In this document: in pieces, positions 1 to 52,325 of the stretch
How positions within the stretch are numbered: position 1 is the stretch's first letter
Layout: each line of letters begins with the position of its first letter
Assembly (NCBI GenBank): GCA_002457055.1
Contig: NTKT01000017.1
Coordinates: 1 to 52,325, forward strand
DNA from: Rhodobacteraceae bacterium MED-G08
GTDB lineage: Bacteria; Pseudomonadota; Alphaproteobacteria; Rhodobacterales; Rhodobacteraceae
Reading direction: 5' to 3'
DNA length: 52,325 bases
The notes under the pieces: model-generated
What the model was told of the DNA's origin: nothing
The model's input: the letters and a program-made list of their open reading frames with translations, nothing else
The model's database searches: none
Made by a program: the position numbers and the translations under genes

Positions 1-103
1 AAAAACCATCCTGAACGCCGGGATCTTACTCTGCCTTTTAATGGTGGGTGAAGGTCATTTCCTAGTCACCATTTACAGCAGATTTGATGTAAAGGAGTGT
101 ATG

Positions 104-1306
104 ATGGAACGTCCTCAACAATATCGCTTTCACCAAGGTGAAAAAACGCTGCCGTTTTCACCGGATGAGTATGACGCACGTCTTTCAATCTTACGTAAAG
201 TTATGAGTAATAGAGGACTAGATGCTTGCATTTTTACGTCTATGCATAACATCGCCTACTACTCAGGCTTTTTATATTGTAGTTTTGGCAGACCATATGG
301 CCTTATTGTAACCACCGACAACAGCATAACAATTTCAGCGGGAATTGATGCCGCGCAACCCTGGCGCAGATGCCATGGTGATAATATCACATATACGGAC
401 TGGCATCGGAATAATTTCTTTCGGAGTATACTCAGTGTTACCGGTAAAAATATTATCTTGGGAATTGAAGGTGATCAACTTTCAATTACGCAGAAAAGCC
501 TGCTAGACGAATTTTTAGAGCCGAGGGCATTTTTAGACATCAGCAATGATACAATGCTTCATAGAATGAATAAATCAGATGCGGAACTTGATCTAATCCG
601 ACAGGGAGCTGCAGTAGCGGATATAGGGGGTTACGCTATCAAAGATGCTGTCAAAAGTGGTGCACGCGAACTAGATGTGGCAATGGCTGGCCGTGATGCA
701 ATGGAATTAGAAATTGCAAGAAGGTTCCCGGATTCAGAATACCGTGATACGTGGGTTTGGTTTCAATCTGGGATTAACACCGATGGCGCTCACAACCCCG
801 TAACTTCGCGTAAACTACAGTTAGGCGATATTTTATCTTTAAATACTTTTCCGATGATTTCTGGTTATTACACAGCACTAGAAAGAACTATGTTTTTAGG
901 TGAGGTAGATAAAGTCTCACTTGATATTTGGAAGGCAAACATTGCTGCACATGAGTATGGAATAAGCTTGCTAAAACCCAATATTAGCTGCGCAGAAGTT
1001 ACTCAAAAGATAAATAAGTTCTTTGAGGATCGAGGTCTCTTACAATATCGCACGTTTGGTTACGGGCACTCGTTTGGTGTCCTCAGTCATTATTACGGGA
1101 GAGAGGCTGGCTTAGAACTGCGGGAGGACATCGATACAATTCTAAAACCGGGAATGGTTATTTCTATGGAACCAATGTTGACAATACCAAATAGCCAACC
1201 AGGGGCTGGAGGATATCGAGAGCATGATATTCTGATCATAACGGAAAATGGAAACGAAAATATTACGAAATATCCCTACGGTCCAGATTTCAATGTAATC
1301 GCATAA
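104..1306 (+). CDS. Creatinase (creatine amidinohydrolase), M24 peptidase fold
   Basis: Hydrolyses creatine to sarcosine and urea in the cytoplasm. The 400-residue protein matches the known Pseudomonas creatinase (about 403 aa) from end to end as I recall it, including the N-terminal stretch FTSMHNIAYYSGFLYCSFGR, the segment NTDGAHNPVT with the catalytic histidine (about residue 230), and the C-terminal motifs YGHSFG, SHYYGREAGLELRED and SMEP. This close match argues for creatinase rather than a generic Xaa-Pro dipeptidase, which shares the pita-bread fold. I chose the ATG at 104 because AAAGGAG lies at 91-97; an ATG three bases upstream is also possible, and a longer in-frame start at 41 lacks support. 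No creatininase or sarcosine oxidase is visible here, so the rest of the pathway must be elsewhere. Confidence 0.9.
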   Translation: MERPQQYRFHQGEKTLPFSPDEYDARLSILRKVMSNRGLDACIFTSMHNIAYYSGFLYCSFGRPYGLIVTTDNSITISAGIDAAQPWRRCHGDNITYTDWHRNNFFRSILSVTGKNIILGIEGDQLSITQKSLLDEFLEPRAFLDISNDTMLHRMNKSDAELDLIRQGAAVADIGGYAIKDAVKSGARELDVAMAGRDAMELEIARRFPDSEYRDTWVWFQSGINTDGAHNPVTSRKLQLGDILSLNTFPMISGYYTALERTMFLGEVDKVSLDIWKANIAAHEYGISLLKPNISCAEVTQKINKFFEDRGLLQYRTFGYGHSFGVLSHYYGREAGLELREDIDTILKPGMVISMEPMLTIPNSQPGAGGYREHDILIITENGNENITKYPYGPDFNVIA

Positions 1307-1323
1307 AAAGTAAGGCCTTTTTA
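1304..1323. terminator. Small bidirectional hairpin between convergent genes
   Basis: TAAAAAG (1304-1310) pairs with CTTTTTA (1317-1323) around a six-base loop, between the stop of the creatinase gene and the stop of the convergent EamA gene. The A and T runs would give U-rich 3' ends in both directions. The stem has only one G-C pair, so termination is likely weak. Confidence 0.35.
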
Positions 1324-1327
1324 TTAA

Positions 1328-2203
1328 CTACTTACTGGCACTCAAAATATGTTCTCTATGTAAAGAGTAAAAGCCAGAAAAGACAATTATAAAGGCTCCC
1401 AATAGTGTCACCCCGTCTGGCCATTCGCCAAAAAACAAAACCCCTAATCCAAGTGCTCCAATAAGCGATGTATATCTAAAAGGGGAAACAAAACTTATAT
1501 CGCCTGTCCTCATTGCTACAATACCGAATAGAGTAGCAACAGTGACGGCTGCTGCTGAAATTATAATCAATAACCAAGACGTTATATGAACTTCAACCCA
1601 CTCACTTCCAATAAGTGGTAACGCCGCAAATACTGTGATACCGAGGGTAGTCGAAAAAGCCACAGTGATGGTAGGAATTTCACTATCAAGCTTTCGTGTA
1701 GATATTTCTCGAATTGTTAATAAAATCACTGCTGCGAGAGCCAAAAGTGAATATGAATTAAAACCAGCAAGACCTGGCCGAATGATAATTAATACACCGG
1801 TAAATCCAATTAAAATTGCACTCCATCGGCGCCAACCAACCCGTTCCCTCAGAAATAGAGCAGCCGCCATTGTAATTGCTAATGGTAGTGACTGTAATAT
1901 CGCCGTAACATTTGCAAGAGGCATATACTTTAGAGCTGATAAAAAAGTAACCGTCGTACCAATTTCGGCTAAGATACGAATAATAATAAGTTGTTTATTT
2001 TTTCTAGAGTATTGTTGCACCAAAGTCTTAGTCACAAGTGCTAGAATCAATAGAGGAGGCAAGCTTACAAGACCCCGTAAAAAAATAGCTTGGAAAAAAT
2101 CAATGTCCAAGAATAATAACTTCATTATGGCGTCGTTCAAAACATAAGCCAATACGCAGCATGTCATTAGGGCCGCACCAAGGAAATTATCATTCAACCT
2201 CAT
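1328..2203 (-). CDS. EamA/DMT-family inner-membrane transporter
   Basis: A drug/metabolite-transporter-superfamily protein of about 291 residues with roughly ten hydrophobic segments arranged as two EamA repeats. The first repeat ends near ALFLRERVGWRRWSAILIGFTGVLIIIRPG, the usual EamA signature, and the second near GVLFFGEWPDGVTLLGAFIIVFSG. Members export amino acids, purines or other small metabolites; the substrate cannot be read from sequence. The ATG at 2203 (MRLNDNF) is preferred over an in-frame TTG at 2224, although neither has a strong ribosome site. It is convergent with the creatinase gene and has no clear operon partner. Confidence 0.85.
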   Translation of the reverse strand: MRLNDNFLGAALMTCCVLAYVLNDAIMKLLFLDIDFFQAIFLRGLVSLPPLLILALVTKTLVQQYSRKNKQLIIIRILAEIGTTVTFLSALKYMPLANVTAILQSLPLAITMAAALFLRERVGWRRWSAILIGFTGVLIIIRPGLAGFNSYSLLALAAVILLTIREISTRKLDSEIPTITVAFSTTLGITVFAALPLIGSEWVEVHITSWLLIIISAAAVTVATLFGIVAMRTGDISFVSPFRYTSLIGALGLGVLFFGEWPDGVTLLGAFIIVFSGFYSLHREHILSASK

Positions 2204-2278
2204 AAACACACCAAATAATATCAAATTAAATTAATGATCTAGTTATAACTAACCAAAATACGCAAGAAGATATCACTC

Positions 2279-3466
2279 TCAGGCAGCTTTGGCGTGTGAT
2301 TTCCGCTTATGCCGCCAACGACTATTTGATTGAGGTTTTTTACGAGATGGTTTTCTCTGACTTCTTTTTGTCGATGAGCTACCTGACTTTCCTCCCAGTA
2401 ATTCATCGATTTCTGCCAATTTACTCTTATCTGCGGTTGTTACTAGGTTCAAAGCTAATCCGTTCGCACCATTACGGCCGGTTCGACCAATTCGGTGAAT
2501 ATAATCTTCCGTTTGCCTTGGGAGATCAAAGTTAATCACCTGGTGTATGTGAGGTATATCAATTCCACGTGCAGCAACATCTGTTGCCACCAGCACTCTA
2601 AATTTGTTGTTTCGAAGCCCCAAAATAACACGCTCTCTCTTATTTTGACGCAGATCGCCGTGAATTGCGCTTGCTGATATGTTAGAAACCTTCAGACGCT
2701 TTGCCAATTTCTCAGTGGCAAATTTACTATTCATAAATACAATCACGCTTTCTTCATGCTGACGTAGAGCATACACAAGCGCTTCGAATTTACCCTCTTT
2801 GTTCACAAATTCTGTTGTCTGAACTATATTTTGGCTAGCACTGTTAGCCTGCCCAATTTCAATTCGAGCAGGATTATTTAAATATTTTGCAGATGCTTTT
2901 TCAATACCCTTTGGTAAGGTGGCCGAAAACAGCAAGGTTTGACGTTCAACAGCGACATTATCGAAAATTTTTGCAATTGGGGCGGAGAAACCCATATCAA
3001 GCATTCGATCAGTTTCATCCAAAACCACATAATTAAATGAAGACAAATCAAGACTATTCCTATCTAAGTGATCGATAATTCGGCCAGGTGTTCCAACTAT
3101 AATTCGTGGGTTTTTTGACAACATTTGGATCTGACGATCCATGGATGCGCCACCAATCAATACAAGTGACCGAATCTTTGATTTCAAACTCAAAAGCATC
3201 CGAATTTGTGCATCAACTTGCATGGCCAATTCACGGGTTGGTGTAACTATAAGCCCACGCACCTCTGCATTGTTCATGATCTTTGTAAGTAAAGGAATCG
3301 AAAAAGCAGCCGTTTTACCAGTGCCTGTCTGCGCAGAACCGAGAATATCTTTACCGTTTAACGCCACAGGTATCGCTTTCTGTTGGATGGCAGTAGGCGT
3401 TTTAAAATTGAGTGCTTCTAATTTATGCTGAATTGCTTCAGGGAGGGGGAACTCATTAAAGTGCAT
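2279..3466 (-). CDS. DEAD-box ATP-dependent RNA helicase, RhlE-like
   Basis: A cytoplasmic RNA helicase of 395 residues. The order of motifs is complete: Q motif (FKTPTAIQQ, about residue 22), motif I AQTGTGKT, Ia PTRELA, TPGR, motif II, SAT, then ARGIDIP and HRIGRTGR in the second RecA domain. Motif II reads D-E-T-D (LDETDRMLDMGF) instead of the usual D-E-A-D, and the following RMLDMGF is typical of RhlE/SrmB-like proteins. The tail after about residue 350 is rich in Lys, Arg and Ser, as in RNA-binding extensions. The start is the ATG at 3466, nine bases after GAGG; the ATG at 3472 is too close to that site. These helicases act in ribosome assembly and cold response; the gene appears unrelated to its catabolic neighbours. 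Confidence 0.92.
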   Translation of the reverse strand: MHFNEFPLPEAIQHKLEALNFKTPTAIQQKAIPVALNGKDILGSAQTGTGKTAAFSIPLLTKIMNNAEVRGLIVTPTRELAMQVDAQIRMLLSLKSKIRSLVLIGGASMDRQIQMLSKNPRIIVGTPGRIIDHLDRNSLDLSSFNYVVLDETDRMLDMGFSAPIAKIFDNVAVERQTLLFSATLPKGIEKASAKYLNNPARIEIGQANSASQNIVQTTEFVNKEGKFEALVYALRQHEESVIVFMNSKFATEKLAKRLKVSNISASAIHGDLRQNKRERVILGLRNNKFRVLVATDVAARGIDIPHIHQVINFDLPRQTEDYIHRIGRTGRNGANGLALNLVTTADKSKLAEIDELLGGKSGSSSTKRSQRKPSRKKPQSNSRWRHKRKSHAKAA

Positions 3467-3739
3467 AATCATTCACCTCATAACAAGAAATAAGTCTTCG
3501 GTAATACATTTATTTTCCTTTTTCTTAGTCGTGTATTTAGCAGCATACGCAATTGTAAAAACGTATGGCGAAACTCAAAACAAAGAAAACAGTAGAATAA
3601 AAATTCCTGCCACATATCGCGACATTTGGATAGAGTATCGTAAAGCTAGAAGCCGTTTAGACGGTTAAAGAGAATAAAACAAGAAATATTTATTTAACAT
3701 AAACACAATAAGTGTTTAGGCGTTCGTCGGTAACATCTA

Positions 3740-4753
3740 TTAATTCACACTTCCTTCAGTAAAAAATACTAAAGATGATGCATCCTTATCTGAATTTGCC
3801 AACAAAGCAGCCAAACCAGCTGCACCAGATGGAGAGGTCGCAAGCCCCATTTCACCCGCTATCCTTACCGCATCATATGCTTGCTCTTCGGTTATCAAAC
3901 AAAAATCATTTGCAGCAGATGAAAGAATTTCAAAGGCTATGAGGGAGGGTGTCTTACAATCTAGTCGCCCCATATCCGAAACCGGCCCCTCAACCGTAAT
4001 AATTTTACCATACTCGATACTTTCTTTCAGACAAGGCGCCGCATCCGGTTCAACAATAAGAATTTCGGGCTGAACTCTCCAGCTTTTACGGATCTCGAAG
4101 GCTATTGCCGCTGCGAATCCTCCCACGCCAGCTTGGAGGTATACATGCGTAGGCCAATCATTTAACTGCTCGAATTCCTCACGCAACTCCTTAGCCATGA
4201 TTGTGTAACCTTCCATTACCAGCCTTGGAGGCTCAATATATCCAGGCCATGATCCATCGGCTAAATGAATTGCACCACTATCGTTAGCATCTTTAATAGC
4301 GGCCTCAATACTTTCTTCATAGTTAGCTCCTGACCTAACTACTTCTGCATTTTTTTGTTTAAGCCTCAGAGCGAAATCCTCTGGAACCGTATCAGACAGA
4401 TGTATCCGTGCTTTAGCACCAAAAATTTGAGCACCTGCAGCAACTGCAAGACCATGATTTCCAGCACTCGCGCAAACAAAAGTTATGTTTCGAGCGCATG
4501 ATTTAAATTCATCAAGAAAAAAACTATCAGTTTTTATCGGCAAATCTTGTTTTTTAGCGATTATACTCCCCACGGCGTAAACGCCGCCCAAGGCTTTGAA
4601 CGCACCAAGTCCCATTCTATCAGTTTCATCTTTAATCCAGATCGAATTATTTTGAACTGACCTTTTAAGTAATGGTGTCGGTTTGTGTTTCGGGCAGGCA
4701 GATAAAAGTTCAGCAGGTTTTGCAGACTCTAATATTACATCATGGGGCTTCAT
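3740..4753 (-). CDS. PLP-dependent lyase, diaminopropionate ammonia-lyase/threonine dehydratase-like
   Basis: A 337-residue fold-type II PLP enzyme, likely an ammonia-lyase acting on a hydroxy- or diamino-acid. GAFKALGGVYAV carries the Schiff-base lysine (K53), and the wording resembles diaminopropionate ammonia-lyase (DpaL). However, where DpaL has ATDGNHG this protein has ASAGNHG, so the first catalytic aspartate is alanine (A97). The second aspartate is kept 69 residues later (D166 in LADGSWPGY), the same spacing as in DpaL. The protein is also about 60 residues shorter than DpaL. It may therefore have a narrower stereospecificity, or be a serine/threonine dehydratase. The gap to betC is about 150 bases, so it may have its own promoter. 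Confidence 0.75.
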   Translation of the reverse strand: MKPHDVILESAKPAELLSACPKHKPTPLLKRSVQNNSIWIKDETDRMGLGAFKALGGVYAVGSIIAKKQDLPIKTDSFFLDEFKSCARNITFVCASAGNHGLAVAAGAQIFGAKARIHLSDTVPEDFALRLKQKNAEVVRSGANYEESIEAAIKDANDSGAIHLADGSWPGYIEPPRLVMEGYTIMAKELREEFEQLNDWPTHVYLQAGVGGFAAAIAFEIRKSWRVQPEILIVEPDAAPCLKESIEYGKIITVEGPVSDMGRLDCKTPSLIAFEILSSAANDFCLITEEQAYDAVRIAGEMGLATSPSGAAGLAALLANSDKDASSLVFFTEGSVN

Positions 4754-4905
4754 GGATAGGCAACTCTTGTTTAGGACAGTAAAATTCTAATCTTTCATAA
4801 TAAAGACATCGCATTTTAAGACACAGAGTAACAAGACTTATTTCGAGATATCAATTTCATAAAATAAACGTTTTGGGTATTTAAATGGTATCTTTGCGAA
4901 CATAG

Positions 4906-6408
4906 TTATTCACGTGGAAATCTCTGTCGTTCCTCAACTTCATTTAGATCCATATGATTACGCATAAATCGCTCAGAGGCCTTTTTTAGTGGCTGAAAAT
5001 CCCAAGGATAGTATTCTCCACTCCGAAGTGACTCATAGACGATCCAGCGTTGTGCCTGAGACTTTCGCACCTCTTTATCAAAACTGGCTAAGTCCCAATT
5101 CGTATCGGAAATTTTTCTAAATTCCGCCAACTCTTTTGAAAATTTTTGTGAACTTGCCAAATTATGCAGCTCATTAGGATCACTTTCCACATCAAATAAT
5201 TGTTCAGGATCCAAGTCACATCGATTGTATTTAAAAGGACCCTTTCGTATAGAAATTAGCGGGGCGTAACTTGCCTCTGCAGCGTACTCCATCAGAACAG
5301 GGTTGGACCTAATTGAGCCATTGGCAAATGGTAAAAGGCTTTCACCCTCCGTCCACCTTGCTAACTCGTCCATATCGCAACCTGACAAGTCGCAAAGTGT
5401 CGGACAAACATCAATTGTGCTTACAGGCTCTGCAACTAATTTAGGTTCTAAGACAGTGGAGCTAATCATAAGCGGGACACGCGATGAGTTTTCGAAAAAA
5501 CTCATCTTAAACCATAGGCCGCGTTCCCCAAGCATATCACCATGATCAGAAACAAAAATGATAACTGCTTCCTGATTTGTTTTTTGTAGGGTATCCAGAA
5601 TTTCGCCAATCTTATCATCAAGATATGAAATATTTGCAAAGTAGGCGCGACGGGAACTCTTTATATCTTTTTCAGAAATATTAAAATTCTTCCAATCGCT
5701 CGCATCCAAAATTCGCTTAGAATGAGGATCATGTTCCGGGTAAGACAGTGCCGAAACTTCAGGCAAAAGATAATTACAATTTTCATAAAGATCCCAATAT
5801 TTTTTTCTTGCCAAATAAGGATCATGCGGATGCGTAAAACTAACGGTAAGACACCAAGGTCTTTCATCATGTCCACGCGATAGGTCGTAAATCTTTCGAT
5901 TAGCCTCGTATGCTACCTCGTCATCATATTCCAACTGATTTGTGATTTCTGCAGTACCCGAATTAGTGACTGAACCCATATTGTGATACCACCAGTCTAT
6001 GCGTTCTCCAGGCTTACGATAGTCAGGTGTCCAACCAAAATCGGGAGGATAAATATCTGTTGTGAGACGCTCCTCAAATCCATGTAATTGGTCGGGCCCA
6101 ACAAAATGCATTTTACCAGAAAGAGCAGTTTGATAACCTACCCGTCGCAGGTGGTGCGCATAAGTTGGGAGACTTGAGGGGAATTCTGCCGCATTATCAT
6201 AAACTCCGGTAACCGAGGGTAGTTGTCCCGACATAAATGAAGCACGACCAGGAGCGCATAAGGGTGATGCTGTATAACAATTCTTGAAGCGAATTGAGCG
6301 AGCAGCAAGCTTTTTTAAGTTTGGAGTATGCAGCCATTCGGCAGGACCATCGGGGAAAAGAGTTCCACTCAACTGATCTACCATAAATATCAGAATATTA
6401 GGTTTCAA
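4906..6408 (-). CDS. betC: Choline-sulfatase
   Basis: Hydrolyses choline-O-sulfate, a marine osmolyte and sulfur store, to choline and sulfate. The 500-residue protein aligns over its full length with the rhizobial BetC I remember: KPNILIFMVDQL at the N-terminus with the first metal ligand, SPLCAPGRASFMSGQ with the formylglycine-forming Cys51 (C-x-P-x-R), SGKMHFVGPDQLHGFEERL, FTHPHDP, SDHGDMLGERG, and the BetC-specific tail WDFQPLKKASERFMRNHM. The start is a TTG at 6408, since no in-frame ATG precedes KPNIL; a GAGAG lies upstream. It sits 30 bases after the phosphatase gene at the end of the long amine operon. No betaine aldehyde or choline dehydrogenase gene of the classic bet operon follows, though the PuuC-like dehydrogenase upstream could act on aldehydes. 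Confidence 0.93.
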   Translation of the reverse strand: MKPNILIFMVDQLSGTLFPDGPAEWLHTPNLKKLAARSIRFKNCYTASPLCAPGRASFMSGQLPSVTGVYDNAAEFPSSLPTYAHHLRRVGYQTALSGKMHFVGPDQLHGFEERLTTDIYPPDFGWTPDYRKPGERIDWWYHNMGSVTNSGTAEITNQLEYDDEVAYEANRKIYDLSRGHDERPWCLTVSFTHPHDPYLARKKYWDLYENCNYLLPEVSALSYPEHDPHSKRILDASDWKNFNISEKDIKSSRRAYFANISYLDDKIGEILDTLQKTNQEAVIIFVSDHGDMLGERGLWFKMSFFENSSRVPLMISSTVLEPKLVAEPVSTIDVCPTLCDLSGCDMDELARWTEGESLLPFANGSIRSNPVLMEYAAEASYAPLISIRKGPFKYNRCDLDPEQLFDVESDPNELHNLASSQKFSKELAEFRKISDTNWDLASFDKEVRKSQAQRWIVYESLRSGEYYPWDFQPLKKASERFMRNHMDLNEVEERQRFPRE

Positions 6409-6438
6409 AAATCTACTCTCATTACAAAATTTATGCGC

Positions 6439-7116
6439 CTAACCAGAAATCAAATATTGATTATCTATAATGTCCAGCAACTCCTCCATACTATCAAGAA
6501 GATGAGTAACATTAAGCTCGTCATATGGCTTATGACAATAACCACCACGAACAATAACAGAAATAGAACTAGCGGCGATACCGGTTGCAGCATCAACTTC
6601 GGAGTCACCAATCATCATAGTTGTCTTCATAGGGCTACTTATTGCACCAGCAGCTATTTGTAACATCGATGGATCGGGTTTCTTCGCAAGCTCTGGCCGA
6701 CTTCCCACGATAGCATTAAAATAACTACTGAGGCCAAGTGCTGAGACCACCATCTGAGCTACAGTTTCATCCTTATTAGTGCAAATAGACATTGGGATCC
6801 CACGTTTTTTCAAGCCCTCCAGACAATCTTTAACCCCATGCATAAGTGTTGACTTTTCACAGTAATACTTACGTGAGTAGGCAAGCATTGAAGTAATCAC
6901 ATTAGCCGCAAGATCCTCTGGCGCTTCAACATGAAAAAGGGCCCTGCAAACCAAAACAGGAATTCCATTGCCGATCATCCCTTTTACAGACTCTAAAGGA
7001 ACCTGATTTAACCCTGCCTCGTTAAGCGATTTGTTAAGGGCTAGAGCAATATCTGGCGCGGTATCTGCCAGCGTCCCATCCAAATCAAAAACACACCCTG
7101 TAATTTTGTTTGCCAT
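6439..7116 (-). CDS. HAD-family phosphatase, phosphoglycolate phosphatase-like
   Basis: A 225-residue haloacid-dehalogenase hydrolase. Motif I is FDLDGTLAD (nucleophile Asp near residue 11), motif II ICTNK, motif III the lysine in KKPDP, and motif IV GDSEVDAATG. A helical cap follows motif I (about residues 20-85). Length and motif wording fit phosphoglycolate phosphatase (Gph), which removes 2-phosphoglycolate, but other small phosphoesters are possible. It is transcribed with the M20 gene upstream (48-base gap) and betC downstream (30-base gap). Its role in the amine pathway is unclear; it could remove a phosphate side product. Confidence 0.8.
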   Translation of the reverse strand: MANKITGCVFDLDGTLADTAPDIALALNKSLNEAGLNQVPLESVKGMIGNGIPVLVCRALFHVEAPEDLAANVITSMLAYSRKYYCEKSTLMHGVKDCLEGLKKRGIPMSICTNKDETVAQMVVSALGLSSYFNAIVGSRPELAKKPDPSMLQIAAGAISSPMKTTMMIGDSEVDAATGIAASSISVIVRGGYCHKPYDELNVTHLLDSMEELLDIIDNQYLISG

Positions 7117-7164
7117 AATTCTTTGCTTAGTTATCGTTTTGCTTTCACTTAGTGTTATCGAACT

Positions 7165-8298
7165 TCAGTCTACCCTCAAGACACTGTGCAAACCGTGTTG
7201 CAATGTTCTGCAGAAATCACTGCACTTGCGCAGTTGATCTATATCTATCCCTTCATCAGGCTGATGACCGTCGCCATCCATTGAACCAGGACCAATGACT
7301 GCAGTTCTCAAACCAATATTGGCAAAGAAGCCAGCCTCAGTGCCAAAAGCTACTTTGATCGGCCCAGGCACGTTAGTCAGGGCCTTGAGAGACGTCCAAA
7401 CAGGATCAGTCTCATTGGTACTCAGGCCAGGATATTGATAGACAGTAGAAATTTCCATGCTTTCAGAATTAGTATCCAGTTCGTTCAAAATATTAGCCGG
7501 GTCTTCTTTGGTGAGGTGCCGGATTTCAAAACTAACCTCTGCCCTTTCTGGTACAATATTAAGAGCAACACCACCGCGAACAATCCCCGCATGAACAGTA
7601 GAGTATGGAATAGTATAAGCATCATCTCTCGCACCACTTTTAGCAAGCTTTAATTGCAAATCTAAGGTCTCTAGAATAAATTTCGCTGCAACGTGAAGTG
7701 CATTTTTAAAATTTGGAGCAAGAGCTGAATGCCCTGCCTCTCCATAACAAATAGCCTTGTAAGACACTTTTCCTTTATGTCCCAAACAAAGCTGCATCTC
7801 CGTGGGTTCTCCCACGATTACAAGGTCAGGACAGCCAAGAAATGGAACAACTTGGTCGACCATATAGGGAATACCTCTACATCCAATCTCTTCATCCCAG
7901 GATAAGGCAATCATAAAAGGTTTTGCGGGCGGCATATCCCGACACATTCTGGCCTGCGCGAGCACACAAGCCAGAAAACCCTTCATATCAGTGGTGCCAC
8001 GCCCAATTACCCTTTCACCAATGCGCTGAAGTACAAACGGGTCAGAAGTCCAGTCTTGTCCCTCAGTTGAGACCACATCACTATGCGCTGAGTATAAAAT
8101 TCCCCCGTCACCATTACCAAATTTTGCAAGCAAGCCAGCCTTGCGGCCGCATGGCGAGGGAATACGTTTAATTCGGAAACAAGCTGCAGCTAGAAAATTT
8201 TCAACCCAATCAATAAGATCAAGATTGGGTTCGTTTGCGACTGTTTTGAAACCGACAAGCGTTTTGAGTATTTCGATGATATCATTGATGTCATCCAC
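7165..8298 (-). CDS. M20-family deacylase, acetylornithine deacetylase (ArgE)-like
   Basis: A dinuclear-zinc hydrolase of 377 residues that removes an N-acyl group from an amino acid or amine. Metal ligands and catalytic residues are visible: H72 and D74 in YSAHSDVV, D104 in GRGTTDMKGF, the general base E136/E137 in SWDEEIGC, GEPTE, and the C-terminal His in DGDGHQPDEG. The dimerisation insert lies in the middle third. I chose a GTG start at 8298, preceded by AAGGGG; the longer upstream reading would overlap the aldehyde dehydrogenase stop. In this operon it may strip an acyl group from an N-acylated product made by the upstream enzymes rather than serve arginine synthesis. Confidence 0.82.
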   Translation of the reverse strand: MDDINDIIEILKTLVGFKTVANEPNLDLIDWVENFLAAACFRIKRIPSPCGRKAGLLAKFGNGDGGILYSAHSDVVSTEGQDWTSDPFVLQRIGERVIGRGTTDMKGFLACVLAQARMCRDMPPAKPFMIALSWDEEIGCRGIPYMVDQVVPFLGCPDLVIVGEPTEMQLCLGHKGKVSYKAICYGEAGHSALAPNFKNALHVAAKFILETLDLQLKLAKSGARDDAYTIPYSTVHAGIVRGGVALNIVPERAEVSFEIRHLTKEDPANILNELDTNSESMEISTVYQYPGLSTNETDPVWTSLKALTNVPGPIKVAFGTEAGFFANIGLRTAVIGPGSMDGDGHQPDEGIDIDQLRKCSDFCRTLQHGLHSVLRVD

Positions 8299-8314
8299 GG
8301 CTGGCCCCTTAAAG

Positions 8315-9796
8315 TTAATATTTAACCCAAATAGTCTTAAGCGCAGTGTATTTATCAAAAGAGTGAATAGACAAATCTCGGCCAAAGCCAGACTGCTTCA
8401 TACCACCAAATGGAGTCATGGCAGACAGAGCATCCACTGTATTGACGGAAACAGTGCCTACATGCAACTTATCTGACAAATCCATTGCGCGCGCCAAATC
8501 AGACGTCCAAACGGATGCCGCTAAACCATAGACACTTTTATTTGCCATTTCGATAGCTTCATCTTCAGTATCAAATGTTTGGATCGCAAGAACTGGGCCG
8601 AAGATCTCATAGCGTGCTATTGTGGCACCTTCTGGAACATCTGCAAAAATAGTGGGTTGAATAAAAGCATCACTGTCGTTTATTGAAAATCGATCACCAC
8701 CGGTGATTAGCTTAGCCTCTGCTTTGCCAACATTTAAGAACTCTTCAACTTTTTTGGCATGGTTCACGTCGACCATTGCTCCCATGGTCGTTGCTGGGTC
8801 AAGTGGATTACCTTGCTTAATCTTTTCTGCTCTTTCTCTAAGCTTACCAACCATCTCATCTTTAATACTTGAATGTACCAAGAGGCGTGAATTGGCTGAA
8901 CAGACTTCCCCTTGGTTAAAGAAGATTCCAAATGCCGCCATGTCAGCAGCTTTTTCTAAATCCGCATCAGGAAAAATAATATTTGGGCTTTTTCCACCTG
9001 TTTCCAGCCATACTTGTTTCATATTGCTCTCACCGGCATATTTCTGGAAGAGTTTGCCTACAGCTGTTGAGCCTGTAAATACTAGACAGTCCACATCCAT
9101 ATGACGGCCTAAAGCTTGACCGGCATCTTCCCCAAATCCGGGCACAACATTGAGAACACCATCTGGTAGCCCAGCTTCCTTGGCCAGGACTGCAAGGCGT
9201 AGCGCAGAAAGCGGCGATTGTTCTGCTGGCTTAAGTACTACAGAGTTTCCCGTGACCAAAGCCGGTGCTAATTTCCAGGTAGCCATATCTAATGGGAAGT
9301 TCCAAGGCACTACAGCACCGACCACACCCAGCGGAGAACGACGGATCATGGCGATGTCTCGCCCACCTGTTGGAGCAATTTCATCATATATTTTATCAGC
9401 AGCTTCAGCATGCCATTGGAAAAAGAAAGCAGAACCAGGCACGTCAACGTTGACAGTCTCTGAAATAGGCTTTCCCATGTCCAAAGTATCTAAAAGGGCC
9501 ATTTCTGTAACGTTTTCGCGAATAAGTTTTGCTAGATTAAGAATAACTTCTTTGCGCTCGCTGGGAGTTTTTCCAGACCAACGGCCATCCTCGAAAGCAG
9601 TGCGCGCCGCTTTTACTGCCGCGTTAATATCACTACTGTTACCTTTAGCAACATCACATAGTTTTTTGCCGGTAGCGGGATTGATATTAGAAAACGTCTC
9701 ACCACTTCTAGAAGGAACAAAACGCCCGTCTATCCAGCACTCAGTGCAAAAATCTATATTCTTTGCTTTTGAGGTATACTCTTCTAAACTTTGCAT
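8315..9796 (-). CDS. NAD(P)-dependent aldehyde dehydrogenase, PuuC-like
   Basis: Oxidises an amino-aldehyde to the acid. The 493 residues show the full aldehyde dehydrogenase set: PWNFP with N166, the nucleotide-binding TGSTAVGK, general base E265 in LETGGKS, nucleophile C299 in NQGEVCSANSR, and EIFGPV. Overall wording is closest to PuuC, the gamma-glutamyl-gamma-aminobutyraldehyde dehydrogenase of putrescine breakdown, including LETLDxGKPI-like, DPATTMG and the C-terminal LKTIWVKY. GAGGAAAGG precedes the ATG. It follows an aminotransferase gene in the same operon, which would supply the aldehyde from an omega-amine. Betaine aldehyde is a possible alternative substrate given betC downstream. 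Confidence 0.88.
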   Translation of the reverse strand: MQSLEEYTSKAKNIDFCTECWIDGRFVPSRSGETFSNINPATGKKLCDVAKGNSSDINAAVKAARTAFEDGRWSGKTPSERKEVILNLAKLIRENVTEMALLDTLDMGKPISETVNVDVPGSAFFFQWHAEAADKIYDEIAPTGGRDIAMIRRSPLGVVGAVVPWNFPLDMATWKLAPALVTGNSVVLKPAEQSPLSALRLAVLAKEAGLPDGVLNVVPGFGEDAGQALGRHMDVDCLVFTGSTAVGKLFQKYAGESNMKQVWLETGGKSPNIIFPDADLEKAADMAAFGIFFNQGEVCSANSRLLVHSSIKDEMVGKLRERAEKIKQGNPLDPATTMGAMVDVNHAKKVEEFLNVGKAEAKLITGGDRFSINDSDAFIQPTIFADVPEGATIARYEIFGPVLAIQTFDTEDEAIEMANKSVYGLAASVWTSDLARAMDLSDKLHVGTVSVNTVDALSAMTPFGGMKQSGFGRDLSIHSFDKYTALKTIWVKY

Positions 9797-9818
9797 TGTA
9801 GATACCTTTCCTCAAAGT

Positions 9819-10493
9819 TTATTCATCACCTGGCACACCATACGAAGGTGCATCAGTTGGATTGAGCGCGCGCGTTACATAATCATTGGCTTGAGGTTTA
9901 TAAACCTTCCACGCCTGTGCAATCATCAAAATTGGACAATCCTCAGTCCAATCACACCTTAGTTCTGCATATGGCCACCCGTGTGTGTCAACTATGAGCA
10001 AACCTGCCGAATGCAAAGGCCCAGCTTCACCGCCAGCATTTAATCCACTCTGCATGGCTGCAATTAAACGGTCGCCTAAAGCTCCTTCTGTATTTTCAAA
10101 GCCCTCAACCATAGCCTGTGGCACACCAACATCAGCCAAAAGGTTTCCGCCAGCAGCACAGCAAAGACCCTGTATCGCAGTCCAAATACCCAGAGACATT
10201 TCTCCCGAATGTATGCAAGTATTACCATTTTTATCAATCACCAATAACTGACGATAATTGGGGAAAGTTTCGTCAGCAATCGAAGTAGCGACTGCATCTG
10301 AAGCCGAAAACCCTGACTCAAGGTATTCAAGCACCATAGGCCCTAGAGCAGGGTTGGTAATATTTTGCGTCGCGACTGCACCTACACCCGCTTTAGCAAA
10401 GGCACAACGTGCCGCAACTGCAGGTGAGGATGAGGAAATCGCCAATCCGAACTGCCCAGTATCGGCACATTTCGCCACAATAGAAAAAGTCAC
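9819..10493 (-). CDS. DUF1028 family protein (Ntn-hydrolase-like)
   Basis: A 224-residue protein of the DUF1028 family, recognised from FSIVAKxxxTGQFGLAISSSSPAVAARC at the N-terminus, GVGAVATQNITNP, and GEMSLGIWTAIQG. Members have an N-terminal-nucleophile hydrolase-like fold, but to my knowledge no firm reaction is assigned. The gene starts with GTG at 10493 after GAAGGG. It lies between a RidA gene and the PuuC-like dehydrogenase with short gaps, and I recall DUF1028 often sitting with RidA and amide or deacylase genes, so it may hydrolyse an amide intermediate. That role is inference only. Confidence 0.85.
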   Translation of the reverse strand: MTFSIVAKCADTGQFGLAISSSSPAVAARCAFAKAGVGAVATQNITNPALGPMVLEYLESGFSASDAVATSIADETFPNYRQLLVIDKNGNTCIHSGEMSLGIWTAIQGLCCAAGGNLLADVGVPQAMVEGFENTEGALGDRLIAAMQSGLNAGGEAGPLHSAGLLIVDTHGWPYAELRCDWTEDCPILMIAQAWKVYKPQANDYVTRALNPTDAPSYGVPGDE

Positions 10494-10505
10494 CCTAAAC
10501 CCTTC

Positions 10506-10919
10506 TCAGTCTGGAATTACGAAAGTTGCATCTATTTCTACGAGCCACTCTGGGCGCGCCAAAGCTGTCACGCAAAGCCCTGTAGAAACTGGATAAATAC
10601 CTTTCAGGTACTCACCCATAGTTCTATATACTGCCTCGCGATGGCGGGTGTCGGTAATGTAAACAACCACTTTGCACATATCCTCCATTTTACCGCCAGC
10701 TTCGCTTATTAACTGCTGGATATTTTGCATTACCTTATGGGTCTGCTGTACTGGATCATGGCTATCGATATTTTCTGCTGTATCCAGATCCTGAGGGCAT
10801 TGGCCACGAAGGAAAACAGTTGCACCACGGGCAACAACAGCCTGGCACAGGTCATTATCTAGATTCTGTTCAGGATAGGTATCGGCGGTATTAAATTTAC
10901 GAATTCTTTTATGCGTCAT
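10506..10919 (-). CDS. RidA/YjgF-family enamine/imine deaminase
   Basis: A small cytoplasmic protein of 137 residues. RidA proteins hydrolyse reactive 2-aminoacrylate-type enamines and imines released by PLP enzymes. The C-terminal LCVTALARPEWLVEIDATFVI carries the expected arginine and the E-I-D segment of the active site. The start is placed at the ATG at 10919 (MTHKRIRKF) with GGAG upstream; the longer start at 10949 would overlap the monooxygenase gene and add an atypical leader. Its place between PLP and flavin enzymes fits a role in clearing an imine formed in this pathway. Confidence 0.88.
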   Translation of the reverse strand: MTHKRIRKFNTADTYPEQNLDNDLCQAVVARGATVFLRGQCPQDLDTAENIDSHDPVQQTHKVMQNIQQLISEAGGKMEDMCKVVVYITDTRHREAVYRTMGEYLKGIYPVSTGLCVTALARPEWLVEIDATFVIPD

Positions 10920-10933
10920 AGAAGCAAGCTCCG

Positions 10934-12196
10934 CTAAAGTTGAATGCACTCAGCACTGCCTTGGTAGGCAAGATAACCTTGTTGTTTTTGAATATGATCA
11001 ACGATAAATTTAGCATCATGCCAAACTCCCCAAATAAATGAGGATCCTCGGCGTGATTGCCAGGGGAGACCTAGGAAATAAACACCCGGCTCACTCGAAA
11101 TACCACGCTTATGCGAGGGTACATTATCAGCCTCAAAAGCGTCAACTTGAAGCCAACTGTAATCATTGGAAAACCCGGTTGCCCAGAGAATTGTTGTTAT
11201 ATTTTCAGCAAAAACATCAATGCTGCGAATGGGTCGCGTAATACATTCCGGGTCAGAACCAATTTCTCGTGCTTTGGGATCTGGGGGTAAATTTAATCCA
11301 TTTCTGTCTGCATAGGCATCGGCAAGATCAAGTATTGAAAGATAACTTTCGTCTCCTTCCCGAATATTTTCACCCAAATTGTCTGCGAAGGTAAGAATGC
11401 CATTTTCATACGTCTCTGTCAGACCCAAAAGCGTCAATCCTTGAGTTGCAAGATTGCGAAAATCAACGGTTGCACCACCATCGGCTCCTGATACAGCAAT
11501 TGTTGTATGAGTTGATGACGGATTTGCCTCTGCATCCCATAGATTGAGGACGCCTAGCCACCAACAAAAGTCTCGATTACGATAACGGCGTGGCGGTCTA
11601 TCATGGGCTCCCACAGAAAGAAAAATTTTACGCTCAGTCTTCATCAATTCCGCTGTAATCTGAGAGCCAGATGAGCCTGCACCAACTACTAACACATTAC
11701 CTTTTGGTAATTCTTTTGGATTACGATAGGCAGTAGAATGTATTTGTTTTATCCCTTCAATTTCTGGAATGATTGCTGGCACCATTGGCCGCTGAAACGC
11801 TCCAGTAGCTGAAATTACATAAGAAGCTTCAATTACTCCATCAGTGGTATCAACAACGAAACCAGCACCTTTATCCTTACGCTTTACAGATCTTACATCA
11901 ACACCTTCACGGATTGGTGCATTGAACATTTTGGCATAATCAACAAGATAATCAGCAACTTCCTCCTTTGGAACAAAGGCGTCTGGATGTTGGCCCTTGA
12001 ACTCCATGTTCGGAAACCGATCGTGCCATGCGGGACCGTTCGCAACAAGCGAGTCCCATCTCATTGTCCTCCAATGTTCTGCAGTTCGCGCTCGTTCTAA
12101 AACGATATGATTTATATTAGCTTTTGTTAAGTGCTCGCTTGCGGCAATGCCAGCTTGCCCTCCACCAACAACAACAACATCTGTTTTTTCCACCAT
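10934..12196 (-). CDS. Flavin-containing monooxygenase-like NAD(P)/FAD oxidoreductase
   Basis: A 420-residue two-dinucleotide-domain flavoprotein. The FAD-binding GGGQAG lies at about residues 11-16 and the second, NADPH-type GAGSSGSQ, at about 172. The segment following the first domain resembles CzcO/Baeyer-Villiger/FMO-type proteins, with ILWATGFSNDYSWL near the C-terminus corresponding to the ATG motif. Family members oxygenate soft nitrogen or sulfur atoms or carbonyl groups. With an amine importer and aminotransferase next to it, N-oxygenation of the imported amine is plausible, but an exact substrate cannot be set. It is 23 bases from the aminotransferase gene upstream. Confidence 0.82.
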   Translation of the reverse strand: MVEKTDVVVVGGGQAGIAASEHLTKANINHIVLERARTAEHWRTMRWDSLVANGPAWHDRFPNMEFKGQHPDAFVPKEEVADYLVDYAKMFNAPIREGVDVRSVKRKDKGAGFVVDTTDGVIEASYVISATGAFQRPMVPAIIPEIEGIKQIHSTAYRNPKELPKGNVLVVGAGSSGSQITAELMKTERKIFLSVGAHDRPPRRYRNRDFCWWLGVLNLWDAEANPSSTHTTIAVSGADGGATVDFRNLATQGLTLLGLTETYENGILTFADNLGENIREGDESYLSILDLADAYADRNGLNLPPDPKAREIGSDPECITRPIRSIDVFAENITTILWATGFSNDYSWLQVDAFEADNVPSHKRGISSEPGVYFLGLPWQSRRGSSFIWGVWHDAKFIVDHIQKQQGYLAYQGSAECIQL

Positions 12197-12219
12197 TATT
12201 CAGAAGGACCTTTTACCTT

Positions 12220-13584
12220 TCAAAGCGCACTTTGAACTTCCTTGATACTATTACTCATTATATCTACAACCTCATCAATCATTTCTTCGTCCATAATTAA
12301 TGTTGGCGATAAGATTGCAATATTTCCTAAGGGTCTCACAATCAAACCACGCCGCTGCGCTGCACGCGCAATTTTCAGACCAATCTTATCTTCCGGTTCG
12401 AACGGTGTCTTACTGGTTTTCTCTTTAACAAACTCAATTCCCATCATGAAGTGACTACCACGGACCTCACCGACTAGGTCCAAATCTGCCAACTTATGCA
12501 GATTGTTTTCAAAAAGCTTACCAGTTTTTTGCACCCGCTGTGGAATACGCTCTTTCTCCATGAGTGCAATATTAGCTAAAGCTGCAGCTGATGCTGCGGG
12601 GTGACCCGAATAAGTCATGCCATGTAGAAACATAGAACCTTCACCAGAGATAACTTCATGGATCTCATCACTGATAATTGTTGCAGATAACGGCTGATAG
12701 CCTGAAGTCAAACCTTTGGCCGTAGTGATAATATCAGGTTGCACCCCGAAGATATCCTTAGAGGCAAAAAAATGTCCCAAGCGACCAAAAGCAGTCACTA
12801 CTTCATCCGTAATATATTTGATATCATACTCCTTACATAGCTCACCCATTTTCACATGATAGCCTTCTGGCGGTACAATTAGGCCGCCGGCTCCTTGAAT
12901 AGGTTCAGCAATAAAACAAGCAATATTTTCACTGCCTAGCGTCTCAATATGGGACTTAGCATCTTCAAGCAGATAATCCATGTACTGAGCCTCTGTCATA
13001 CCGTTGCCATGCCGCCAGAAGTGTGGACACTTTAAATGATGGACGAGGCCATCAGCCTTATCCCACCCTTCGGCATAAGCCGGGGTTGTCATGGCCATCG
13101 CAAGGTGGGTAGAACCATGGTAGGCACCCTCACGACTAAGCACGAGTTTTTTATTTTTTTTGCCTAACCGATTATAGTAATGATGAAGCATTCGAATTGC
13201 ACTATCGTTTGCAACTGAACCAGAGTTCCCAAAATGTACAGAATTCAAATGACCAGGTGCGAGCGAAGCAACTTTTGCAGCAAGTGTAGCTGCTGTTGGA
13301 TGTGTAAAATTGTAAAAAGTAGAATAATAATCCAGTGTATTTAGTTGATCAGCAATAGCATTGATAATCTCCGTTCGGCGATGTCCTACGTTAACGCACC
13401 AAAGTCCACCAATGCCATCAATCAATTTATTGCCATCACTGTCAGTGACATATGCACCTTCTGCACCAACAATCACAGTACGCGCATCGTTCTGCTTTAG
13501 AGCATTAAGATCTGCAAAGGATTGGATCAAATGAGTATCAGAGGTAAGAATGTCATCTGTGGTTGTTGGGATATCGAGTGTCAT
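12220..13584 (-). CDS. Class III (omega) aminotransferase
   Basis: A PLP enzyme of 454 residues that moves the terminal amino group of an amine or omega-amino acid to pyruvate or 2-oxoglutarate. GSVANDSAIRM and AYHGSTH form the cofactor phosphate region, D260 in YITDEVVTAFGRLG contacts the PLP nitrogen, and K290 in TTAKGLTSGYQP is the Schiff-base lysine. The sequence resembles polyamine:pyruvate (SpuC-type) and omega-amino-acid:pyruvate transaminases. Its start overlaps the stop of the nitrilase gene by four bases, so the two are probably translationally coupled. The product aldehyde would suit the PuuC-like dehydrogenase downstream. Confidence 0.88.
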   Translation of the reverse strand: MTLDIPTTTDDILTSDTHLIQSFADLNALKQNDARTVIVGAEGAYVTDSDGNKLIDGIGGLWCVNVGHRRTEIINAIADQLNTLDYYSTFYNFTHPTAATLAAKVASLAPGHLNSVHFGNSGSVANDSAIRMLHHYYNRLGKKNKKLVLSREGAYHGSTHLAMAMTTPAYAEGWDKADGLVHHLKCPHFWRHGNGMTEAQYMDYLLEDAKSHIETLGSENIACFIAEPIQGAGGLIVPPEGYHVKMGELCKEYDIKYITDEVVTAFGRLGHFFASKDIFGVQPDIITTAKGLTSGYQPLSATIISDEIHEVISGEGSMFLHGMTYSGHPAASAAALANIALMEKERIPQRVQKTGKLFENNLHKLADLDLVGEVRGSHFMMGIEFVKEKTSKTPFEPEDKIGLKIARAAQRRGLIVRPLGNIAILSPTLIMDEEMIDEVVDIMSNSIKEVQSAL

Positions 13585-14360
13585 TTGGTAATAACCTTTC
13601 TGAAATCAGCAAGTTGAGTTGATAATAAAGTTTTTTCAATTTTATTAAGAGAATTTAGGTTGGCGATAAGAAGATTTTCCTCGTTACTACCGGCAGAGGC
13701 AAGAGGCTTTGCATCGGGACCCACAATCGTCGATTTTCCACAAAATGATAGGCCGTTTTCACTGCCACAGTAATTCGCATAAACGATAGTCAAAGCATTT
13801 TCTGATGCACGAGCAGGTACCAGAGTATCACATACTACGCTAAACTTCTCAGGATTGGCTGTTGGCACAAGAATAAGCTGCACTCCCATTTTGGCAAGCG
13901 CAAGAACGTGCTGAGGAAATTCAACATCATAACATATTAGAAGTCCTGTCTTTATCCCTGCTAATTCGAAGGTCACATAGCTGTCTCCAAAGTTAAATAT
14001 CGATTGCTCTATTGCACCCCAAAGCTGAATTTTACGAAAATGGGCTAATTTTTTGCCTGTCCTGTCAAATGTAGACGCACTGTTATAAATGCTGTCCCCT
14101 TCCCGCTCAGCCCAGCCTAGTGTGAGACCACACCCATGCTTTTTCGCCAGTAAGGAAAGTTGAATTTCCCAACTTTCACCTTGCTTTTGGGCCACAGAGT
14201 GATGACTTTTCATTTGATTGTAGCCCGGGAAATATAGCTCTGGAAATACAACCATTTCTACGTTCTTGTCAGCTGCTTTGGCCAGTGTTTTATCAACTTT
14301 GGCCAAAGCACTTTCTATATTCCCCTCAGGTGAGAAGCCTTGGTATGCTGCAACAATCAT
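13581..14360 (-). CDS. Nitrilase-superfamily carbon-nitrogen hydrolase
   Basis: A 259-residue amidase of the nitrilase superfamily. The catalytic triad is seen as E41 (FPELYFPGY), K110 (HFRKIQLWG) and C143 (LLICYDVEFPQ). The size and the YxxGxxxPxY-like YFPGY text suggest an amidase or N-carbamoyl hydrolase, not a true nitrilase. GGAGG stands just before the ATG. It lies directly after the substrate-binding-protein gene and is coupled to the aminotransferase. An N-carbamoylputrescine amidase-like or aliphatic omega-amidase role would fit the polyamine setting, but the substrate is not established. Confidence 0.82.
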   Translation of the reverse strand: MIVAAYQGFSPEGNIESALAKVDKTLAKAADKNVEMVVFPELYFPGYNQMKSHHSVAQKQGESWEIQLSLLAKKHGCGLTLGWAEREGDSIYNSASTFDRTGKKLAHFRKIQLWGAIEQSIFNFGDSYVTFELAGIKTGLLICYDVEFPQHVLALAKMGVQLILVPTANPEKFSVVCDTLVPARASENALTIVYANYCGSENGLSFCGKSTIVGPDAKPLASAGSNEENLLIANLNSLNKIEKTLLSTQLADFRKVITK

Positions 14361-14392
14361 GACCCCTCCTATTTGAGAAAACGTTGGATAAT

Positions 14393-15427
14393 TTACTTCT
14401 TCAAATTGGTCCAGATAGTATCATAGACCGTTTGAACTTCTTGAGAGCATGCTTGCACAAATTCACCTACAGGCGACGCCGGTGGGTTTGATTCAGGCGA
14501 GTTTGCTACTGCATCTGACAGGTGAGGTTCTGTACCTTTGACACCTGCGGTATAAGCTGCATAGTTCGTAACAGCTGCTGCATTCTCTGGCTCTAATAGA
14601 AAATTCATGAACTTTAGTGCGTTGTCACGATTTGGTGCATCTTTTAGCAGAACAACATTGTCCATCCAAACCACGTATCCTTCTTTGGGAAATGCATATT
14701 CAACATTCGCGCCTTCCTCGCGAGCCTTGGCACTGAAACCAGACCAGATCATTCCAACTGATGCGTCACCAGATACAAGTACATCTTTTGCTATATCAGA
14801 ACCAAAACTTGCCCAATGCGGTTTAGCATTCTGTAAAAGCTCATTGAGTGCCTTAAGTTGATCGCGATCAGATGTACATTGTGGGATGCCTAGATACATG
14901 GAAGCAAGAGCAAGTAGCTCACCTTGGCTGTCCAACACATTTATTTTCCCTTGCAATTCTGCAGGTGGGTCAAAAACTATACCCAGAGTGTTGATGTCAC
15001 CTTTATAGTCATCACGATTTACAGAAAAGCTAGTTGAACCCCATTGATACGGGATCGAAGATTTACGCCCCATGTCAAACCCAACATTAACCCATTGATC
15101 CATAATATTACCATGATTTGGCATTTCAGCTTTTGTGAAGGTATCCAGCATGCCATCACCCGCCATGATTTCCACCATATAATCACCAGGAACAGCCACA
15201 TCATAAGTTCCCATTTTCCCAGCCTTAAGAGATGCTAGCATTGCTTCATTGGAGTCAAAGGTATCCATGGTAACTTCGACATCGTATTCTGCCGAAAATT
15301 TATCTAAAAGCTCTTGCGGAATGTATTCAAACCAGTGATAAATAGATAGTTTTCCTTCAGCAGTAGCGATATTTGCTGCCATAGAAAGAGTTAGCGCCGC
15401 AACGCCAAGTTTTATTAGTTTTTTCAT
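14393..15427 (-). CDS. Polyamine-type ABC transporter substrate-binding protein (PotF/PotD-like)
   Basis: A periplasmic binding protein of 344 residues. It starts MKKLIKLGVAALTLSMAANI with a Sec signal peptide cleaved near ATA-EGK, and then LSIYHWFEYIPQELLDKFSAEYDVEVTMDTFDSNE, the typical opening of PotD/PotF proteins. The ATG at 15427 is preceded by GGAG; an upstream in-frame reading has no signal peptide. Unlike most ABC operons the binding-protein gene comes last among the four transporter genes, one base after the potI-like stop. Spermidine, putrescine or a related cationic amine is the expected ligand. Confidence 0.88.
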   Translation of the reverse strand: MKKLIKLGVAALTLSMAANIATAEGKLSIYHWFEYIPQELLDKFSAEYDVEVTMDTFDSNEAMLASLKAGKMGTYDVAVPGDYMVEIMAGDGMLDTFTKAEMPNHGNIMDQWVNVGFDMGRKSSIPYQWGSTSFSVNRDDYKGDINTLGIVFDPPAELQGKINVLDSQGELLALASMYLGIPQCTSDRDQLKALNELLQNAKPHWASFGSDIAKDVLVSGDASVGMIWSGFSAKAREEGANVEYAFPKEGYVVWMDNVVLLKDAPNRDNALKFMNFLLEPENAAAVTNYAAYTAGVKGTEPHLSDAVANSPESNPPASPVGEFVQACSQEVQTVYDTIWTNLKK

Positions 15428-15428
15428 T

Positions 15429-16265
15429 CTAATCTCCTTGTTTGGTTGTAGTCGGGTTTGCCTTTTCCCCCATCCGCCCGACAAAATAGGACAGGGCGAC
15501 AAATCCCACGGACACTGCTAGCAGTAGTGTGGAAATTGCCATTATATTGGGTTTAATTCCTTGTTTAACAGCGCCAAATATTACAGTGGGCAATGTTTCT
15601 ACACCGGCCCCTTTGACAAAGTTTGTAATGATAAAGTCATCTAGCGAAATAATAAATGCTAATAAAAATCCTGATATAATTCCAGGAGCCATCAAAGGTA
15701 AAAGAATTAGGCGGAATGCCTGAAATCTTGTGGCGTAAAGATCCTGTGCCGCTTGCTCGTACACATCCTCAATACCCTGCATGCGGGCCGCAATTGGCAG
15801 ATAAGCAAACGGAATGCAAAAGACTATGTGCGCGATTAGGATTGTAAGGTAACCGGTTGTAAATCCGATTGCAGAAAAGAAGATCAATGTGGCAACTGCA
15901 GTAACAATTTCAGGTACCATCAAAGGTAAATTAATCAGTGCAAAACTCACAGATTTGCCTCTAAAACTTCCTGCACGCAGCATTGCGGTAGCTGCCATTG
16001 TTGCGATTACGGTTGCCGATATTGCAGCCATAACAGCAATTGATACTGAATTTATCGCCGCGGTTTTGAATTTTGGAGCATCTACTCCATAGAATAAATC
16101 GTAGTACCATCGCAACGAGACCGTATTCCATCGCGTGATAGAGTTACTGTCATTAAAGGAATAAACCATAACAATGATTAAGGGTGCATATAATAAAAAT
16201 AGACACAGAAGTGTTAGGGATTTGAAGCCCGTAAAATGGCGCAGATCGACATTCTTCGTAGCCAT
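15429..16265 (-). CDS. ABC transporter permease, PotI/PotC-like
   Basis: Inner-membrane permease of 278 residues with six predicted membrane segments and the EAA loop seen in [28 protein letters not shown]. PotC-type wording includes [11 protein letters not shown], a loop typical of this subfamily. The ATG at 16265 shares a base with the upstream permease stop (TGATG), so translation is coupled. A longer upstream reading was rejected because it adds a Cys-rich leader lying inside the other permease. It pairs with the PotH-like permease in one transporter. Confidence 0.88.
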
Positions 16266-17185
16266 CAGATCTGACCCTTTGTTTGGTTGCGCGCATAAAA
16301 TGTAAGAACAATTAACACAAGAGATAACAATATCATCGACGCGGCAGCACCAAACGGCCAATTTCCTGCGGCACCTTTAAATTGCTCCTCAATTAATGAA
16401 CCTATCATAAAATTCTTAGCTCCCCCAAGTAAATCGGGCGCCAGAAAGGCACCTAAACTAGGAACAAAGACAAGAATACATCCCGCGACTATGCCGGGCC
16501 TTACAGTTGGCAAAATAACTTTAAACAGCGTCACAGTTCGCGAGGCGTAGAGGTCAGCCGCCGCCTCACTTAGAGCAAAATTATAGCGTTCGACGGCGGC
16601 GTAAATAGGAAGAACCATGAATGGTAGATACGAATAGAACAGCCCCAGTTGTACTGCAAAATTTGTGTTAATGATGTGAAAGGGCTCCGAGATCAGTCCA
16701 ATAGATAGAAAAAATTCATTCAAAGGGCCATTATCCCGAATAAGAAACTTCATTGAAATTGTACGTATTAATAAGTTCACCCAATAAGGAATTGTAATTA
16801 AGAAAAGCCAAATCGTTTTGTTCCTTCCTGTCCTCGTGGCAATAAACCACGCAGTAGGAAAACCAATTATTAAGCAACAAAAAGTAGCAAGCCCAGCCTG
16901 CCAAATTGACCGCCAGAAAATACTTATGTAGGTCCATTCTATTACTGGCGGGCTATCTCCGAAAAGTCCTCGATAAAGAAAAAATTGGTCATAAGCAGAA
17001 ATCGAAAATTCCCAAATAACGCCACCGCGAAACTCTTTCGTTAAGAAAGAATAAACCAACATCATAGCGACTGGTATAACCAGGAAAAAACCAATAATGA
17101 TCCACGCAGGAAAGATTAATGGTATACCAAAACCGCTATAGGTTTTGGCTGAGCCTTCGGGGTTTACTTTTGGTAGCTCAGCCAT
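16265..17185 (-). CDS. ABC transporter permease, PotH/PotB-like
   Basis: Inner-membrane permease of 306 residues, with six hydrophobic segments after a cytoplasmic leader. The EAA motif is in [28 protein letters not shown], and [13 protein letters not shown] follows, as in PotB/PotH proteins. Its start shares the TGATG junction with the ATPase stop and its end shares another with the next permease, giving tight translational coupling across the transporter. It forms a heterodimer with the downstream permease. Confidence 0.88.
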
Positions 17186-18261
17186 CAGTCTACCAGTAAC
17201 CGGGCGGAGCTTGCTTCAAAATCAAGCCCTACGGACTGACCCACATTAGGAATTTTAATTTGAGTGGAGTTTTGCATTCTTACCGTTACACGCGAACCGC
17301 TCGTTAGACTGACCTCAATATGAAGGTCGGTTCCAAGATAAATGTGTCGGACTGTCTTGCCCTCCAGCATACCTTTGCCTGAAGCAGTAATTTTAATGCG
17401 CTCAGGACGTATGGATAGATGTCCTGAACCAACAAGCGCACCTTCCGCAGCAGAGCATATGATTTGTGCTCCACCAGGGAGGACGCAAGAACCTTTTCTC
17501 TTTTCAACGTTCGAAACGGTTACATCGATTAAGTTTGTTTCACCTATGAAATCAGCAACAAATTTGTTCTCAGGTGCCTCATAAATTTCTCGAGCAGATC
17601 CAACTTGTTGAACCCGCCCACCCTCAAGAACAGCAATGCGATCAGACATCGTCAGCGCTTCCTCCTGATCGTGGGTGACGAAAATAAATGTTATCCCAGT
17701 TTGGACTTGAATTTGTTTTAATTCGAGGCGAACAGCTTGCCGAAGCTTGAGATCAAGCGCAGACAAAGGTTCATCAAGTAGTAATACCTTAGGGCTTGGG
17801 GCAAGAGCCCTTGCGAGAGCTACTCGTTGTTGTTGACCACCAGATAATTGGCTAGGCATTCTGTCTGCAAAATCAGATAGTCTGACAAGTTCAAGCACCT
17901 CCCCAACTCGGGCTTTAGCTTTAGAAGTATCGTGGCCTAACCGCAGCAAGCCAAACATAACATTATCTGTAACATTCATATGGGGAAATAAAGCATACTG
18001 CTGGAACACGGTGTTTATTGGGCGCTCATTAGGCAATAGATCGGCAATATTCTGACCATAAAGGTGAATTGCACCATTAGTGACCTCTTCGAAACCTGCG
18101 ATCAACCTCAGCAAGGTTGTCTTTCCACAGCCAGATGGCCCCAGTAAGGTAAAAAATTCATTATCACGAATATCTAAGCTGACGCCATTTAAAGCGGTGA
18201 ATGCACCAAAACTCTTAGTTACATTTTGAATATCAACTGAAATTTCTTTGTCTTTAGACAT
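17185..18261 (-). CDS. ABC transporter ATPase, PotG/PotA-like
   Basis: The ATP-binding subunit of a polyamine-type importer, 358 residues. Walker A GPSGCGKTT, the signature LSGGQQQR, Walker B LLLDEPLSALD and the switch histidine in FVTHDQEEALTMSD are all present. The last 100 residues form a TOBE domain (LSIRPERIKI). It is the first gene of a run of closely spaced minus-strand genes that continues to betC, and its start lies 98 bases from the divergent LuxR-type regulator gene, with a palindrome in between. Confidence 0.92.
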   Translation of the reverse strand: MSKDKEISVDIQNVTKSFGAFTALNGVSLDIRDNEFFTLLGPSGCGKTTLLRLIAGFEEVTNGAIHLYGQNIADLLPNERPINTVFQQYALFPHMNVTDNVMFGLLRLGHDTSKAKARVGEVLELVRLSDFADRMPSQLSGGQQQRVALARALAPSPKVLLLDEPLSALDLKLRQAVRLELKQIQVQTGITFIFVTHDQEEALTMSDRIAVLEGGRVQQVGSAREIYEAPENKFVADFIGETNLIDVTVSNVEKRKGSCVLPGGAQIICSAAEGALVGSGHLSIRPERIKITASGKGMLEGKTVRHIYLGTDLHIEVSLTSGSRVTVRMQNSTQIKIPNVGQSVGLDFEASSARLLVD

Positions 18262-18285
18262 TCGATCCCAAAAATTAGATGCGGC

Positions 18286-18348
18286 TATACCCCTAAAACT
18301 TAATATAATATATTAACTTTGGCAATTTGAGGGGTATATACCCCCAAA
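18286..18348. promoter_or_regulatory. Divergent promoter region with palindrome and repeated half-site
   Basis: The stretch between the importer operon and the LuxR-type gene contains the perfect palindrome GGGGTATATACCCC (18331-18344), extended on both sides by partly matching bases (tttga and ccaaa). A second copy of its right half, TATACCCCTAAA (18286-18297), matches TATACCCCCAAA (18337-18348) at 11 of 12 positions, 51 bases apart, about five helical turns. An AT-rich stretch between them could hold promoter elements. This is a strong candidate operator for the adjacent regulator; binding is inference. Confidence 0.6.
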
Positions 18349-18359
18349 GAGGTAAAATA

Positions 18360-19145
18360 ATGCATGTCAAAAACTCCGAGATACTATTGGCAAAAACAAT
18401 CAAGTCATTGAAAAAAAAAACCTTTTCAGAAAGTTTAAATAGGTGGCTTCGCACTTTGGCAAACCACGACAACACTACAATTTTGGCTTACTTTCGCGAT
18501 GAAACACCTCAAATTCTATTAACAGATTCGGAAACTGAAGCTGTGCACCAAAACATGACTCAAGTATATCTTAGTGGCGCTTACTTGCTAGATCCATTTT
18601 ATGAGCTGCACAATTCTAATGCTGATACCGACCTTTATCGGTTGTCGGATATTGCACCAGATCAATTCAGTCGAAACCAATATTTTTTGGAATATTATCA
18701 ACGAACTACAATAATTGATGAACTGGCTTTCCTAATCTGGCCATCACCTAAGATTAGTGTACATGTCTGCTTGGGGCGTGATATTAAATCCAAGAGACGA
18801 TTTTCAATACGAGAATTATCTTTAGCAAAACAAGTAGTTCCAATAGTTGAAACACTTATATGCGAACATTGGGGGAATTTGCGATTTAGTAGTGCAGATC
18901 CAGGAGAGGATACACTACAAAGGATGGTGCGATTAGTCGCTGAAACCCACGGTATCAATTTGACCAAACGGCAGGCAGAAGTGGCACTATTGGTCCTCAG
19001 AGGGCACTCGTCCGCATCAATAGGATTACGGTTAGGCATCTCTCCACAGACCGTTAAAGTATTCCGAAAGCAGTTATATCGAAAATGCAGTATATCGTCT
19101 CAAGCAGAGTTATTTGCTCTTATAACCCCTCTGCTGGTAAACTAA
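18360..19145 (+). CDS. LuxR-type transcriptional regulator
   Basis: A 261-residue DNA-binding regulator. The last 65 residues form a LuxR/GerE helix-turn-helix: LTKRQAEVALLVLRGHSSASIGLRLGISPQTVKVFRKQLYRKC. The N-terminal 180 residues have no family I can name; they are soluble and do not carry a response-regulator receiver motif, so they may bind a small ligand. The ATG at 18360 has GAGG upstream at 18349-18352. The gene is divergent from the polyamine-like importer operon, which suggests local control of that operon, probably with the catabolic substrate as effector. Confidence 0.82.
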   Translation: MHVKNSEILLAKTIKSLKKKTFSESLNRWLRTLANHDNTTILAYFRDETPQILLTDSETEAVHQNMTQVYLSGAYLLDPFYELHNSNADTDLYRLSDIAPDQFSRNQYFLEYYQRTTIIDELAFLIWPSPKISVHVCLGRDIKSKRRFSIRELSLAKQVVPIVETLICEHWGNLRFSSADPGEDTLQRMVRLVAETHGINLTKRQAEVALLVLRGHSSASIGLRLGISPQTVKVFRKQLYRKCSISSQAELFALITPLLVN

Positions 19146-19148
19146 GAG

Positions 19149-19985
19149 TCAATGCTGTCTTTTGACTTTTGTATCCAAGATTAACATTAATGCAGTTACA
19201 AAAACTGATCCAAATAAGCTCAAAATTAAGACGTATAAAAGCGGAACCATTTGCAACAAAATGGCAAATGCAACACAAAAAACTGCCAAGCTTATAGTAC
19301 CAAATATAGCAGAATAAACAACTCCAGTTACAATGCTCTTTCCAAACACCTTATGAATATTGAATGATATTAAAATATACGCGATCGGGAATGCTAGAAG
19401 AACGCCAGATAAGTGTGCGCCTAGTCTTGAGGCAAAAACAGTAACAACAGAAATTATAATCCCACCAACTACAGCTCGTAAAAAAAGTATCAAATCATTT
19501 TCTGATTTCTTATCGACAAGCTCCTTACCAACGAAAAAACTTCCTACAAAACGTGTGACTATCGTTGAAAAGCCAAAGAAAAATACAGCCTGTAACAAAT
19601 TAAAATTAACTTGGTAGAGGCTACTGGCCAGCAAGATCCATATTACCACAGAAACCAACGCGCAGCTCAAAGGTTTAAAAAACTTTGCTAAAATAAGATA
19701 TGCGAGTAAAAAAACCTGCGTAGCGCTCAAAGCTACTAGTGAGTAAAGAGCAGTTTCATACAAAAAGCTCGTATCACTTTCTAGCATAAGAAAATAAAAC
19801 CCTGGACCGAGCCCAACTGGAAGCCCTGCAATAAGTCCCGCCATAGAGGGGCCAAGAGTAACTACTAGTTTAGCTACAAGTATCACAATAAACGCGGCCA
19901 CTATTACCCTTGTGAGCATGGGCACAAGCATAAGCCCGATACTAAGTTCCAATATATTCTCCAAGTTGTGCCGTAAAAAACTCAA
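19149..19985 (-). CDS. Uncharacterised multi-spanning membrane protein
   Basis: I do not recognise the family with certainty. The 278 residues hold about eight hydrophobic segments and two related Gly/Pro-rich motifs, SMAGLIAGLPVGLGPGFYF near residue 50 and HLSGVLLAFPIAYILISF near residue 190, which suggests an internally duplicated transporter-like fold. Its TTG start at 19985 overlaps the CobW-gene stop (TTGA); an ATG at 19931 is an alternative with a weak ribosome site. It is the last gene of the minus-strand hydantoin arm and could be an exporter or metal or metabolite channel. Confidence 0.65.
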   Translation of the reverse strand: MSFLRHNLENILELSIGLMLVPMLTRVIVAAFIVILVAKLVVTLGPSMAGLIAGLPVGLGPGFYFLMLESDTSFLYETALYSLVALSATQVFLLAYLILAKFFKPLSCALVSVVIWILLASSLYQVNFNLLQAVFFFGFSTIVTRFVGSFFVGKELVDKKSENDLILFLRAVVGGIIISVVTVFASRLGAHLSGVLLAFPIAYILISFNIHKVFGKSIVTGVVYSAIFGTISLAVFCVAFAILLQMVPLLYVLILSLFGSVFVTALMLILDTKVKRQH

Positions 19986-20959
19986 ATGTCATTGAGAACT
20001 TTTTTTAATGAGCCAGAAATTTCAATTTCATCAAGATTACGCCCAATAAGGACTACATTGTTTTCCTTTATGTCGGTTGATCCATCAAACTCATCAGGAA
20101 TACGTTCTGGATTTTGCATAATTTTTCGTACCGACTGCAATAATAATCTACCATTTGGTGTTCGAACTATCCCTTTAATTCGGACAATTTGATTACCATG
20201 TCGATTCAACAGTGCCGATAGCCAGACTGAGAAGCCCACCCAGGTATCATCACGAAAGGTTAAATCATCAAGATTAAGTTGAATAGACGTAATAGGTGAT
20301 AAGTTCTCAACTGTTTCTTTTGTGCTTAAGATAATCGAATCTGTAGGTGTTAATTCTGGCATAGGACTTTCCACACCAAATAAAGATTGACTGATGTTAT
20401 CTATGGGGTTCATGAAATTAAGGGTTGCCACAAGTTTTGATAACTCACCTTCAGAACAACTTTCAGCCTTAGATACAATTATTTGATCTGCAGCCTCGAT
20501 TTGGGAACGTGCTAATGGTTCACTCTTAATTTGCTCAATCCCATGCAAGGCATCTACGATTACAATTATTTTTTCCAGAACAATATGGCGAGCGAGAACC
20601 GGATCATCATTTATCGCGGACATAACATTCGATGGATCGGCAACCCCACTCATCTCAAAAATGAGGAATCTACTGCTTTCTTCGTTTGATTTAACTGTAC
20701 GCTGATTACAAATGCTGTGGAACAGTTCAATCATTTGAGATTGCAGCTCACAACACACACATCCGCCTTGCAAAACATCTAACGCCAACGCTGAACTCAA
20801 TAGTGTATCATCAACTGCGTGTGATGCTACTTCATTTACAATTATGTGCGGTTTATAAAACGTTCCAGCATAAAGCTGATGCCGAAGCCAGGTACTTTTG
20901 CCAGCGCCAAGAAAACCGGAAAGTATTATCAGCTTCAGCCGGTTTTCACTATCGCTCAT
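19982..20959 (-). CDS. CobW/COG0523-family GTPase (metal chaperone)
   Basis: A G3E-family P-loop GTPase of 325 residues. Walker A is GFLGAGKST (about residues 15-23), and the metal-binding C-x-C-C is GGCVCC (C67, C69, C70). FEMSGVADP corresponds to Walker B. The usual NKxD base-specificity motif appears as SKAE, an unusual form. Members of the family deliver Zn, Co or Fe to partner metalloproteins. It follows genes for two metal-dependent amidohydrolase-type enzymes and a small Cys protein, so a role in loading their metal is a reasonable guess. It is six bases from the small-protein gene. Confidence 0.85.
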   Translation of the reverse strand: MSDSENRLKLIILSGFLGAGKSTWLRHQLYAGTFYKPHIIVNEVASHAVDDTLLSSALALDVLQGGCVCCELQSQMIELFHSICNQRTVKSNEESSRFLIFEMSGVADPSNVMSAINDDPVLARHIVLEKIIVIVDALHGIEQIKSEPLARSQIEAADQIIVSKAESCSEGELSKLVATLNFMNPIDNISQSLFGVESPMPELTPTDSIILSTKETVENLSPITSIQLNLDDLTFRDDTWVGFSVWLSALLNRHGNQIVRIKGIVRTPNGRLLLQSVRKIMQNPERIPDEFDGSTDIKENNVVLIGRNLDEIEISGSLKKVLNDI

Positions 20960-20965
20960 AGTATA

Positions 20966-21244
20966 TCAGTTTACCCTCAGAGGATCGTAGGGGTTTCCAG
21001 TAAATATTTCTACTTGCCTCCACACGTCCTCGATAGTTGGGCAAATAACCGTTTTGCCCATTCCATTTGATAACTGAATGCCTGGCAAAGTACCAGCGTC
21101 GGTCGCAGTAATACCAAGCGGCTTAAGTAATCTATTGATTAAATTAGCACGAGCGAAACGTATTTTGAGCCTTTCATGAGGTGTCGCCCCACCAGCGTCC
21201 GTCCAATGACCAACTGCTGGCGGAAAACCACATGCAGAACACAT
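20966..21244 (-). CDS. Small uncharacterised protein with N-terminal C-x2-C motif
   Basis: A 92-residue protein starting MCSACGFPPAVGHWTDAGG, preceded by AGGAAGGA. The C-S-A-C pair and the single histidine that follows look like a partial metal site. The body is basic (ERLKIRFARANLINRLLKPLG) and a third cysteine occurs in TVICPTIEDVW. I have no named family for it; I recall similar small proteins next to CobW-type GTPases. It lies between a cyclic-imidase-like gene and the CobW gene with tight spacing, so it may be a partner in metal transfer. The longer start at 21292 is less likely because the ribosome site fits 21244. Confidence 0.7.
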   Translation of the reverse strand: MCSACGFPPAVGHWTDAGGATPHERLKIRFARANLINRLLKPLGITATDAGTLPGIQLSNGMGKTVICPTIEDVWRQVEIFTGNPYDPLRVN

Positions 21245-21292
21245 TAGCCAGTCCTTCCTAAAAGAAACAGTCGTAACACGTAATTTCAGCAA

Positions 21293-22192
21293 TCATATTG
21301 TTTCAGGACGTTTATCACTATTGAATGGATATCGGACGCGGAAATCGTCTGTTATATCCTGGAAAGTAGTCCACTCCACACCAGACTGTTTGTTAATGTA
21401 TTCTATCAAACGTTCTAACATAAGAAGCACTTGCGGACGCCCTGCTACATCAGGGTGAATGGTAAAACAAAAAGTAGCATAATCCATTTCACGATAAACC
21501 CAGTCAAATTGATCTCGCCAAAGAATTTCAATATCTCTGGGACTCACGAAACCATGGCTATTTGGCGCAGCCTTCATGAACATCATTGGAGGTAGATCAT
21601 CAACGTACCAGTTCGCAGCTATATCCACTAAGTCAATTTCTTTCCCATGCTTCATGGGACGCATCCAAGTACTAGCGTCTTTTGAGTAATCAATCTTTGA
21701 CCACTCATCGCCAACTCTAGCATAGAACGGTAGGAAATCTCGATACATCTGGCTGTGATCATATGTGAAGCCGTATTTCTGCAGTAGCGCTGCAGTATTC
21801 TCAGACATTTCCCACCACGGCGCCACGTAGCCACGGGGTTTGTCACCAGTCAAAGCTTTGATCACCTCCACTGAATAAGCTAAAATATCTTCTTCTTGTT
21901 GCAATGTCATCGCAACAGGGTTTTCATGCATATATCCATGAGCTCCAATTTCATGCTCAGCTTTTTTAATCATCTCCATTTCTTTTGGAAATGAATCCAT
22001 TGTATGACCTGGGATGAAAAAGGTTGATTTCATGTCATATTTTTCAAAGAGCCTGAGAAGCCTGGGCACACCAACCTCAGTAGCGAAAACTCCCCGTTGT
22101 ATATCGGAGGGACTATCCTGCCCCCCGTACGAGCCAATCCACCCTGCAACAGAATCTATATCTATACCAAAGGAACATTTTATCTCTTTCAT
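21293..22192 (-). CDS. Polysaccharide-deacetylase-fold hydrolase, probable cyclic imide hydrolase or allantoinase-like
   Basis: A 299-residue NodB-like metal hydrolase. FGIDIDS holds the catalytic and metal aspartates, TFFIPGHT and [10 protein letters not shown] the metal histidines, and [11 protein letters not shown] the distal His motif. The lack of a signal peptide and the PuuE/cyclic-imidase-like wording point to an intracellular ring-opening amidohydrolase, not a cell-wall enzyme. Cyclic imides, dihydropyrimidines or allantoin are possible substrates. Its neighbours are a D-hydantoinase and a CobW GTPase, which supports ring opening of cyclic ureides or imides. Confidence 0.72.
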
Positions 22193-22335
22193 TGCTAAAC
22201 CTTTCTAACAGTTTTCAGCTACAGCCGATTTTTTTTTCAATCCCTAAATAAATTTATGCACCAGTTATTAAAAAGTTCAAAATATATTTTTATTCCTACA
22301 ACTAGGATATGAACATTAGTAAAAAGCTATCATTA

Positions 22336-23793
22336 TTAGACGCCAATAGGCATAAGCTTTGAATCTCGTTTGATAGATCTTGGAGCTATAAGTTCTTTCC
22401 AAGTTGATAATGCAGTATTTGCAGCTGGAAAAGACGGCCGTTCAATATGCTGACCGCGACCAGGTTGCGCAACAGAATTAGTACTTGAATCCCACACGAC
22501 ATCTCCACGTGACATCGTATATCGAGGTAAACCTGAAACTTCGAAACCTTCAAATACGTTGTAATCGATAATTGATTTTTGAGATTTTGCGCTGATGGTT
22601 TTCTCAGCGGAGGGGTCCCATATTACCAAATCTGCATCAGCTCCCTTCATAACGGAGCCTTTCCTCGGGTAAATATTTAAAATCTTTGCAATATTGGTAG
22701 AAGTTATTGCAACAAACTCATTTGGAGTTATTCGGCCACTTCCCACTCCATATGTCCATAGCAATGATAACCGATCCTCTAGACCACCCGTTCCATTTGG
22801 AATTTTGGTAAAATCTCCAACGCCCATTCTTTTCTGCTCTGTTGTGAAAGCACAATGGTCTGTAGCTACAACATGCAAAGATCCTGCAGATAATCCAGCC
22901 CACAGTCCATCTTGATGATACTTATCACGAAACGGTGGCGACATTACCCGTTGTGCAGCATAATCCCAATCCTCATTGAAATATTCGTTTTCGTCGAGTA
23001 GCAGATGCTGTACTAACGGTTCTCCCCAAACACGCTGTCCTTTTTGCCTTGCTCGTCGTATAGCCTCATGCGCATCCTCACTCGAGGTATGAACAACGTA
23101 TAAAGGAACACCCGTAGCATCAGCAATTGTTATTGCTCGGTTTGTCGCCTCACCCTCCACGGAAGGAGGCCTTGAATATGCATGCGCTTCTGGACCACTA
23201 TTTCCCTCCTCCAAAAACTTTTGCTGCAAACTTGCTATTAGATCTCCGTTTTCAGCGTGAACTAAAGGAAAGGCTCCTAACTCTCCGCATCTTGTGAAAG
23301 AGGCATACATTTGATCATCATTGACCATTAATGCCCCCTTATACGCCATGAAATGCTTGAAAGTATTGACACCTTTACTAACAACATCTGACATTTCATT
23401 AAATATTTTCTCAGACCAATTTGTTATCGACATGTGAAAGCCAAAGTCACATGATGCTTGCCTAGTTGCTCGCTCTAACCATTCATCTAATGCAACCAAC
23501 AAACCTCTTTCATCTGGGACGATCATATCTATTATGGTTGTTGTCCCGCCAGAGAGCGCAGCGAATGTACCACTTTCCCACGTTTCTGCTGTCGTCGTAC
23601 CCATGAAAGGCATTTCTAAGTGAGTGTGGGGATCAATGCCTCCTGGCATAACGTAGCAGGAAGCGGCATCAATTATTTCATCACCAGATAAATTGTCACC
23701 AATCTCAGAAATAATAGCGCCATCTATTTTTACATCGGCGGTATAACTTCTATCCGCTGTGAGTACCGTTCCACCTTTAATAACTTTAGACAT
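22336..23793 (-). CDS. D-hydantoinase/dihydropyrimidinase
   Basis: A dinuclear-zinc amidohydrolase of 485 residues that opens 5-substituted hydantoins or dihydropyrimidines to N-carbamoyl amino acids. Metal ligands are H56 and H58 (GIDPHTHLE), the lysine expected to be carbamylated K146 (NTFKHFMAYKG), H179 (LVHAENG), H235 (YVVHTSS) and D312 (VATDHCAFT). Y151 matches the family substrate tyrosine. The ATG at 23793 is preceded by GGAAGGG; the longer reading adds an unsupported leader. It lies 82 bases after the racemase gene. Hydantoinase rather than pyrimidine breakdown is favoured by the D-carbamoylase and racemases nearby. Confidence 0.9.
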   Translation of the reverse strand: MSKVIKGGTVLTADRSYTADVKIDGAIISEIGDNLSGDEIIDAASCYVMPGGIDPHTHLEMPFMGTTTAETWESGTFAALSGGTTTIIDMIVPDERGLLVALDEWLERATRQASCDFGFHMSITNWSEKIFNEMSDVVSKGVNTFKHFMAYKGALMVNDDQMYASFTRCGELGAFPLVHAENGDLIASLQQKFLEEGNSGPEAHAYSRPPSVEGEATNRAITIADATGVPLYVVHTSSEDAHEAIRRARQKGQRVWGEPLVQHLLLDENEYFNEDWDYAAQRVMSPPFRDKYHQDGLWAGLSAGSLHVVATDHCAFTTEQKRMGVGDFTKIPNGTGGLEDRLSLLWTYGVGSGRITPNEFVAITSTNIAKILNIYPRKGSVMKGADADLVIWDPSAEKTISAKSQKSIIDYNVFEGFEVSGLPRYTMSRGDVVWDSSTNSVAQPGRGQHIERPSFPAANTALSTWKELIAPRSIKRDSKLMPIGV

Positions 23794-23875
23794 CTTACAC
23801 CCTTCCACTAGCAAGCACTGCATACTTAATCGAGTCTCTGTACATTAAACTATTCGCGATAACAGAAAATATCCA

Positions 23876-24547
23876 TCACCCATTTGGCACTGCAAGCATC
23901 CCTTCTCCAAGTAAAGCAGCTGCATATACCCCATCAACAACTGGCATATTAAACTCTTTACTAAATGGCTTGGCTAAATGTGCCATTCCTGCACATCCTA
24001 AAGCTATGCTTCCAATCGAATATTCGCGCAGTAAAGAATGGATAATTTCTCGCATCTTCACTTTGGTTTCTTTTGGTTTGTTTTCAAAATCCAAAACAGG
24101 GATGTTACTAGCGTGTACGAAGCTACATTTATCAAGCAGACCATAATTTCTAAGATTATCTTCAATTACTGGAATGGCTTCTGAGACAGTCGTTATAACT
24201 CCGAATTTATCAGCATAAAGTGAACACATTGTAAAAGCTGCCCAGCCTATCCCAATAGTAGGAATTGATATAGTTCTCCTTGCTTCAAGAAGAAATGGAT
24301 CGTCAAAGCACGCTATAACAGCTAATTTTGACTTCGCTTTTTCTGCTTCTTTCAAATTTGAAAACAAAATCGGCTTTGCTTTTTCTGCATCAATTGGACC
24401 CTGTATAGCACTTGGAGCGCCAAAGCATGTTACCCCGGTTACATTTCGACGGTTATTTAAAGCAGAGTTAGCTGACGAAACAATTTTATCAGTCATAGAC
24501 TGTGTTGAATTTGGGTTTACAAAAACAATATCGGTGCTCTGCGTCAA
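23876..24547 (-). CDS. Asp/Glu/hydantoin racemase family protein (first copy)
   Basis: A cofactor-independent racemase of 223 residues that can interconvert hydantoin enantiomers by two cysteines. FVNPNST opens the protein, C80 lies in VIACFDDP and C185 in ALGCAGM, the expected pair. It begins with TTG at 24547, overlapping the permease stop as TTGA, with GGAAAGGG upstream. It is clearly different from the second racemase at 35.9 kb (different flanks around both cysteines), so the two may prefer different substrates. Its place directly before the hydantoinase gene supports a hydantoin substrate. Confidence 0.85.
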   Translation of the reverse strand: MTQSTDIVFVNPNSTQSMTDKIVSSANSALNNRRNVTGVTCFGAPSAIQGPIDAEKAKPILFSNLKEAEKAKSKLAVIACFDDPFLLEARRTISIPTIGIGWAAFTMCSLYADKFGVITTVSEAIPVIEDNLRNYGLLDKCSFVHASNIPVLDFENKPKETKVKMREIIHSLLREYSIGSIALGCAGMAHLAKPFSKEFNMPVVDGVYAAALLGEGMLAVPNG

Positions 24548-25386
24548 ACAAGACCCTTTCCAGCATCAGACCCTTTCTTGTCACGTCTTCTCTGCGATAA
24601 TACAAAAAACGTGAGAAAGAAAACGATGATTAACAGAGAAAATAATGTCGTAAGAGTGCCAAGTGCATATATAACTGGGGTTGTCACATTGGTTGTCATC
24701 CCAAAAATTTCTAACGGCAAGGTGTTGCGACTGCCTGATGTCAACAATGTTCTGGCAAATTCATCATAACTCAGTGTGAAACCAAACAAAGCCACACCTA
24801 TTAAAGAAGGAGCAATTATCGGCAGCACAATCAAACGAAAAACTTGAATTGGACCTGCCCCTAAATCTCTGCCAGCTTCCTCATACGCTTTGTCGAAACG
24901 GTTGAAAACCGCAAACATTATCAGAATTCCAAAGGGAAGCGTCCAGGTTAATTGAGCACCCAATCCTGAAGTAGACCAATGAACTTCCCACCCTAATTGA
25001 GAAAATATCAGGCCAACGCCTAATGACACTAGAATTGATGGAATGACCAAGCTTGCAATGATAAGGTAAAAAAGTGGTGTTGAGCCAAAGAATTTTTTTC
25101 TATATGCCATCCCAGCCCCAACCGAAAATACAACGGTTATCACCATGACCGTCAAACCTAGGATAATACTTCGTTGGAAAGATCCCCAGATATCACCGAC
25201 CATTTGAGTTCTAAATAATTCCTGAAACCAATGCAAAGATGTGCCTTGCATCGGGAACGTTAAACCCCCAGTTGGGCCCTGAAAACTAAGAATACCTATT
25301 GTTATGACCGGGCCGTAAAGAAATACTAAAAACGCAATAAATATTGCAGTTAGTACATAAAAACCTGTAGATCGCTTTTCACCCAA
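24544..25386 (-). CDS. ABC transporter permease, PotC-like (second importer)
   Basis: Inner-membrane permease of 280 residues, six hydrophobic segments, with the EAA loop in YEEAGRDLGAGPIQVFRLIVLPIIAPSL. It starts with TTG at 25386 after a clear GGAG, three bases from the preceding permease stop. It is similar in family but distinct from the permease at 15.4 kb. With the other subunits it would import a substrate for the hydantoin arm. Confidence 0.86.
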   Translation of the reverse strand: MGEKRSTGFYVLTAIFIAFLVFLYGPVITIGILSFQGPTGGLTFPMQGTSLHWFQELFRTQMVGDIWGSFQRSIILGLTVMVITVVFSVGAGMAYRKKFFGSTPLFYLIIASLVIPSILVSLGVGLIFSQLGWEVHWSTSGLGAQLTWTLPFGILIMFAVFNRFDKAYEEAGRDLGAGPIQVFRLIVLPIIAPSLIGVALFGFTLSYDEFARTLLTSGSRNTLPLEIFGMTTNVTTPVIYALGTLTTLFSLLIIVFFLTFFVLSQRRRDKKGSDAGKGLV

Positions 25387-25388
25387 AG

Positions 25389-26246
25389 TTATAACTCCTT
25401 ACGAATATCCACAAAACGGAGCATGATTGAAATCATAATGACCACGGTTGCTAATAAAACGACCGCAGTCGCACAAGCAGAGGGATATTGAAGTAAACTT
25501 ATATCATTAGAAATTAGTCGTCCCATATTTGCTATTTGAGAACCTGACATAAATCTTACGGTAATAAAATCACCCATCACCAGCGCCACAACAAATATTG
25601 AACCAATCATTATTCCAGGCTTACAGAGAGGAATTATAACATTTACTAAAATCTGCGTACTTGATGCCCCAGCGTCTCTAGCTGCCTCTATAAGCGATTT
25701 ATCAATTCTCATCATAGTGTTGAAGATCGGGACCACCATGAATAGAGTGTATAAATGCACAAAAGCCAAACAGACTGAAAACTCAGAATACAGTAGCCAC
25801 TCGACTGGCTCATCGACTATGCCCATCTCGATCAATGACTGATTTGCCAATCCATTCCTACCTAGAAATGGAATCCAACTAATCATTCTGATGATGTTTG
25901 ACGTCCAAAATGGGATAGTGCAGAGGAGAAAACAAATGATTTGCCAGGTCAGAGAGTGTACGAAAAAAGCCAGATAGTATGCGACTGTAAATCCTAAAAC
26001 AAGTGTTATTGCCCACACTAGAACCGCAAAATATAAAGTTCTAAAAAACACCCGATAAGTGACATCGGAAGTTAACAGAAATTCGTAGTTATCAAATAGA
26101 AAAGCAGGGTAAATCGAGAACTCTGTGGAACCCCAAAAACTTACTGCTGTAATTAGGATTATCGGCACAATAATAAATGCCGACAAAACCAAAATCACTG
26201 GACTAGCCAATAATATACTAGAGATATTTTTTTGTAATACAGCCAA
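25389..26246 (-). CDS. ABC transporter permease, PotB-like (second importer)
   Basis: Inner-membrane permease of 285 residues with six membrane segments and the EAA motif in LIEAARDAGASSTQILVNVIIPLCKPGI. The best start is a TTG at 26246; no in-frame ATG lies near enough to keep the first membrane segment whole. It follows the binding-protein gene across a 94-base gap that contains a long perfect hairpin. It pairs with the PotC-like permease. Confidence 0.85.
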   Translation of the reverse strand: MAVLQKNISSILLASPVILVLSAFIIVPIILITAVSFWGSTEFSIYPAFLFDNYEFLLTSDVTYRVFFRTLYFAVLVWAITLVLGFTVAYYLAFFVHSLTWQIICFLLCTIPFWTSNIIRMISWIPFLGRNGLANQSLIEMGIVDEPVEWLLYSEFSVCLAFVHLYTLFMVVPIFNTMMRIDKSLIEAARDAGASSTQILVNVIIPLCKPGIMIGSIFVVALVMGDFITVRFMSGSQIANMGRLISNDISLLQYPSACATAVVLLATVVIMISIMLRFVDIRKEL

Positions 26247-26307
26247 TATTAGTGTCCGTAATCCGTTAACAATTTATTAAGGCTAGTAAAGATGCCCTTG
26301 AGTCTTT

Positions 26308-26342
26308 GGTCGACGCAAAGATTTGCGTCGACCTTTTTTTTT
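26308..26342. terminator. Long perfect hairpin between binding-protein and permease genes
   Basis: GGTCGACGCAAA (26308-26319) and its exact complement (26322-26333) form a 12-bp stem with a two-base loop. The run of T follows it on the plus strand, so as an intrinsic terminator it points toward the plus strand, against the genes. For the minus-strand mRNA it would be a strong 3' hairpin just after the binding-protein stop, of the sort that stabilises that part of the message. Confidence 0.6.
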
Positions 26343-27618
26343 AAGAAGCGATGAATTCGTTCCACTTCCTAACCATATACTGGTTTTCATCCATAACAGC
26401 ATTCCAACAGGCTACACTGCCCATACGGTCATAGAAAGAACCGCCATCACGCACTGCTCCAGCGCTTTCCATTTTTACCCCTTGCGGATTAACGATATCA
26501 CCTTTGGCTGCTTTACCTTCAAACCAATAACTCCACTCATCAGCGGACATATATTCTTTTGAAGTTTCAACCGCTGCAGAATAATAGCCTTGACGCATCA
26601 GGAAGCCACCAACCCAGCCGGACAAGTACCAATTGATATACTCATACGCCGCGTCCAACTCTTTCCCGCTCAGGTGTGCAGCAATTCCTAATCCGCCGCC
26701 CCAGCTACGGTAGCCTTCTTTTAGTGGCTGATAAACACATGGGATCCCTTTTGATCTCACTGCAGTAATCGCAGGAGACCACATTGATTGAATTACGACC
26801 TCACCAGAAGCCATTAAATTGACAGATTCATCGAAGCTTTTCCAGAATGCTCTAAATTGGCCCGCCTTTTTGGCCTCAGTGAAGATACCGATAGTCTTAT
26901 CGATTTCCTCTTTGGTCATATTACCCTTATCACCGTACTGGATTTCACCCATAGCTTCGCAAACCATTGCCATATCCATGATACCGATAGATGAAATATC
27001 CAGAATTGAGGCTTTGCCTTTAAACTCAGGGTTTAGCAATTCCGCCCATGTATTGATTGGTCTGTTAATAAGATCTGGTCTTATTCCCAGTGTATCGGCG
27101 TTATAAATCGTTGGAATCATTGTCATCCAACCAGTTTCTTCTGATGAAAAACTTTTACCATTAGCGCCTTCCACAAAGCTCACTGTATGAGGTGCAGTGC
27201 CTTGGGCAATTGTGCTTGTTGGGGTCAGCTTACCATTTTTAAAGATACCAACAATTTTGTCATAGTTAGCAATCTTGCTTGTATCCATCGCTTGTAAGTT
27301 ACCAATTGGCCAAACTTTTTTACACATCCAATACTCAATATCTGCGATATCGAATGACTTGGGCTGTGTTGCAACCTTTTGAACAACTGAGTCACTGTCA
27401 AGTGCAGTCATCTCCATTGTAATGCCAAGATCTTCTTTAGCCTTTGCTGCAATTTCATTAAAGGCAGAAACGCCTGTACCTGATTGCCGCAAAACAATGT
27501 TACTTTGTGCCCAAATCATAGGGGCTCCAAGTGTTCCTGCAGCGGCAGCTGTGGTAGCGGCTACGCCACTTTTAAGTAGCGATCTGCGGGAAATTTTACT
27601 TTTGCTATTTGCTTTCAT
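26341..27618 (-). CDS. ABC transporter substrate-binding protein with Tat signal (second importer)
   Basis: A periplasmic binding protein of 425 residues. The N-terminus has the twin-arginine motif SRRSLLKSG followed by an Ala-rich hydrophobic stretch and cleavage near IWAQ, so export through Tat is likely. The mature part belongs to the PotD-like extracellular-binding group (EYINWYLSGWVGGFLMRQGYYS). The ATG at 27618 has GGAG upstream. The ligand is unknown; a hydantoin or ureide is suggested only by the neighbours. It is much longer than the first binding protein and is not a recent duplicate of it. Confidence 0.86.
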   Translation of the reverse strand: MKANSKSKISRRSLLKSGVAATTAAAAGTLGAPMIWAQSNIVLRQSGTGVSAFNEIAAKAKEDLGITMEMTALDSDSVVQKVATQPKSFDIADIEYWMCKKVWPIGNLQAMDTSKIANYDKIVGIFKNGKLTPTSTIAQGTAPHTVSFVEGANGKSFSSEETGWMTMIPTIYNADTLGIRPDLINRPINTWAELLNPEFKGKASILDISSIGIMDMAMVCEAMGEIQYGDKGNMTKEEIDKTIGIFTEAKKAGQFRAFWKSFDESVNLMASGEVVIQSMWSPAITAVRSKGIPCVYQPLKEGYRSWGGGLGIAAHLSGKELDAAYEYINWYLSGWVGGFLMRQGYYSAAVETSKEYMSADEWSYWFEGKAAKGDIVNPQGVKMESAGAVRDGGSFYDRMGSVACWNAVMDENQYMVRKWNEFIAS

Positions 27619-27644
27619 ATTAATCTCCAACTTGATTTATGACA

Positions 27645-28619
27645 TCATTGAGTTTTTAAAGTTTTTGCATCGATGTCGTTCCAAACTGCAAAAACTGTTT
27701 CTCCGATACTAAAAGGTTTATCGAAAAAAGTTGCTTCTGGCATTTTTGCCAAGTACTCACCACCTGCATCATCTTCTACCGACACAGTCACGTTATCACC
27801 AAAATATTCAATCGCGTTTACTTCGCATTTAAAATTTCCTTTCGAGCGCTTGAGACCAAAGAGATCCGACCGGACGGAAATAAGGGTTTCTTTCCACTGA
27901 ATGACGTTGTGCCCACCAAGAAATTTTGCGACAAATTCTGTTTCAGGGTTATTGTAAATGTCTCTGGGAGAACCGCTTTGTTGGATTTTAGCATCATTCA
28001 TTACAACAATTTGGTCAGAGAGAGCCATTGCTTCATCCTGACTATGAGTAACGTGTAAAAAAGTAATTCCGAGTTCTGATTGCAGACGCTTCAGCTCAGC
28101 ACGCATCTTTACTCGAAGGAATGGGTCAAGGGCTGACAGGGGTTCATCAAGTAATAAAATTTGCGGATCTGTGATCAAAGCTCGAGCCAAAGCCGCGCGC
28201 TGCTGCTGGCCACCAGATAACTGGCTTGGCAAGCGTTCTGAATACTGAGACAAACCAACTGTCCCTAGCATTTTCTGAACCCTTTCTTTTTGTTCCGACG
28301 CAGAAACTCCTTTGATTTTCAAACTAAATGCAACGTTTTTCTCAACAGTCATGTGGGGAAACAATGCATAATTTTGAAACATCATGGCAGTACCACGCTG
28401 CGCAGGAGGAAGCTTAGATATATCACGTCCATCCAAAACTACTGCACCTTCAGAAACTTCTTCGTGTCCAGCGACCATCCTCAACGTCGAGGTTTTGCCG
28501 CATCCAGAGGGACCAAGCAGACAAATATACCCTTTATCATTAAACTTAATGCTGATGTTGTCTACTGCTACGGCGGTACCGTAAAATTTTGAAACACCTA
28601 CTAACTCTAACTGCGACAT
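27645..28619 (-). CDS. ABC transporter ATPase, PotA-like (second importer)
   Basis: ATP-binding subunit of 324 residues. Walker A GPSGCGKTS, signature LSGGQQQR, Walker B LLLDEPLSALDP and HVTHSQDEAMALSD are present, followed by a TOBE-like tail. The start at 28619 (MSQLELVG) has GAGAAAG upstream; an upstream in-frame reading adds a 29-residue leader without support. It heads the transporter block, 249 bases after the hydantoinase B gene, so a promoter may lie between them. Confidence 0.9.
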   Translation of the reverse strand: MSQLELVGVSKFYGTAVAVDNISIKFNDKGYICLLGPSGCGKTSTLRMVAGHEEVSEGAVVLDGRDISKLPPAQRGTAMMFQNYALFPHMTVEKNVAFSLKIKGVSASEQKERVQKMLGTVGLSQYSERLPSQLSGGQQQRAALARALITDPQILLLDEPLSALDPFLRVKMRAELKRLQSELGITFLHVTHSQDEAMALSDQIVVMNDAKIQQSGSPRDIYNNPETEFVAKFLGGHNVIQWKETLISVRSDLFGLKRSKGNFKCEVNAIEYFGDNVTVSVEDDAGGEYLAKMPEATFFDKPFSIGETVFAVWNDIDAKTLKTQ

Positions 28620-28700
28620 ATATTCTTTCTCATGTGTTGGACTGAAAGCTGTCAGCGACTCGGCCGAATGTCTGCTTATTAGGTCGCAATTGGAGGTAAA

Positions 28701-28717
28701 AATCAAACAAATTGATT
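28701..28717. promoter_or_regulatory. Inverted repeat upstream of the second importer
   Basis: AATCAA (28701-28706) and TTGATT (28712-28717) form a short inverted repeat with a five-base spacer, in the 249-base gap between hyuB and the ATPase gene. It lies about 80 bases before the ATPase start. It could be an operator, but in AT-rich DNA such a short repeat may arise by chance. No clear promoter boxes were identified in the gap. Confidence 0.25.
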
Positions 28718-28868
28718 AAAAAAGAAGCACAAATCTATACGATTGCACATTTTTTTATCTCCGAGAAATGCTGTTTATTTGCATTTTTTACTCAATCTAG
28801 AGGCAGAAATTTACAAGTTATCAAAGGAAGAATCTTCGAAAAAAATTTAAAGAAAGCTTAAAATCCTT

Positions 28869-30578
28869 CTAGAACATCATGTTATATTCATCTTTGGCTA
28901 TCTTTTCTGTAATTATTTCGTTTTCTAAATCTGATTTTACCATTTCTGGATCTCTTTCTGATTTAGATCCATATCCTCCGCCGTTTGGCCCCAGAACCTC
29001 TATTTTTGTTCCGACAGGAATTAGCTTATACGGAATTTTAGATGGCAAGCTCGACTTATTATTTGATTGTTCTACTAAATTTATTTCTGCAGTAGACCCA
29101 CTGGCGCCACCATCAAAGCCCCAAGGCTTGTACTTGTGTCCATCTCCCTCAATGGAAATTGCTCCATCATCCAGAAATTCAAAAAGTCTTACTGTGCCTA
29201 AACCACCACGCCACTTACCATGACCTGCATCAGCTTCTCGCAACTCATATTTTAAGACTCTCAATGGCAAATGACTTTCAATATCCTCGATTGGGTTATT
29301 TCTTGTATTCGCATATAGCGTGTCTACTGCATCCATACCATCTTGCCCATATCGCCCACCGTAAGACCCCTCCATTATTTCCATGTGAACCCATTGGGAG
29401 CCTGCGCTTCCACCGGAAAAGGCAACCACCCTTAAATTTCCAATACCCGCGCTGACTTTTTCTGGAACGGCTTTTGACATCGCCTTCATTACTGTGTCAG
29501 CCACAGCATTACCGGGGCAAAATCTTGCTATTACTGGTGCAGGAAAAATTGGATTTGCAAGACTGCCGAGCGGCGCTGTTATTTCAATGGGTCTCGTAAG
29601 ACCACTATTTTGAGGTATTGCGCCGAACTCGTTACTATCAAGCAGAATAGAACGAAGCGTCAACCATATTGCACAATCTACTGTGCCAACAAAGGGCATA
29701 TTTATAGGCTTATTATCAATCTGCTTGGAAGTGCCTGCCAAGTCAACTTTCAAGTTCGACCCTTTTACATTAATTGACGCGGCTATTTTAATGTCTTTTA
29801 AATTTGCATCCTCACTATCTAGAAATCCATCTATGAATGTTTCTGCATAATAAGTCCCATCGGGAACCTCTTCGATCGCTTTGCGCATCAGCGTCTCTGA
29901 ATAATCTAGAAGGTTCTCATACGCAGCAGTTATGGTCTCAAGCCCATATTTTTGAATAAGTTCATTAAATCTCTCCGCGCCAATTCTTGCTGCGGAAACT
30001 TGTGCCTCCATATCTCCAACTACTAGGTCCGGCATCCTTATGTTTGACCTTAAAATTTGCCACACTGGCTCAACTTTTTTGTTATTTTCATAGACTCTGA
30101 CTGCTTTGAACTGGAGGCCTTCAGCATATGCATCGACAGCATCGACAATTCCACAACTTCCAGGTGTCAAAGCCCCAACGTCGAGATGGTGGGCAGTCGT
30201 GACCGAAAAACCAACAAGGTCATTATTAGCGAATACGGGAACAAGAAACCCAACATCTGGACCGTGTGAAGCACCATTGTAAGGGTCGTTGTGCATAAAA
30301 ATGTCCCCTGGCTTAATTTCATCACCACGTCCTTTTAATTCCTCGAGCACACCCATCACATATCCTGGAATTGGGCCAGATTGTAGCGGAGTACTCATGG
30401 TACACTCACAAAGCTGACGCCCAGTTTGGTCCGTTAATGCAGTCCCAAAGTCTTCGCTTTCTCTAATGATACTTGAGTAGCTCATACGCATAAGCTTCTG
30501 GCCCATTTCCAACGCTATGTCTTCAAGCGCCCCATGGATCACAGATGCTAAAAAAGGATCTATATTTTTATCAATCAT
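28869..30578 (-). CDS. hyuB: Hydantoinase B/oxoprolinase-family subunit
   Basis: Second subunit of an ATP-dependent hydantoinase or N-methylhydantoinase (relative of 5-oxoprolinase). The 569 residues include MSYSSIIRESEDFGTALTD, HNDPYNGASHGPDVGF, the DVGALTPGSCG segment with its histidines before it (TTAHHLDVG), and GGxGTVR and GPNGGGYGSKSERDPE near the C-terminus, all typical of HyuB. The gene overlaps the HyuA stop by eight bases. The enzyme would open rings that the zinc hydantoinase cannot, such as N-methylhydantoin from creatinine. Confidence 0.9.
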   Translation of the reverse strand: MIDKNIDPFLASVIHGALEDIALEMGQKLMRMSYSSIIRESEDFGTALTDQTGRQLCECTMSTPLQSGPIPGYVMGVLEELKGRGDEIKPGDIFMHNDPYNGASHGPDVGFLVPVFANNDLVGFSVTTAHHLDVGALTPGSCGIVDAVDAYAEGLQFKAVRVYENNKKVEPVWQILRSNIRMPDLVVGDMEAQVSAARIGAERFNELIQKYGLETITAAYENLLDYSETLMRKAIEEVPDGTYYAETFIDGFLDSEDANLKDIKIAASINVKGSNLKVDLAGTSKQIDNKPINMPFVGTVDCAIWLTLRSILLDSNEFGAIPQNSGLTRPIEITAPLGSLANPIFPAPVIARFCPGNAVADTVMKAMSKAVPEKVSAGIGNLRVVAFSGGSAGSQWVHMEIMEGSYGGRYGQDGMDAVDTLYANTRNNPIEDIESHLPLRVLKYELREADAGHGKWRGGLGTVRLFEFLDDGAISIEGDGHKYKPWGFDGGASGSTAEINLVEQSNNKSSLPSKIPYKLIPVGTKIEVLGPNGGGYGSKSERDPEMVKSDLENEIITEKIAKDEYNMMF

Positions 30579-32661
30579 TGTTATTATCCAATTTTCTTAA
30601 TCTTAGAGTTAGGTCATCATCAACAGACATTGTCCATCCAGGGGGTACAACTGTTGTACTGTCCTCTTGATAAATAACGTTTGGACCAGCTTTTTGGGCA
30701 CCGCCTGTCAAAGTCTTCCTGTCTATAATTTCAGTTTCAAAACTTTGGGGTTTACCATCAATGCTAAATTCTACTTTAGTATTAGGTAAATTCAAACGAC
30801 TAACAGTTTCATCACTGCTATTTTCAAAAGAAAATTTATTGCTCGAATTTTCCTTTTTAATTTGTGCCTTCAACTTTACCGATACCATTTCTATATCTGC
30901 AGATAAGAAATTGTGACCATATTCTTGCTTATGCTGTTTGTGGAAGGCATCCCATACCTGCTCCAAGTTTTCTGGCTTAAGCACATCAGAATTAAGGGGT
31001 ACTTTTAGCTCATACCCCTGACCCACATATCTTAGGTCAGTAAACGCCTCAAATTGTATTAATTTTGTATCAGCCTTATCCCGTTCAAAAATTGAAGTCA
31101 GATCACTTTTCATTTCAGATAAGGTTTCATTAAGGGTGGATAAATTAAATTGTGTCTTTGTCATAAGCAACGTTTTGACAGAATGGTATTCAACCTGGGA
31201 AATTAACAATCCAAAAGCACACATTATTCCGGGATTCTGCGGTACAATAACTTCATTTATACCCAAAATTTCAGCCACACCGACTGCTTGTAAAGGCCCT
31301 CCTCCACCGAACGCGCATAAGCTAAAATCTCTTGGATCGATACCTTTTTGTATGGTTCTCGATCTTATGGCTGAAGCCATGTTATTATTGAGAACTGAAA
31401 TTGTGCCAAGTGCCGTTTGATTTATAGTACTTCCAAGGTTTGAGGAAACTTCTTTCAGGCTCGTTTCTGCCATTTGTGAATCCAGCGTCATTCTTCCATC
31501 AAGAATTCTGTCACCTAGCAGCCTACCCAACACTAAATTTGCATCTGTTACTGTTGGTTTTGATCCACCTAAATTATAGCATGCCGGACCAGGAAAAGCT
31601 CCAGCACTCTCAGGACCAACCTTAAAACCACCACCAGCATCTACTCTAGCAATCGAACCTCCCCCTGCGCCAATCGTGTGAATATCAATCATTGGTAGCT
31701 GTACAGGGTAACCTGAGATACTTGCATTACGTGAGCTGACCTCATTCAATTGGCCATCATTAATAATTGAAATGTCAGCACTAGTCCCGCCTATATCTAA
31801 AGTGATTAGGTTTTTCATTTTTTTCTTAGATGCGAGCCATAAGCCAGCATTTGCCCCAGCAACTAATCCCGAAAGCAAGGTAAGTTCTGGGTGCCTCATT
31901 ATCATTTCTGGTGTAGCCAGTCCGCCACTGGAAGTCATAATTCTCAACTCAGCGTTCTGGCAAATATTCTTTAAATTAAATGATAAATTATCAATATATT
32001 GCGTAACTTTTGGCCCAATGAAAGCTGCAACGGCACCAGTAGTAAAACGTTCAAACTCACGAAATTGCGGAGAGACACTGGATGAAGTCGTAACAAAAGC
32101 ACTTGGAATTTGGTCTCGAACAATTTCTAAAACACGATTTTCATGTGCATTATTTCGATAAGAAAACAAAAAAGCTATGAGAATAGAATTTACATTATTA
32201 TCCTTAAAAAACTCTAAATGAGCCAAAATACTTTTTTCATCTAACGGTGTAATTTCATTACCAGAGCTATCTAGACGGCAGTTTACGGTCTTTCTAAACT
32301 TACGCTCTATCAAGGCTCTGTCTTGCCAAGGGATTTCCTGTCCAATCGAATAATGTTGCGGCCTTTGATGTCTGCCAATGTGCAAAATATCTCTAAAACC
32401 AGAGTTAGTTATTAAACCAACTTTTGCGCCTTTGCCCTCAAGTATGGAATTAGTTCCAACGGTGGTTCCATGAAAAATGGTGGACACGTCTTTTGCTTTG
32501 ATCGAGTACTTTGCTAAGAGCGCCTCCAGACCGGAACAGACCGCTTTGGATGGATCATCCGGCGTTGATGCTGTTTTATAGACAAAAGTTTTTTGATTAG
32601 AATTATCGAAACAGAAAAAATCAGTAAACGTACCACCGACATCAATACCAATTGAATACAA
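30571..32661 (-). CDS. hyuA: Hydantoinase A/oxoprolinase-family subunit (ATP-dependent)
   Basis: The ATP-binding subunit of the same enzyme, 696 residues. GIDVGGTFTDFF at the N-terminus is the actin-like phosphate-binding motif, LDIGGTSADIS the second, and GAGGGSIARVDAGG, GPESAGAFPGPACYN and CAFGGGGPLQAV are the conserved hydantoinase-A blocks. The ATG at 32661 has AGGAAGAAG upstream. It is the first gene of the minus-strand arm, divergent from the MDR gene by 88 bases. Hydantoin, N-methylhydantoin, acetophenone-carboxylase-type or oxoproline substrates all remain possible on sequence alone. Confidence 0.9.
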   Translation of the reverse strand: MYSIGIDVGGTFTDFFCFDNSNQKTFVYKTASTPDDPSKAVCSGLEALLAKYSIKAKDVSTIFHGTTVGTNSILEGKGAKVGLITNSGFRDILHIGRHQRPQHYSIGQEIPWQDRALIERKFRKTVNCRLDSSGNEITPLDEKSILAHLEFFKDNNVNSILIAFLFSYRNNAHENRVLEIVRDQIPSAFVTTSSSVSPQFREFERFTTGAVAAFIGPKVTQYIDNLSFNLKNICQNAELRIMTSSGGLATPEMIMRHPELTLLSGLVAGANAGLWLASKKKMKNLITLDIGGTSADISIINDGQLNEVSSRNASISGYPVQLPMIDIHTIGAGGGSIARVDAGGGFKVGPESAGAFPGPACYNLGGSKPTVTDANLVLGRLLGDRILDGRMTLDSQMAETSLKEVSSNLGSTINQTALGTISVLNNNMASAIRSRTIQKGIDPRDFSLCAFGGGGPLQAVGVAEILGINEVIVPQNPGIMCAFGLLISQVEYHSVKTLLMTKTQFNLSTLNETLSEMKSDLTSIFERDKADTKLIQFEAFTDLRYVGQGYELKVPLNSDVLKPENLEQVWDAFHKQHKQEYGHNFLSADIEMVSVKLKAQIKKENSSNKFSFENSSDETVSRLNLPNTKVEFSIDGKPQSFETEIIDRKTLTGGAQKAGPNVIYQEDSTTVVPPGWTMSVDDDLTLRLRKLDNNND

Positions 32662-32713
32662 CTTCTTCTTCCTTTTAATAAAAGTATAGTGTTACCATAA
32701 TGTGGAGCAGATT

Positions 32714-32728
32714 TTGACTATGAGTCAA
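32714..32728. promoter_or_regulatory. Palindrome in the hyuA divergent promoter
   Basis: TTGACTATGAGTCAA is a perfect inverted repeat (six-base arms, spacer ATG) centred in the 88-base gap between hyuA and the MDR gene. Its place suits an operator controlling both arms. No regulator gene lies adjacent, so the binding protein is unknown; a GntR-type factor would fit the size of the site. Confidence 0.5.
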
Positions 32729-32749
32729 TAGACAGAAGGGGTCGCTCGG

Positions 32750-33730
32750 ATGAAAGGAATTCAAATAAATAAAATTGATGATGATTTCCACAGAAGTTTG
32801 GAAATTAATTTACCCAAGCCTGATTTAAACAACCATGAAATTTTAGTTGAAGTACATTATGGAGGGTTGAATTATGCTGATCTGATGATGTGCAATGGCT
32901 CTTATCCCCACCCCAAAGGTTACCCACTTCAAGCAGGAATAGAGTTTTCAGGCATTGTTGCAAAATGTGGCTCAGAAGTTCAAAATTTTTCAGTTGGCGA
33001 CAGAGTGGCAGGCTTCTCCGAAAACGCTGGTGCCTTTTCAGAGTTTTTAAGTATACCAGAGACTAGCGTCACAAAATTGATTGACGAAGTTTCTCTTGAA
33101 GACGGTGCTGCGTATTACGTCCAAACAACAACGGCATTTCACTTATTGCATACTATTGGCAAGGTAGAGGCCAATGATATTTTACTCATTCATGCCATAG
33201 GTGGCGGCGTTGGCTTGAACTTAACCCAGCTTGCAAAGCTCTCCGGAGCAACGGTAGTTGGCACTGTCGGAACAACTGGAAAGGAGAAAAGACCATTAGA
33301 GTGTGGAGCTGACCTTGTTTTGGACCGGACCAAGCAGCAATTTACGGAAGAAATTCAGCAAAAATTTGGAAAATCCCCTATAAGACTGTTAATCGACTCC
33401 ACCGGTGCAGATATTTTAAATGACAGCTTCGATTTAATGCAAAACTTAGGTCACGTTGTAAGTTATGGAGAAGCCAGTGGTAAACCTTATGATAACCTTT
33501 GGTCCCAACTAGTTCGTAGGTCTTTAACTTTCTCAAGGCTGCATATCGGCCATATCGATCATCGATCAGACGAGTGGCTTCAGTCTCAGATTACTATCCA
33601 AGAAATGATTAAGAATAAAAAACTAAAGTTATTTATTGAACATATTTTTGCAATCGAAGACTTTGACTTAGCTTATCAATCACTCGACAGCCGTAAAATA
33701 TCAGGAAAAATTTTAATCAAAATAAAATGA
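32750..33730 (+). CDS. Zinc-independent MDR oxidoreductase, quinone oxidoreductase-like
   Basis: A 326-residue NAD(P)H-dependent medium-chain dehydrogenase/reductase. The catalytic N-terminal domain contains GLNYADLMMCNGSYPHP and AGIEFSGIV, and the Rossmann domain has AIGGGVGLNLTQLAK (about residues 140-155). The zinc ligands of alcohol dehydrogenases are absent, as in quinone oxidoreductases (Qor). AAGGGG precedes the ATG. Its stop overlaps the next gene start (ATGA), so it is part of the plus arm. It may reduce an unsaturated or carbonyl intermediate; the substrate is unknown. Confidence 0.83.
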   Translation: MKGIQINKIDDDFHRSLEINLPKPDLNNHEILVEVHYGGLNYADLMMCNGSYPHPKGYPLQAGIEFSGIVAKCGSEVQNFSVGDRVAGFSENAGAFSEFLSIPETSVTKLIDEVSLEDGAAYYVQTTTAFHLLHTIGKVEANDILLIHAIGGGVGLNLTQLAKLSGATVVGTVGTTGKEKRPLECGADLVLDRTKQQFTEEIQQKFGKSPIRLLIDSTGADILNDSFDLMQNLGHVVSYGEASGKPYDNLWSQLVRRSLTFSRLHIGHIDHRSDEWLQSQITIQEMIKNKKLKLFIEHIFAIEDFDLAYQSLDSRKISGKILIKIK

Positions 33731-34932
33731 ATTGCCATTATTTCAAAAATCAGACTAGCAAAAGACCAATATACTTTAATTCTCAGCGAGTGCCGTTTAA
33801 CGAGGCTCAGGCACTTATAAAAAAAATTCTACCTGACTCAGGATTTACTTCTGCTTACGAAACTATTTCTAAGTGGCCAGGTTATCAGCCAACATCGCTA
33901 ATTAATCTTGTTAATGTAGCAGATGCATTGGGGGTCAAATCTGTTTTTTACAAAAACGAGGCAGAGCGGTTTGGCCTAAAGAGCTTCAAGGCTTTGGGTG
34001 GAGCCTATGCGGTACATAAATGCTTAGAAATGCTAGTTGGAAAAAATCATATTAGTGATAATAAAAGTCCAAAAATCAAAAAGATGATAGCCGGTATAAC
34101 GGTCACTTCGGCAACAGATGGAAACCATGGAAAATCTGTAGCCTGGGGAGCTAAGATGTTTGGCTGTAAATGCGTAATATTTATTCATGAGAAAGTGAGC
34201 AAAAATAGAGAAAACGCCTTAAAGAAATACGGGGCCCAAGTCGTAAGGGCTGGGAAAAATTATGACGAAAGTGTGAAAATAGCTCAGGAGAAAGCAAAGG
34301 AAAATGACTGGCACGTAATTTCTGATACATCATACGCCGGATATTCCACAATCCCGAAACATGTAATGAATGGCTATGAAGTTATGATCTACGAGGCTGT
34401 AATTAAGCAAAGTGTTAGGCCAACACACGTATTTTTGCAAACAGGTGTGGGCAGCTTGGCAGCGGGAGTAACTGCAAGCCTTTTCCGTAACCTCTATTAT
34501 TCGCCCAGGATAATTTTGGTAGATCCAGAAAATGCAGATTGTTGGGTGCAATCAATTAAGCATCAAGAACCTGTCGCATGTGAGGGTAGCCTTGATACTT
34601 ATATGGCAGGATTGGCTTGTGGAACCGTTTCAGTAATAGCTTGGGAGATCCTTAGCAAAACCATAGAAGCCTCAATGAGCATATCTGATTTAGATGCCGC
34701 GAGAGCAATGCGTTGTTTAAAATTTTGTAAAAGATCGCACTATGCAATAGAGGCTGGAGAGTCAGCAACTGCCGGATTGGCTGGCCTCATTTTAACCTCA
34801 AATACCTCTAGATTGAAGCAGCAATTGAAAATAAACAAAGACTCACAAATTTTGATTATAGGTAGCGAGGGTGTTACCGATAGAGATATCTACAACAAAA
34901 TTGTGACAAATGAACTACTTTCAGAAACATGA
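33727..34932 (+). CDS. Diaminopropionate ammonia-lyase-family PLP enzyme
   Basis: A fold-type II PLP enzyme of 401 residues, the usual length of diaminopropionate ammonia-lyase (DpaL). K88 in SFKALGGAYAV is the Schiff-base lysine, D131 in ATDGNHGKSVAWG and D200 in ISDTSYAGY match the two catalytic aspartates of the enterobacterial enzyme (Asp120 and Asp189) with exact spacing. These are reported to serve the D- and L-isomers, so the enzyme should act on both and could also deaminate D-serine-like acids. It overlaps the genes on both sides. Placed beside a D-carbamoylase it may turn the released D-amino acid into a keto acid and ammonia. Confidence 0.86.
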   Translation: MNCHYFKNQTSKRPIYFNSQRVPFNEAQALIKKILPDSGFTSAYETISKWPGYQPTSLINLVNVADALGVKSVFYKNEAERFGLKSFKALGGAYAVHKCLEMLVGKNHISDNKSPKIKKMIAGITVTSATDGNHGKSVAWGAKMFGCKCVIFIHEKVSKNRENALKKYGAQVVRAGKNYDESVKIAQEKAKENDWHVISDTSYAGYSTIPKHVMNGYEVMIYEAVIKQSVRPTHVFLQTGVGSLAAGVTASLFRNLYYSPRIILVDPENADCWVQSIKHQEPVACEGSLDTYMAGLACGTVSVIAWEILSKTIEASMSISDLDAARAMRCLKFCKRSHYAIEAGESATAGLAGLILTSNTSRLKQQLKINKDSQILIIGSEGVTDRDIYNKIVTNELLSET

Positions 34933-35843
34933 AAAATAGATCTAAATACATAGCCGCTGCGGCTCAACTTGGCCCTATCAATCCAGAAGACAGTAAAGAG
35001 TCTGTTATTTCCAGAATGCTTAATCTTTTAGTCGCAGCAAAAGCAAACGAAGCCAAGCTAGTAGTATTTCCAGAGCTCTGCTTAACAACTTTCTTTCCAA
35101 GGTACTATATAACTGATCAAGCTAAGCTGGATGAATTCTATGAAACGGAAGTTCCATTCTCACTTATGGCTGAAATATTTGAGTTAATCAAAGAAGACAA
35201 CATTATAATATCTTTTGGATTTGCAGAAAATGATAATGGAACACCTTTCAACACTTCCGTCTATGTAGAACCCTCTAAAAAAATAATTGGAAAATATAGA
35301 AAGATCCATTTACCGGGCCATAGAGAGTATGAACCACAGCGTCCATTCCAACACCTCGAAAAACGATATTTTAAAAAGGGAAACCTAGGATTCCCAACTT
35401 TCGATACTAGTCTCGGCAAGCTCGGAATGTGCATTTGTAATGATCGACGCTGGCCAGAAACGTATAGGTTACTAGCCCTTCAGGGATGTGAGGTTGTGAC
35501 ATTGGGTTATAACACCCCCAAGCATTATCCATTGGCTCCTGAGCATGATCATCTCCAAGAATTTCACAATCATCTTTGTATGCAAGCGGGCGCTTATGCC
35601 AATGGTCTTTGGGTTATAGCCTCGGCTAAGGCTGGTTTAGAAGATAACTGTGAATTAATTGGTGGGAGCTGCATTATATCTCCACGCGGAGAAATTGTTG
35701 CAGAAGCGAAAACGACAAAAGATGAACTTGTGCTTGCTGAAATCAATCTTGATGAATGCCGGTTGATAAAAGAAAATATTTTTAATTTTGATTTGCACCG
35801 ACAGCCTGAGGATTACAAACTTTTAACAAAAACAACAAAATAG
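34929..35843 (+). CDS. N-carbamoyl-D-amino acid hydrolase
   Basis: A nitrilase-superfamily enzyme of 304 residues that hydrolyses N-carbamoyl-D-amino acids to the D-amino acid, CO2 and ammonia. It matches the Agrobacterium D-carbamoylase throughout as I recall it: FPELCLTTFFPRYY with E49, KYRKIHLPGHREYE with K125, CICNDRRWPETYR with C170, GYNTPKHYP, PEHDHL and IFNFDLHRQPEDY. The carbamoylase-specific phrases make this a firm call. Its start overlaps the DpaL-type gene stop by four bases. Together with the zinc hydantoinase and the racemases it completes conversion of racemic hydantoins to D-amino acids. Confidence 0.93.
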   Translation: MKNRSKYIAAAAQLGPINPEDSKESVISRMLNLLVAAKANEAKLVVFPELCLTTFFPRYYITDQAKLDEFYETEVPFSLMAEIFELIKEDNIIISFGFAENDNGTPFNTSVYVEPSKKIIGKYRKIHLPGHREYEPQRPFQHLEKRYFKKGNLGFPTFDTSLGKLGMCICNDRRWPETYRLLALQGCEVVTLGYNTPKHYPLAPEHDHLQEFHNHLCMQAGAYANGLWVIASAKAGLEDNCELIGGSCIISPRGEIVAEAKTTKDELVLAEINLDECRLIKENIFNFDLHRQPEDYKLLTKTTK

Positions 35844-35844
35844 A

Positions 35845-35861
35845 ACGGTCTATGAGACCGT
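35845..35861 (+). promoter_or_regulatory. Intercistronic palindrome before the hydantoin racemase
   Basis: ACGGTCTATGAGACCGT is a perfect inverted repeat with seven-base arms around ATG, two bases after the D-carbamoylase stop and 13 bases before the racemase start. In the mRNA it forms a short hairpin just upstream of the GAGG ribosome site, so it may set the expression ratio of the two genes. No T-run follows, so it is not an intrinsic terminator. Confidence 0.45.
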
Positions 35862-35874
35862 ATGTGAGGATCCA

Positions 35875-36612
35875 ATGAAAATACTTGTTATAAACCCAAA
35901 CACAACTTTAGAAATGACAAAAAGCATAGGAGAAATGGCTGAAAAATACTGTGCGCGAGGCACAGAGATTACAGCAATAAGTCCTGACTGGGGTCCACGT
36001 TCTATTGAGGGACATTTCGAGGAATATTTATCGGCTATGGCAACCGTAGAAACGGTTGCAAAATTTAAAGAAGATTATGATGCATTTGTCATCGCCTGCT
36101 ATGGAGATCCAGGTGTTTCAGCATGTAGAGAAGTCACCGAAAAACCCGTGGTTGGAATCGGTGAAGCATCTATGCATATGGCATGTTTTGTCGGTCACAA
36201 ATTCTCTGTAGTTACTGTAATTCCAAGAATTAAACCACTTTTGGAAGACTTGGTAAAACAACTTGGCCTAACTTCAAAATGTGCATCAATACGAGCGACT
36301 AATCTTTCGGTCTTAGAAATAGAACAGGATCCAGAGAGAGCCGTTACAGAGATGATTGATGAGGCAAAACTGGCTGTAAAAAATGACGGTGCAGAGGCAA
36401 TTTGCCTTGGGTGTGCTGGAATGGGTCCGCTCGATTTGCGGGTGCAAGACGCTGTAGGGGTTCCAGTTTTTGATGGAACCGTTTCTGCCGTAAAAATAGT
36501 AGAGGGTCTCGTCACCTATGGTAAACACACCTCTAAGATTGGGGCTTACTCCTGGCCAGAAAAGAAAGAACTTGTGGGTTGCTCAACTATACTACAATCA
36601 ATTTCGGAGTAG
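35875..36612 (+). CDS. hyuE: Hydantoin racemase (Asp/Glu/hydantoin racemase family, second copy)
   Basis: A 245-residue cofactor-independent racemase. It opens MKILVINPNTT, has C75 in VIACYGDPG and C180 in CLGCAGMG, and includes IEGHFEEYLSAMA, wording I associate with true hydantoin racemases (HyuE) more than the first copy. It would interconvert D- and L-5-substituted hydantoins so that a D-specific hydantoinase can use the entire pool. GTGAGG lies before the ATG. It is the last gene of the plus arm. Confidence 0.88.
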   Translation: MKILVINPNTTLEMTKSIGEMAEKYCARGTEITAISPDWGPRSIEGHFEEYLSAMATVETVAKFKEDYDAFVIACYGDPGVSACREVTEKPVVGIGEASMHMACFVGHKFSVVTVIPRIKPLLEDLVKQLGLTSKCASIRATNLSVLEIEQDPERAVTEMIDEAKLAVKNDGAEAICLGCAGMGPLDLRVQDAVGVPVFDGTVSAVKIVEGLVTYGKHTSKIGAYSWPEKKELVGCSTILQSISE

Positions 36613-36932
36613 CATAGCGCTATTTAGTCAGTTTATTTTTGGCACGACTAATATTCATATAAACGTTGTTTAACTTCTACTTTTATATCCAAATCTTCAA
36701 CGATACCTCTTCGAAACTGAATGCTTGCAAATGTTTAGGGCAGTAGTGTTGCCAATCCAAACAATCTGATATTACTTGGTAGAGAGTACTTGACAGTTGG
36801 CCTATAAAGTTGCCGCATAACTTCAGCAAATGAATTATTCAAACCGGTTCAATCACTAAACAAGTATACAGCACAGAAGGCGCTATGTATAAATTTCTAC
36901 AACACAATCACGTAGTTTTTTAGGTGCACATT
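36613..36932. other. Non-coding gap after the hydantoin plus arm
   Basis: About 320 AT-rich bases without a credible gene. I see no strong terminator hairpin with a T-run and no clear riboswitch. It must contain the promoter of the next two-gene unit, but no box pair with proper spacing stands out. Confidence 0.4.
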
Positions 36933-38003
36933 ATGAATAAACCAGCCTTGCTTTTAATATCGATGGGCGAACTCGCAACCCATCTGTTAGAAGCAGTCGC
37001 AAGGACTGACATTTTCGACACTATTGTGGTTGCAAGCAGAGACTTTGAAAAAGCAAAAAAAAGAGCCAACAACGCTGTGCTGGGTGCTGGGATCGAAGGT
37101 TTTTTCCCACGTATAATTGCAGAAAAACTAGATGTTCACAGCAATGATTTTGCTATGCGACTGCGGGAGATAAAGCCAGATTTTATTTTTTCGGCACCTT
37201 CACTATTACCATGGTGGAAATTAGCACCAGATGAAATTGATGTACCATTTGCCGGTTACACAGCACTGCACTTATCACTTATGCAAAAATTCAGAAACCG
37301 AATTGCAGAATCTGGTATCAACGCCATTTGGATTGGGGCTTCTTTTCCAGATGTGATAAACGCAATGCTAAATCGTACTGGATTTGGCCCAGATTGTGGA
37401 ATTGGGAATGTTCAGGAACCAATTGCTAAAATTCAAATGGGAGTTGGTCGGGAACTGAATTGTTCACCAAAGGATGTTGAAGTTAAACTGGTAGCACAGC
37501 ATGCATTTGAGTATTATGTTTTAAATGATGAAAAGCCAGATAAGTTACCACCTTATTTACTTAAAGCGACTTTAGCAGGCAAAGATGTTACGCAGATCGC
37601 CGAAGATGTCCTCCGCGAGGTTTTCCCCTTTCCTTATGACTTACATTTTAACCGTGTAACAGCATCATCTGGTCTTGCTGCACTGCATGCGCTCGCTGGG
37701 GAAACAGAAAGATTAATCCATTTGCCGGGTATCGGTGCACTTGTGGGGGGGTATCCCGTGCGGGTGAATAAATCGCACATTACAATCGATCTTCCGGATG
37801 AATGGTCTTTGGAACAAGCCATTGCGGTTAACGAAGCATCTTTAAAGTGGGATGGCATTGACGAGATGACAAAAGATGGGACTGTTGTTTTTACAGTTGA
37901 AACACAGAAAGCACTTCGCAAGCTTCTTGGTAAAAACATTGAGACCCTTTCGACGGAAACAGCACAAGATCAGGCGAACAATCTTCTGTATGCTTTGAGA
38001 TAA
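36933..38003 (+). CDS. Rossmann-fold protein, saccharopine-dehydrogenase-like
   Basis: A 356-residue cytoplasmic protein. The N-terminal 35 residues look like a nucleotide-binding strand-helix-strand (ALLLISMGELATHLLEAVAR, then TIVVASRD), but the glycine pattern is incomplete compared with GxGxxG. FIFSAPSLLPWW and GIGNVQEPIAKIQMGVGRELN follow. The overall pattern suggests a saccharopine- or homospermidine-type dehydrogenase relative; I am not certain. The ATG at 36933 is used because the GTG at 36924 lacks a ribosome site. It is 23 bases from an aminotransferase gene, so the two probably act on one amino compound. Confidence 0.6.
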   Translation: MNKPALLLISMGELATHLLEAVARTDIFDTIVVASRDFEKAKKRANNAVLGAGIEGFFPRIIAEKLDVHSNDFAMRLREIKPDFIFSAPSLLPWWKLAPDEIDVPFAGYTALHLSLMQKFRNRIAESGINAIWIGASFPDVINAMLNRTGFGPDCGIGNVQEPIAKIQMGVGRELNCSPKDVEVKLVAQHAFEYYVLNDEKPDKLPPYLLKATLAGKDVTQIAEDVLREVFPFPYDLHFNRVTASSGLAALHALAGETERLIHLPGIGALVGGYPVRVNKSHITIDLPDEWSLEQAIAVNEASLKWDGIDEMTKDGTVVFTVETQKALRKLLGKNIETLSTETAQDQANNLLYALR

Positions 38004-38026
38004 GCGCAAATTTGATGGGACATAAT

Positions 38027-39352
38027 ATGCAACACAAACAATCCAAGGTTTTATTTGAGCGCGCAATGAACGTCTTAGTAGAAGGTTGTAGTTCTGCTTC
38101 ACGGGGGCCTATGAACTATAAACCTTTTCCGCCCTACATTCGCGAAGGAAAGGGGGCTAGAGTCTGGGATGTCGATGGAAATGAATACATCGATTGGCAA
38201 CTGTCATTCGGGTGTCTTCCAATGGGCCATGCACATCCAAAAATTGTAGAAGTAATTCAGCGAGAGGTAGCCGGGGGCACCCATTTCGCAACAGCCCTGG
38301 AGGTCGAAGTAGAAACCGCTGAACTGATGGTAAGCATGTTGCCCCATGTTGATAAAGTTCGCTTCGCAAATACTGGCACAGAAGCTTGCATGACCGGAGT
38401 TAGAATGGCACGAGGCATCACTGGGAAGCGGAAAATTCTCAAGTTTGAGGGCCATTACCACGGATGGTATGATGGCCTACTGGTAAGTTCTAACCCGCAG
38501 TACGTCACTTCGCTTGGGCACCCAAATGATCCCGTGCGTATTCCTGACAGCTCTGGATTAACACCAGGCTCCTGGGAAGATACTCTGGTATGCGTCTGGA
38601 ACGATGTGGAAGCTTTGGAAAGAGTATTGCGCTCCCATGGAAATGAAATTGCCTGTGTTGTTATGGAGGGTGTGATGTCAAATATGGGCGTTATTCCACC
38701 TAAACCGGGCTATCTAGAGGCGGTACAATTTCTTTGCAGAGAGTTTGATGTCTTGTTCTACCTAGATGAAACAGTCACGGGTTTTCGAGTAGCCGCTGGC
38801 GGTGTGGCCGAACTATATGGATTACAGCCTGATATTGTCACCTATGGAAAAGCATTGGGTCAAGGATTTCCGATCGCAGCAATCGCGGGTCCCAATCATA
38901 TCATGGAAAGTATCGAATATGGTAAAGTACTGCATTATGGAAGTCACAATGCTCCGCGTTTAGGTCTGTTTGCTACAAAAACCATGCTTGAGGAAATGAG
39001 CCGTGATAATTACGCTGGATTTAAAAAGATATCTGAAATTGGAGATCAAATAACCAAGCGTTTAAACCAAGCTGCAGCAGATACAGGACAGAACATGAGA
39101 GTTCAAAATGTTGGCTCAATGTTTCACCCAGTCTTTACTAATCTTGATGAAATTACAAACTATCGGGACTTTTGTGAGACTGTTGATTTGGCAAAGTATG
39201 CGGAGTTTTCGCAAAAAATGAGAGATCAAGGGATCTTCTTTTCAGGCAATAAAATCCTTCATAATTTAAGCTGTACTGAGCACACCCAGGCTGATATTGA
39301 CGCCTCAATTGAGGCTGCAGGAAATGCATTGGAGCAAATGTCACACAATTGA
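38027..39352 (+). CDS. Class III aminotransferase, glutamate-1-semialdehyde-aminomutase-like
   Basis: A PLP enzyme of 441 residues. ERAMNVLVEGCSSASRG at the start, FANTGTEACMTGVRMAR, EGHYHGWYDG, D247 in FYLDETVTGFR and K275 in TYGKALGQGFPIAA place it in the aminomutase-like branch of class III aminotransferases. The haem enzyme HemL is usually alone and shows different flanks, so this is more likely a catabolic beta- or omega-amino-acid transaminase. GGGA lies before the ATG at 38027. It follows the Rossmann protein and is convergent with the MttB-family gene. Confidence 0.82.
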   Translation: MQHKQSKVLFERAMNVLVEGCSSASRGPMNYKPFPPYIREGKGARVWDVDGNEYIDWQLSFGCLPMGHAHPKIVEVIQREVAGGTHFATALEVEVETAELMVSMLPHVDKVRFANTGTEACMTGVRMARGITGKRKILKFEGHYHGWYDGLLVSSNPQYVTSLGHPNDPVRIPDSSGLTPGSWEDTLVCVWNDVEALERVLRSHGNEIACVVMEGVMSNMGVIPPKPGYLEAVQFLCREFDVLFYLDETVTGFRVAAGGVAELYGLQPDIVTYGKALGQGFPIAAIAGPNHIMESIEYGKVLHYGSHNAPRLGLFATKTMLEEMSRDNYAGFKKISEIGDQITKRLNQAAADTGQNMRVQNVGSMFHPVFTNLDEITNYRDFCETVDLAKYAEFSQKMRDQGIFFSGNKILHNLSCTEHTQADIDASIEAAGNALEQMSHN

Positions 39353-39378
39353 ACGGTGTCACCTTAAGACCAGTGATC

Positions 39379-40899
39379 TTAATACCAGGCATCTGGCAAC
39401 GCCTCTTTGCGCCTAGCAACAAAGGCTTCGAGTTCGGCCTTCAGGCCGTCATCGATAGGCGGGGCCTCATAATCAGATAGCATCTTTTTCACGCGGACAT
39501 TCGCGCGTCGACGCATGTCCTGCGATCCGGCCTCTTCCCAGCTTTCAACATTCTCGCTGTCGCTCAGCGCGGTTTCGTAGAAGGCACTCTGATAGTTGCG
39601 CATCGTGTGACCACAGCCAAGGAAATGGCCACCTGCCCCGACTTCCTGGTAGGCATCTCGCGCCAACGCATCATCGGAGATATCAAGCCCTAAGCTTAGC
39701 AACTTCTGATAACTACCCAGACGATCTGCATCCATGATCAGCTTTTCGAAGCCGGTGCACAGGCCACCTTCGAGCCACCCCGCCGAATGCAAAACGAAAT
39801 TTGCACCTGCCAACATGGTCGAGTGCATTGAATCGGCGCTTTCATAGGCTGCTTGCGCATCTTCAACCTTGGACGCTGTAAGCGAGCCACCACAGCGAAG
39901 CGGCAGGCCCGCACGCCGTGCGAGCTGACCGATGGCGTAATTTGAGATCACAGGCTCTGGCATCCCGAAGGTCGGCGCGCCGGATTTGAGCGACATCGAC
40001 GACAGGAAATTGCCCAACACGAAAGGAGCCCCAGGACGCAAAAGCTGCACATAGGCGCAAACCATCATCGCTTCAGCCATGGCCTGTGCAACTGAAGCAG
40101 CAGTCGAGACCGGCCCCATCGCTCCGCTCAGTATAAACGGCACAACAATCAGACCCTGCCCGCGCGATGAGTAAACGCGTGCAGATTCAGTTACCACCTT
40201 GTCTACGAGCAAGGGTGAGTTGGTGTTCACATTGCCCATGATAACACAGTTCTCGTCCATAACATCGGCGCCAAAGATGATCTCGGCCATATCGACACTG
40301 TCTTGAGCCCTGCTCATCTCAGTTATGGCCCCAAGGTGAGGTTTGTCCGAGAGTGTCATGTGAGCAAAGAGCATGTCGAGATGACGTTTGCTGACTGGGA
40401 CGTCACAGGGTTCGCAGGTGACAAACCCGCCATGATGTAGATTTGGGTGCAAGTAACTCAGGCGCACCAGGTCCTCGAAGGCCTCAATATCGCCATAGCG
40501 CCGCCCACCTTCCATGTCGCGTACGAAGGGTGCGCCATAAATCGGCGCAAAAACCTGGTTGTTACCACCAATTACAACCGAACGTTCGCGGTTGCGGGCG
40601 AGCTGGGTGAATTCGTGGGGCGCCTTGGCGCACAACGCCCGAATCCAGTCGGCGGGCGCGCGCACGGTGTCGTCTTCAATTGTAGCGCCTTCACGTCTCC
40701 ACAATTCGAGCGCGGTTGAGTCATCACGAAAGGCTATACCGACGTCCTGCAATATCCAATCGACCTGGCCTTCCAGCCGAAGAATCTGCTCCTCATCAAG
40801 CACGTCAAAATGGGGAATTGTGCGACGAATATAAGGCGATGGTGGTACGCCTTTTTGTGCCATGTCTCTTGATCTTGATGAGCCTGCCCGACGCGCCAT
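39379..40899 (-). CDS. Trimethylamine methyltransferase (MttB) superfamily protein, non-pyrrolysine
   Basis: A 506-residue TIM-barrel corrinoid methyltransferase homologue. GAPFVRDMEGGRRYGDIEAFEDLVRL, GALP-like blocks and AGANFVLHSAGWLEGG are family features. The frame is open throughout with no internal amber codon, so it lacks the pyrrolysine of archaeal MttB and belongs with glycine-betaine-type or unassigned members that demethylate quaternary amines. The gene is clearly richer in G and C (GCC, CGC, CTG codons) than its neighbours, a sign of recent transfer. No corrinoid protein gene is adjacent. The C-terminal EAFVARRKEALPDAWY is the usual end of alphaproteobacterial members. Confidence 0.85.
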   Translation of the reverse strand: MARRAGSSRSRDMAQKGVPPSPYIRRTIPHFDVLDEEQILRLEGQVDWILQDVGIAFRDDSTALELWRREGATIEDDTVRAPADWIRALCAKAPHEFTQLARNRERSVVIGGNNQVFAPIYGAPFVRDMEGGRRYGDIEAFEDLVRLSYLHPNLHHGGFVTCEPCDVPVSKRHLDMLFAHMTLSDKPHLGAITEMSRAQDSVDMAEIIFGADVMDENCVIMGNVNTNSPLLVDKVVTESARVYSSRGQGLIVVPFILSGAMGPVSTAASVAQAMAEAMMVCAYVQLLRPGAPFVLGNFLSSMSLKSGAPTFGMPEPVISNYAIGQLARRAGLPLRCGGSLTASKVEDAQAAYESADSMHSTMLAGANFVLHSAGWLEGGLCTGFEKLIMDADRLGSYQKLLSLGLDISDDALARDAYQEVGAGGHFLGCGHTMRNYQSAFYETALSDSENVESWEEAGSQDMRRRANVRVKKMLSDYEAPPIDDGLKAELEAFVARRKEALPDAWY

Positions 40900-41101
40900 G
40901 TGTATCCTCCATGTATCAGTGACGGTAAAATTAATTCCCGAAAGCGCATTTGTGAAGATTGAAAAAGGAGTTGATTCTTAAACTTTATCTCAAAAACTGG
41001 CTAAGTGGTCACTAACGCAGTCCAATCTTTTACTCATCTGTAATAGTTTAAGAGCACTTTGGCTAAAGCAGATAAAACTTTTATCCAGTTCGTATAAATA
41101 C

Positions 41102-41977
41102 TTATTCAAAAAGTCTCTTAAATTCGTTTACACACACTCGAAAACCTTCTTCAAAATTTCCATTGCCAGGATGGAAGACGCTTTCAAAGCTTACCACGCC
41201 ATCATATCCATCCTCATTCAAAGCTCTTGCAATCGGCTCAAATTGATCAGCCAGCTGACCTTTTCCAAGAGGCCTAACTTCAAGCATTGCTGATGGGGTA
41301 TCTACCTGGACATCTTTTATATGAATATGACCGAGATATCCATCCGAGGCAATTTCATAACCACTTGGATAGGCTTCTTCATGGCACCAACAATTATTCG
41401 CGGGATCCCATAAAATTTTTAGTATATCTTTAGCATCAAGATCATCGATCAATTTGCGAGCTGTCCAATTAGAATTAACCATCGTGCCATTTCCAGTTTC
41501 GACAACAAGCGTCACATCTGCATCCCTTGCGACTTCACACGCTGGATGTATTAATTCAAGGGTTTTGTCCCAAGCCCCGTGCGCGACATTCCACTTTTCG
41601 GCACCATTTTTACCCCACAAAATTTGCTCTTTTTTATTTGTCATAATACGAACAAGAGGGCTTTCTACAACCTTTGCCATATCAATAACCCGTCGCAAAG
41701 CATCCATGTGCCTCGTATGCAAGTCATCGCCTGGCTTGTTAGCAATTGTCATGCCTGCAAAGATATGTCTCGATAAACATGAAACCGGTTTTCCATTATC
41801 CCTAAGCAATCGATAAATGTCGCCAATTTCAGCTTTTGAATGGTCACCTACTTCTTTATCGTTTACATACTGGAGTTCTGCGTACTCAAGATCAAATTCA
41901 TTCATTACGTTGATAGAATGCTCTAGATCACGGCTTATGCCGTCACAAATAACCCCTAATTTCAATTTTTTCTCCAT
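41102..41977 (-). CDS. Xylose-isomerase-like TIM-barrel sugar isomerase/epimerase
   Basis: A 291-residue TIM-barrel protein. Probable metal ligands are the Glu in VVETGNGT, the Asp/Asn in LWDPANN, the His in HIHIKDVQ, and the Glu in VSFESVFHPG. The fold isomerises or epimerises sugars or hydroxy-keto acids. The ATG at 41977 (MEKKLKLGVI) has GAAGA upstream; the longer start adds a Cys-containing leader. It is followed upstream, 116 bases away, by the ketopantoate-reductase-like gene; the two may share a substrate family, which I cannot name. Confidence 0.75.
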   Translation of the reverse strand: MEKKLKLGVICDGISRDLEHSINVMNEFDLEYAELQYVNDKEVGDHSKAEIGDIYRLLRDNGKPVSCLSRHIFAGMTIANKPGDDLHTRHMDALRRVIDMAKVVESPLVRIMTNKKEQILWGKNGAEKWNVAHGAWDKTLELIHPACEVARDADVTLVVETGNGTMVNSNWTARKLIDDLDAKDILKILWDPANNCWCHEEAYPSGYEIASDGYLGHIHIKDVQVDTPSAMLEVRPLGKGQLADQFEPIARALNEDGYDGVVSFESVFHPGNGNFEEGFRVCVNEFKRLFE

Positions 41978-42093
41978 TTTATCTTCTTTTGCGGATAGTA
42001 AGCAGTTCACCAACTACTCAGTTATAGTCCACAGTTTCAATGTTACGATTTCTTTACTTTCAAAGAAAAATTTTGCTTCTGTTGAGATAATAT

Positions 42094-43059
42094 TTATGCC
42101 TTTATGGTGTTATCAGCAGAACCGACATAATGGGTCTCGATCCCTTTAACTAGTGCATAAAAGCTCCTCAATGTCGGGACAGCAAGACCGGCAGCATCTG
42201 CAAGCTTCAACGCTGTGCCATAAATAAACTCAACTTCGCTCGGGCGACGCGCTAAAATATCAAGACAAAGAGAAGGCTTGTTTTCACCACTGCCACCAGT
42301 GGCAGTCATAATTTCAAGACCTTTCAAAACTTCACTACGATCCAATTCAATTTTCTGAGAATGGGCGATAGAAATCGCTTCATCTAGAGCAGAAAAACAA
42401 ACATCTCGAAGTGGATCAATCATTAGTACTTCGGCACTGGTTAAATTTGTCACTCCAGCAGCAGCACTCATTGCCATATTTCCAAGTAATTTTCTCCAGA
42501 TGTCGACCTTTATGTCGGCGCTTGCAGATGTCTCTAACCCGGCTTTAGTAAAAACGGCCGCTATCTCATCTGCACGCACTGTTATACCTCCTGCCCACTC
42601 ACCAATAAAGCAAGGCGCTCTGCCAAAATCTTGATAATGCCCTGGACCGATGCAGGCCCCAGCCATTGTTGTCAATCCACCAAACACATTCTCTGATCCC
42701 AGTATTTCAGTGAGAATATCCTCATTACCCAGTCCATTCTGGAAACTGATAAAAATTGAACCACTATCGGCTAGATGTGTCATTGAGCGGGCAGCCTCAC
42801 GCGTAGCTGTTCCTTTACATTGCACTAGTACGATATCGGCCTGCTTAACCATGGTCACGTCATGCTCTGTCCGCAGCATATGGGCCCTCTCCCCACCAAA
42901 TCCAGAAATACGTAGACCGTTGGCACGGATAGCTTCTATCTGCTCACGATTAGTGTCGATCAGAGTTACCTCAAGACCGCCTTCAGAAAGGATTGCGCCA
43001 AACAGCCCACCCATTCCACCGGCCCCAACTATAGCCAAAGTACGAATTCTTTTACTCAT
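42094..43059 (-). CDS. 2-dehydropantoate 2-reductase family oxidoreductase (PanE/ApbA-like)
   Basis: An NAD(P)H-dependent reductase of 321 residues. VGAGGMGGLFGA near residue 12 is the Rossmann motif; the catalytic lysine is in DIWRKLLGNMAMSAAAGVTNLT; the C-terminal domain has ENKPSLCLDILARRPSEVEFIYG, with the Glu and Ser region of the family. It may be PanE of pantothenate synthesis, but several catabolic relatives act on other 2-keto acids, and its place beside a TIM-barrel isomerase favours a catabolic role. It starts 147 bases from the divergent azlC gene. Confidence 0.8.
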   Translation of the reverse strand: MSKRIRTLAIVGAGGMGGLFGAILSEGGLEVTLIDTNREQIEAIRANGLRISGFGGERAHMLRTEHDVTMVKQADIVLVQCKGTATREAARSMTHLADSGSIFISFQNGLGNEDILTEILGSENVFGGLTTMAGACIGPGHYQDFGRAPCFIGEWAGGITVRADEIAAVFTKAGLETSASADIKVDIWRKLLGNMAMSAAAGVTNLTSAEVLMIDPLRDVCFSALDEAISIAHSQKIELDRSEVLKGLEIMTATGGSGENKPSLCLDILARRPSEVEFIYGTALKLADAAGLAVPTLRSFYALVKGIETHYVGSADNTIKA

Positions 43060-43205
43060 TAAAGCCCTTTTTGTTCAAGCAACGTACGTACCTGATCAAT
43101 TTCAATGAAAATGTCTGGAATTAAAAGGTTTTTATTCTTTACGAGGGGTGAAATTTATCTTAGCCGTAAAAAACAACAAACATCTTCTTCACAAAGTTTA
43201 TAAAT

Positions 43206-43901
43206 ATGCGCGCTTCTAGAACTGTAAGAATAGAAATCTTATATGGGATGCGTGATATGTTGCCTATGTCGCTTGCAGCAGCGACATATGGATTAGCGTT
43301 CGGACTTTTAGCAAGTCAGTCTGGATTTAATAATTTCCAGACAATTAGTATGAGCGTATTAGTATTTGGAGGTTCGTCTCAGCTTGTTGCTATGGACCAA
43401 TTGGTACTCGGAGTTGGTCCAGCTGCAGCTATTATTGCTGGTGCTGCATTGAATATGAGGATACTGCTCATTACTGCCTCGATGGAAAGTGTTATGCGCG
43501 ATCGTTCTTGGTGGCATATTGGCCTTGGAACTTTTTTGGCAACCGATGCGTCTGTAGCCCTAATGCAAACAGCAAAATCCCGGTTAATGACGGATAGTTA
43601 TTGGTATTTTTTTGGTGGAGGTGCATCTCTATACTTGGTCTGGATAGTGGTAACAACAATTGGTACGTTTCTGTCTAGTGGAGTACCTGATCCTGAATTG
43701 ATTGGATTAGATTTCGCCATCATTGCGATCTTTGTGGCTATCTTACCAGGTATGTGGCGTGGGTATGTTGACGTATTTCCGTGGTTTATAGCGTTGGGTA
43801 CTGTCATCTTTTTTGGGGTGTGGCTGTCAGAATATGCAAGTTGGGGGTTAATCGTCGGTGCCATTTTTGGTGCGATGGCAGCAGGTTTGAAAAATGACTA
43901 A
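43206..43901 (+). CDS. azlC: AzlC-family branched-chain amino acid exporter subunit
   Basis: The larger membrane subunit of an AzlCD-type exporter, 231 residues. MLPMSLAAATYGLAFGLLASQSG, FGGSSQLVAMDQL and AGAALNMRILLITAS are the AzlC hallmarks, with about six membrane segments. It overlaps the azlD start by eight bases. The pair exports branched-chain amino acids or analogues and may relieve build-up of amino acids freed by the catabolic genes here. Confidence 0.88.
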   Translation: MRASRTVRIEILYGMRDMLPMSLAAATYGLAFGLLASQSGFNNFQTISMSVLVFGGSSQLVAMDQLVLGVGPAAAIIAGAALNMRILLITASMESVMRDRSWWHIGLGTFLATDASVALMQTAKSRLMTDSYWYFFGGGASLYLVWIVVTTIGTFLSSGVPDPELIGLDFAIIAIFVAILPGMWRGYVDVFPWFIALGTVIFFGVWLSEYASWGLIVGAIFGAMAAGLKND

Positions 43902-44193
43902 CGAGATTTGGATAACGGTACTTGGCCTTGGCTTCATAAGCTTTTTAATAAGAATATCAGGTTTCATTCTAGCATCGCACCTCCCTAAACATGGGGCTTG
44001 GGCCCGCGGTCTTGAAGCTTTGCCAGGTTGTTTGATCGTTTCGCTGGTCACCCTAATGATGATTTATGGATCAGCTTTAGAATGGATTACAGGAAGTATA
44101 GTGTTGGTCATATCAGCTCTAACTCACAGACCAAATTTAGCAATGTTTTGCGGCATAGCGCTCATTGCAGCTTTGCGACAATTGGGGCTTTAA
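43894..44193 (+). CDS. azlD: AzlD-family branched-chain amino acid exporter subunit
   Basis: The small membrane subunit, 99 residues, with three hydrophobic segments and the AzlD pattern FISFLIRISGFILASHLPKHG followed by ALEALPGCLIVSLV. It is translated from a start inside the end of azlC. The length is normal for the family. It works only together with AzlC. Confidence 0.86.
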   Translation: MTNEIWITVLGLGFISFLIRISGFILASHLPKHGAWARGLEALPGCLIVSLVTLMMIYGSALEWITGSIVLVISALTHRPNLAMFCGIALIAALRQLGL

Positions 44194-44535
44194 CGGTGCT
44201 CTAATTATTGTGTCTACTGCAATATTAGTTCGCTCATTATGAGCGACTGCGGCAGGCACCTTTTGGGGAAAGTGGTTTTGTTAAAGTGGTCCACGGTAAC
44301 TCACTTGCCATAGCTGCTCTCCTACCTCTTCGGTCATTAGCTAAAGTATGCCTAAGGGTCAGCTATGCAGACTAACCAAGCATTTGCTGTAGACCCACTG
44401 AGCTCCAAATTGAGATACCTGCCAAAATAATTTGACCAATGTAATTTTTTATCCTTATAAGCAAAGAGAAGACCGTTGTGCTTAGTTTAGTTGAGATGAA
44501 ACAATACCAAAAGCACTGAAACCGTACAACATAAT
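44194..44535. other. Non-coding gap with a palindrome after azlD
   Basis: About 340 bases without a credible gene. CGCTCATTATGAGCG (44231-44245) is a perfect palindrome with seven-base arms, flanked by AGT and ACT that extend it imperfectly. No T-run follows on either side, so it is not a classical terminator; it may be an operator or mRNA-end hairpin. The rest shows nothing I can name. Confidence 0.4.
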
Positions 44536-45453
44536 ATGAGCATAGCCGCTGTGCTAAAATTTGACTTCAAATCTGCTATCATGTTGCTTTTGTTAGCAGC
44601 GGTATGGGGTGGATCGTTCTTCTTTGGTGAAGTGGCTCTAAGCGAAGTTCCTCCACTCACCATTACCCTGCATAGGGTAGTCTGGGCAGTGCCTATCTTG
44701 GCGGTGATTGTATTGCTTAATGGAATTGCATTTCCACGATCCCCAAGTGTCTGGGGTGCCTATCTGGTTATGGGCGCACTCAATAATGCCATCCCATTTT
44801 CGCTAATTTTCTGGGGTCAGACACAGATTGAAAGTGGGTTAGCTTCCATTTTGAACGGAACTACAGCGATGTTTGCAGCTGTTGTTGCAGGGATACTGCT
44901 AGTTGATGAGCCTTTGACAGCAAAGAAAATTACTGGCGCAGCATTAGGTCTTGCGGGGGTAGCTTATATCATGGGTCCGAGTGCACTGACCGACTTCAAC
45001 CCTAGTAACCTTGCTCAGCTAGCCATTCTTGGTGCGACCCTTTCCTATTCATTTGCCGGCGTATGGGGGAAGACTGCCTTAACTGGACAACCGCCCTTAA
45101 TGAATGCACTTGGTATGTTGGTTGGGAGCACCGTACTGATGATGCCCATTGTACTTGTCTTTGACGGGCCACCTAATCTTGAGCTATCTACCAACGTTTG
45201 GGGCGCTCTACTGGGCATGGCAGCATTGTCGACGGCAATGGCGTACGTTTTGTACTTTGCCATTCTTGTTCGAGTTGGAACAGCCAACTTATTGCTGGTC
45301 ACCTTACTTATTCCACTTTTCGCGATAGGACTTGGCTTTGTGTTCCTTGGAGAAAAAATGGGACCTGACGCATGGATTGGTTTTGCAATTATAGTATTGG
45401 GATTTGTAGTAACGGACGGGCGTCTATTTTCGGCCTTTTCCAAAAAAACTTAA
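44536..45453 (+). CDS. EamA/DMT-family inner-membrane transporter (second)
   Basis: A 305-residue DMT-superfamily exporter with ten hydrophobic segments in two EamA repeats. LLLLAAVWGGSFFFGEVALSEVPPLTITLHRVVWA opens the first, and IPLFAIGLGFVFLGEKMGPDAWIGFAIIVLGFVVTDGR closes the second, a more typical member than the one at 1.3 kb. The substrate is unknown. It is the last gene before the tRNA-Arg fragment. Confidence 0.88.
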   Translation: MSIAAVLKFDFKSAIMLLLLAAVWGGSFFFGEVALSEVPPLTITLHRVVWAVPILAVIVLLNGIAFPRSPSVWGAYLVMGALNNAIPFSLIFWGQTQIESGLASILNGTTAMFAAVVAGILLVDEPLTAKKITGAALGLAGVAYIMGPSALTDFNPSNLAQLAILGATLSYSFAGVWGKTALTGQPPLMNALGMLVGSTVLMMPIVLVFDGPPNLELSTNVWGALLGMAALSTAMAYVLYFAILVRVGTANLLLVTLLIPLFAIGLGFVFLGEKMGPDAWIGFAIIVLGFVVTDGRLFSAFSKKT

Positions 45454-45687
45454 AGCTAGCCCGTGCTTAGTGCAGATCATATCATACGTTAAAGAAGAAA
45501 CAAAACTGCCAAGCGGTGCGTTTCTGAGAGTTTTCCACTTACGGCAGAAAACTTGTAATAGATAACTGACAAAATTGCTATGAAACTACTGCCAGAACCA
45601 AACCTACCCAACTTGCCCCAAAAGCGGTCCCGATATATGGTCCAACCCACTGGTATCTTTGTATTTATTCAGAAAAAGTAAGGAAAA

Positions 45688-45734
45688 TGGCGCACCGGGG
45701 AGGATTCGAACCCCCGACCCCTTGATTCGTAGTC
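45688..45734 (-). repeat. 3' fragment of tRNA-Arg(ACG), probable attachment site
   Basis: Read on the minus strand, these 47 bases are the 3' part of a tRNA from inside the anticodon stem to the encoded CCA. The anticodon loop reads CTACGAA (anticodon ACG), followed by the T arm with TTCGAAT and the acceptor strand ending GTGCGCCA. The 5' half is missing: only two bases of the anticodon stem remain upstream of the loop. Such 3' remnants are left by tyrosine-recombinase elements that insert into tRNA genes. By the usual geometry the element would lie to the right, toward the CocE gene. Confidence 0.8.
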
Positions 45735-45766
45735 CTGAAGTACCGTCTTCAAACACGAGAAAGTAT

Positions 45767-47806
45767 TCAGTAACACGGCTTACCGTTTACCCGATTAATT
45801 TTATGCTTGAACGATTTTTCAAATATATTTTTTTCATTCTCATAGGCTCTCACTTTTGCCTTCAGGTAGTAGTATTTTTCATCACTGGTCATTATCGTTT
45901 CAGTAATTGTTCGCGTCATCCAATTGTCCCGGCTGTATTCAAAATTCCAACTAATTTTAGCCATGGACGATAAGGGGGCATTATTACTAATTTCATAGTA
46001 TTCATGCTTTATTGCTGAGGTTACTAAATTGTGTTTGTGATAAAGTAATTCACCTAAGTCATCTTTTATCTTAAGTTTAACCTTTTCTTCATTAAAATCA
46101 TATTCTACATCACGGTTAGAATCTGGCTTCCGCTTTTGTGTAATTGCTGAGATGGGCGGCGCGACGGGCGGGTTTGGCTGAACATCTTTTTCTTCAAGAT
46201 TTACGAGCGTTGGCAAAGATAAACAGGCAGGTTTTTCAGCAAGAGTCAGAGTTGGGTTATCGACTGCAGGCCAGACGAATGGCCAATATGCCGTCGATAA
46301 AGCGATACGTATTTTCTGTCCAGGAAGAAACCTATGTCCCGTATTGTCCAATTTAATAGCTAGACTTTGAGTTTCACCGATTGGCATTAGCTTTGGGAAT
46401 TTGTTTCCATTCCGATGAGTTAAATTTAGAACTCCAATTGAAACAAGTTCTGAACTTCCACTCGGTGAGACGTCACACAAGCGAACAATTAAGTTTCCGG
46501 TGGGTGCATTTGAACGCAGAAAAATTGTTATTTCTGGACGACCAAAAACGTCAATGTGTTTTTCAAGTATATCACTATCAAAACAGGTGCTTTGGGCGTC
46601 GATAGATTTCTGACAGCCTGAGATTTCAGAACCAGAACAATGTGGGATCCACTCTCCAGCCTCTACTCCTGTTTCTACAGGACTGTGAATTTGAATTGGT
46701 GAAGGATTAACAACCTTGTCCGTGAGACTATCCTTTGATAGGTATTTGTGTTTTATTTTGATTGATGGAGGCCAGGTTTGACTTTCGATCCACCTACCTG
46801 CCACACTTAGGTCAAATGGTTTTGGATCAGCGCTTTCTTTTATAAAAGTGAGATGTGTTTTTTTTGCTTGTGGGGCAATTTGATCATTACCAAGCCATTG
46901 ATGCCACCAAGCCAATGAGGCTCCAAGATAATCATAAGATGGACCGGGTGTGCCGAGGTGGGGGAAATGATGGGCCCAGGGGCCACATACTGAGTGGCAA
47001 TGTCCTTTGATATTATCCATAAGAGCGGGTAGCGCATTTACATAAAGATCATTCCAACCGCTAACAATCATCACTGGGATTTTAATATCATCAAAATTTT
47101 CGCAAATTGAGCCATGTTCCCAATACGCATCACGGGTCTGATGTTTAAACCAATTAGCTGCAAAAAAATTTAGATTTTCTAATCGATTCAACCAAATTGA
47201 TCGCCATTTTTTACCAACTGTAAGCGGATCTGGTGGGCGAGTTGTAAAGGCAGTCAGAGACGTCCCCCAACCAAAATTTTCATTCAAAAGACAACCATTT
47301 TTATAATGAATATCATCGTTATAACGATCAACTGTAGCGCCGATTGAAATAATTGCTTTAAGAGATTTCGGTCTTCGTGCAGCTACTTGTAGGGATGCAA
47401 AACCACCCCACGAGAGACCCGTCATTCCTACACTCCCGTTGCACCAAGGCTGCTGTGCAGCCCATTCAATAATGGCGATTGCATCATCTTGTTCTAATTT
47501 TAAATACTCATCTTTTAAAATTCCGTCTGAGTCACCACAGCCACGAAGGTCTACGCGCAAAGCAGCCACACCATGACCGGCCCAGTATGGATGTATACGT
47601 TCATCAACTGGTAGTGTTCCGTCCTGGCGGCGGTAGGGAATAATCTCAATCACCACTGGGACGGCGTCAGTAATATCAGGACGCCATAAACGTGCCGCTA
47701 ATCTGGTATTTTTCGCTACTGGGATCCACTGGGCGGCCTGATCAATAATATTATAAGGCGCTTTTGAGACCGTTGTTAAATCGGGAGAAGTTAGATCAGG
47801 AAACAT
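45767..47806 (-). CDS. CocE/NonD-family serine hydrolase (X-Pro dipeptidyl-peptidase S15 type)
   Basis: An alpha/beta hydrolase of 679 residues. The N-terminal domain includes AARLWRPDITDAVPVVIEIIPYRRQDGT, the serine elbow in MTGLSWGGFASLQ (G-x-S-x-G), and the Asp and His regions VSGWNDLYV and CGPWAHHFP. The middle is the jelly-roll PepX C-domain (CLSLPTLVN, RIALSTAYWPFVWP). The last 130 residues, after about 550, form an extension not typical of the shortest members. Members hydrolyse esters or acyl-peptides. It overlaps the MmgE/PrpD gene by 11 bases, so the two form an operon. Confidence 0.83.
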   Translation of the reverse strand: MFPDLTSPDLTTVSKAPYNIIDQAAQWIPVAKNTRLAARLWRPDITDAVPVVIEIIPYRRQDGTLPVDERIHPYWAGHGVAALRVDLRGCGDSDGILKDEYLKLEQDDAIAIIEWAAQQPWCNGSVGMTGLSWGGFASLQVAARRPKSLKAIISIGATVDRYNDDIHYKNGCLLNENFGWGTSLTAFTTRPPDPLTVGKKWRSIWLNRLENLNFFAANWFKHQTRDAYWEHGSICENFDDIKIPVMIVSGWNDLYVNALPALMDNIKGHCHSVCGPWAHHFPHLGTPGPSYDYLGASLAWWHQWLGNDQIAPQAKKTHLTFIKESADPKPFDLSVAGRWIESQTWPPSIKIKHKYLSKDSLTDKVVNPSPIQIHSPVETGVEAGEWIPHCSGSEISGCQKSIDAQSTCFDSDILEKHIDVFGRPEITIFLRSNAPTGNLIVRLCDVSPSGSSELVSIGVLNLTHRNGNKFPKLMPIGETQSLAIKLDNTGHRFLPGQKIRIALSTAYWPFVWPAVDNPTLTLAEKPACLSLPTLVNLEEKDVQPNPPVAPPISAITQKRKPDSNRDVEYDFNEEKVKLKIKDDLGELLYHKHNLVTSAIKHEYYEISNNAPLSSMAKISWNFEYSRDNWMTRTITETIMTSDEKYYYLKAKVRAYENEKNIFEKSFKHKINRVNGKPCY

Positions 47807-49130
47807 TAGCTACAGGTTTTTGAATTGGGGACGATATAAGCCTAAATAACTGCTGGGTGTCCGATCTGTCTAAGTTAAACACAGCTTCATATATTGCCTT
47901 TGTTCGGGTTTTTCCTAGTACTGGTGTAGCATAATCTCTGAACTTTTTCGTTAATTCCTTTTTAGTTGGGGGCTCAGATGCATCCCATTTTGGCTCAAAC
48001 CAAGTAGAGGATAGCACTTGGCCATTTTTTAGAGTTATATCCGCTCGAGCAAGTCTTGAACCAGGAAAAACCAAATTAGCATGGTCATCTTCACTAATTG
48101 TCAGAACGGAGGATAATCTCTGTATCTCAGGATCCTTGAGTGCATCATCTGCAATATGCTCGGGCAAAATATCGCCATGAACTAATGCAATAGCGCAAGG
48201 AAACGACGTTGAATACTGTGCTTCTTCTGTATTAGTAACTTTTTTTTGACCAAGGCGAACTGCCTCATAGAACGAAGTGATGTGTACACTAGCTACATCT
48301 GTGCTACTAAAATCATAAATTTGTTTTAAATCAAGAACTGCTGCTATTGGAGCCTGGGCCCAACGGCAGACTGGATATGGCTTGAAATATTGCTTAGTTA
48401 TTAGCCAATTTTCTCCAAGGTCATGCCAGTGCTTCGTTTGCAGAGTTAATGCCGGGGCTCCCGTAAAGCCAGCTTTAGCCATGCGCGCAGCAGAGACCCC
48501 ACACAAGGCTCCCCAACCGGAGCCATCTTTAAGCATTGTTGGATGGTCAATGCACCGCATCATTTGGCTTCTGGGTCCATGGTATTCTGCTATCCCCATT
48601 GCATGCCTAGTTTTTTCTAAAGATAGTTTCATCATTCGTGATGCGACACCTGCAATCGCTACCGCGACCCAAGCTCCAGAAGTATGATAATCTGATACAG
48701 TGGCATGTTGGGCTAATGCGGCGCGACAAGCTAATTCATAGCCAATTGCAAGTGTTAAAAGGAACTGTTGGCCTGAAGTTGATTTATTATCTTGAGCCAC
48801 TGCGTACAAAGCTGGAAATAGACCGCAACCAGCGTGGCCTTTGGCAGGATTGAATCCATCATGCCCATCTAAAGAGTCAATAGTCATTCCACCTGCCATT
48901 GCCACACCAGCTACAGATGCCTTGCGTCCATCAAAAATCATAGGAATGGTGCCACTCATATCTAGTGCAGCATATCCGCAAGCTATGTTAGATAATTTGG
49001 TTCCCGCACCACTTGCTGCAACACCAAGTAAATCCAGCAAACATAATTTTGTATAATCACGAACCTCAAATGGCAGATCATCCCAAGTTAACTCTTTTGA
49101 AAAAGCTATGATGTTATTCGTATGGTTCAT
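47796..49130 (-). CDS. MmgE/PrpD-family protein (2-methylcitrate dehydratase-like)
   Basis: A 444-residue all-cytoplasmic protein of the MmgE/PrpD family. DGHDGFNPAKGHAGCGLFPALYA and GIAEYHGPRSQMMRC match family blocks, as does KPYPVCRWAQAPIAAVLDL. Members dehydrate or isomerise tricarboxylates such as 2-methylcitrate, and others act on small acids such as itaconate/aconitate. No methylcitrate synthase or lyase is near, so classic propionate use is unlikely. It is translated with the CocE-type hydrolase, which may release its substrate from an ester. Confidence 0.83.
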   Translation of the reverse strand: MNHTNNIIAFSKELTWDDLPFEVRDYTKLCLLDLLGVAASGAGTKLSNIACGYAALDMSGTIPMIFDGRKASVAGVAMAGGMTIDSLDGHDGFNPAKGHAGCGLFPALYAVAQDNKSTSGQQFLLTLAIGYELACRAALAQHATVSDYHTSGAWVAVAIAGVASRMMKLSLEKTRHAMGIAEYHGPRSQMMRCIDHPTMLKDGSGWGALCGVSAARMAKAGFTGAPALTLQTKHWHDLGENWLITKQYFKPYPVCRWAQAPIAAVLDLKQIYDFSSTDVASVHITSFYEAVRLGQKKVTNTEEAQYSTSFPCAIALVHGDILPEHIADDALKDPEIQRLSSVLTISEDDHANLVFPGSRLARADITLKNGQVLSSTWFEPKWDASEPPTKKELTKKFRDYATPVLGKTRTKAIYEAVFNLDRSDTQQLFRLISSPIQKPVANVS

Positions 49131-49293
49131 AAGATATATTTCCAGTATTAATCAAACTTGGCACCTTTAAAAAGTTCATGTCTATTTACGACATAATTGC
49201 TCAATCATTTTACACATTGGAACAAGAATGTTTTGCAAAGATAAAAATACAGGAAGTCCTTAAAGGGTAGAATAAGTATAAAGTGACAGTGCT

Positions 49294-49412
49294 GCGCGCG
49301 CGCGGCTGTATTTTAAGCTTTTTTAGGGGACAGATAAGGGCAGAGAAAATGAGAAAAAACCATAGACCATTATTTTTATTATCGAAAAAGAAGGGTAATG
49401 GCGGAGACGAAG
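49294..49412. repeat. Attachment-like module 1: GC tract, G-rich repeats and tRNA-Ser 3' end
   Basis: Contains an alternating GC tract (49294-49305), two degenerate G-rich repeats (around 49323-49346, ending GGGCAGA) and then TGGCGGAGACGAAG at 49399-49412. On the minus strand that last piece is the final 14 bases of a tRNA-Ser gene, identical to the start of the longer fragment at 52129. The spacing between repeats and the tRNA end is about 54 bases, close to the 52 bases of the other two modules. Confidence 0.45.
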
Positions 49413-49416
49413 TCCG

Positions 49417-49452
49417 TATAACTATTATTCCTAACAGTTCTAAATAGTTATA
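49417..49452. repeat. 10-bp inverted repeat beside attachment-like module 1
   Basis: TATAACTATT (49417-49426) and its exact complement (49443-49452) with a 16-base spacer, directly after the 14-base tRNA-Ser end. It could be a recombinase core or a hairpin. The surrounding DNA is AT-rich, so chance cannot be excluded. Confidence 0.35.
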
Positions 49453-49531
49453 AAATTAGTATATTTTATTACTAATTACACTTCACTTATTCTAATAAGC
49501 ACCGCATAATACCCGTACATTCCAATAAATT

Positions 49532-49617
49532 TGTGGGGGTGAGTGTGGGGGCAGAATTTAATATAATATTACAAAGCATTGTAATACTTGAATTAATTAA
49601 AAGGTAATGGCGGGGCG
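49532..49617. repeat. Attachment-like module 2: tandem 12-base G-rich repeats and TGGCGG box
   Basis: Two contiguous 12-base repeats, TGTGGGGGTGAG and TGTGGGGGCAGA (49532-49555), are followed exactly 52 bases later by ATGGCGG (49607). Module 3 at 52053 shows the same repeat pair and the same 52-base distance to ATGGCGG. This looks like integrase arm sites next to a core. Here the core diverges after TGGCGGG, so it is not the same tRNA end. The rest of 49131-49714 holds no gene I can support. Confidence 0.5.
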
Positions 49618-49714
49618 CTTTATCATTGAACAGCTCCACCACTTAGACCCAGACGGTTTAATTTTGACGGTTTAAATAAAAACTTAAAAAGAATTTAATA
49701 AAAAAGTAGAAAAA

Positions 49715-49843
49715 TTATCTGTTTTGCATACTAAATTTTAATTTGTAATCTAACTCTTCAGGCAGTCTCGATTGATTAACACTTGGTTCGCCTTCATATA
49801 ATCGCTTCTTTCTTAAAAGAAATAATATCAAGTAAACTGATAC
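49715..49843 (-). pseudogene. Possible C-terminal protein fragment in frame after the iolC remnant stop
   Basis: On the minus strand a 42-codon reading follows the TAG of the truncated iolC remnant in the same frame and ends at TAA (49717-49715). It begins hydrophobic (VSVYLILFLLRKKRLYEGE) and ends charged (ELDYKLKFSMQNR). It has no start of its own. It may be the tail of a broken gene left at a recombination join, or chance. Confidence 0.25.
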
Positions 49844-50059
49844 CTAATCTCTGTTGTCTGACAACACTATATGTTCATCGCCAACACCCGTAATCACAGC
49901 GCTGCGCAACCCAAGGCGTGATGTTCCACAGGCGATATTCGTGGGAGAGCCACCAATGTATTTGTCAAACGATCCCATATCCTCAAGGCGCCCACCAATT
50001 TGCGCGCCATATAAATCAACGGATGATCGACCAATGGTGATTAAGTCCAAAGATGCCAT
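49844..50059 (-). pseudogene. iolC: 5-dehydro-2-deoxygluconokinase (IolC) N-terminal remnant
   Basis: A 71-residue reading with the start of a PfkB-family inositol-pathway kinase: LITIGRSSVDLYGAQIGGRLEDMGSFDKYIGGSPTNIACGTSRLGLRSAVITGVGDEH. Normal IolC has over 300 residues. After GVGDEH (about residue 63) similarity ends and eight unrelated residues lead to TAG. The ATP-binding C-terminal domain is missing, so no activity is expected. The ATG is coupled to the iolG-like stop (TAATG). Confidence 0.85.
49852..49866. repeat. Palindrome at the iolC truncation point
   Basis: TGTTGTCTGACAACA has perfect seven-base arms and lies within four bases of where similarity to IolC ends (about 49870). It may be a recombination site or the end of the inserted block. 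Confidence 0.4.
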
Positions 50060-51054
50060 TAAACGTTGTCCAATTTCACGGGCATTCCTGTTTTGGCGGA
50101 TTGCGTTGCCGCCTCGGCCATGGCCAATGCATCAATGCCGTCTGACAAGGTGACTGGAATGTCGGCACCATTGGTTAACGCATCAACAAATGCACCCCAT
50201 TCCGCTGCATAAGCAGGCATATACCGTTCAAGGAAGAAATAGGTTGGCTTTGCGCCCGACACTCCGTTGGTCGTTGATTTGACAACGGTGTTTTCAAGCA
50301 TGTTCTGTGCCTGCAACAACCCCTTGGACCCAAGCAGTTCCACCCGCTGATCATAGCCATAAACTGCGCGGCGTGAGTTTTTGATAACGGCAATGCGGCC
50401 ATCAGCATACGTCAGCGTGACTACCGCAGTATCAACATCACCCGCCGCGCCGATTTCGGATTCAACAATACAGCTGGCGGTCGCCATAACGGATACTGGC
50501 GCCTCACCCATCATGAAGTTCGCCATATCAAAATCATGGATCATCATATCGCGGAACAATCCACCTGATACCTTTATATATGCAATCGGGGGCGGTGCCG
50601 GATCAAACGATGTAATCGACAACAACTCTGCCTTGCCAATTTCCCCTGCATCAAGGGCCGCCTTCATCGCGCCAAAATTAGGATCAAATCGACGGTTAAA
50701 GCCGATCATCACAGGCTGTCCTGTTGGGGCCGAGTTGGCCAAACAGGTGCGTGCACGCTCAAGGCTTAGATCCACTGGTTTTTCGCATAAAACGGCTTTA
50801 CCCGCTGCTGTCGCGGCCTCGATCAACTCGGAATGCGTATCGGTTGAGGTGGCAATCAAAACCGCATCAATTGATGGATCTGCGATAATTTCATCTGTTG
50901 TGCGCGCCTCTGCACCATATTCGGCAGCCAGTTTTTGTGCATTTTCTGGAAAATAGTCTGAGACCGCAACCAGCGTACTGCCCGCATGCGCAGAAATCGC
51001 CGTTGCATGTACCCCCGCAATGCGACCCGCGCCCAGCAAACCAATTTTCAACAT
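50059..51054 (-). CDS. iolG: Gfo/Idh/MocA-family dehydrogenase, inositol 2-dehydrogenase-like
   Basis: A 331-residue NAD-dependent dehydrogenase that would oxidise myo-inositol to scyllo-inosose. GLLGAGRIAGVHA is the Rossmann motif, CEKPVDLSLERA holds the catalytic lysine of the E-K-P motif, and GGLFRDMMIHDFDMANFMMGE the active-site Asp and His region. The wording is closest to IolG. The ATG at 51054 follows GGAG. The block is visibly richer in G and C than the rest of the window. It is intact, although the genes around it are cut. Confidence 0.85.
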   Translation of the reverse strand: MLKIGLLGAGRIAGVHATAISAHAGSTLVAVSDYFPENAQKLAAEYGAEARTTDEIIADPSIDAVLIATSTDTHSELIEAATAAGKAVLCEKPVDLSLERARTCLANSAPTGQPVMIGFNRRFDPNFGAMKAALDAGEIGKAELLSITSFDPAPPPIAYIKVSGGLFRDMMIHDFDMANFMMGEAPVSVMATASCIVESEIGAAGDVDTAVVTLTYADGRIAVIKNSRRAVYGYDQRVELLGSKGLLQAQNMLENTVVKSTTNGVSGAKPTYFFLERYMPAYAAEWGAFVDALTNGADIPVTLSDGIDALAMAEAATQSAKTGMPVKLDNV

Positions 51055-51174
51055 ATCGTTATCTCCGTTCCGTGGGGCGTTGCCCCAAATTAAAATGTTA
51101 GCGGTAAACTTGCGCGACACATTCGATCGCTGCTTAAAAAACTGCAAGTCCCGATTGTGTGGATTACATCTGCC

Positions 51175-51948
51175 TCAAAGCGTGAATGCCGCGCGAAACG
51201 CCTCAAGCGCGTCCTCTTCTTTATCACGTGCAAAAGCTTCCATTCCCACTGGGCCGTTATAGCCCATTTCATGCAATGCACGCGCGATCATTGGCCAATT
51301 CATTTCACCTGTGCCAGGTTCGCAGCGTCCCGGATTATCGGCCACTTGAACCTCACCAATCCAGGGCAAACAAGCCTGTGCGTGACGAATAACATCCCCT
51401 TCGCCAATCTGTGTATGATAGAGATCCAAATTGATTTTCAACTGGGGTCGATCCACAGTGCTGACAAGGTTCAAAACATCCGTTGTTGAGTTAAAAGGAC
51501 ACCCCGGATGTTCACGAAGGTTGAGGTTTTCCAAGGTAAATTGAACCCCCTCCTCTTCTGCCAAATCACAGATGCGGTGCAGCGTGTCGCGCGCCTTTAA
51601 CCACATCCCCGGTGCGATATGGTTCAGTTGTTGAATTGGCAGACCAAAATCACCCAACCCCGTTCCATGCAGATTCAGGCGATCCACCCCCAAACGTTTG
51701 CCAATCTGTGCGGTTTCGCGTGCCGATTGCAAAAGCATATCCGCACCTTCATGATCTGCCAATCGACCAACCAGGTACCCATTCATGATGGTGAAATTGG
51801 CACCCGTCTTTTCCAAGGCACCCAGATCCCACGCCGGCCAATTCCAAAGCCCGACACCAAACCCCATTTCGTTCAAGCGTGCTGCGCGCCAATGAATAGG
51901 TTTCTCCTGCCACAGCATTTCTGCGCAAGCTGCAAGTTGAAACGTCAT
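51175..51948 (-). CDS. TIM-barrel hydroxypyruvate-isomerase-like protein
   Basis: A 257-residue xylose-isomerase-like TIM-barrel protein. LNLHGTGLGD, FTLENLNLREHPG, INLDLYHTQIGEGDVI, and VQVADNPGRCEPGTGEMNW are the metal- and substrate-binding blocks of the hydroxypyruvate isomerase (Hyi) group, with Glu and His ligands. In inositol gene sets such proteins act as isomerases or epimerases. The ATG at 51948 follows the stop of the truncated gene upstream by one base. Longer upstream readings run into that other gene. Confidence 0.8.
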   Translation of the reverse strand: MTFQLAACAEMLWQEKPIHWRAARLNEMGFGVGLWNWPAWDLGALEKTGANFTIMNGYLVGRLADHEGADMLLQSARETAQIGKRLGVDRLNLHGTGLGDFGLPIQQLNHIAPGMWLKARDTLHRICDLAEEEGVQFTLENLNLREHPGCPFNSTTDVLNLVSTVDRPQLKINLDLYHTQIGEGDVIRHAQACLPWIGEVQVADNPGRCEPGTGEMNWPMIARALHEMGYNGPVGMEAFARDKEEDALEAFRAAFTL

Positions 51949-51949
51949 C

Positions 51950-52030
51950 TTAGAATCCTTCCAACGTAATGCTACGCGCTTCCAGCGCACTTTGACGTGC
52001 CGTATCCAAGACTGCAAGCGTACGTGCCAT
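51950..52030 (-). pseudogene. C-terminal remnant of a Gfo/Idh/MocA dehydrogenase
   Basis: About 25 codons (ARTLAVLDTARQSALEAR and on to LEGF, then TAA) match the usual C-terminal helix of Gfo/Idh/MocA proteins. An in-frame stop lies a few codons upstream, in the attachment-like DNA, so the rest of the gene is missing. It marks the right edge of the inositol-type block. Confidence 0.6.
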
Positions 52031-52052
52031 AAAAGCAGTTATAAGTCAATAT

Positions 52053-52076
52053 TGTGGGGGCGAATATGGGGGCGAA
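52053..52076. repeat. Attachment-like module 3: tandem 12-base G-rich repeats
   Basis: TGTGGGGGCGAA (52053-52064) and TATGGGGGCGAA (52065-52076) are direct repeats that closely match the pair at 49532-49555. They end 52 bases before the ATGGCGG of the tRNA-Ser fragment, the same distance as in module 2. They resemble integrase arm-binding sites. Confidence 0.5.
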
Positions 52077-52128
52077 TATTAATTAATACCCACAACATAT
52101 TGTTTACATTATATTAATTATGTTTAAA

Positions 52129-52159
52129 TGGCGGAGACGAAGGGATTCGAACCCTCGAC
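52129..52159 (-). repeat. 3' fragment of tRNA-Ser, probable attachment site
   Basis: On the minus strand these 31 bases form the T arm (GAGGG, TTCGAAT, CCCTT) and acceptor strand CGTCTCC with discriminator G and encoded CCA. Discriminator G and the acceptor sequence fit tRNA-Ser. No matching GGAGACG 5' half occurs upstream, so it is not a working tRNA gene. Confidence 0.75.
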
Positions 52160-52207
52160 AAATGACCGCCTGAGGCTCAATACTGTCTTCACTTTGTCGC
52201 TGATTAC

Positions 52208-52244
52208 AAAAAAGGGGCCCAGACTATGGAGCAATCTGCGCCCC
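52208..52244 (-). terminator. Intrinsic terminator, minus strand
   Basis: GGGGC (52214-52218) pairs with GCCCC (52240-52244), and CAGA pairs with TCTG after one mismatch, giving a hairpin of about ten base pairs. On the minus strand it is followed by six T. It would end a transcript from a gene beyond the right edge of the window. Confidence 0.6.
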
Positions 52245-52325
52245 TGCAATTTGAAACAAAGGGAGATGTTAACTGACCTTGGCTAACACGCACTATTTAT
52301 GTCGTGACACATAGTATGTACGCTT

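Follow-up and report, generated by a model that had tools for sequence, protein, structure and literature searches.

The regulator gene and the divergent operon

The window, i.e., the whole stretch of 52,325 nucleotides which was analysed, contains a GerE/LuxR-type regulator gene and, in the opposite direction, a PotA-type importer operon. The features of the gap between them are collected in Table 1. The G+C fraction of this gap is 0.34, compared with 0.43 for the window.

Table 1. Genes and operator elements around the intergenic gap (window coordinates)
Feature	Position	Strand	Remark
Class III aminotransferase, carbon-nitrogen hydrolase, PotD-like, PotC and PotB genes	12220-17185	-	likely remainder of the divergent operon
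PotA-type ABC ATPase gene	17185-18261	-	first gene of the divergent operon
Intergenic gap	18262-18359		98 bases, between minus-strand potA-like gene and plus-strand regulator gene
H1, ATACCCC	18287-18293	+	outlying half-site, its start 43-45 bp to the left of the palindrome start
Predicted -10 hexamer, TAATAT	18310-18315	-	promoter of the transporter operon, 22 bases from the dyad
Perfect 14-bp palindrome, GGGGTATATACCCC	18331-18344	none	H2 + H3
H2, GGGGTAT (minus strand ATACCCC)	18331-18337	-	left arm of the palindrome
H3, ATACCCC	18338-18344	+	shared by the palindrome (right arm) and the 18-bp dyad (left arm)
Core 18-bp dyad, ATACC-CCCAAAGA-GGTAA	18338-18355	none	arm-8-arm, H3 + H4
H4, GAGGTA	18349-18354	-	overlaps the likely ribosome-binding site of the regulator
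GerE/LuxR-type regulator gene, VqsR-like sensor domain	18360-19145	+	ATG at 18360

The regulator has 261 residues. Its GerE helix-turn-helix domain (PF00196, residues 200-252, E 8.1e-11) scores above the curated cut-off, is matched by all 34 aligned homologues and is also recognised by profile as similar to that of NarL (1je8, a complex with DNA). An AlphaFold2 model computed from 34 sequences has a mean pLDDT of 91.9. The best Foldseek match is the ligand domain of VqsR (5xhx, E 2.0e-9, TM-score 0.83 when normalised by the VqsR chain), and a profile search finds the same domain with an E of 5.8e-19 over profile positions 4-167. Further Foldseek matches are SdiA, RhlR, QscR and TraR, i.e., proteins of the two-domain LuxR fold. 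A receiver domain is absent, the GerE domain being the only Pfam match at E up to 0.001 and the N-terminal domain being VqsR-like. The 20 families which the 34 members match at E up to 1 do not include the autoinducer-binding family PF03472, in a scan in which the HMMER filters remove most matches above about 0.1. A LuxI synthase (PF00765) has no match in the home genome, which is 87% complete, and the control was likewise silent in 14 of 14 genomes. By its domain matches the regulator is a GerE-family protein and, by the Pfam test with PF03472, it is not an acyl-homoserine-lactone receptor. A gene for a membrane-like protein of 278 residues adjoins the regulator on the opposite strand (19149-19985); neither Pfam nor NCBIfam gives a match for it at E up to 0.001.

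The four importer proteins have PotA, PotB, PotC and PotD as best NCBIfam matches, of which only the potA subfamily model TIGR01187 passes its cut-off. The carbon-nitrogen hydrolase matches AguB below the cut-off, and the best PDB match of the aminotransferase is a putrescine aminotransferase (6gwi). Among 14 genome regions which were compared the regulator is present in 12, and in five potA, potB, potC, potD and the aminotransferase gene are divergent to it. Four of those five (G109, G091, G127, G869) carry a nitrilase gene between the importer genes and the aminotransferase gene, as does the window; the other regulator-bearing regions have a partial gene set, some of them ended by contig ends. 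In each of the three plasmid records which encode an aminotransferase more than 60% identical, its gene is divergent to the regulator and adjoins it. A remote member from Phyllobacterium, with a regulator of 31% identity, is located beside genes for agmatine deiminase and N-carbamoylputrescine amidase. Judged from such matches and neighbours, a polyamine-type compound is most likely the substrate.

Following the aminotransferase gene on the minus strand (7165-12196) are a flavin oxidoreductase-like gene and DUF1028-, aldehyde dehydrogenase- and M20-like genes. We named the frames past the flavin oxidoreductase from their sequences; in Salipiger, annotations of DUF1028 and of an aldehyde dehydrogenase are found near the homologues of the first two frames. 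In L206 and L210 the counterparts of the genes in this region lie across the regulator and are transcribed in the regulator's direction, a hint that they are part of the same pathway. A second cluster at 22336-25386 comprises hydantoinase-like, racemase-like and ABC permease genes, the names being read from the sequence; apparently it is another uptake system for a nitrogen compound, in the vicinity of the first.

Conservation of the palindrome and its half-sites

The earlier note on this DNA had described a palindrome in an AT-rich gap of 98 bases and a recurrence of its right half 51 bases away. All of these features are present: TATACCCCTAAA (18286-18297) and TATACCCCCAAA (18337-18348) match in 11 of 12 positions at a distance of 51 bp. 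The helical pitch of DNA is 10.5 bp per turn. The distance thus corresponds to 4.86 turns, and the statement that the repeats are on the same face of the helix is roughly right. Within the window alone palindrome and repeat are mildly unusual and amount to modest evidence. One could well argue for chance on these grounds, as the 52-kb window has five perfect 14-bp palindromes and 41 of 2000 shuffled gaps (2%) contain one, while 53 of 2000 contain a 12-mer repeat of equal quality. We regard the site as real because it is conserved among homologous loci, not because of the window statistics.

The homologous loci were collected with the regulator protein, i.e., without any operator sequence. The search yielded 178 stretches which fit the pattern; 146 of them encode a relative, and the best 80 of these 146 were kept. 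They are mostly from Rhodobacteraceae and include, among others, Thalassospira, Kiloniellaceae, Rhizobiaceae and one Granulosicoccus, a gammaproteobacterium. In 77 of these best 80 loci the regulator is paired with a divergent potA-like gene. Of the palindromes in these 77 loci 73 are exact, three deviate at one position and one deviates at two. The 77 operator regions comprise 76 distinct sequences with a mean pairwise identity, taken over all 77, of 0.99 in the palindrome, 0.92 in H4, 0.74 in H1 and 0.28-0.30 in the two spacer stretches. Conservation in 77 of 77 loci, in 76 distinct sequences and amid diverged spacers, reduces the probability of a chance palindrome and repeat to next to nothing. 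The earlier note would have abandoned its operator reading had the motif been missing next to orthologous regulators; evidently, the motif is conserved there, and the reading passes this check.

The outlying half-site H1 is a genuine, conserved part of the arrangement, as the note had surmised. When the best match within 15-70 bp on the left side of the palindrome is taken as H1, ties being given to the match nearest to 45, ATACCCC is exact in 56 of 77 loci and has at most one mismatch in 72 of 77. A role of H1 as ribosome-binding site of potA was considered and rejected: its distance to the palindrome is nearly constant, its distance to the potA start is variable. H4 had been overlooked. The sequence G(A/G/T)GGTA begins exactly 4 bp past the palindrome in 77 of 77 loci. 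A ribosome-binding site would require neither the GGTA extension nor a constant distance to the palindrome. Together with H3, H4 forms the core dyad, which departs from ATACC-N8-GGTAT in its last base (A), i.e., it has 9 of 10 arm bases, and which is the best site of this type in the window. The arm-8-arm geometry of an operator is present in the window, and the position of the right arm is constant in 77 of 77 loci.

The three loci without a divergent potA gene (L068, L076, L084) have a class III aminotransferase gene in its place, the product of which is 66-68% identical to that of the window. All three have retained the exact palindrome and an H1. One of them has an intact H4, the other two have GGGA in place of GGTA. 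The recognition helix in the 80 loci is TVKVFRKQLY in 76 and TIKVFRKQLY in four.

Does the palindrome operate at the level of RNA, as a hairpin in the regulator leader which controls translation? A short G-C hairpin can indeed form just upstream of the ribosome-binding site. However, the folding of five of five leaders is inside the shuffle range (z -1.21 to 0.80), diverged homologues lose the perfect stem and retain the half-sites, the conserved H1 is 43-45 bp away and outside of the hairpin, and the leftward -10 is constant relative to the palindrome. We consider an RNA element highly improbable.

The exact 14-mer occurs once in the home genome and is present in 13 of 293 genomes, the own included, as a single copy each; the reversed control is present in three of 293. 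In 12 of the 13 genomes it adjoins this regulator (own genome, L116-L126). The exception is a palindrome in G203 (L115, L218) which we have rejected as an operator: it is positioned at the start of a short open reading frame, which we take to be ferredoxin-like, has no regulator and looks like chance. The exact dyad ATACCCCNNNNGNGGTA is located at the regulator site in 10 of 10 genomes chosen for holding the locus, and two of these have one extra exact copy. With up to one mismatch the dyad has 75 matches in the 10 genomes, summed over both strands, versus 95 for the reversed control, and we do not claim a regulon beyond the locus on account of these numbers. The composite of H1 and palindrome exists in two of 398 genomes of the phylum, i.e., in that of the window and in G340. 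In G340 (L127, L219; G340:C1:120061-120119) the spacing is correct, ABC transporter-like genes are nearby, and the regulator homologue is on another contig; this composite may be a distant target or a coincidence.

Another transcription factor which co-regulates the locus could own the operator, since the link between regulator and site is a predicted one and since the G340 composite lies apart from its regulator homologue. Against this, the site remains next to the regulator where the aminotransferase gene replaces potA as divergent gene, operator changes accompany the divergence of the regulator, and the site is near-unique in the genomes tested. A foreign owner is decidedly improbable. The assignment of the site to the LuxR-type regulator, as the note had it, is very probable; a conserved -10 of the transporter promoter had escaped it.

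The predicted leftward promoter and mode of action

On the minus strand TANNNT is found at offset -21 from the palindrome in 37 and at -22 in 32 of the 77 loci, together in 69 of 77, against a background mean of 1.3 of 77 per offset. These offsets correspond to 22 or 23 bases from the dyad. The commonest hexamer is TAGCCT (13 of 69). The AT-rich gap of the window has four other TANNNT on the minus strand, all farther left. A strict -10 at the usual offset is absent in eight of the 77 loci; it is also absent there in the three aminotransferase-type loci and in L139. A -10 at -20 to -22 is further seen in L129-L132, L135, L136 and L220. Scans for a consensus sigma-70 promoter and for a terminator found none. 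A rightward -10 which would serve the regulator gene itself is weak, being present in only 22 of 77 loci, and was dropped for this reason.

Given a spacer of 17 bp, the -35 position would overlap H2. Transcription to the left would start near 18303, 7 bp past the -10, and this would place the centre of the H3-H4 dyad at about -43.5 to -44, i.e., in the position of a class II activator relative to the transporter promoter. H1 would then fall within the predicted transcript, roughly at +11 to +17. H1 and H2 are inverted half-sites which are symmetric about the leftward -10 (18287-18337); no function is known to us for half-sites which frame a -10 in this way.

Starting from the computed conservation, spacing, -10 position, co-variation with the recognition helix and operon context, we infer binding, activation, autorepression, a ligand and a role for H1 as follows. 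The site probably is a compound operator of the adjacent GerE/LuxR-type regulator, a locally acting, ligand-responsive, class II-like activator site for the divergent polyamine-type operon which is also autoregulated. A regulator dimer would bind the 18-bp dyad through the helix TVKVFRKQLY, and the abutting upstream half-site H2, which completes the palindrome, is probably bound, too. Sitting beside and over a poor -35 of the leftward promoter, the dimer would recruit RNA polymerase to the potABCD-nitrilase-aminotransferase operon, and activation would ensue when the VqsR-like domain senses a polyamine-type small molecule. The same occupancy would cover the leader and the ribosome-binding site of the regulator and probably limit its own synthesis. 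H1, as the counterpart of H2 across the -10, probably takes a second subunit which tunes the balance. Looping or cooperativity through H1, as proposed in the earlier note, is possible.

The same operator and regulator may be imagined in the service of repression: the dimer would block both promoters, a polyamine-type ligand would release it and H1 would serve a repression loop. The overlap of the palindrome with the -35, the location of H1 within the predicted leftward leader at a nearly constant distance and the coverage of the regulator's likely ribosome-binding site by H4 would all suit a repressor. Yet the lack of a consensus promoter implies a poor -35, which suits an activator, and the spacing between dyad and -10 is held in diverged members and in a Halomonas plasmid which has no palindrome. 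Further, activation is the role of DmfR, the LuxR-family protein of comparable genes (PMC4543880). The position of the dyad centre near -44 also agrees with that of NarL sites: at ogt NarL acts through sites centred at -44.5 and -77.5, and the native promoter needs both (PMC7419079). We consider repression unlikely.

A two-register switch is an equally doubtful proposition. Here, the dimer would occupy either the outward pair H2 and H3 or the inward pair H3 and H4; the registers would be mutually exclusive via the shared H3, and the ligand would choose between them. In one register, with H1, the promoter would be kept shut; in the other the operon would be activated and the regulator silenced. 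Such a switch would explain why alphaproteobacteria and Granulosicoccus keep the half-sites amid free spacers and why remote members have only the dyad and the -10.

Distant family members and known systems

We examined a distant set of 48 homologues, 44 of which are 29-57% identical to the nearest row of alignment A1, the other four being rows of A1 or close to them; L152 was left out as its upstream region could not be placed. Exact ATACC-N8-GGTAT is located upstream in seven of the 48. Other spacers (5, 22) occur at most once each and shuffles average 0.01; this spacer test is specific and sharper, but not blind. The seven bearers are not independent, for six belong to one family, and a single genus accounts for five of the six. 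In 39 of the 48 no ATACC-N8-GGTAT is found upstream, not even in the degenerate form tried. A blind inverted-repeat test with 49 distant homologues gave 17 for a spacer of 8 compared with 10.3 +/- 2.6, but 19 for a spacer of 12, and so is not clean. The palindrome which the earlier note had singled out is real, yet its half-sites face outward whereas some distant homologues keep the inward arrangement.

Six of the seven exact distant homologues, which do not have the full palindrome, possess a TANNNT 21-23 bases from the dyad on the side away from the regulator, i.e., at 23 bases in L226, L227, L230, L232 and L233 and at 21 in L231. Such a spacing is not seen in L139, and the degenerate dyads of L108 and L145 have no TANNNT within 45 bases. 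In a plasmid of Halomonas sp. PA16-9 the best dyad in 12.7 kb is ATACCCCAATGGGGATAT (L247:9586-9603) with 9 of 10 arm bases and without a full palindrome. It is positioned just upstream of an aminotransferase gene (48% identical; the match begins with query residue 18, aligned at 9742), and a TAGCCT is found 23 bases from the dyad towards this gene. The regulator homologue (33% identical, 6004-6729) is 3 kb off the dyad. Dyad and -10 of Halomonas are a candidate for the minimal form of the operator. In the Phyllobacterium member no dyad in 12.7 kb exceeds 7 of 10 arm bases, and none is clear.

Two members from Ensifer and Rhizobium (L132, L136; 38-39% identical) lie beside N,N-dimethylformamidase genes. 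In these and in an unannotated Rhizobium leguminosarum record (L135, 41% identical) the layout is kept and the half-sites are altered: ATAACCC is H1 and H3 in L135 and L136 and H1 alone in L132, and all three have the -10 at offset -20. Members with the helix TVRIHRRNIY or TVKIHRKNIY have different upstream sequences. In L145, L149, L142, L143, L108 and L228, which have other helices, related inward dyads were noticed, e.g., ATATCCC...GGGATAT, possibly a series for reading the DNA code of the family.

An earlier description of this operator was not found in the open-licence literature of PubMed Central, nor was the 14-mer string; shorter strings occur there in six papers, all off-subject as judged by title and abstract. 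The site appears to be a near-invariant operator signature for a VqsR-like, LuxR-type family which apparently senses metabolites and not quorum signals. It is tied to an uptake and breakdown operon of polyamine type in marine Rhodobacteraceae and other proteobacteria and makes the predicted target and promoter of the regulator directly testable. Operator variation alongside helix variation offers a natural series from which the DNA code of the family may be deduced.

With VqsR of Pseudomonas aeruginosa the regulator shares the sensor domain, recognised by profile and by Foldseek (5xhx). The window dyad has the arm-8-arm geometry of TCGCC-N8-GGCGA, which we take to be the VqsR target motif. In contrast, the half-site sequence differs, and the window regulator has an operon for transport and catabolism as its neighbour. 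VqsR acts in quorum-sensing control, where it binds to the promoter of qscR and represses it (PMC4211393).

The acyl-homoserine-lactone receptors of the LuxR type have the two-domain LuxR fold and a dyad-symmetric operator in common with the window system. They differ from it in that the window family has no PF03472 match in its 34 members and resides in a metabolic neighbourhood. The lux box has been characterised as a dyad-symmetric operator and PF03472 as the domain which defines such receptors (PMC10134790).

The NarL/FixJ proteins share the GerE DNA-binding domain; NarL itself uses inverted heptamers (7-2-7 sites) and a site centred at -44.5. The NarL consensus has the geometry TACC-N8-GGTA. 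Unlike these proteins the window regulator has no receiver domain, and its operator adds an outward abutting half-site and a distant one. A NarL dimer binds inverted heptamers, and single heptamers are bound as well (PMC7419079, PMC2718512).

The likeness to DmfR of Paracoccus aminophilus plasmid pAMI2 is one of family and gene context. DmfR is a LuxR-family protein of amide degradation genes and activates the dimethylformamidase genes dmfA1A2 when substrate is present (PMC4543880). Two members here share the operator layout of the window and have N,N-dimethylformamidase genes divergent to them. The gene context and promoter layout of the window fit such a DmfR-like, substrate-responsive activator.

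Follow-up and report, generated by a model that had tools for sequence, protein, structure and literature searches.

We analysed a window of 52,325 nucleotides, contig NTKT01000017.1 of Rhodobacteraceae bacterium MED-G08 (assembly GCA_002457055.1), a bacterium that is probably marine. Two divergent gene arms lie within it, comprising the following features:

19149..19985, minus strand, membrane protein with no Pfam or NCBIfam family, doubtful as a member of the cluster
19982..20959, minus strand, CobW/COG0523 G3E GTPase (PF02492 and PF07683; its CXCC motif is CVCC at residue 67)
20966..21244, minus strand, small CxxC..HW protein, a putative metal-handling partner (start set at the conserved MCSACG)
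21293..22192, minus strand, cyclic-imidase-like hydrolase of HP0310/HxnM type, polysaccharide-deacetylase fold (PF01522)
22336..23823, minus strand, zinc D-hydantoinase/dihydropyrimidinase (TIGR02033, 568 bits against a cut-off of 393)
23876..24547, minus strand, Asp/Glu/hydantoin racemase family protein, Rac2 (PF01177; cysteines C80 and C185)
24544..25386, minus strand, PotC-like permease (PF00528; 76% to Sulfitobacter)
25389..26246, minus strand, PotB-like permease (NCBIfam PotB model matched, under cut-off; 72% to Sulfitobacter)
26341..27630, minus strand, PotD-like binding protein with a twin-arginine leader (SBP_bac_8)
27645..28706, minus strand, PotA-like importer ATPase (ABC_tran and TOBE_2; 59% to Sulfitobacter)
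28869..30578, minus strand, HyuB, ATP-dependent hydantoinase beta subunit (PF02538, 472 bits)
30571..32661, minus strand, HyuA, ATP-dependent hydantoinase/oxoprolinase alpha subunit (PF01968, PF05378)
32662..32749, divergent intergenic region of 88 bases between HyuA and MDR, delimited by coordinates
32750..33730, plus strand, MDR/quinone-oxidoreductase-like reductase (PF08240 and PF00107)
33727..34932, plus strand, DpaL-type PLP ammonia-lyase (NF006058, 438 bits against a cut-off of 276)
34929..35843, plus strand, N-carbamoyl-D-amino-acid hydrolase (PDB 1erz, 367 bits over residues 7-300)
35875..36612, plus strand, Asp/Glu/hydantoin (allantoin-type) racemase, Rac1 (PF01177; cysteines C75 and C180)

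Every gene named in an earlier note on this DNA was located where that note had placed it; its list left out the MDR gene that opens the right arm (32750-33730), and a small CxxC protein gene sits between the hydrolase and CobW genes (20966-21244). Genes on the same strand are tightly packed, with small gaps, several of which are -4 bases, and the main enzymes retain their catalytic residues in alignments to solved structures. The membrane protein (19149-19985) gave no blast match in the related clusters that we annotated.

Family matches bear out the presence of two hydantoinase types. HyuA and HyuB carry Hydantoinase_A and Hydantoinase_B domains and find their nearest solved relative in a hydantoinase, N-methylhydantoinase 7hk5 (538 and 403 bits, respectively), placing them in the HyuAB family with a predicted hydantoinase function; the top NCBIfam names for both are caprolactamase subunits, far under cut-off. 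The zinc D-hydantoinase matches PDB 4tqt with 780 bits, and the aligned H-x-H, K, H, H and D positions, including that of the carboxylated lysine, are presumably its metal ligands. The earlier note had considered the pairing of the two types unusual, yet both occur within 20 kb in other Alphaproteobacteria: loci L043 and L106 each have a TIGR02033-passing D-hydantoinase no more than 20 kb from genes for HyuAB, D-carbamoylase, a racemase and an ABC ATPase, and these loci together with L178 rule out novelty for two hydantoinase types plus an ABC importer. The MDR gene is co-located with HyuAB at L043, L163 and L178, and not at L162, the locus of the closest HyuB (71%). The 20 kb examined at L162 held no MDR, D-carbamoylase, racemase or window-type importer.

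The genome holds a second dihydropyrimidinase on contig C12, adjoining an M20 gene, so that the window enzyme is an extra copy. Because the two are 66-67% identical, the cluster could be read as a second locus for pyrimidine (dihydropyrimidine) degradation, but we regard this as very improbable given that the genome keeps the other copy, already beside its M20 gene. Moreover, a partial match to the YgfK model lies 4-5 kb from that other copy and may, on our assumption, be the reductase of the pyrimidine pathway; the window cluster has no such reductase and encodes an alpha-specific D-carbamoylase.

This D-specific N-carbamoylase was correctly recognised in the earlier note. Its match to 1erz is near full-length, and E49, K125 and C170, which we take to be the Glu-Lys-Cys catalytic triad, are invariant in 12 aligned sequences. 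Similarly, the DpaL-like protein matches PDB 4d9g with 219 bits and, as the earlier note had claimed, keeps the lysine and both aspartates of the E. coli enzyme, with K88 presumably the PLP lysine and D131 and D200 the stereo-specific aspartates. It does not pass the strict equivalog TIGR03528 (300.7 bits against a cut-off of 532), and the substrate of the E. coli enzyme is therefore not assured here. DpaL-type enzymes accept D-serine as a side substrate, which favours a route from 5-hydroxymethylhydantoin through N-carbamoyl-D-serine and D-serine to pyruvate. We consider this route improbable, since diaminopropionate is the substrate for which the available part of PMC12507026 describes the E. 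coli lyase.

We surveyed the best 80 of at least 580 loci found, several of them short. D-carbamoylase adjoins DpaL in 33 of these 80; an M20 carbamoylase is present in 22 of the 33 and directly precedes D-carbamoylase in 19, a D-hydantoinase relative is present in three, and HyuAB relatives (33/27%) in one. DpaL relatives occur with other partners too. Spurious opposite-strand frames in G+C-rich genomes polluted the neighbour clustering, from which we used no clusters other than those that a window protein or the M20 query named; the order-level search for D-carbamoylase took in 20 of 34 places. On the DpaL tree, the window protein, a long branch (1.86) of odd composition, falls in a group of 13 rows that all adjoin D-carbamoylase. 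Across the whole tree, the D-carbamoylase label needs five changes, as low a count as in 34 of 500 shuffles, which makes the clustering weak as a whole. A D-hydantoinase joins DpaL and D-carbamoylase at L085, L086 and L104 and in Rhizobium daejeonense. The earlier note had proposed that a PLP lyase beside a hydantoinase was new, a claim contradicted by the D-hydantoinase and DpaL of the E. coli reductive urate cluster (PMC12507026, in the part available); this cluster and loci L085, L086, L104 and L181 rule out uniqueness. The hydantoinases at L086, L104 and L181 belong to another subfamily (NF009941 passed; 37-40% identical), and the importers at L086 and L104 are not of the window type (PotD 24%).

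The DpaL and D-carbamoylase pair agrees with the lower half of the reductive urate pathway. In an import-fed version of that half, 5-ureidomethylhydantoin or 2,3-diureidopropionate would be taken up, the D-hydantoinase would open the ring, the D-carbamoylase would remove the 2-ureido group in place of YgeW/UacY, and, once the 3-ureido group was lost, the DpaL-type lyase would yield pyruvate and ammonia. The reaction order is that of HyuA, YgeW/UacY, YgeY and YgeX in E. coli and C. difficile, and D-hydantoinase-type ring opening, 2-ureido cleavage and a DpaL/YgeX lyase are common to both systems (as far as the available text of PMC12507026 goes). An R (D) configuration is proposed in the accessible part of PMC12990295. 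Two further observations point this way: an M20 carbamoylase accompanies 22 of the 33 paired loci (best 80 of at least 580), and R. daejeonense has an M20 gene with hydA and a Pot-type importer, its M20 being 56% identical to that of L033. However, in comparison with the cluster described in the available part of PMC12507026, the window cluster is without YgeW and YgeY, its D-carbamoylase would take the 2-ureido role, and it relies on ABC import. It also has no M20 gene, and the M20 of the module shares 33% identity with the genome's M20 on contig C20 and 42% with the M20 adjoining the second dihydropyrimidinase. Identity of the window hydantoinase to E. coli HyuA is 39%, against 66-78% to dihydropyrimidinase-type copies. 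In this 86.6%-complete genome, SsnA (196 of 455.5 bits) and YgfK (242 of 835.3 bits) both fall under cut-off, and a full urate pathway was rejected since neither was found by score. We consider the lower-half route, a special case of the catabolism that we favour below, rather unlikely.

The PotA, PotD, PotB and PotC importer genes span 28706-24544 and, with the twin-arginine leader on PotD, agree with the claimed PotABCD-type importer and Tat-exported binding protein. We take E. coli PotD to bind polyamines through a set of acidic and aromatic residues; in an alignment at low identity, the positions of its D168, E171 and D257 are M, V and G in the window protein, while W229, W255 and Y293 are kept. 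We rejected polyamine import because the acidic ligands are not kept, though the three aromatic ones are. In the order sample, 44 of 291 further genomes carry a copy of the PotD-like protein that is at least 77% identical. PotC is followed by a racemase-family gene at 12 of 14 importer loci, and importer and racemase mostly occur without a hydantoinase; a D-hydantoinase (66-75%), hydrolase, small protein and GTPase adjoin in two of the 14. The window-type importer adjoins HyuAB in 3 of 20 class-level loci (from a class search with 22 other HyuB places, 20 of them covered and some short) and lies within 6 kb of DpaL and D-carbamoylase at L068. An ABC importer with HyuAB, thought to be new, is already present on Agrobacterium, Sulfitobacter and Paroceanicella plasmids, and an NCS1 permease arrangement appears only on a Peribacillus plasmid among the plasmids annotated, contrary to the view that an Mhp1-like permease is the usual hyu partner. 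As for the two different hydantoin racemases that had been proposed, the cluster does encode two PF01177 proteins with two cysteines each, presumably catalytic in both, but the name "hydantoin racemase" holds at superfamily level: the nearest PDB chain to Rac1 is the allantoin racemase 5lfd (218 bits), and Rac2 is more distant.

The cyclic-imidase-like hydrolase matches PDB 3qbu over nearly its full length (455 bits), with the Asp, Asp, His, His and His metal ligands named in the available part of PMC3084791 aligned, in agreement with the predicted HP0310/HxnM-type function. HP0310 is the first structural member of this family, without a confirmed substrate in the accessible parts of PMC3084791 and PMC9304392; relative to the family as described there, the window hydrolase is distinguished by an accompanying CxxC protein and G3E GTPase. 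These three genes form a conserved triad: the small protein is near the hydrolase in 22 of 22 class-level loci, and small protein and GTPase lie downstream of it in 19 of the 22 (L192, a repeat of L226, was left out of the count). Seven of the 72 plasmid records matching the hydrolase were viewed. The CxxC, HW and DPL/DPM motifs of the small protein are conserved in nine of nine aligned sequences; it has no Pfam family, its single-sequence fold is weak (mean pLDDT 62.7), and a fold search returned no match better than E 0.6. The arrangement resembles the nitrile hydratase activator and other COG0523 G3E GTPases, where a CXCC GTPase is encoded beside a metalloenzyme, and differs from them in the enzyme family and the distinct small CxxC..HW partner (PMC2770081, in the part available). 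None of the literature matches listed describes this triad, and the suggestion that the metal-chaperone tail looks new has survived best among the claims of the earlier note.

The greater part of both arms is found together on a plasmid of Sulfitobacter sp. SK012 (NZ_CP025805.1), which holds 13 of 16 window gene families; the arms thus do occur jointly in another genome. This plasmid locus, likewise uncharacterised, shares the divergent HyuA/MDR pair (with a gap of 305 bases against 88 in the window), and its HyuB is 64% identical to ours. It differs in placing D-carbamoylase among the left-arm genes and in having extra PuuE-like and NTF2-like genes, and the 23.7 kb viewed lacked DpaL, a second racemase and the membrane protein. 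The whole window gene set was found in no annotated locus. Compared with the hyu clusters of Aminobacter, Rhodobacter sphaeroides and Bradyrhizobium in the available part of PMC3546935, which share the D-hydantoinase, D-carbamoylase and sometimes a racemase, the window adds HyuAB, DpaL, the PotADBC importer, the cyclic-imidase-like hydrolase and the metal pair; that paper also reports a dihydropyrimidinase with ABC transporter genes on its flanks.

The window is a joining of separable modules: PotADBC with a racemase; HyuAB, often with MDR; D-hydantoinase with the hydrolase and metal pair; and DpaL with D-carbamoylase. Such modules, three or four in number (Pot importer and racemase, cyclic imidase and metal pair, HyuAB and MDR, DpaL and D-carbamoylase), might act independently on different substrates and merely sit side by side in a catabolic island, as their separate occurrence elsewhere and the further catabolic genes flanking the cluster would suggest. 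We find this rather unlikely in view of the 13 of 16 families kept together in Sulfitobacter with the divergent HyuA/MDR pair. Moreover, 15 genomes, many from the same few families, are shared by the close-HyuB and close-hydrolase lists (hypergeometric 1.2e-18, a value that assumes one common draw of 366 genomes, the actual draws being 385 and 367, and ignores kinship).

Overall, the sequence shows which genes are present, their motifs, their operon-like packing and the conservation of the modules, and these are probably best explained by a peripheral, import-fed catabolic cluster that would recover nitrogen from hydantoin-type or ureide compounds. In this model, the PotADBC-type importer with its Tat-exported binding protein would take the compound up, and the racemases would interconvert its 5-position enantiomers. 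The zinc D-hydantoinase would open the ring to give an N-carbamoyl amino acid, and ATP-dependent HyuAB would do the same for rings beyond the zinc enzyme's reach. The D-carbamoylase would then release the D-amino acid, CO2 and ammonia, and the DpaL-type lyase, given a beta leaving group, would convert the D-amino acid to a 2-oxo acid and ammonia. Alongside, the HP0310-like hydrolase may open a related cyclic imide or ureide, with the small CxxC protein and the G3E GTPase loading its metal. A chain of import, ring-opening, decarbamoylation and deamination is a plausible reading, and E. coli has an established chemistry that leads from a hydantoinase to a diaminopropionate lyase (PMC12507026, in the part available). 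The earlier interpretation of hydantoin-type catabolism ending in deamination is thus plausible, while most of its novelty claims are not upheld. Calling the chain complete goes too far, since DpaL-type enzymes need an amino acid that carries a beta leaving group, and the cluster lacks the M20 carbamoylase of 22 of 33 related loci (best 80 of at least 580). As a guess, and a doubtful one, the end amino acid would be D-2,3-diaminopropionate or a 3-ureido derivative.

More speculatively still, and on balance unlikely, the cluster could be an aerobic, import-fed counterpart of the lower reductive urate pathway in Proteobacteria, in which hydantoinases and D-carbamoylase would convert ureidomethylhydantoin or diureidopropionate into D-diaminopropionate, to be split by a DpaL-type lyase, beside a dedicated metal-insertion pair maturing a cyclic imide or ureide hydrolase. 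For the families involved, the three-gene cassette points to a G3E GTPase and small CxxC protein that may load metal into this hydrolase family, and D-carbamoylase with DpaL forms a recurring module for which the products of reductive purine breakdown could serve as substrates. Finally, our data suggest that hydantoins or ureides, and not polyamines, may be the cargo of the PotADBC and racemase importer that many Rhodobacterales have.

The gene cluster described for window positions 19149-36612 was confirmed. On the minus strand, the left arm runs HyuA, HyuB, PotA, PotD, PotB, PotC, racemase 2, a zinc D-hydantoinase, an HP0310-like hydrolase, a small CxxC protein, a CobW/G3E GTPase, and a membrane protein that matched no family. 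On the plus strand, the right arm runs an MDR oxidoreductase, a DpaL-type lyase, a D-carbamoylase, and racemase 1. All genes listed in the earlier note were found in place, but that list had omitted the MDR gene. HyuA and MDR diverge, 88 bases apart, and spacing between cluster genes is mostly short, with 4-base overlaps at several genes. Downstream of racemase 1, a 311-base gap precedes a family-less protein and a class-III aminotransferase, and a second catabolic set adjoins the cluster:

7165-8385: M20 peptidase, with the second catabolic set
8315-18261: second catabolic set (PotABCD-type importer, CN_hydrolase, class-III aminotransferase, FAD-dependent (FMO-like) enzyme, aldehyde dehydrogenase)
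36924-40899: family-less protein, HemL/GntE-like aminotransferase, and MttB-family (trimethylamine methyltransferase-type) gene, after the right arm

The draft genome holding the window (as contig C9) is 2.2 Mb and 86.6% complete; judging from relatives, its source is probably a marine bacterium.

The D-hydantoinase scores 568 bits against a TIGR02033 cut-off of 393, and its alignment to 4tqt includes the metal ligands. The D-carbamoylase aligns with solved D-carbamoylases across almost its full length, with Glu, Lys, and Cys invariant among 12 aligned sequences. The DpaL-type lyase passed NF006058 and failed the stricter TIGR03528; in alignment to 4d9g it keeps the lysine, both aspartates, and two cysteines. 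Individual residues of the cluster enzymes, including the carbamoylase Glu/Lys/Cys and the lyase lysine and aspartates, we take to have catalytic roles. For HyuA and HyuB, the nearest solved structure is an N-methylhydantoinase, and the best NCBIfam names are caprolactamase subunits, at scores far under cut-off. Allantoin racemase is nearest to racemase 1; racemase 2 is more distant. The HP0310-like hydrolase gave a 455-bit match to 3qbu. Excerpts of the source reports describe HP0310 as lacking activity on typical polysaccharide substrates and judge it a small-molecule binder (PMC3084791), and propose cyclic imide opening for a fungal relative of the hydrolase, HxnM (PMC9304392).

A comparable arrangement occurs on a plasmid of Sulfitobacter sp. 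SK012. There, MDR and HyuA-HyuB point away from each other, and the other strand then carries GTPase, small protein, hydrolase, hydA, D-carbamoylase, PuuE-like, NTF2-like, racemase, and PotC-B-D-A; identities to the window range from 38% (racemase) to 81% (PotD). With 13 of the 16 window families on this plasmid, the two arms do in good part co-occur and the arrangement is not unique. The right arm is represented there only by MDR and D-carbamoylase; DpaL, a second racemase, and the membrane protein were not found in the 23.7 kb viewed. None of the annotated loci holds all 16 families. At class level, 15 genomes are common to the close-HyuB and close-hydrolase lists.

Close HyuB is rare (4/292 in the order sample and 22/385 in the class sample, own genome counted). 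The class search gave 22 other places; across the 20 of these that were examined, its neighbors were racemase 1 (8), D-carbamoylase (6), the window-type importer (3), and an HP0310-like hydrolase (1), and neither DpaL nor D-hydantoinase lay nearby. MDR accompanies HyuAB in related loci L043, L163, and L178 (Sulfitobacter), at 35-36% also in L195 and L197, and is absent from the 20 kb of L162, which has the closest HyuB (71%). A hydantoinase that passes TIGR02033 shares 20 kb with HyuAB, D-carbamoylase, and racemase 1 in both L043 and L106. One genome (G133) has the left arm, and at L148 5300-7950 its D-carbamoylase gene is broken by an insertion; HyuAB with MDR is elsewhere in this genome (L163). 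A plasmid from Peribacillus (Bacillota; L179) encodes a HyuB 63% identical to the window's, suggesting wide transfer of this HyuAB type; a Zn-dependent hydrolase, a racemase, and NCS1 permeases lie alongside.

Among the 291 other genomes in the order sample, 44 have a PotD at least 77% identical to the window's. The 14 fetched loci each keep PotA, D, B, and C together, with a racemase-family gene next in 12; D-hydantoinase, hydrolase, small protein, and GTPase adjoin the importer in only two (L148 and L159). Aligned with E. coli PotD, the binding protein retains three aromatic residues and lacks the acidic ones at the polyamine-binding positions, which argues against polyamines as the likely cargo.

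D-carbamoylase adjoins DpaL in 8/20 order-level loci (20 fetched of 34 places) and in 33/80 genome-contig loci (the best 80 of at least 580). Among these 33, an M20 carbamoylase is present in 22, immediately upstream of D-carbamoylase in 19 and more remote in L075, L102, and L126; D-hydantoinase appears in three and a distant HyuAB in one. Seohaeicola (L086), Martelella (L104), and Rhizobium daejeonense combine D-carbamoylase and DpaL with a Pot-type importer and a hydantoinase from a different subfamily (37-40% identical; NF009941 passed); PotD of L086 and L104 is only 24% identical to the window's. In L068, no more than 6 kb separates a window-type importer from DpaL and D-carbamoylase; a second transporter between them is judged TRAP-like by reading-frame likeness to L033. 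DpaL relatives also have other partners.

The hydrolase, CxxC protein, and GTPase form a recurrent triad. At all 22 other places from the class-level hydrolase search, the small protein lies within 1.5-kb flanks of the hydrolase, and in 19 the hydrolase is followed by both small protein and GTPase in the same orientation; the small protein of L244-L246 is encoded on the opposite strand, and a GTPase was seen in only one of these three. Of 72 plasmid records matching the hydrolase, seven annotated loci were viewed, and all seven have the triad, among them that of the actinobacterium Rubrobacter. The small protein has no Pfam family, and keeps CxxC, HW, and DPL/DPM in 9/9 aligned sequences. Like the nitrile hydratase activator, it may serve, together with the GTPase, as a dedicated metal loader. 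Among the full-text literature matches listed, no paper links the three. A COG0523 survey searched by term names nitrile hydratase and cobalamin partners in the matching passages, and the terms hydantoin, allantoin, imid-, and dihydropyrimidinase do not occur (PMC2770081). In L205, L207, and L209 the triad adjoins an asparaginase gene, which hints at conversion of an imide to a half-amide and then to an acid.

The earlier pathway interpretation is supported in part. Substrate would be imported, racemized, and ring-opened by either of two hydantoinases; D-carbamoylase would free the D-amino acid, and the DpaL-type enzyme would carry out beta-elimination, given a suitable side chain. In the reductive urate pathway published for E. 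coli and C. difficile (HyuA, YgeW/UacY, YgeY, YgeX), C. difficile handles the 2-ureido group with a D-aminoacylase-like enzyme (PMC12507026). D-carbamoylase would suit that step, and the M20 carbamoylase found at related loci would suit the YgeY step. Since M20 is absent from the window cluster and SsnA and YgfK were not found by score in the 86.6%-complete genome, at most the lower half of this pathway could run, fed by uptake. Another dihydropyrimidinase in the same genome adjoins an M20 gene, so the window hydantoinase is an added copy. On contig C12 (50749-56807), this other dihydropyrimidinase, its M20 neighbor, and a partial YgfK-model match constitute a possible reductive pyrimidine degradation locus. 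Overall, the cluster is a variant of already known hydantoin-type systems, and its pieces of greater interest are the hydrolase-CxxC protein-GTPase triad and the D-carbamoylase-DpaL (and M20) module.
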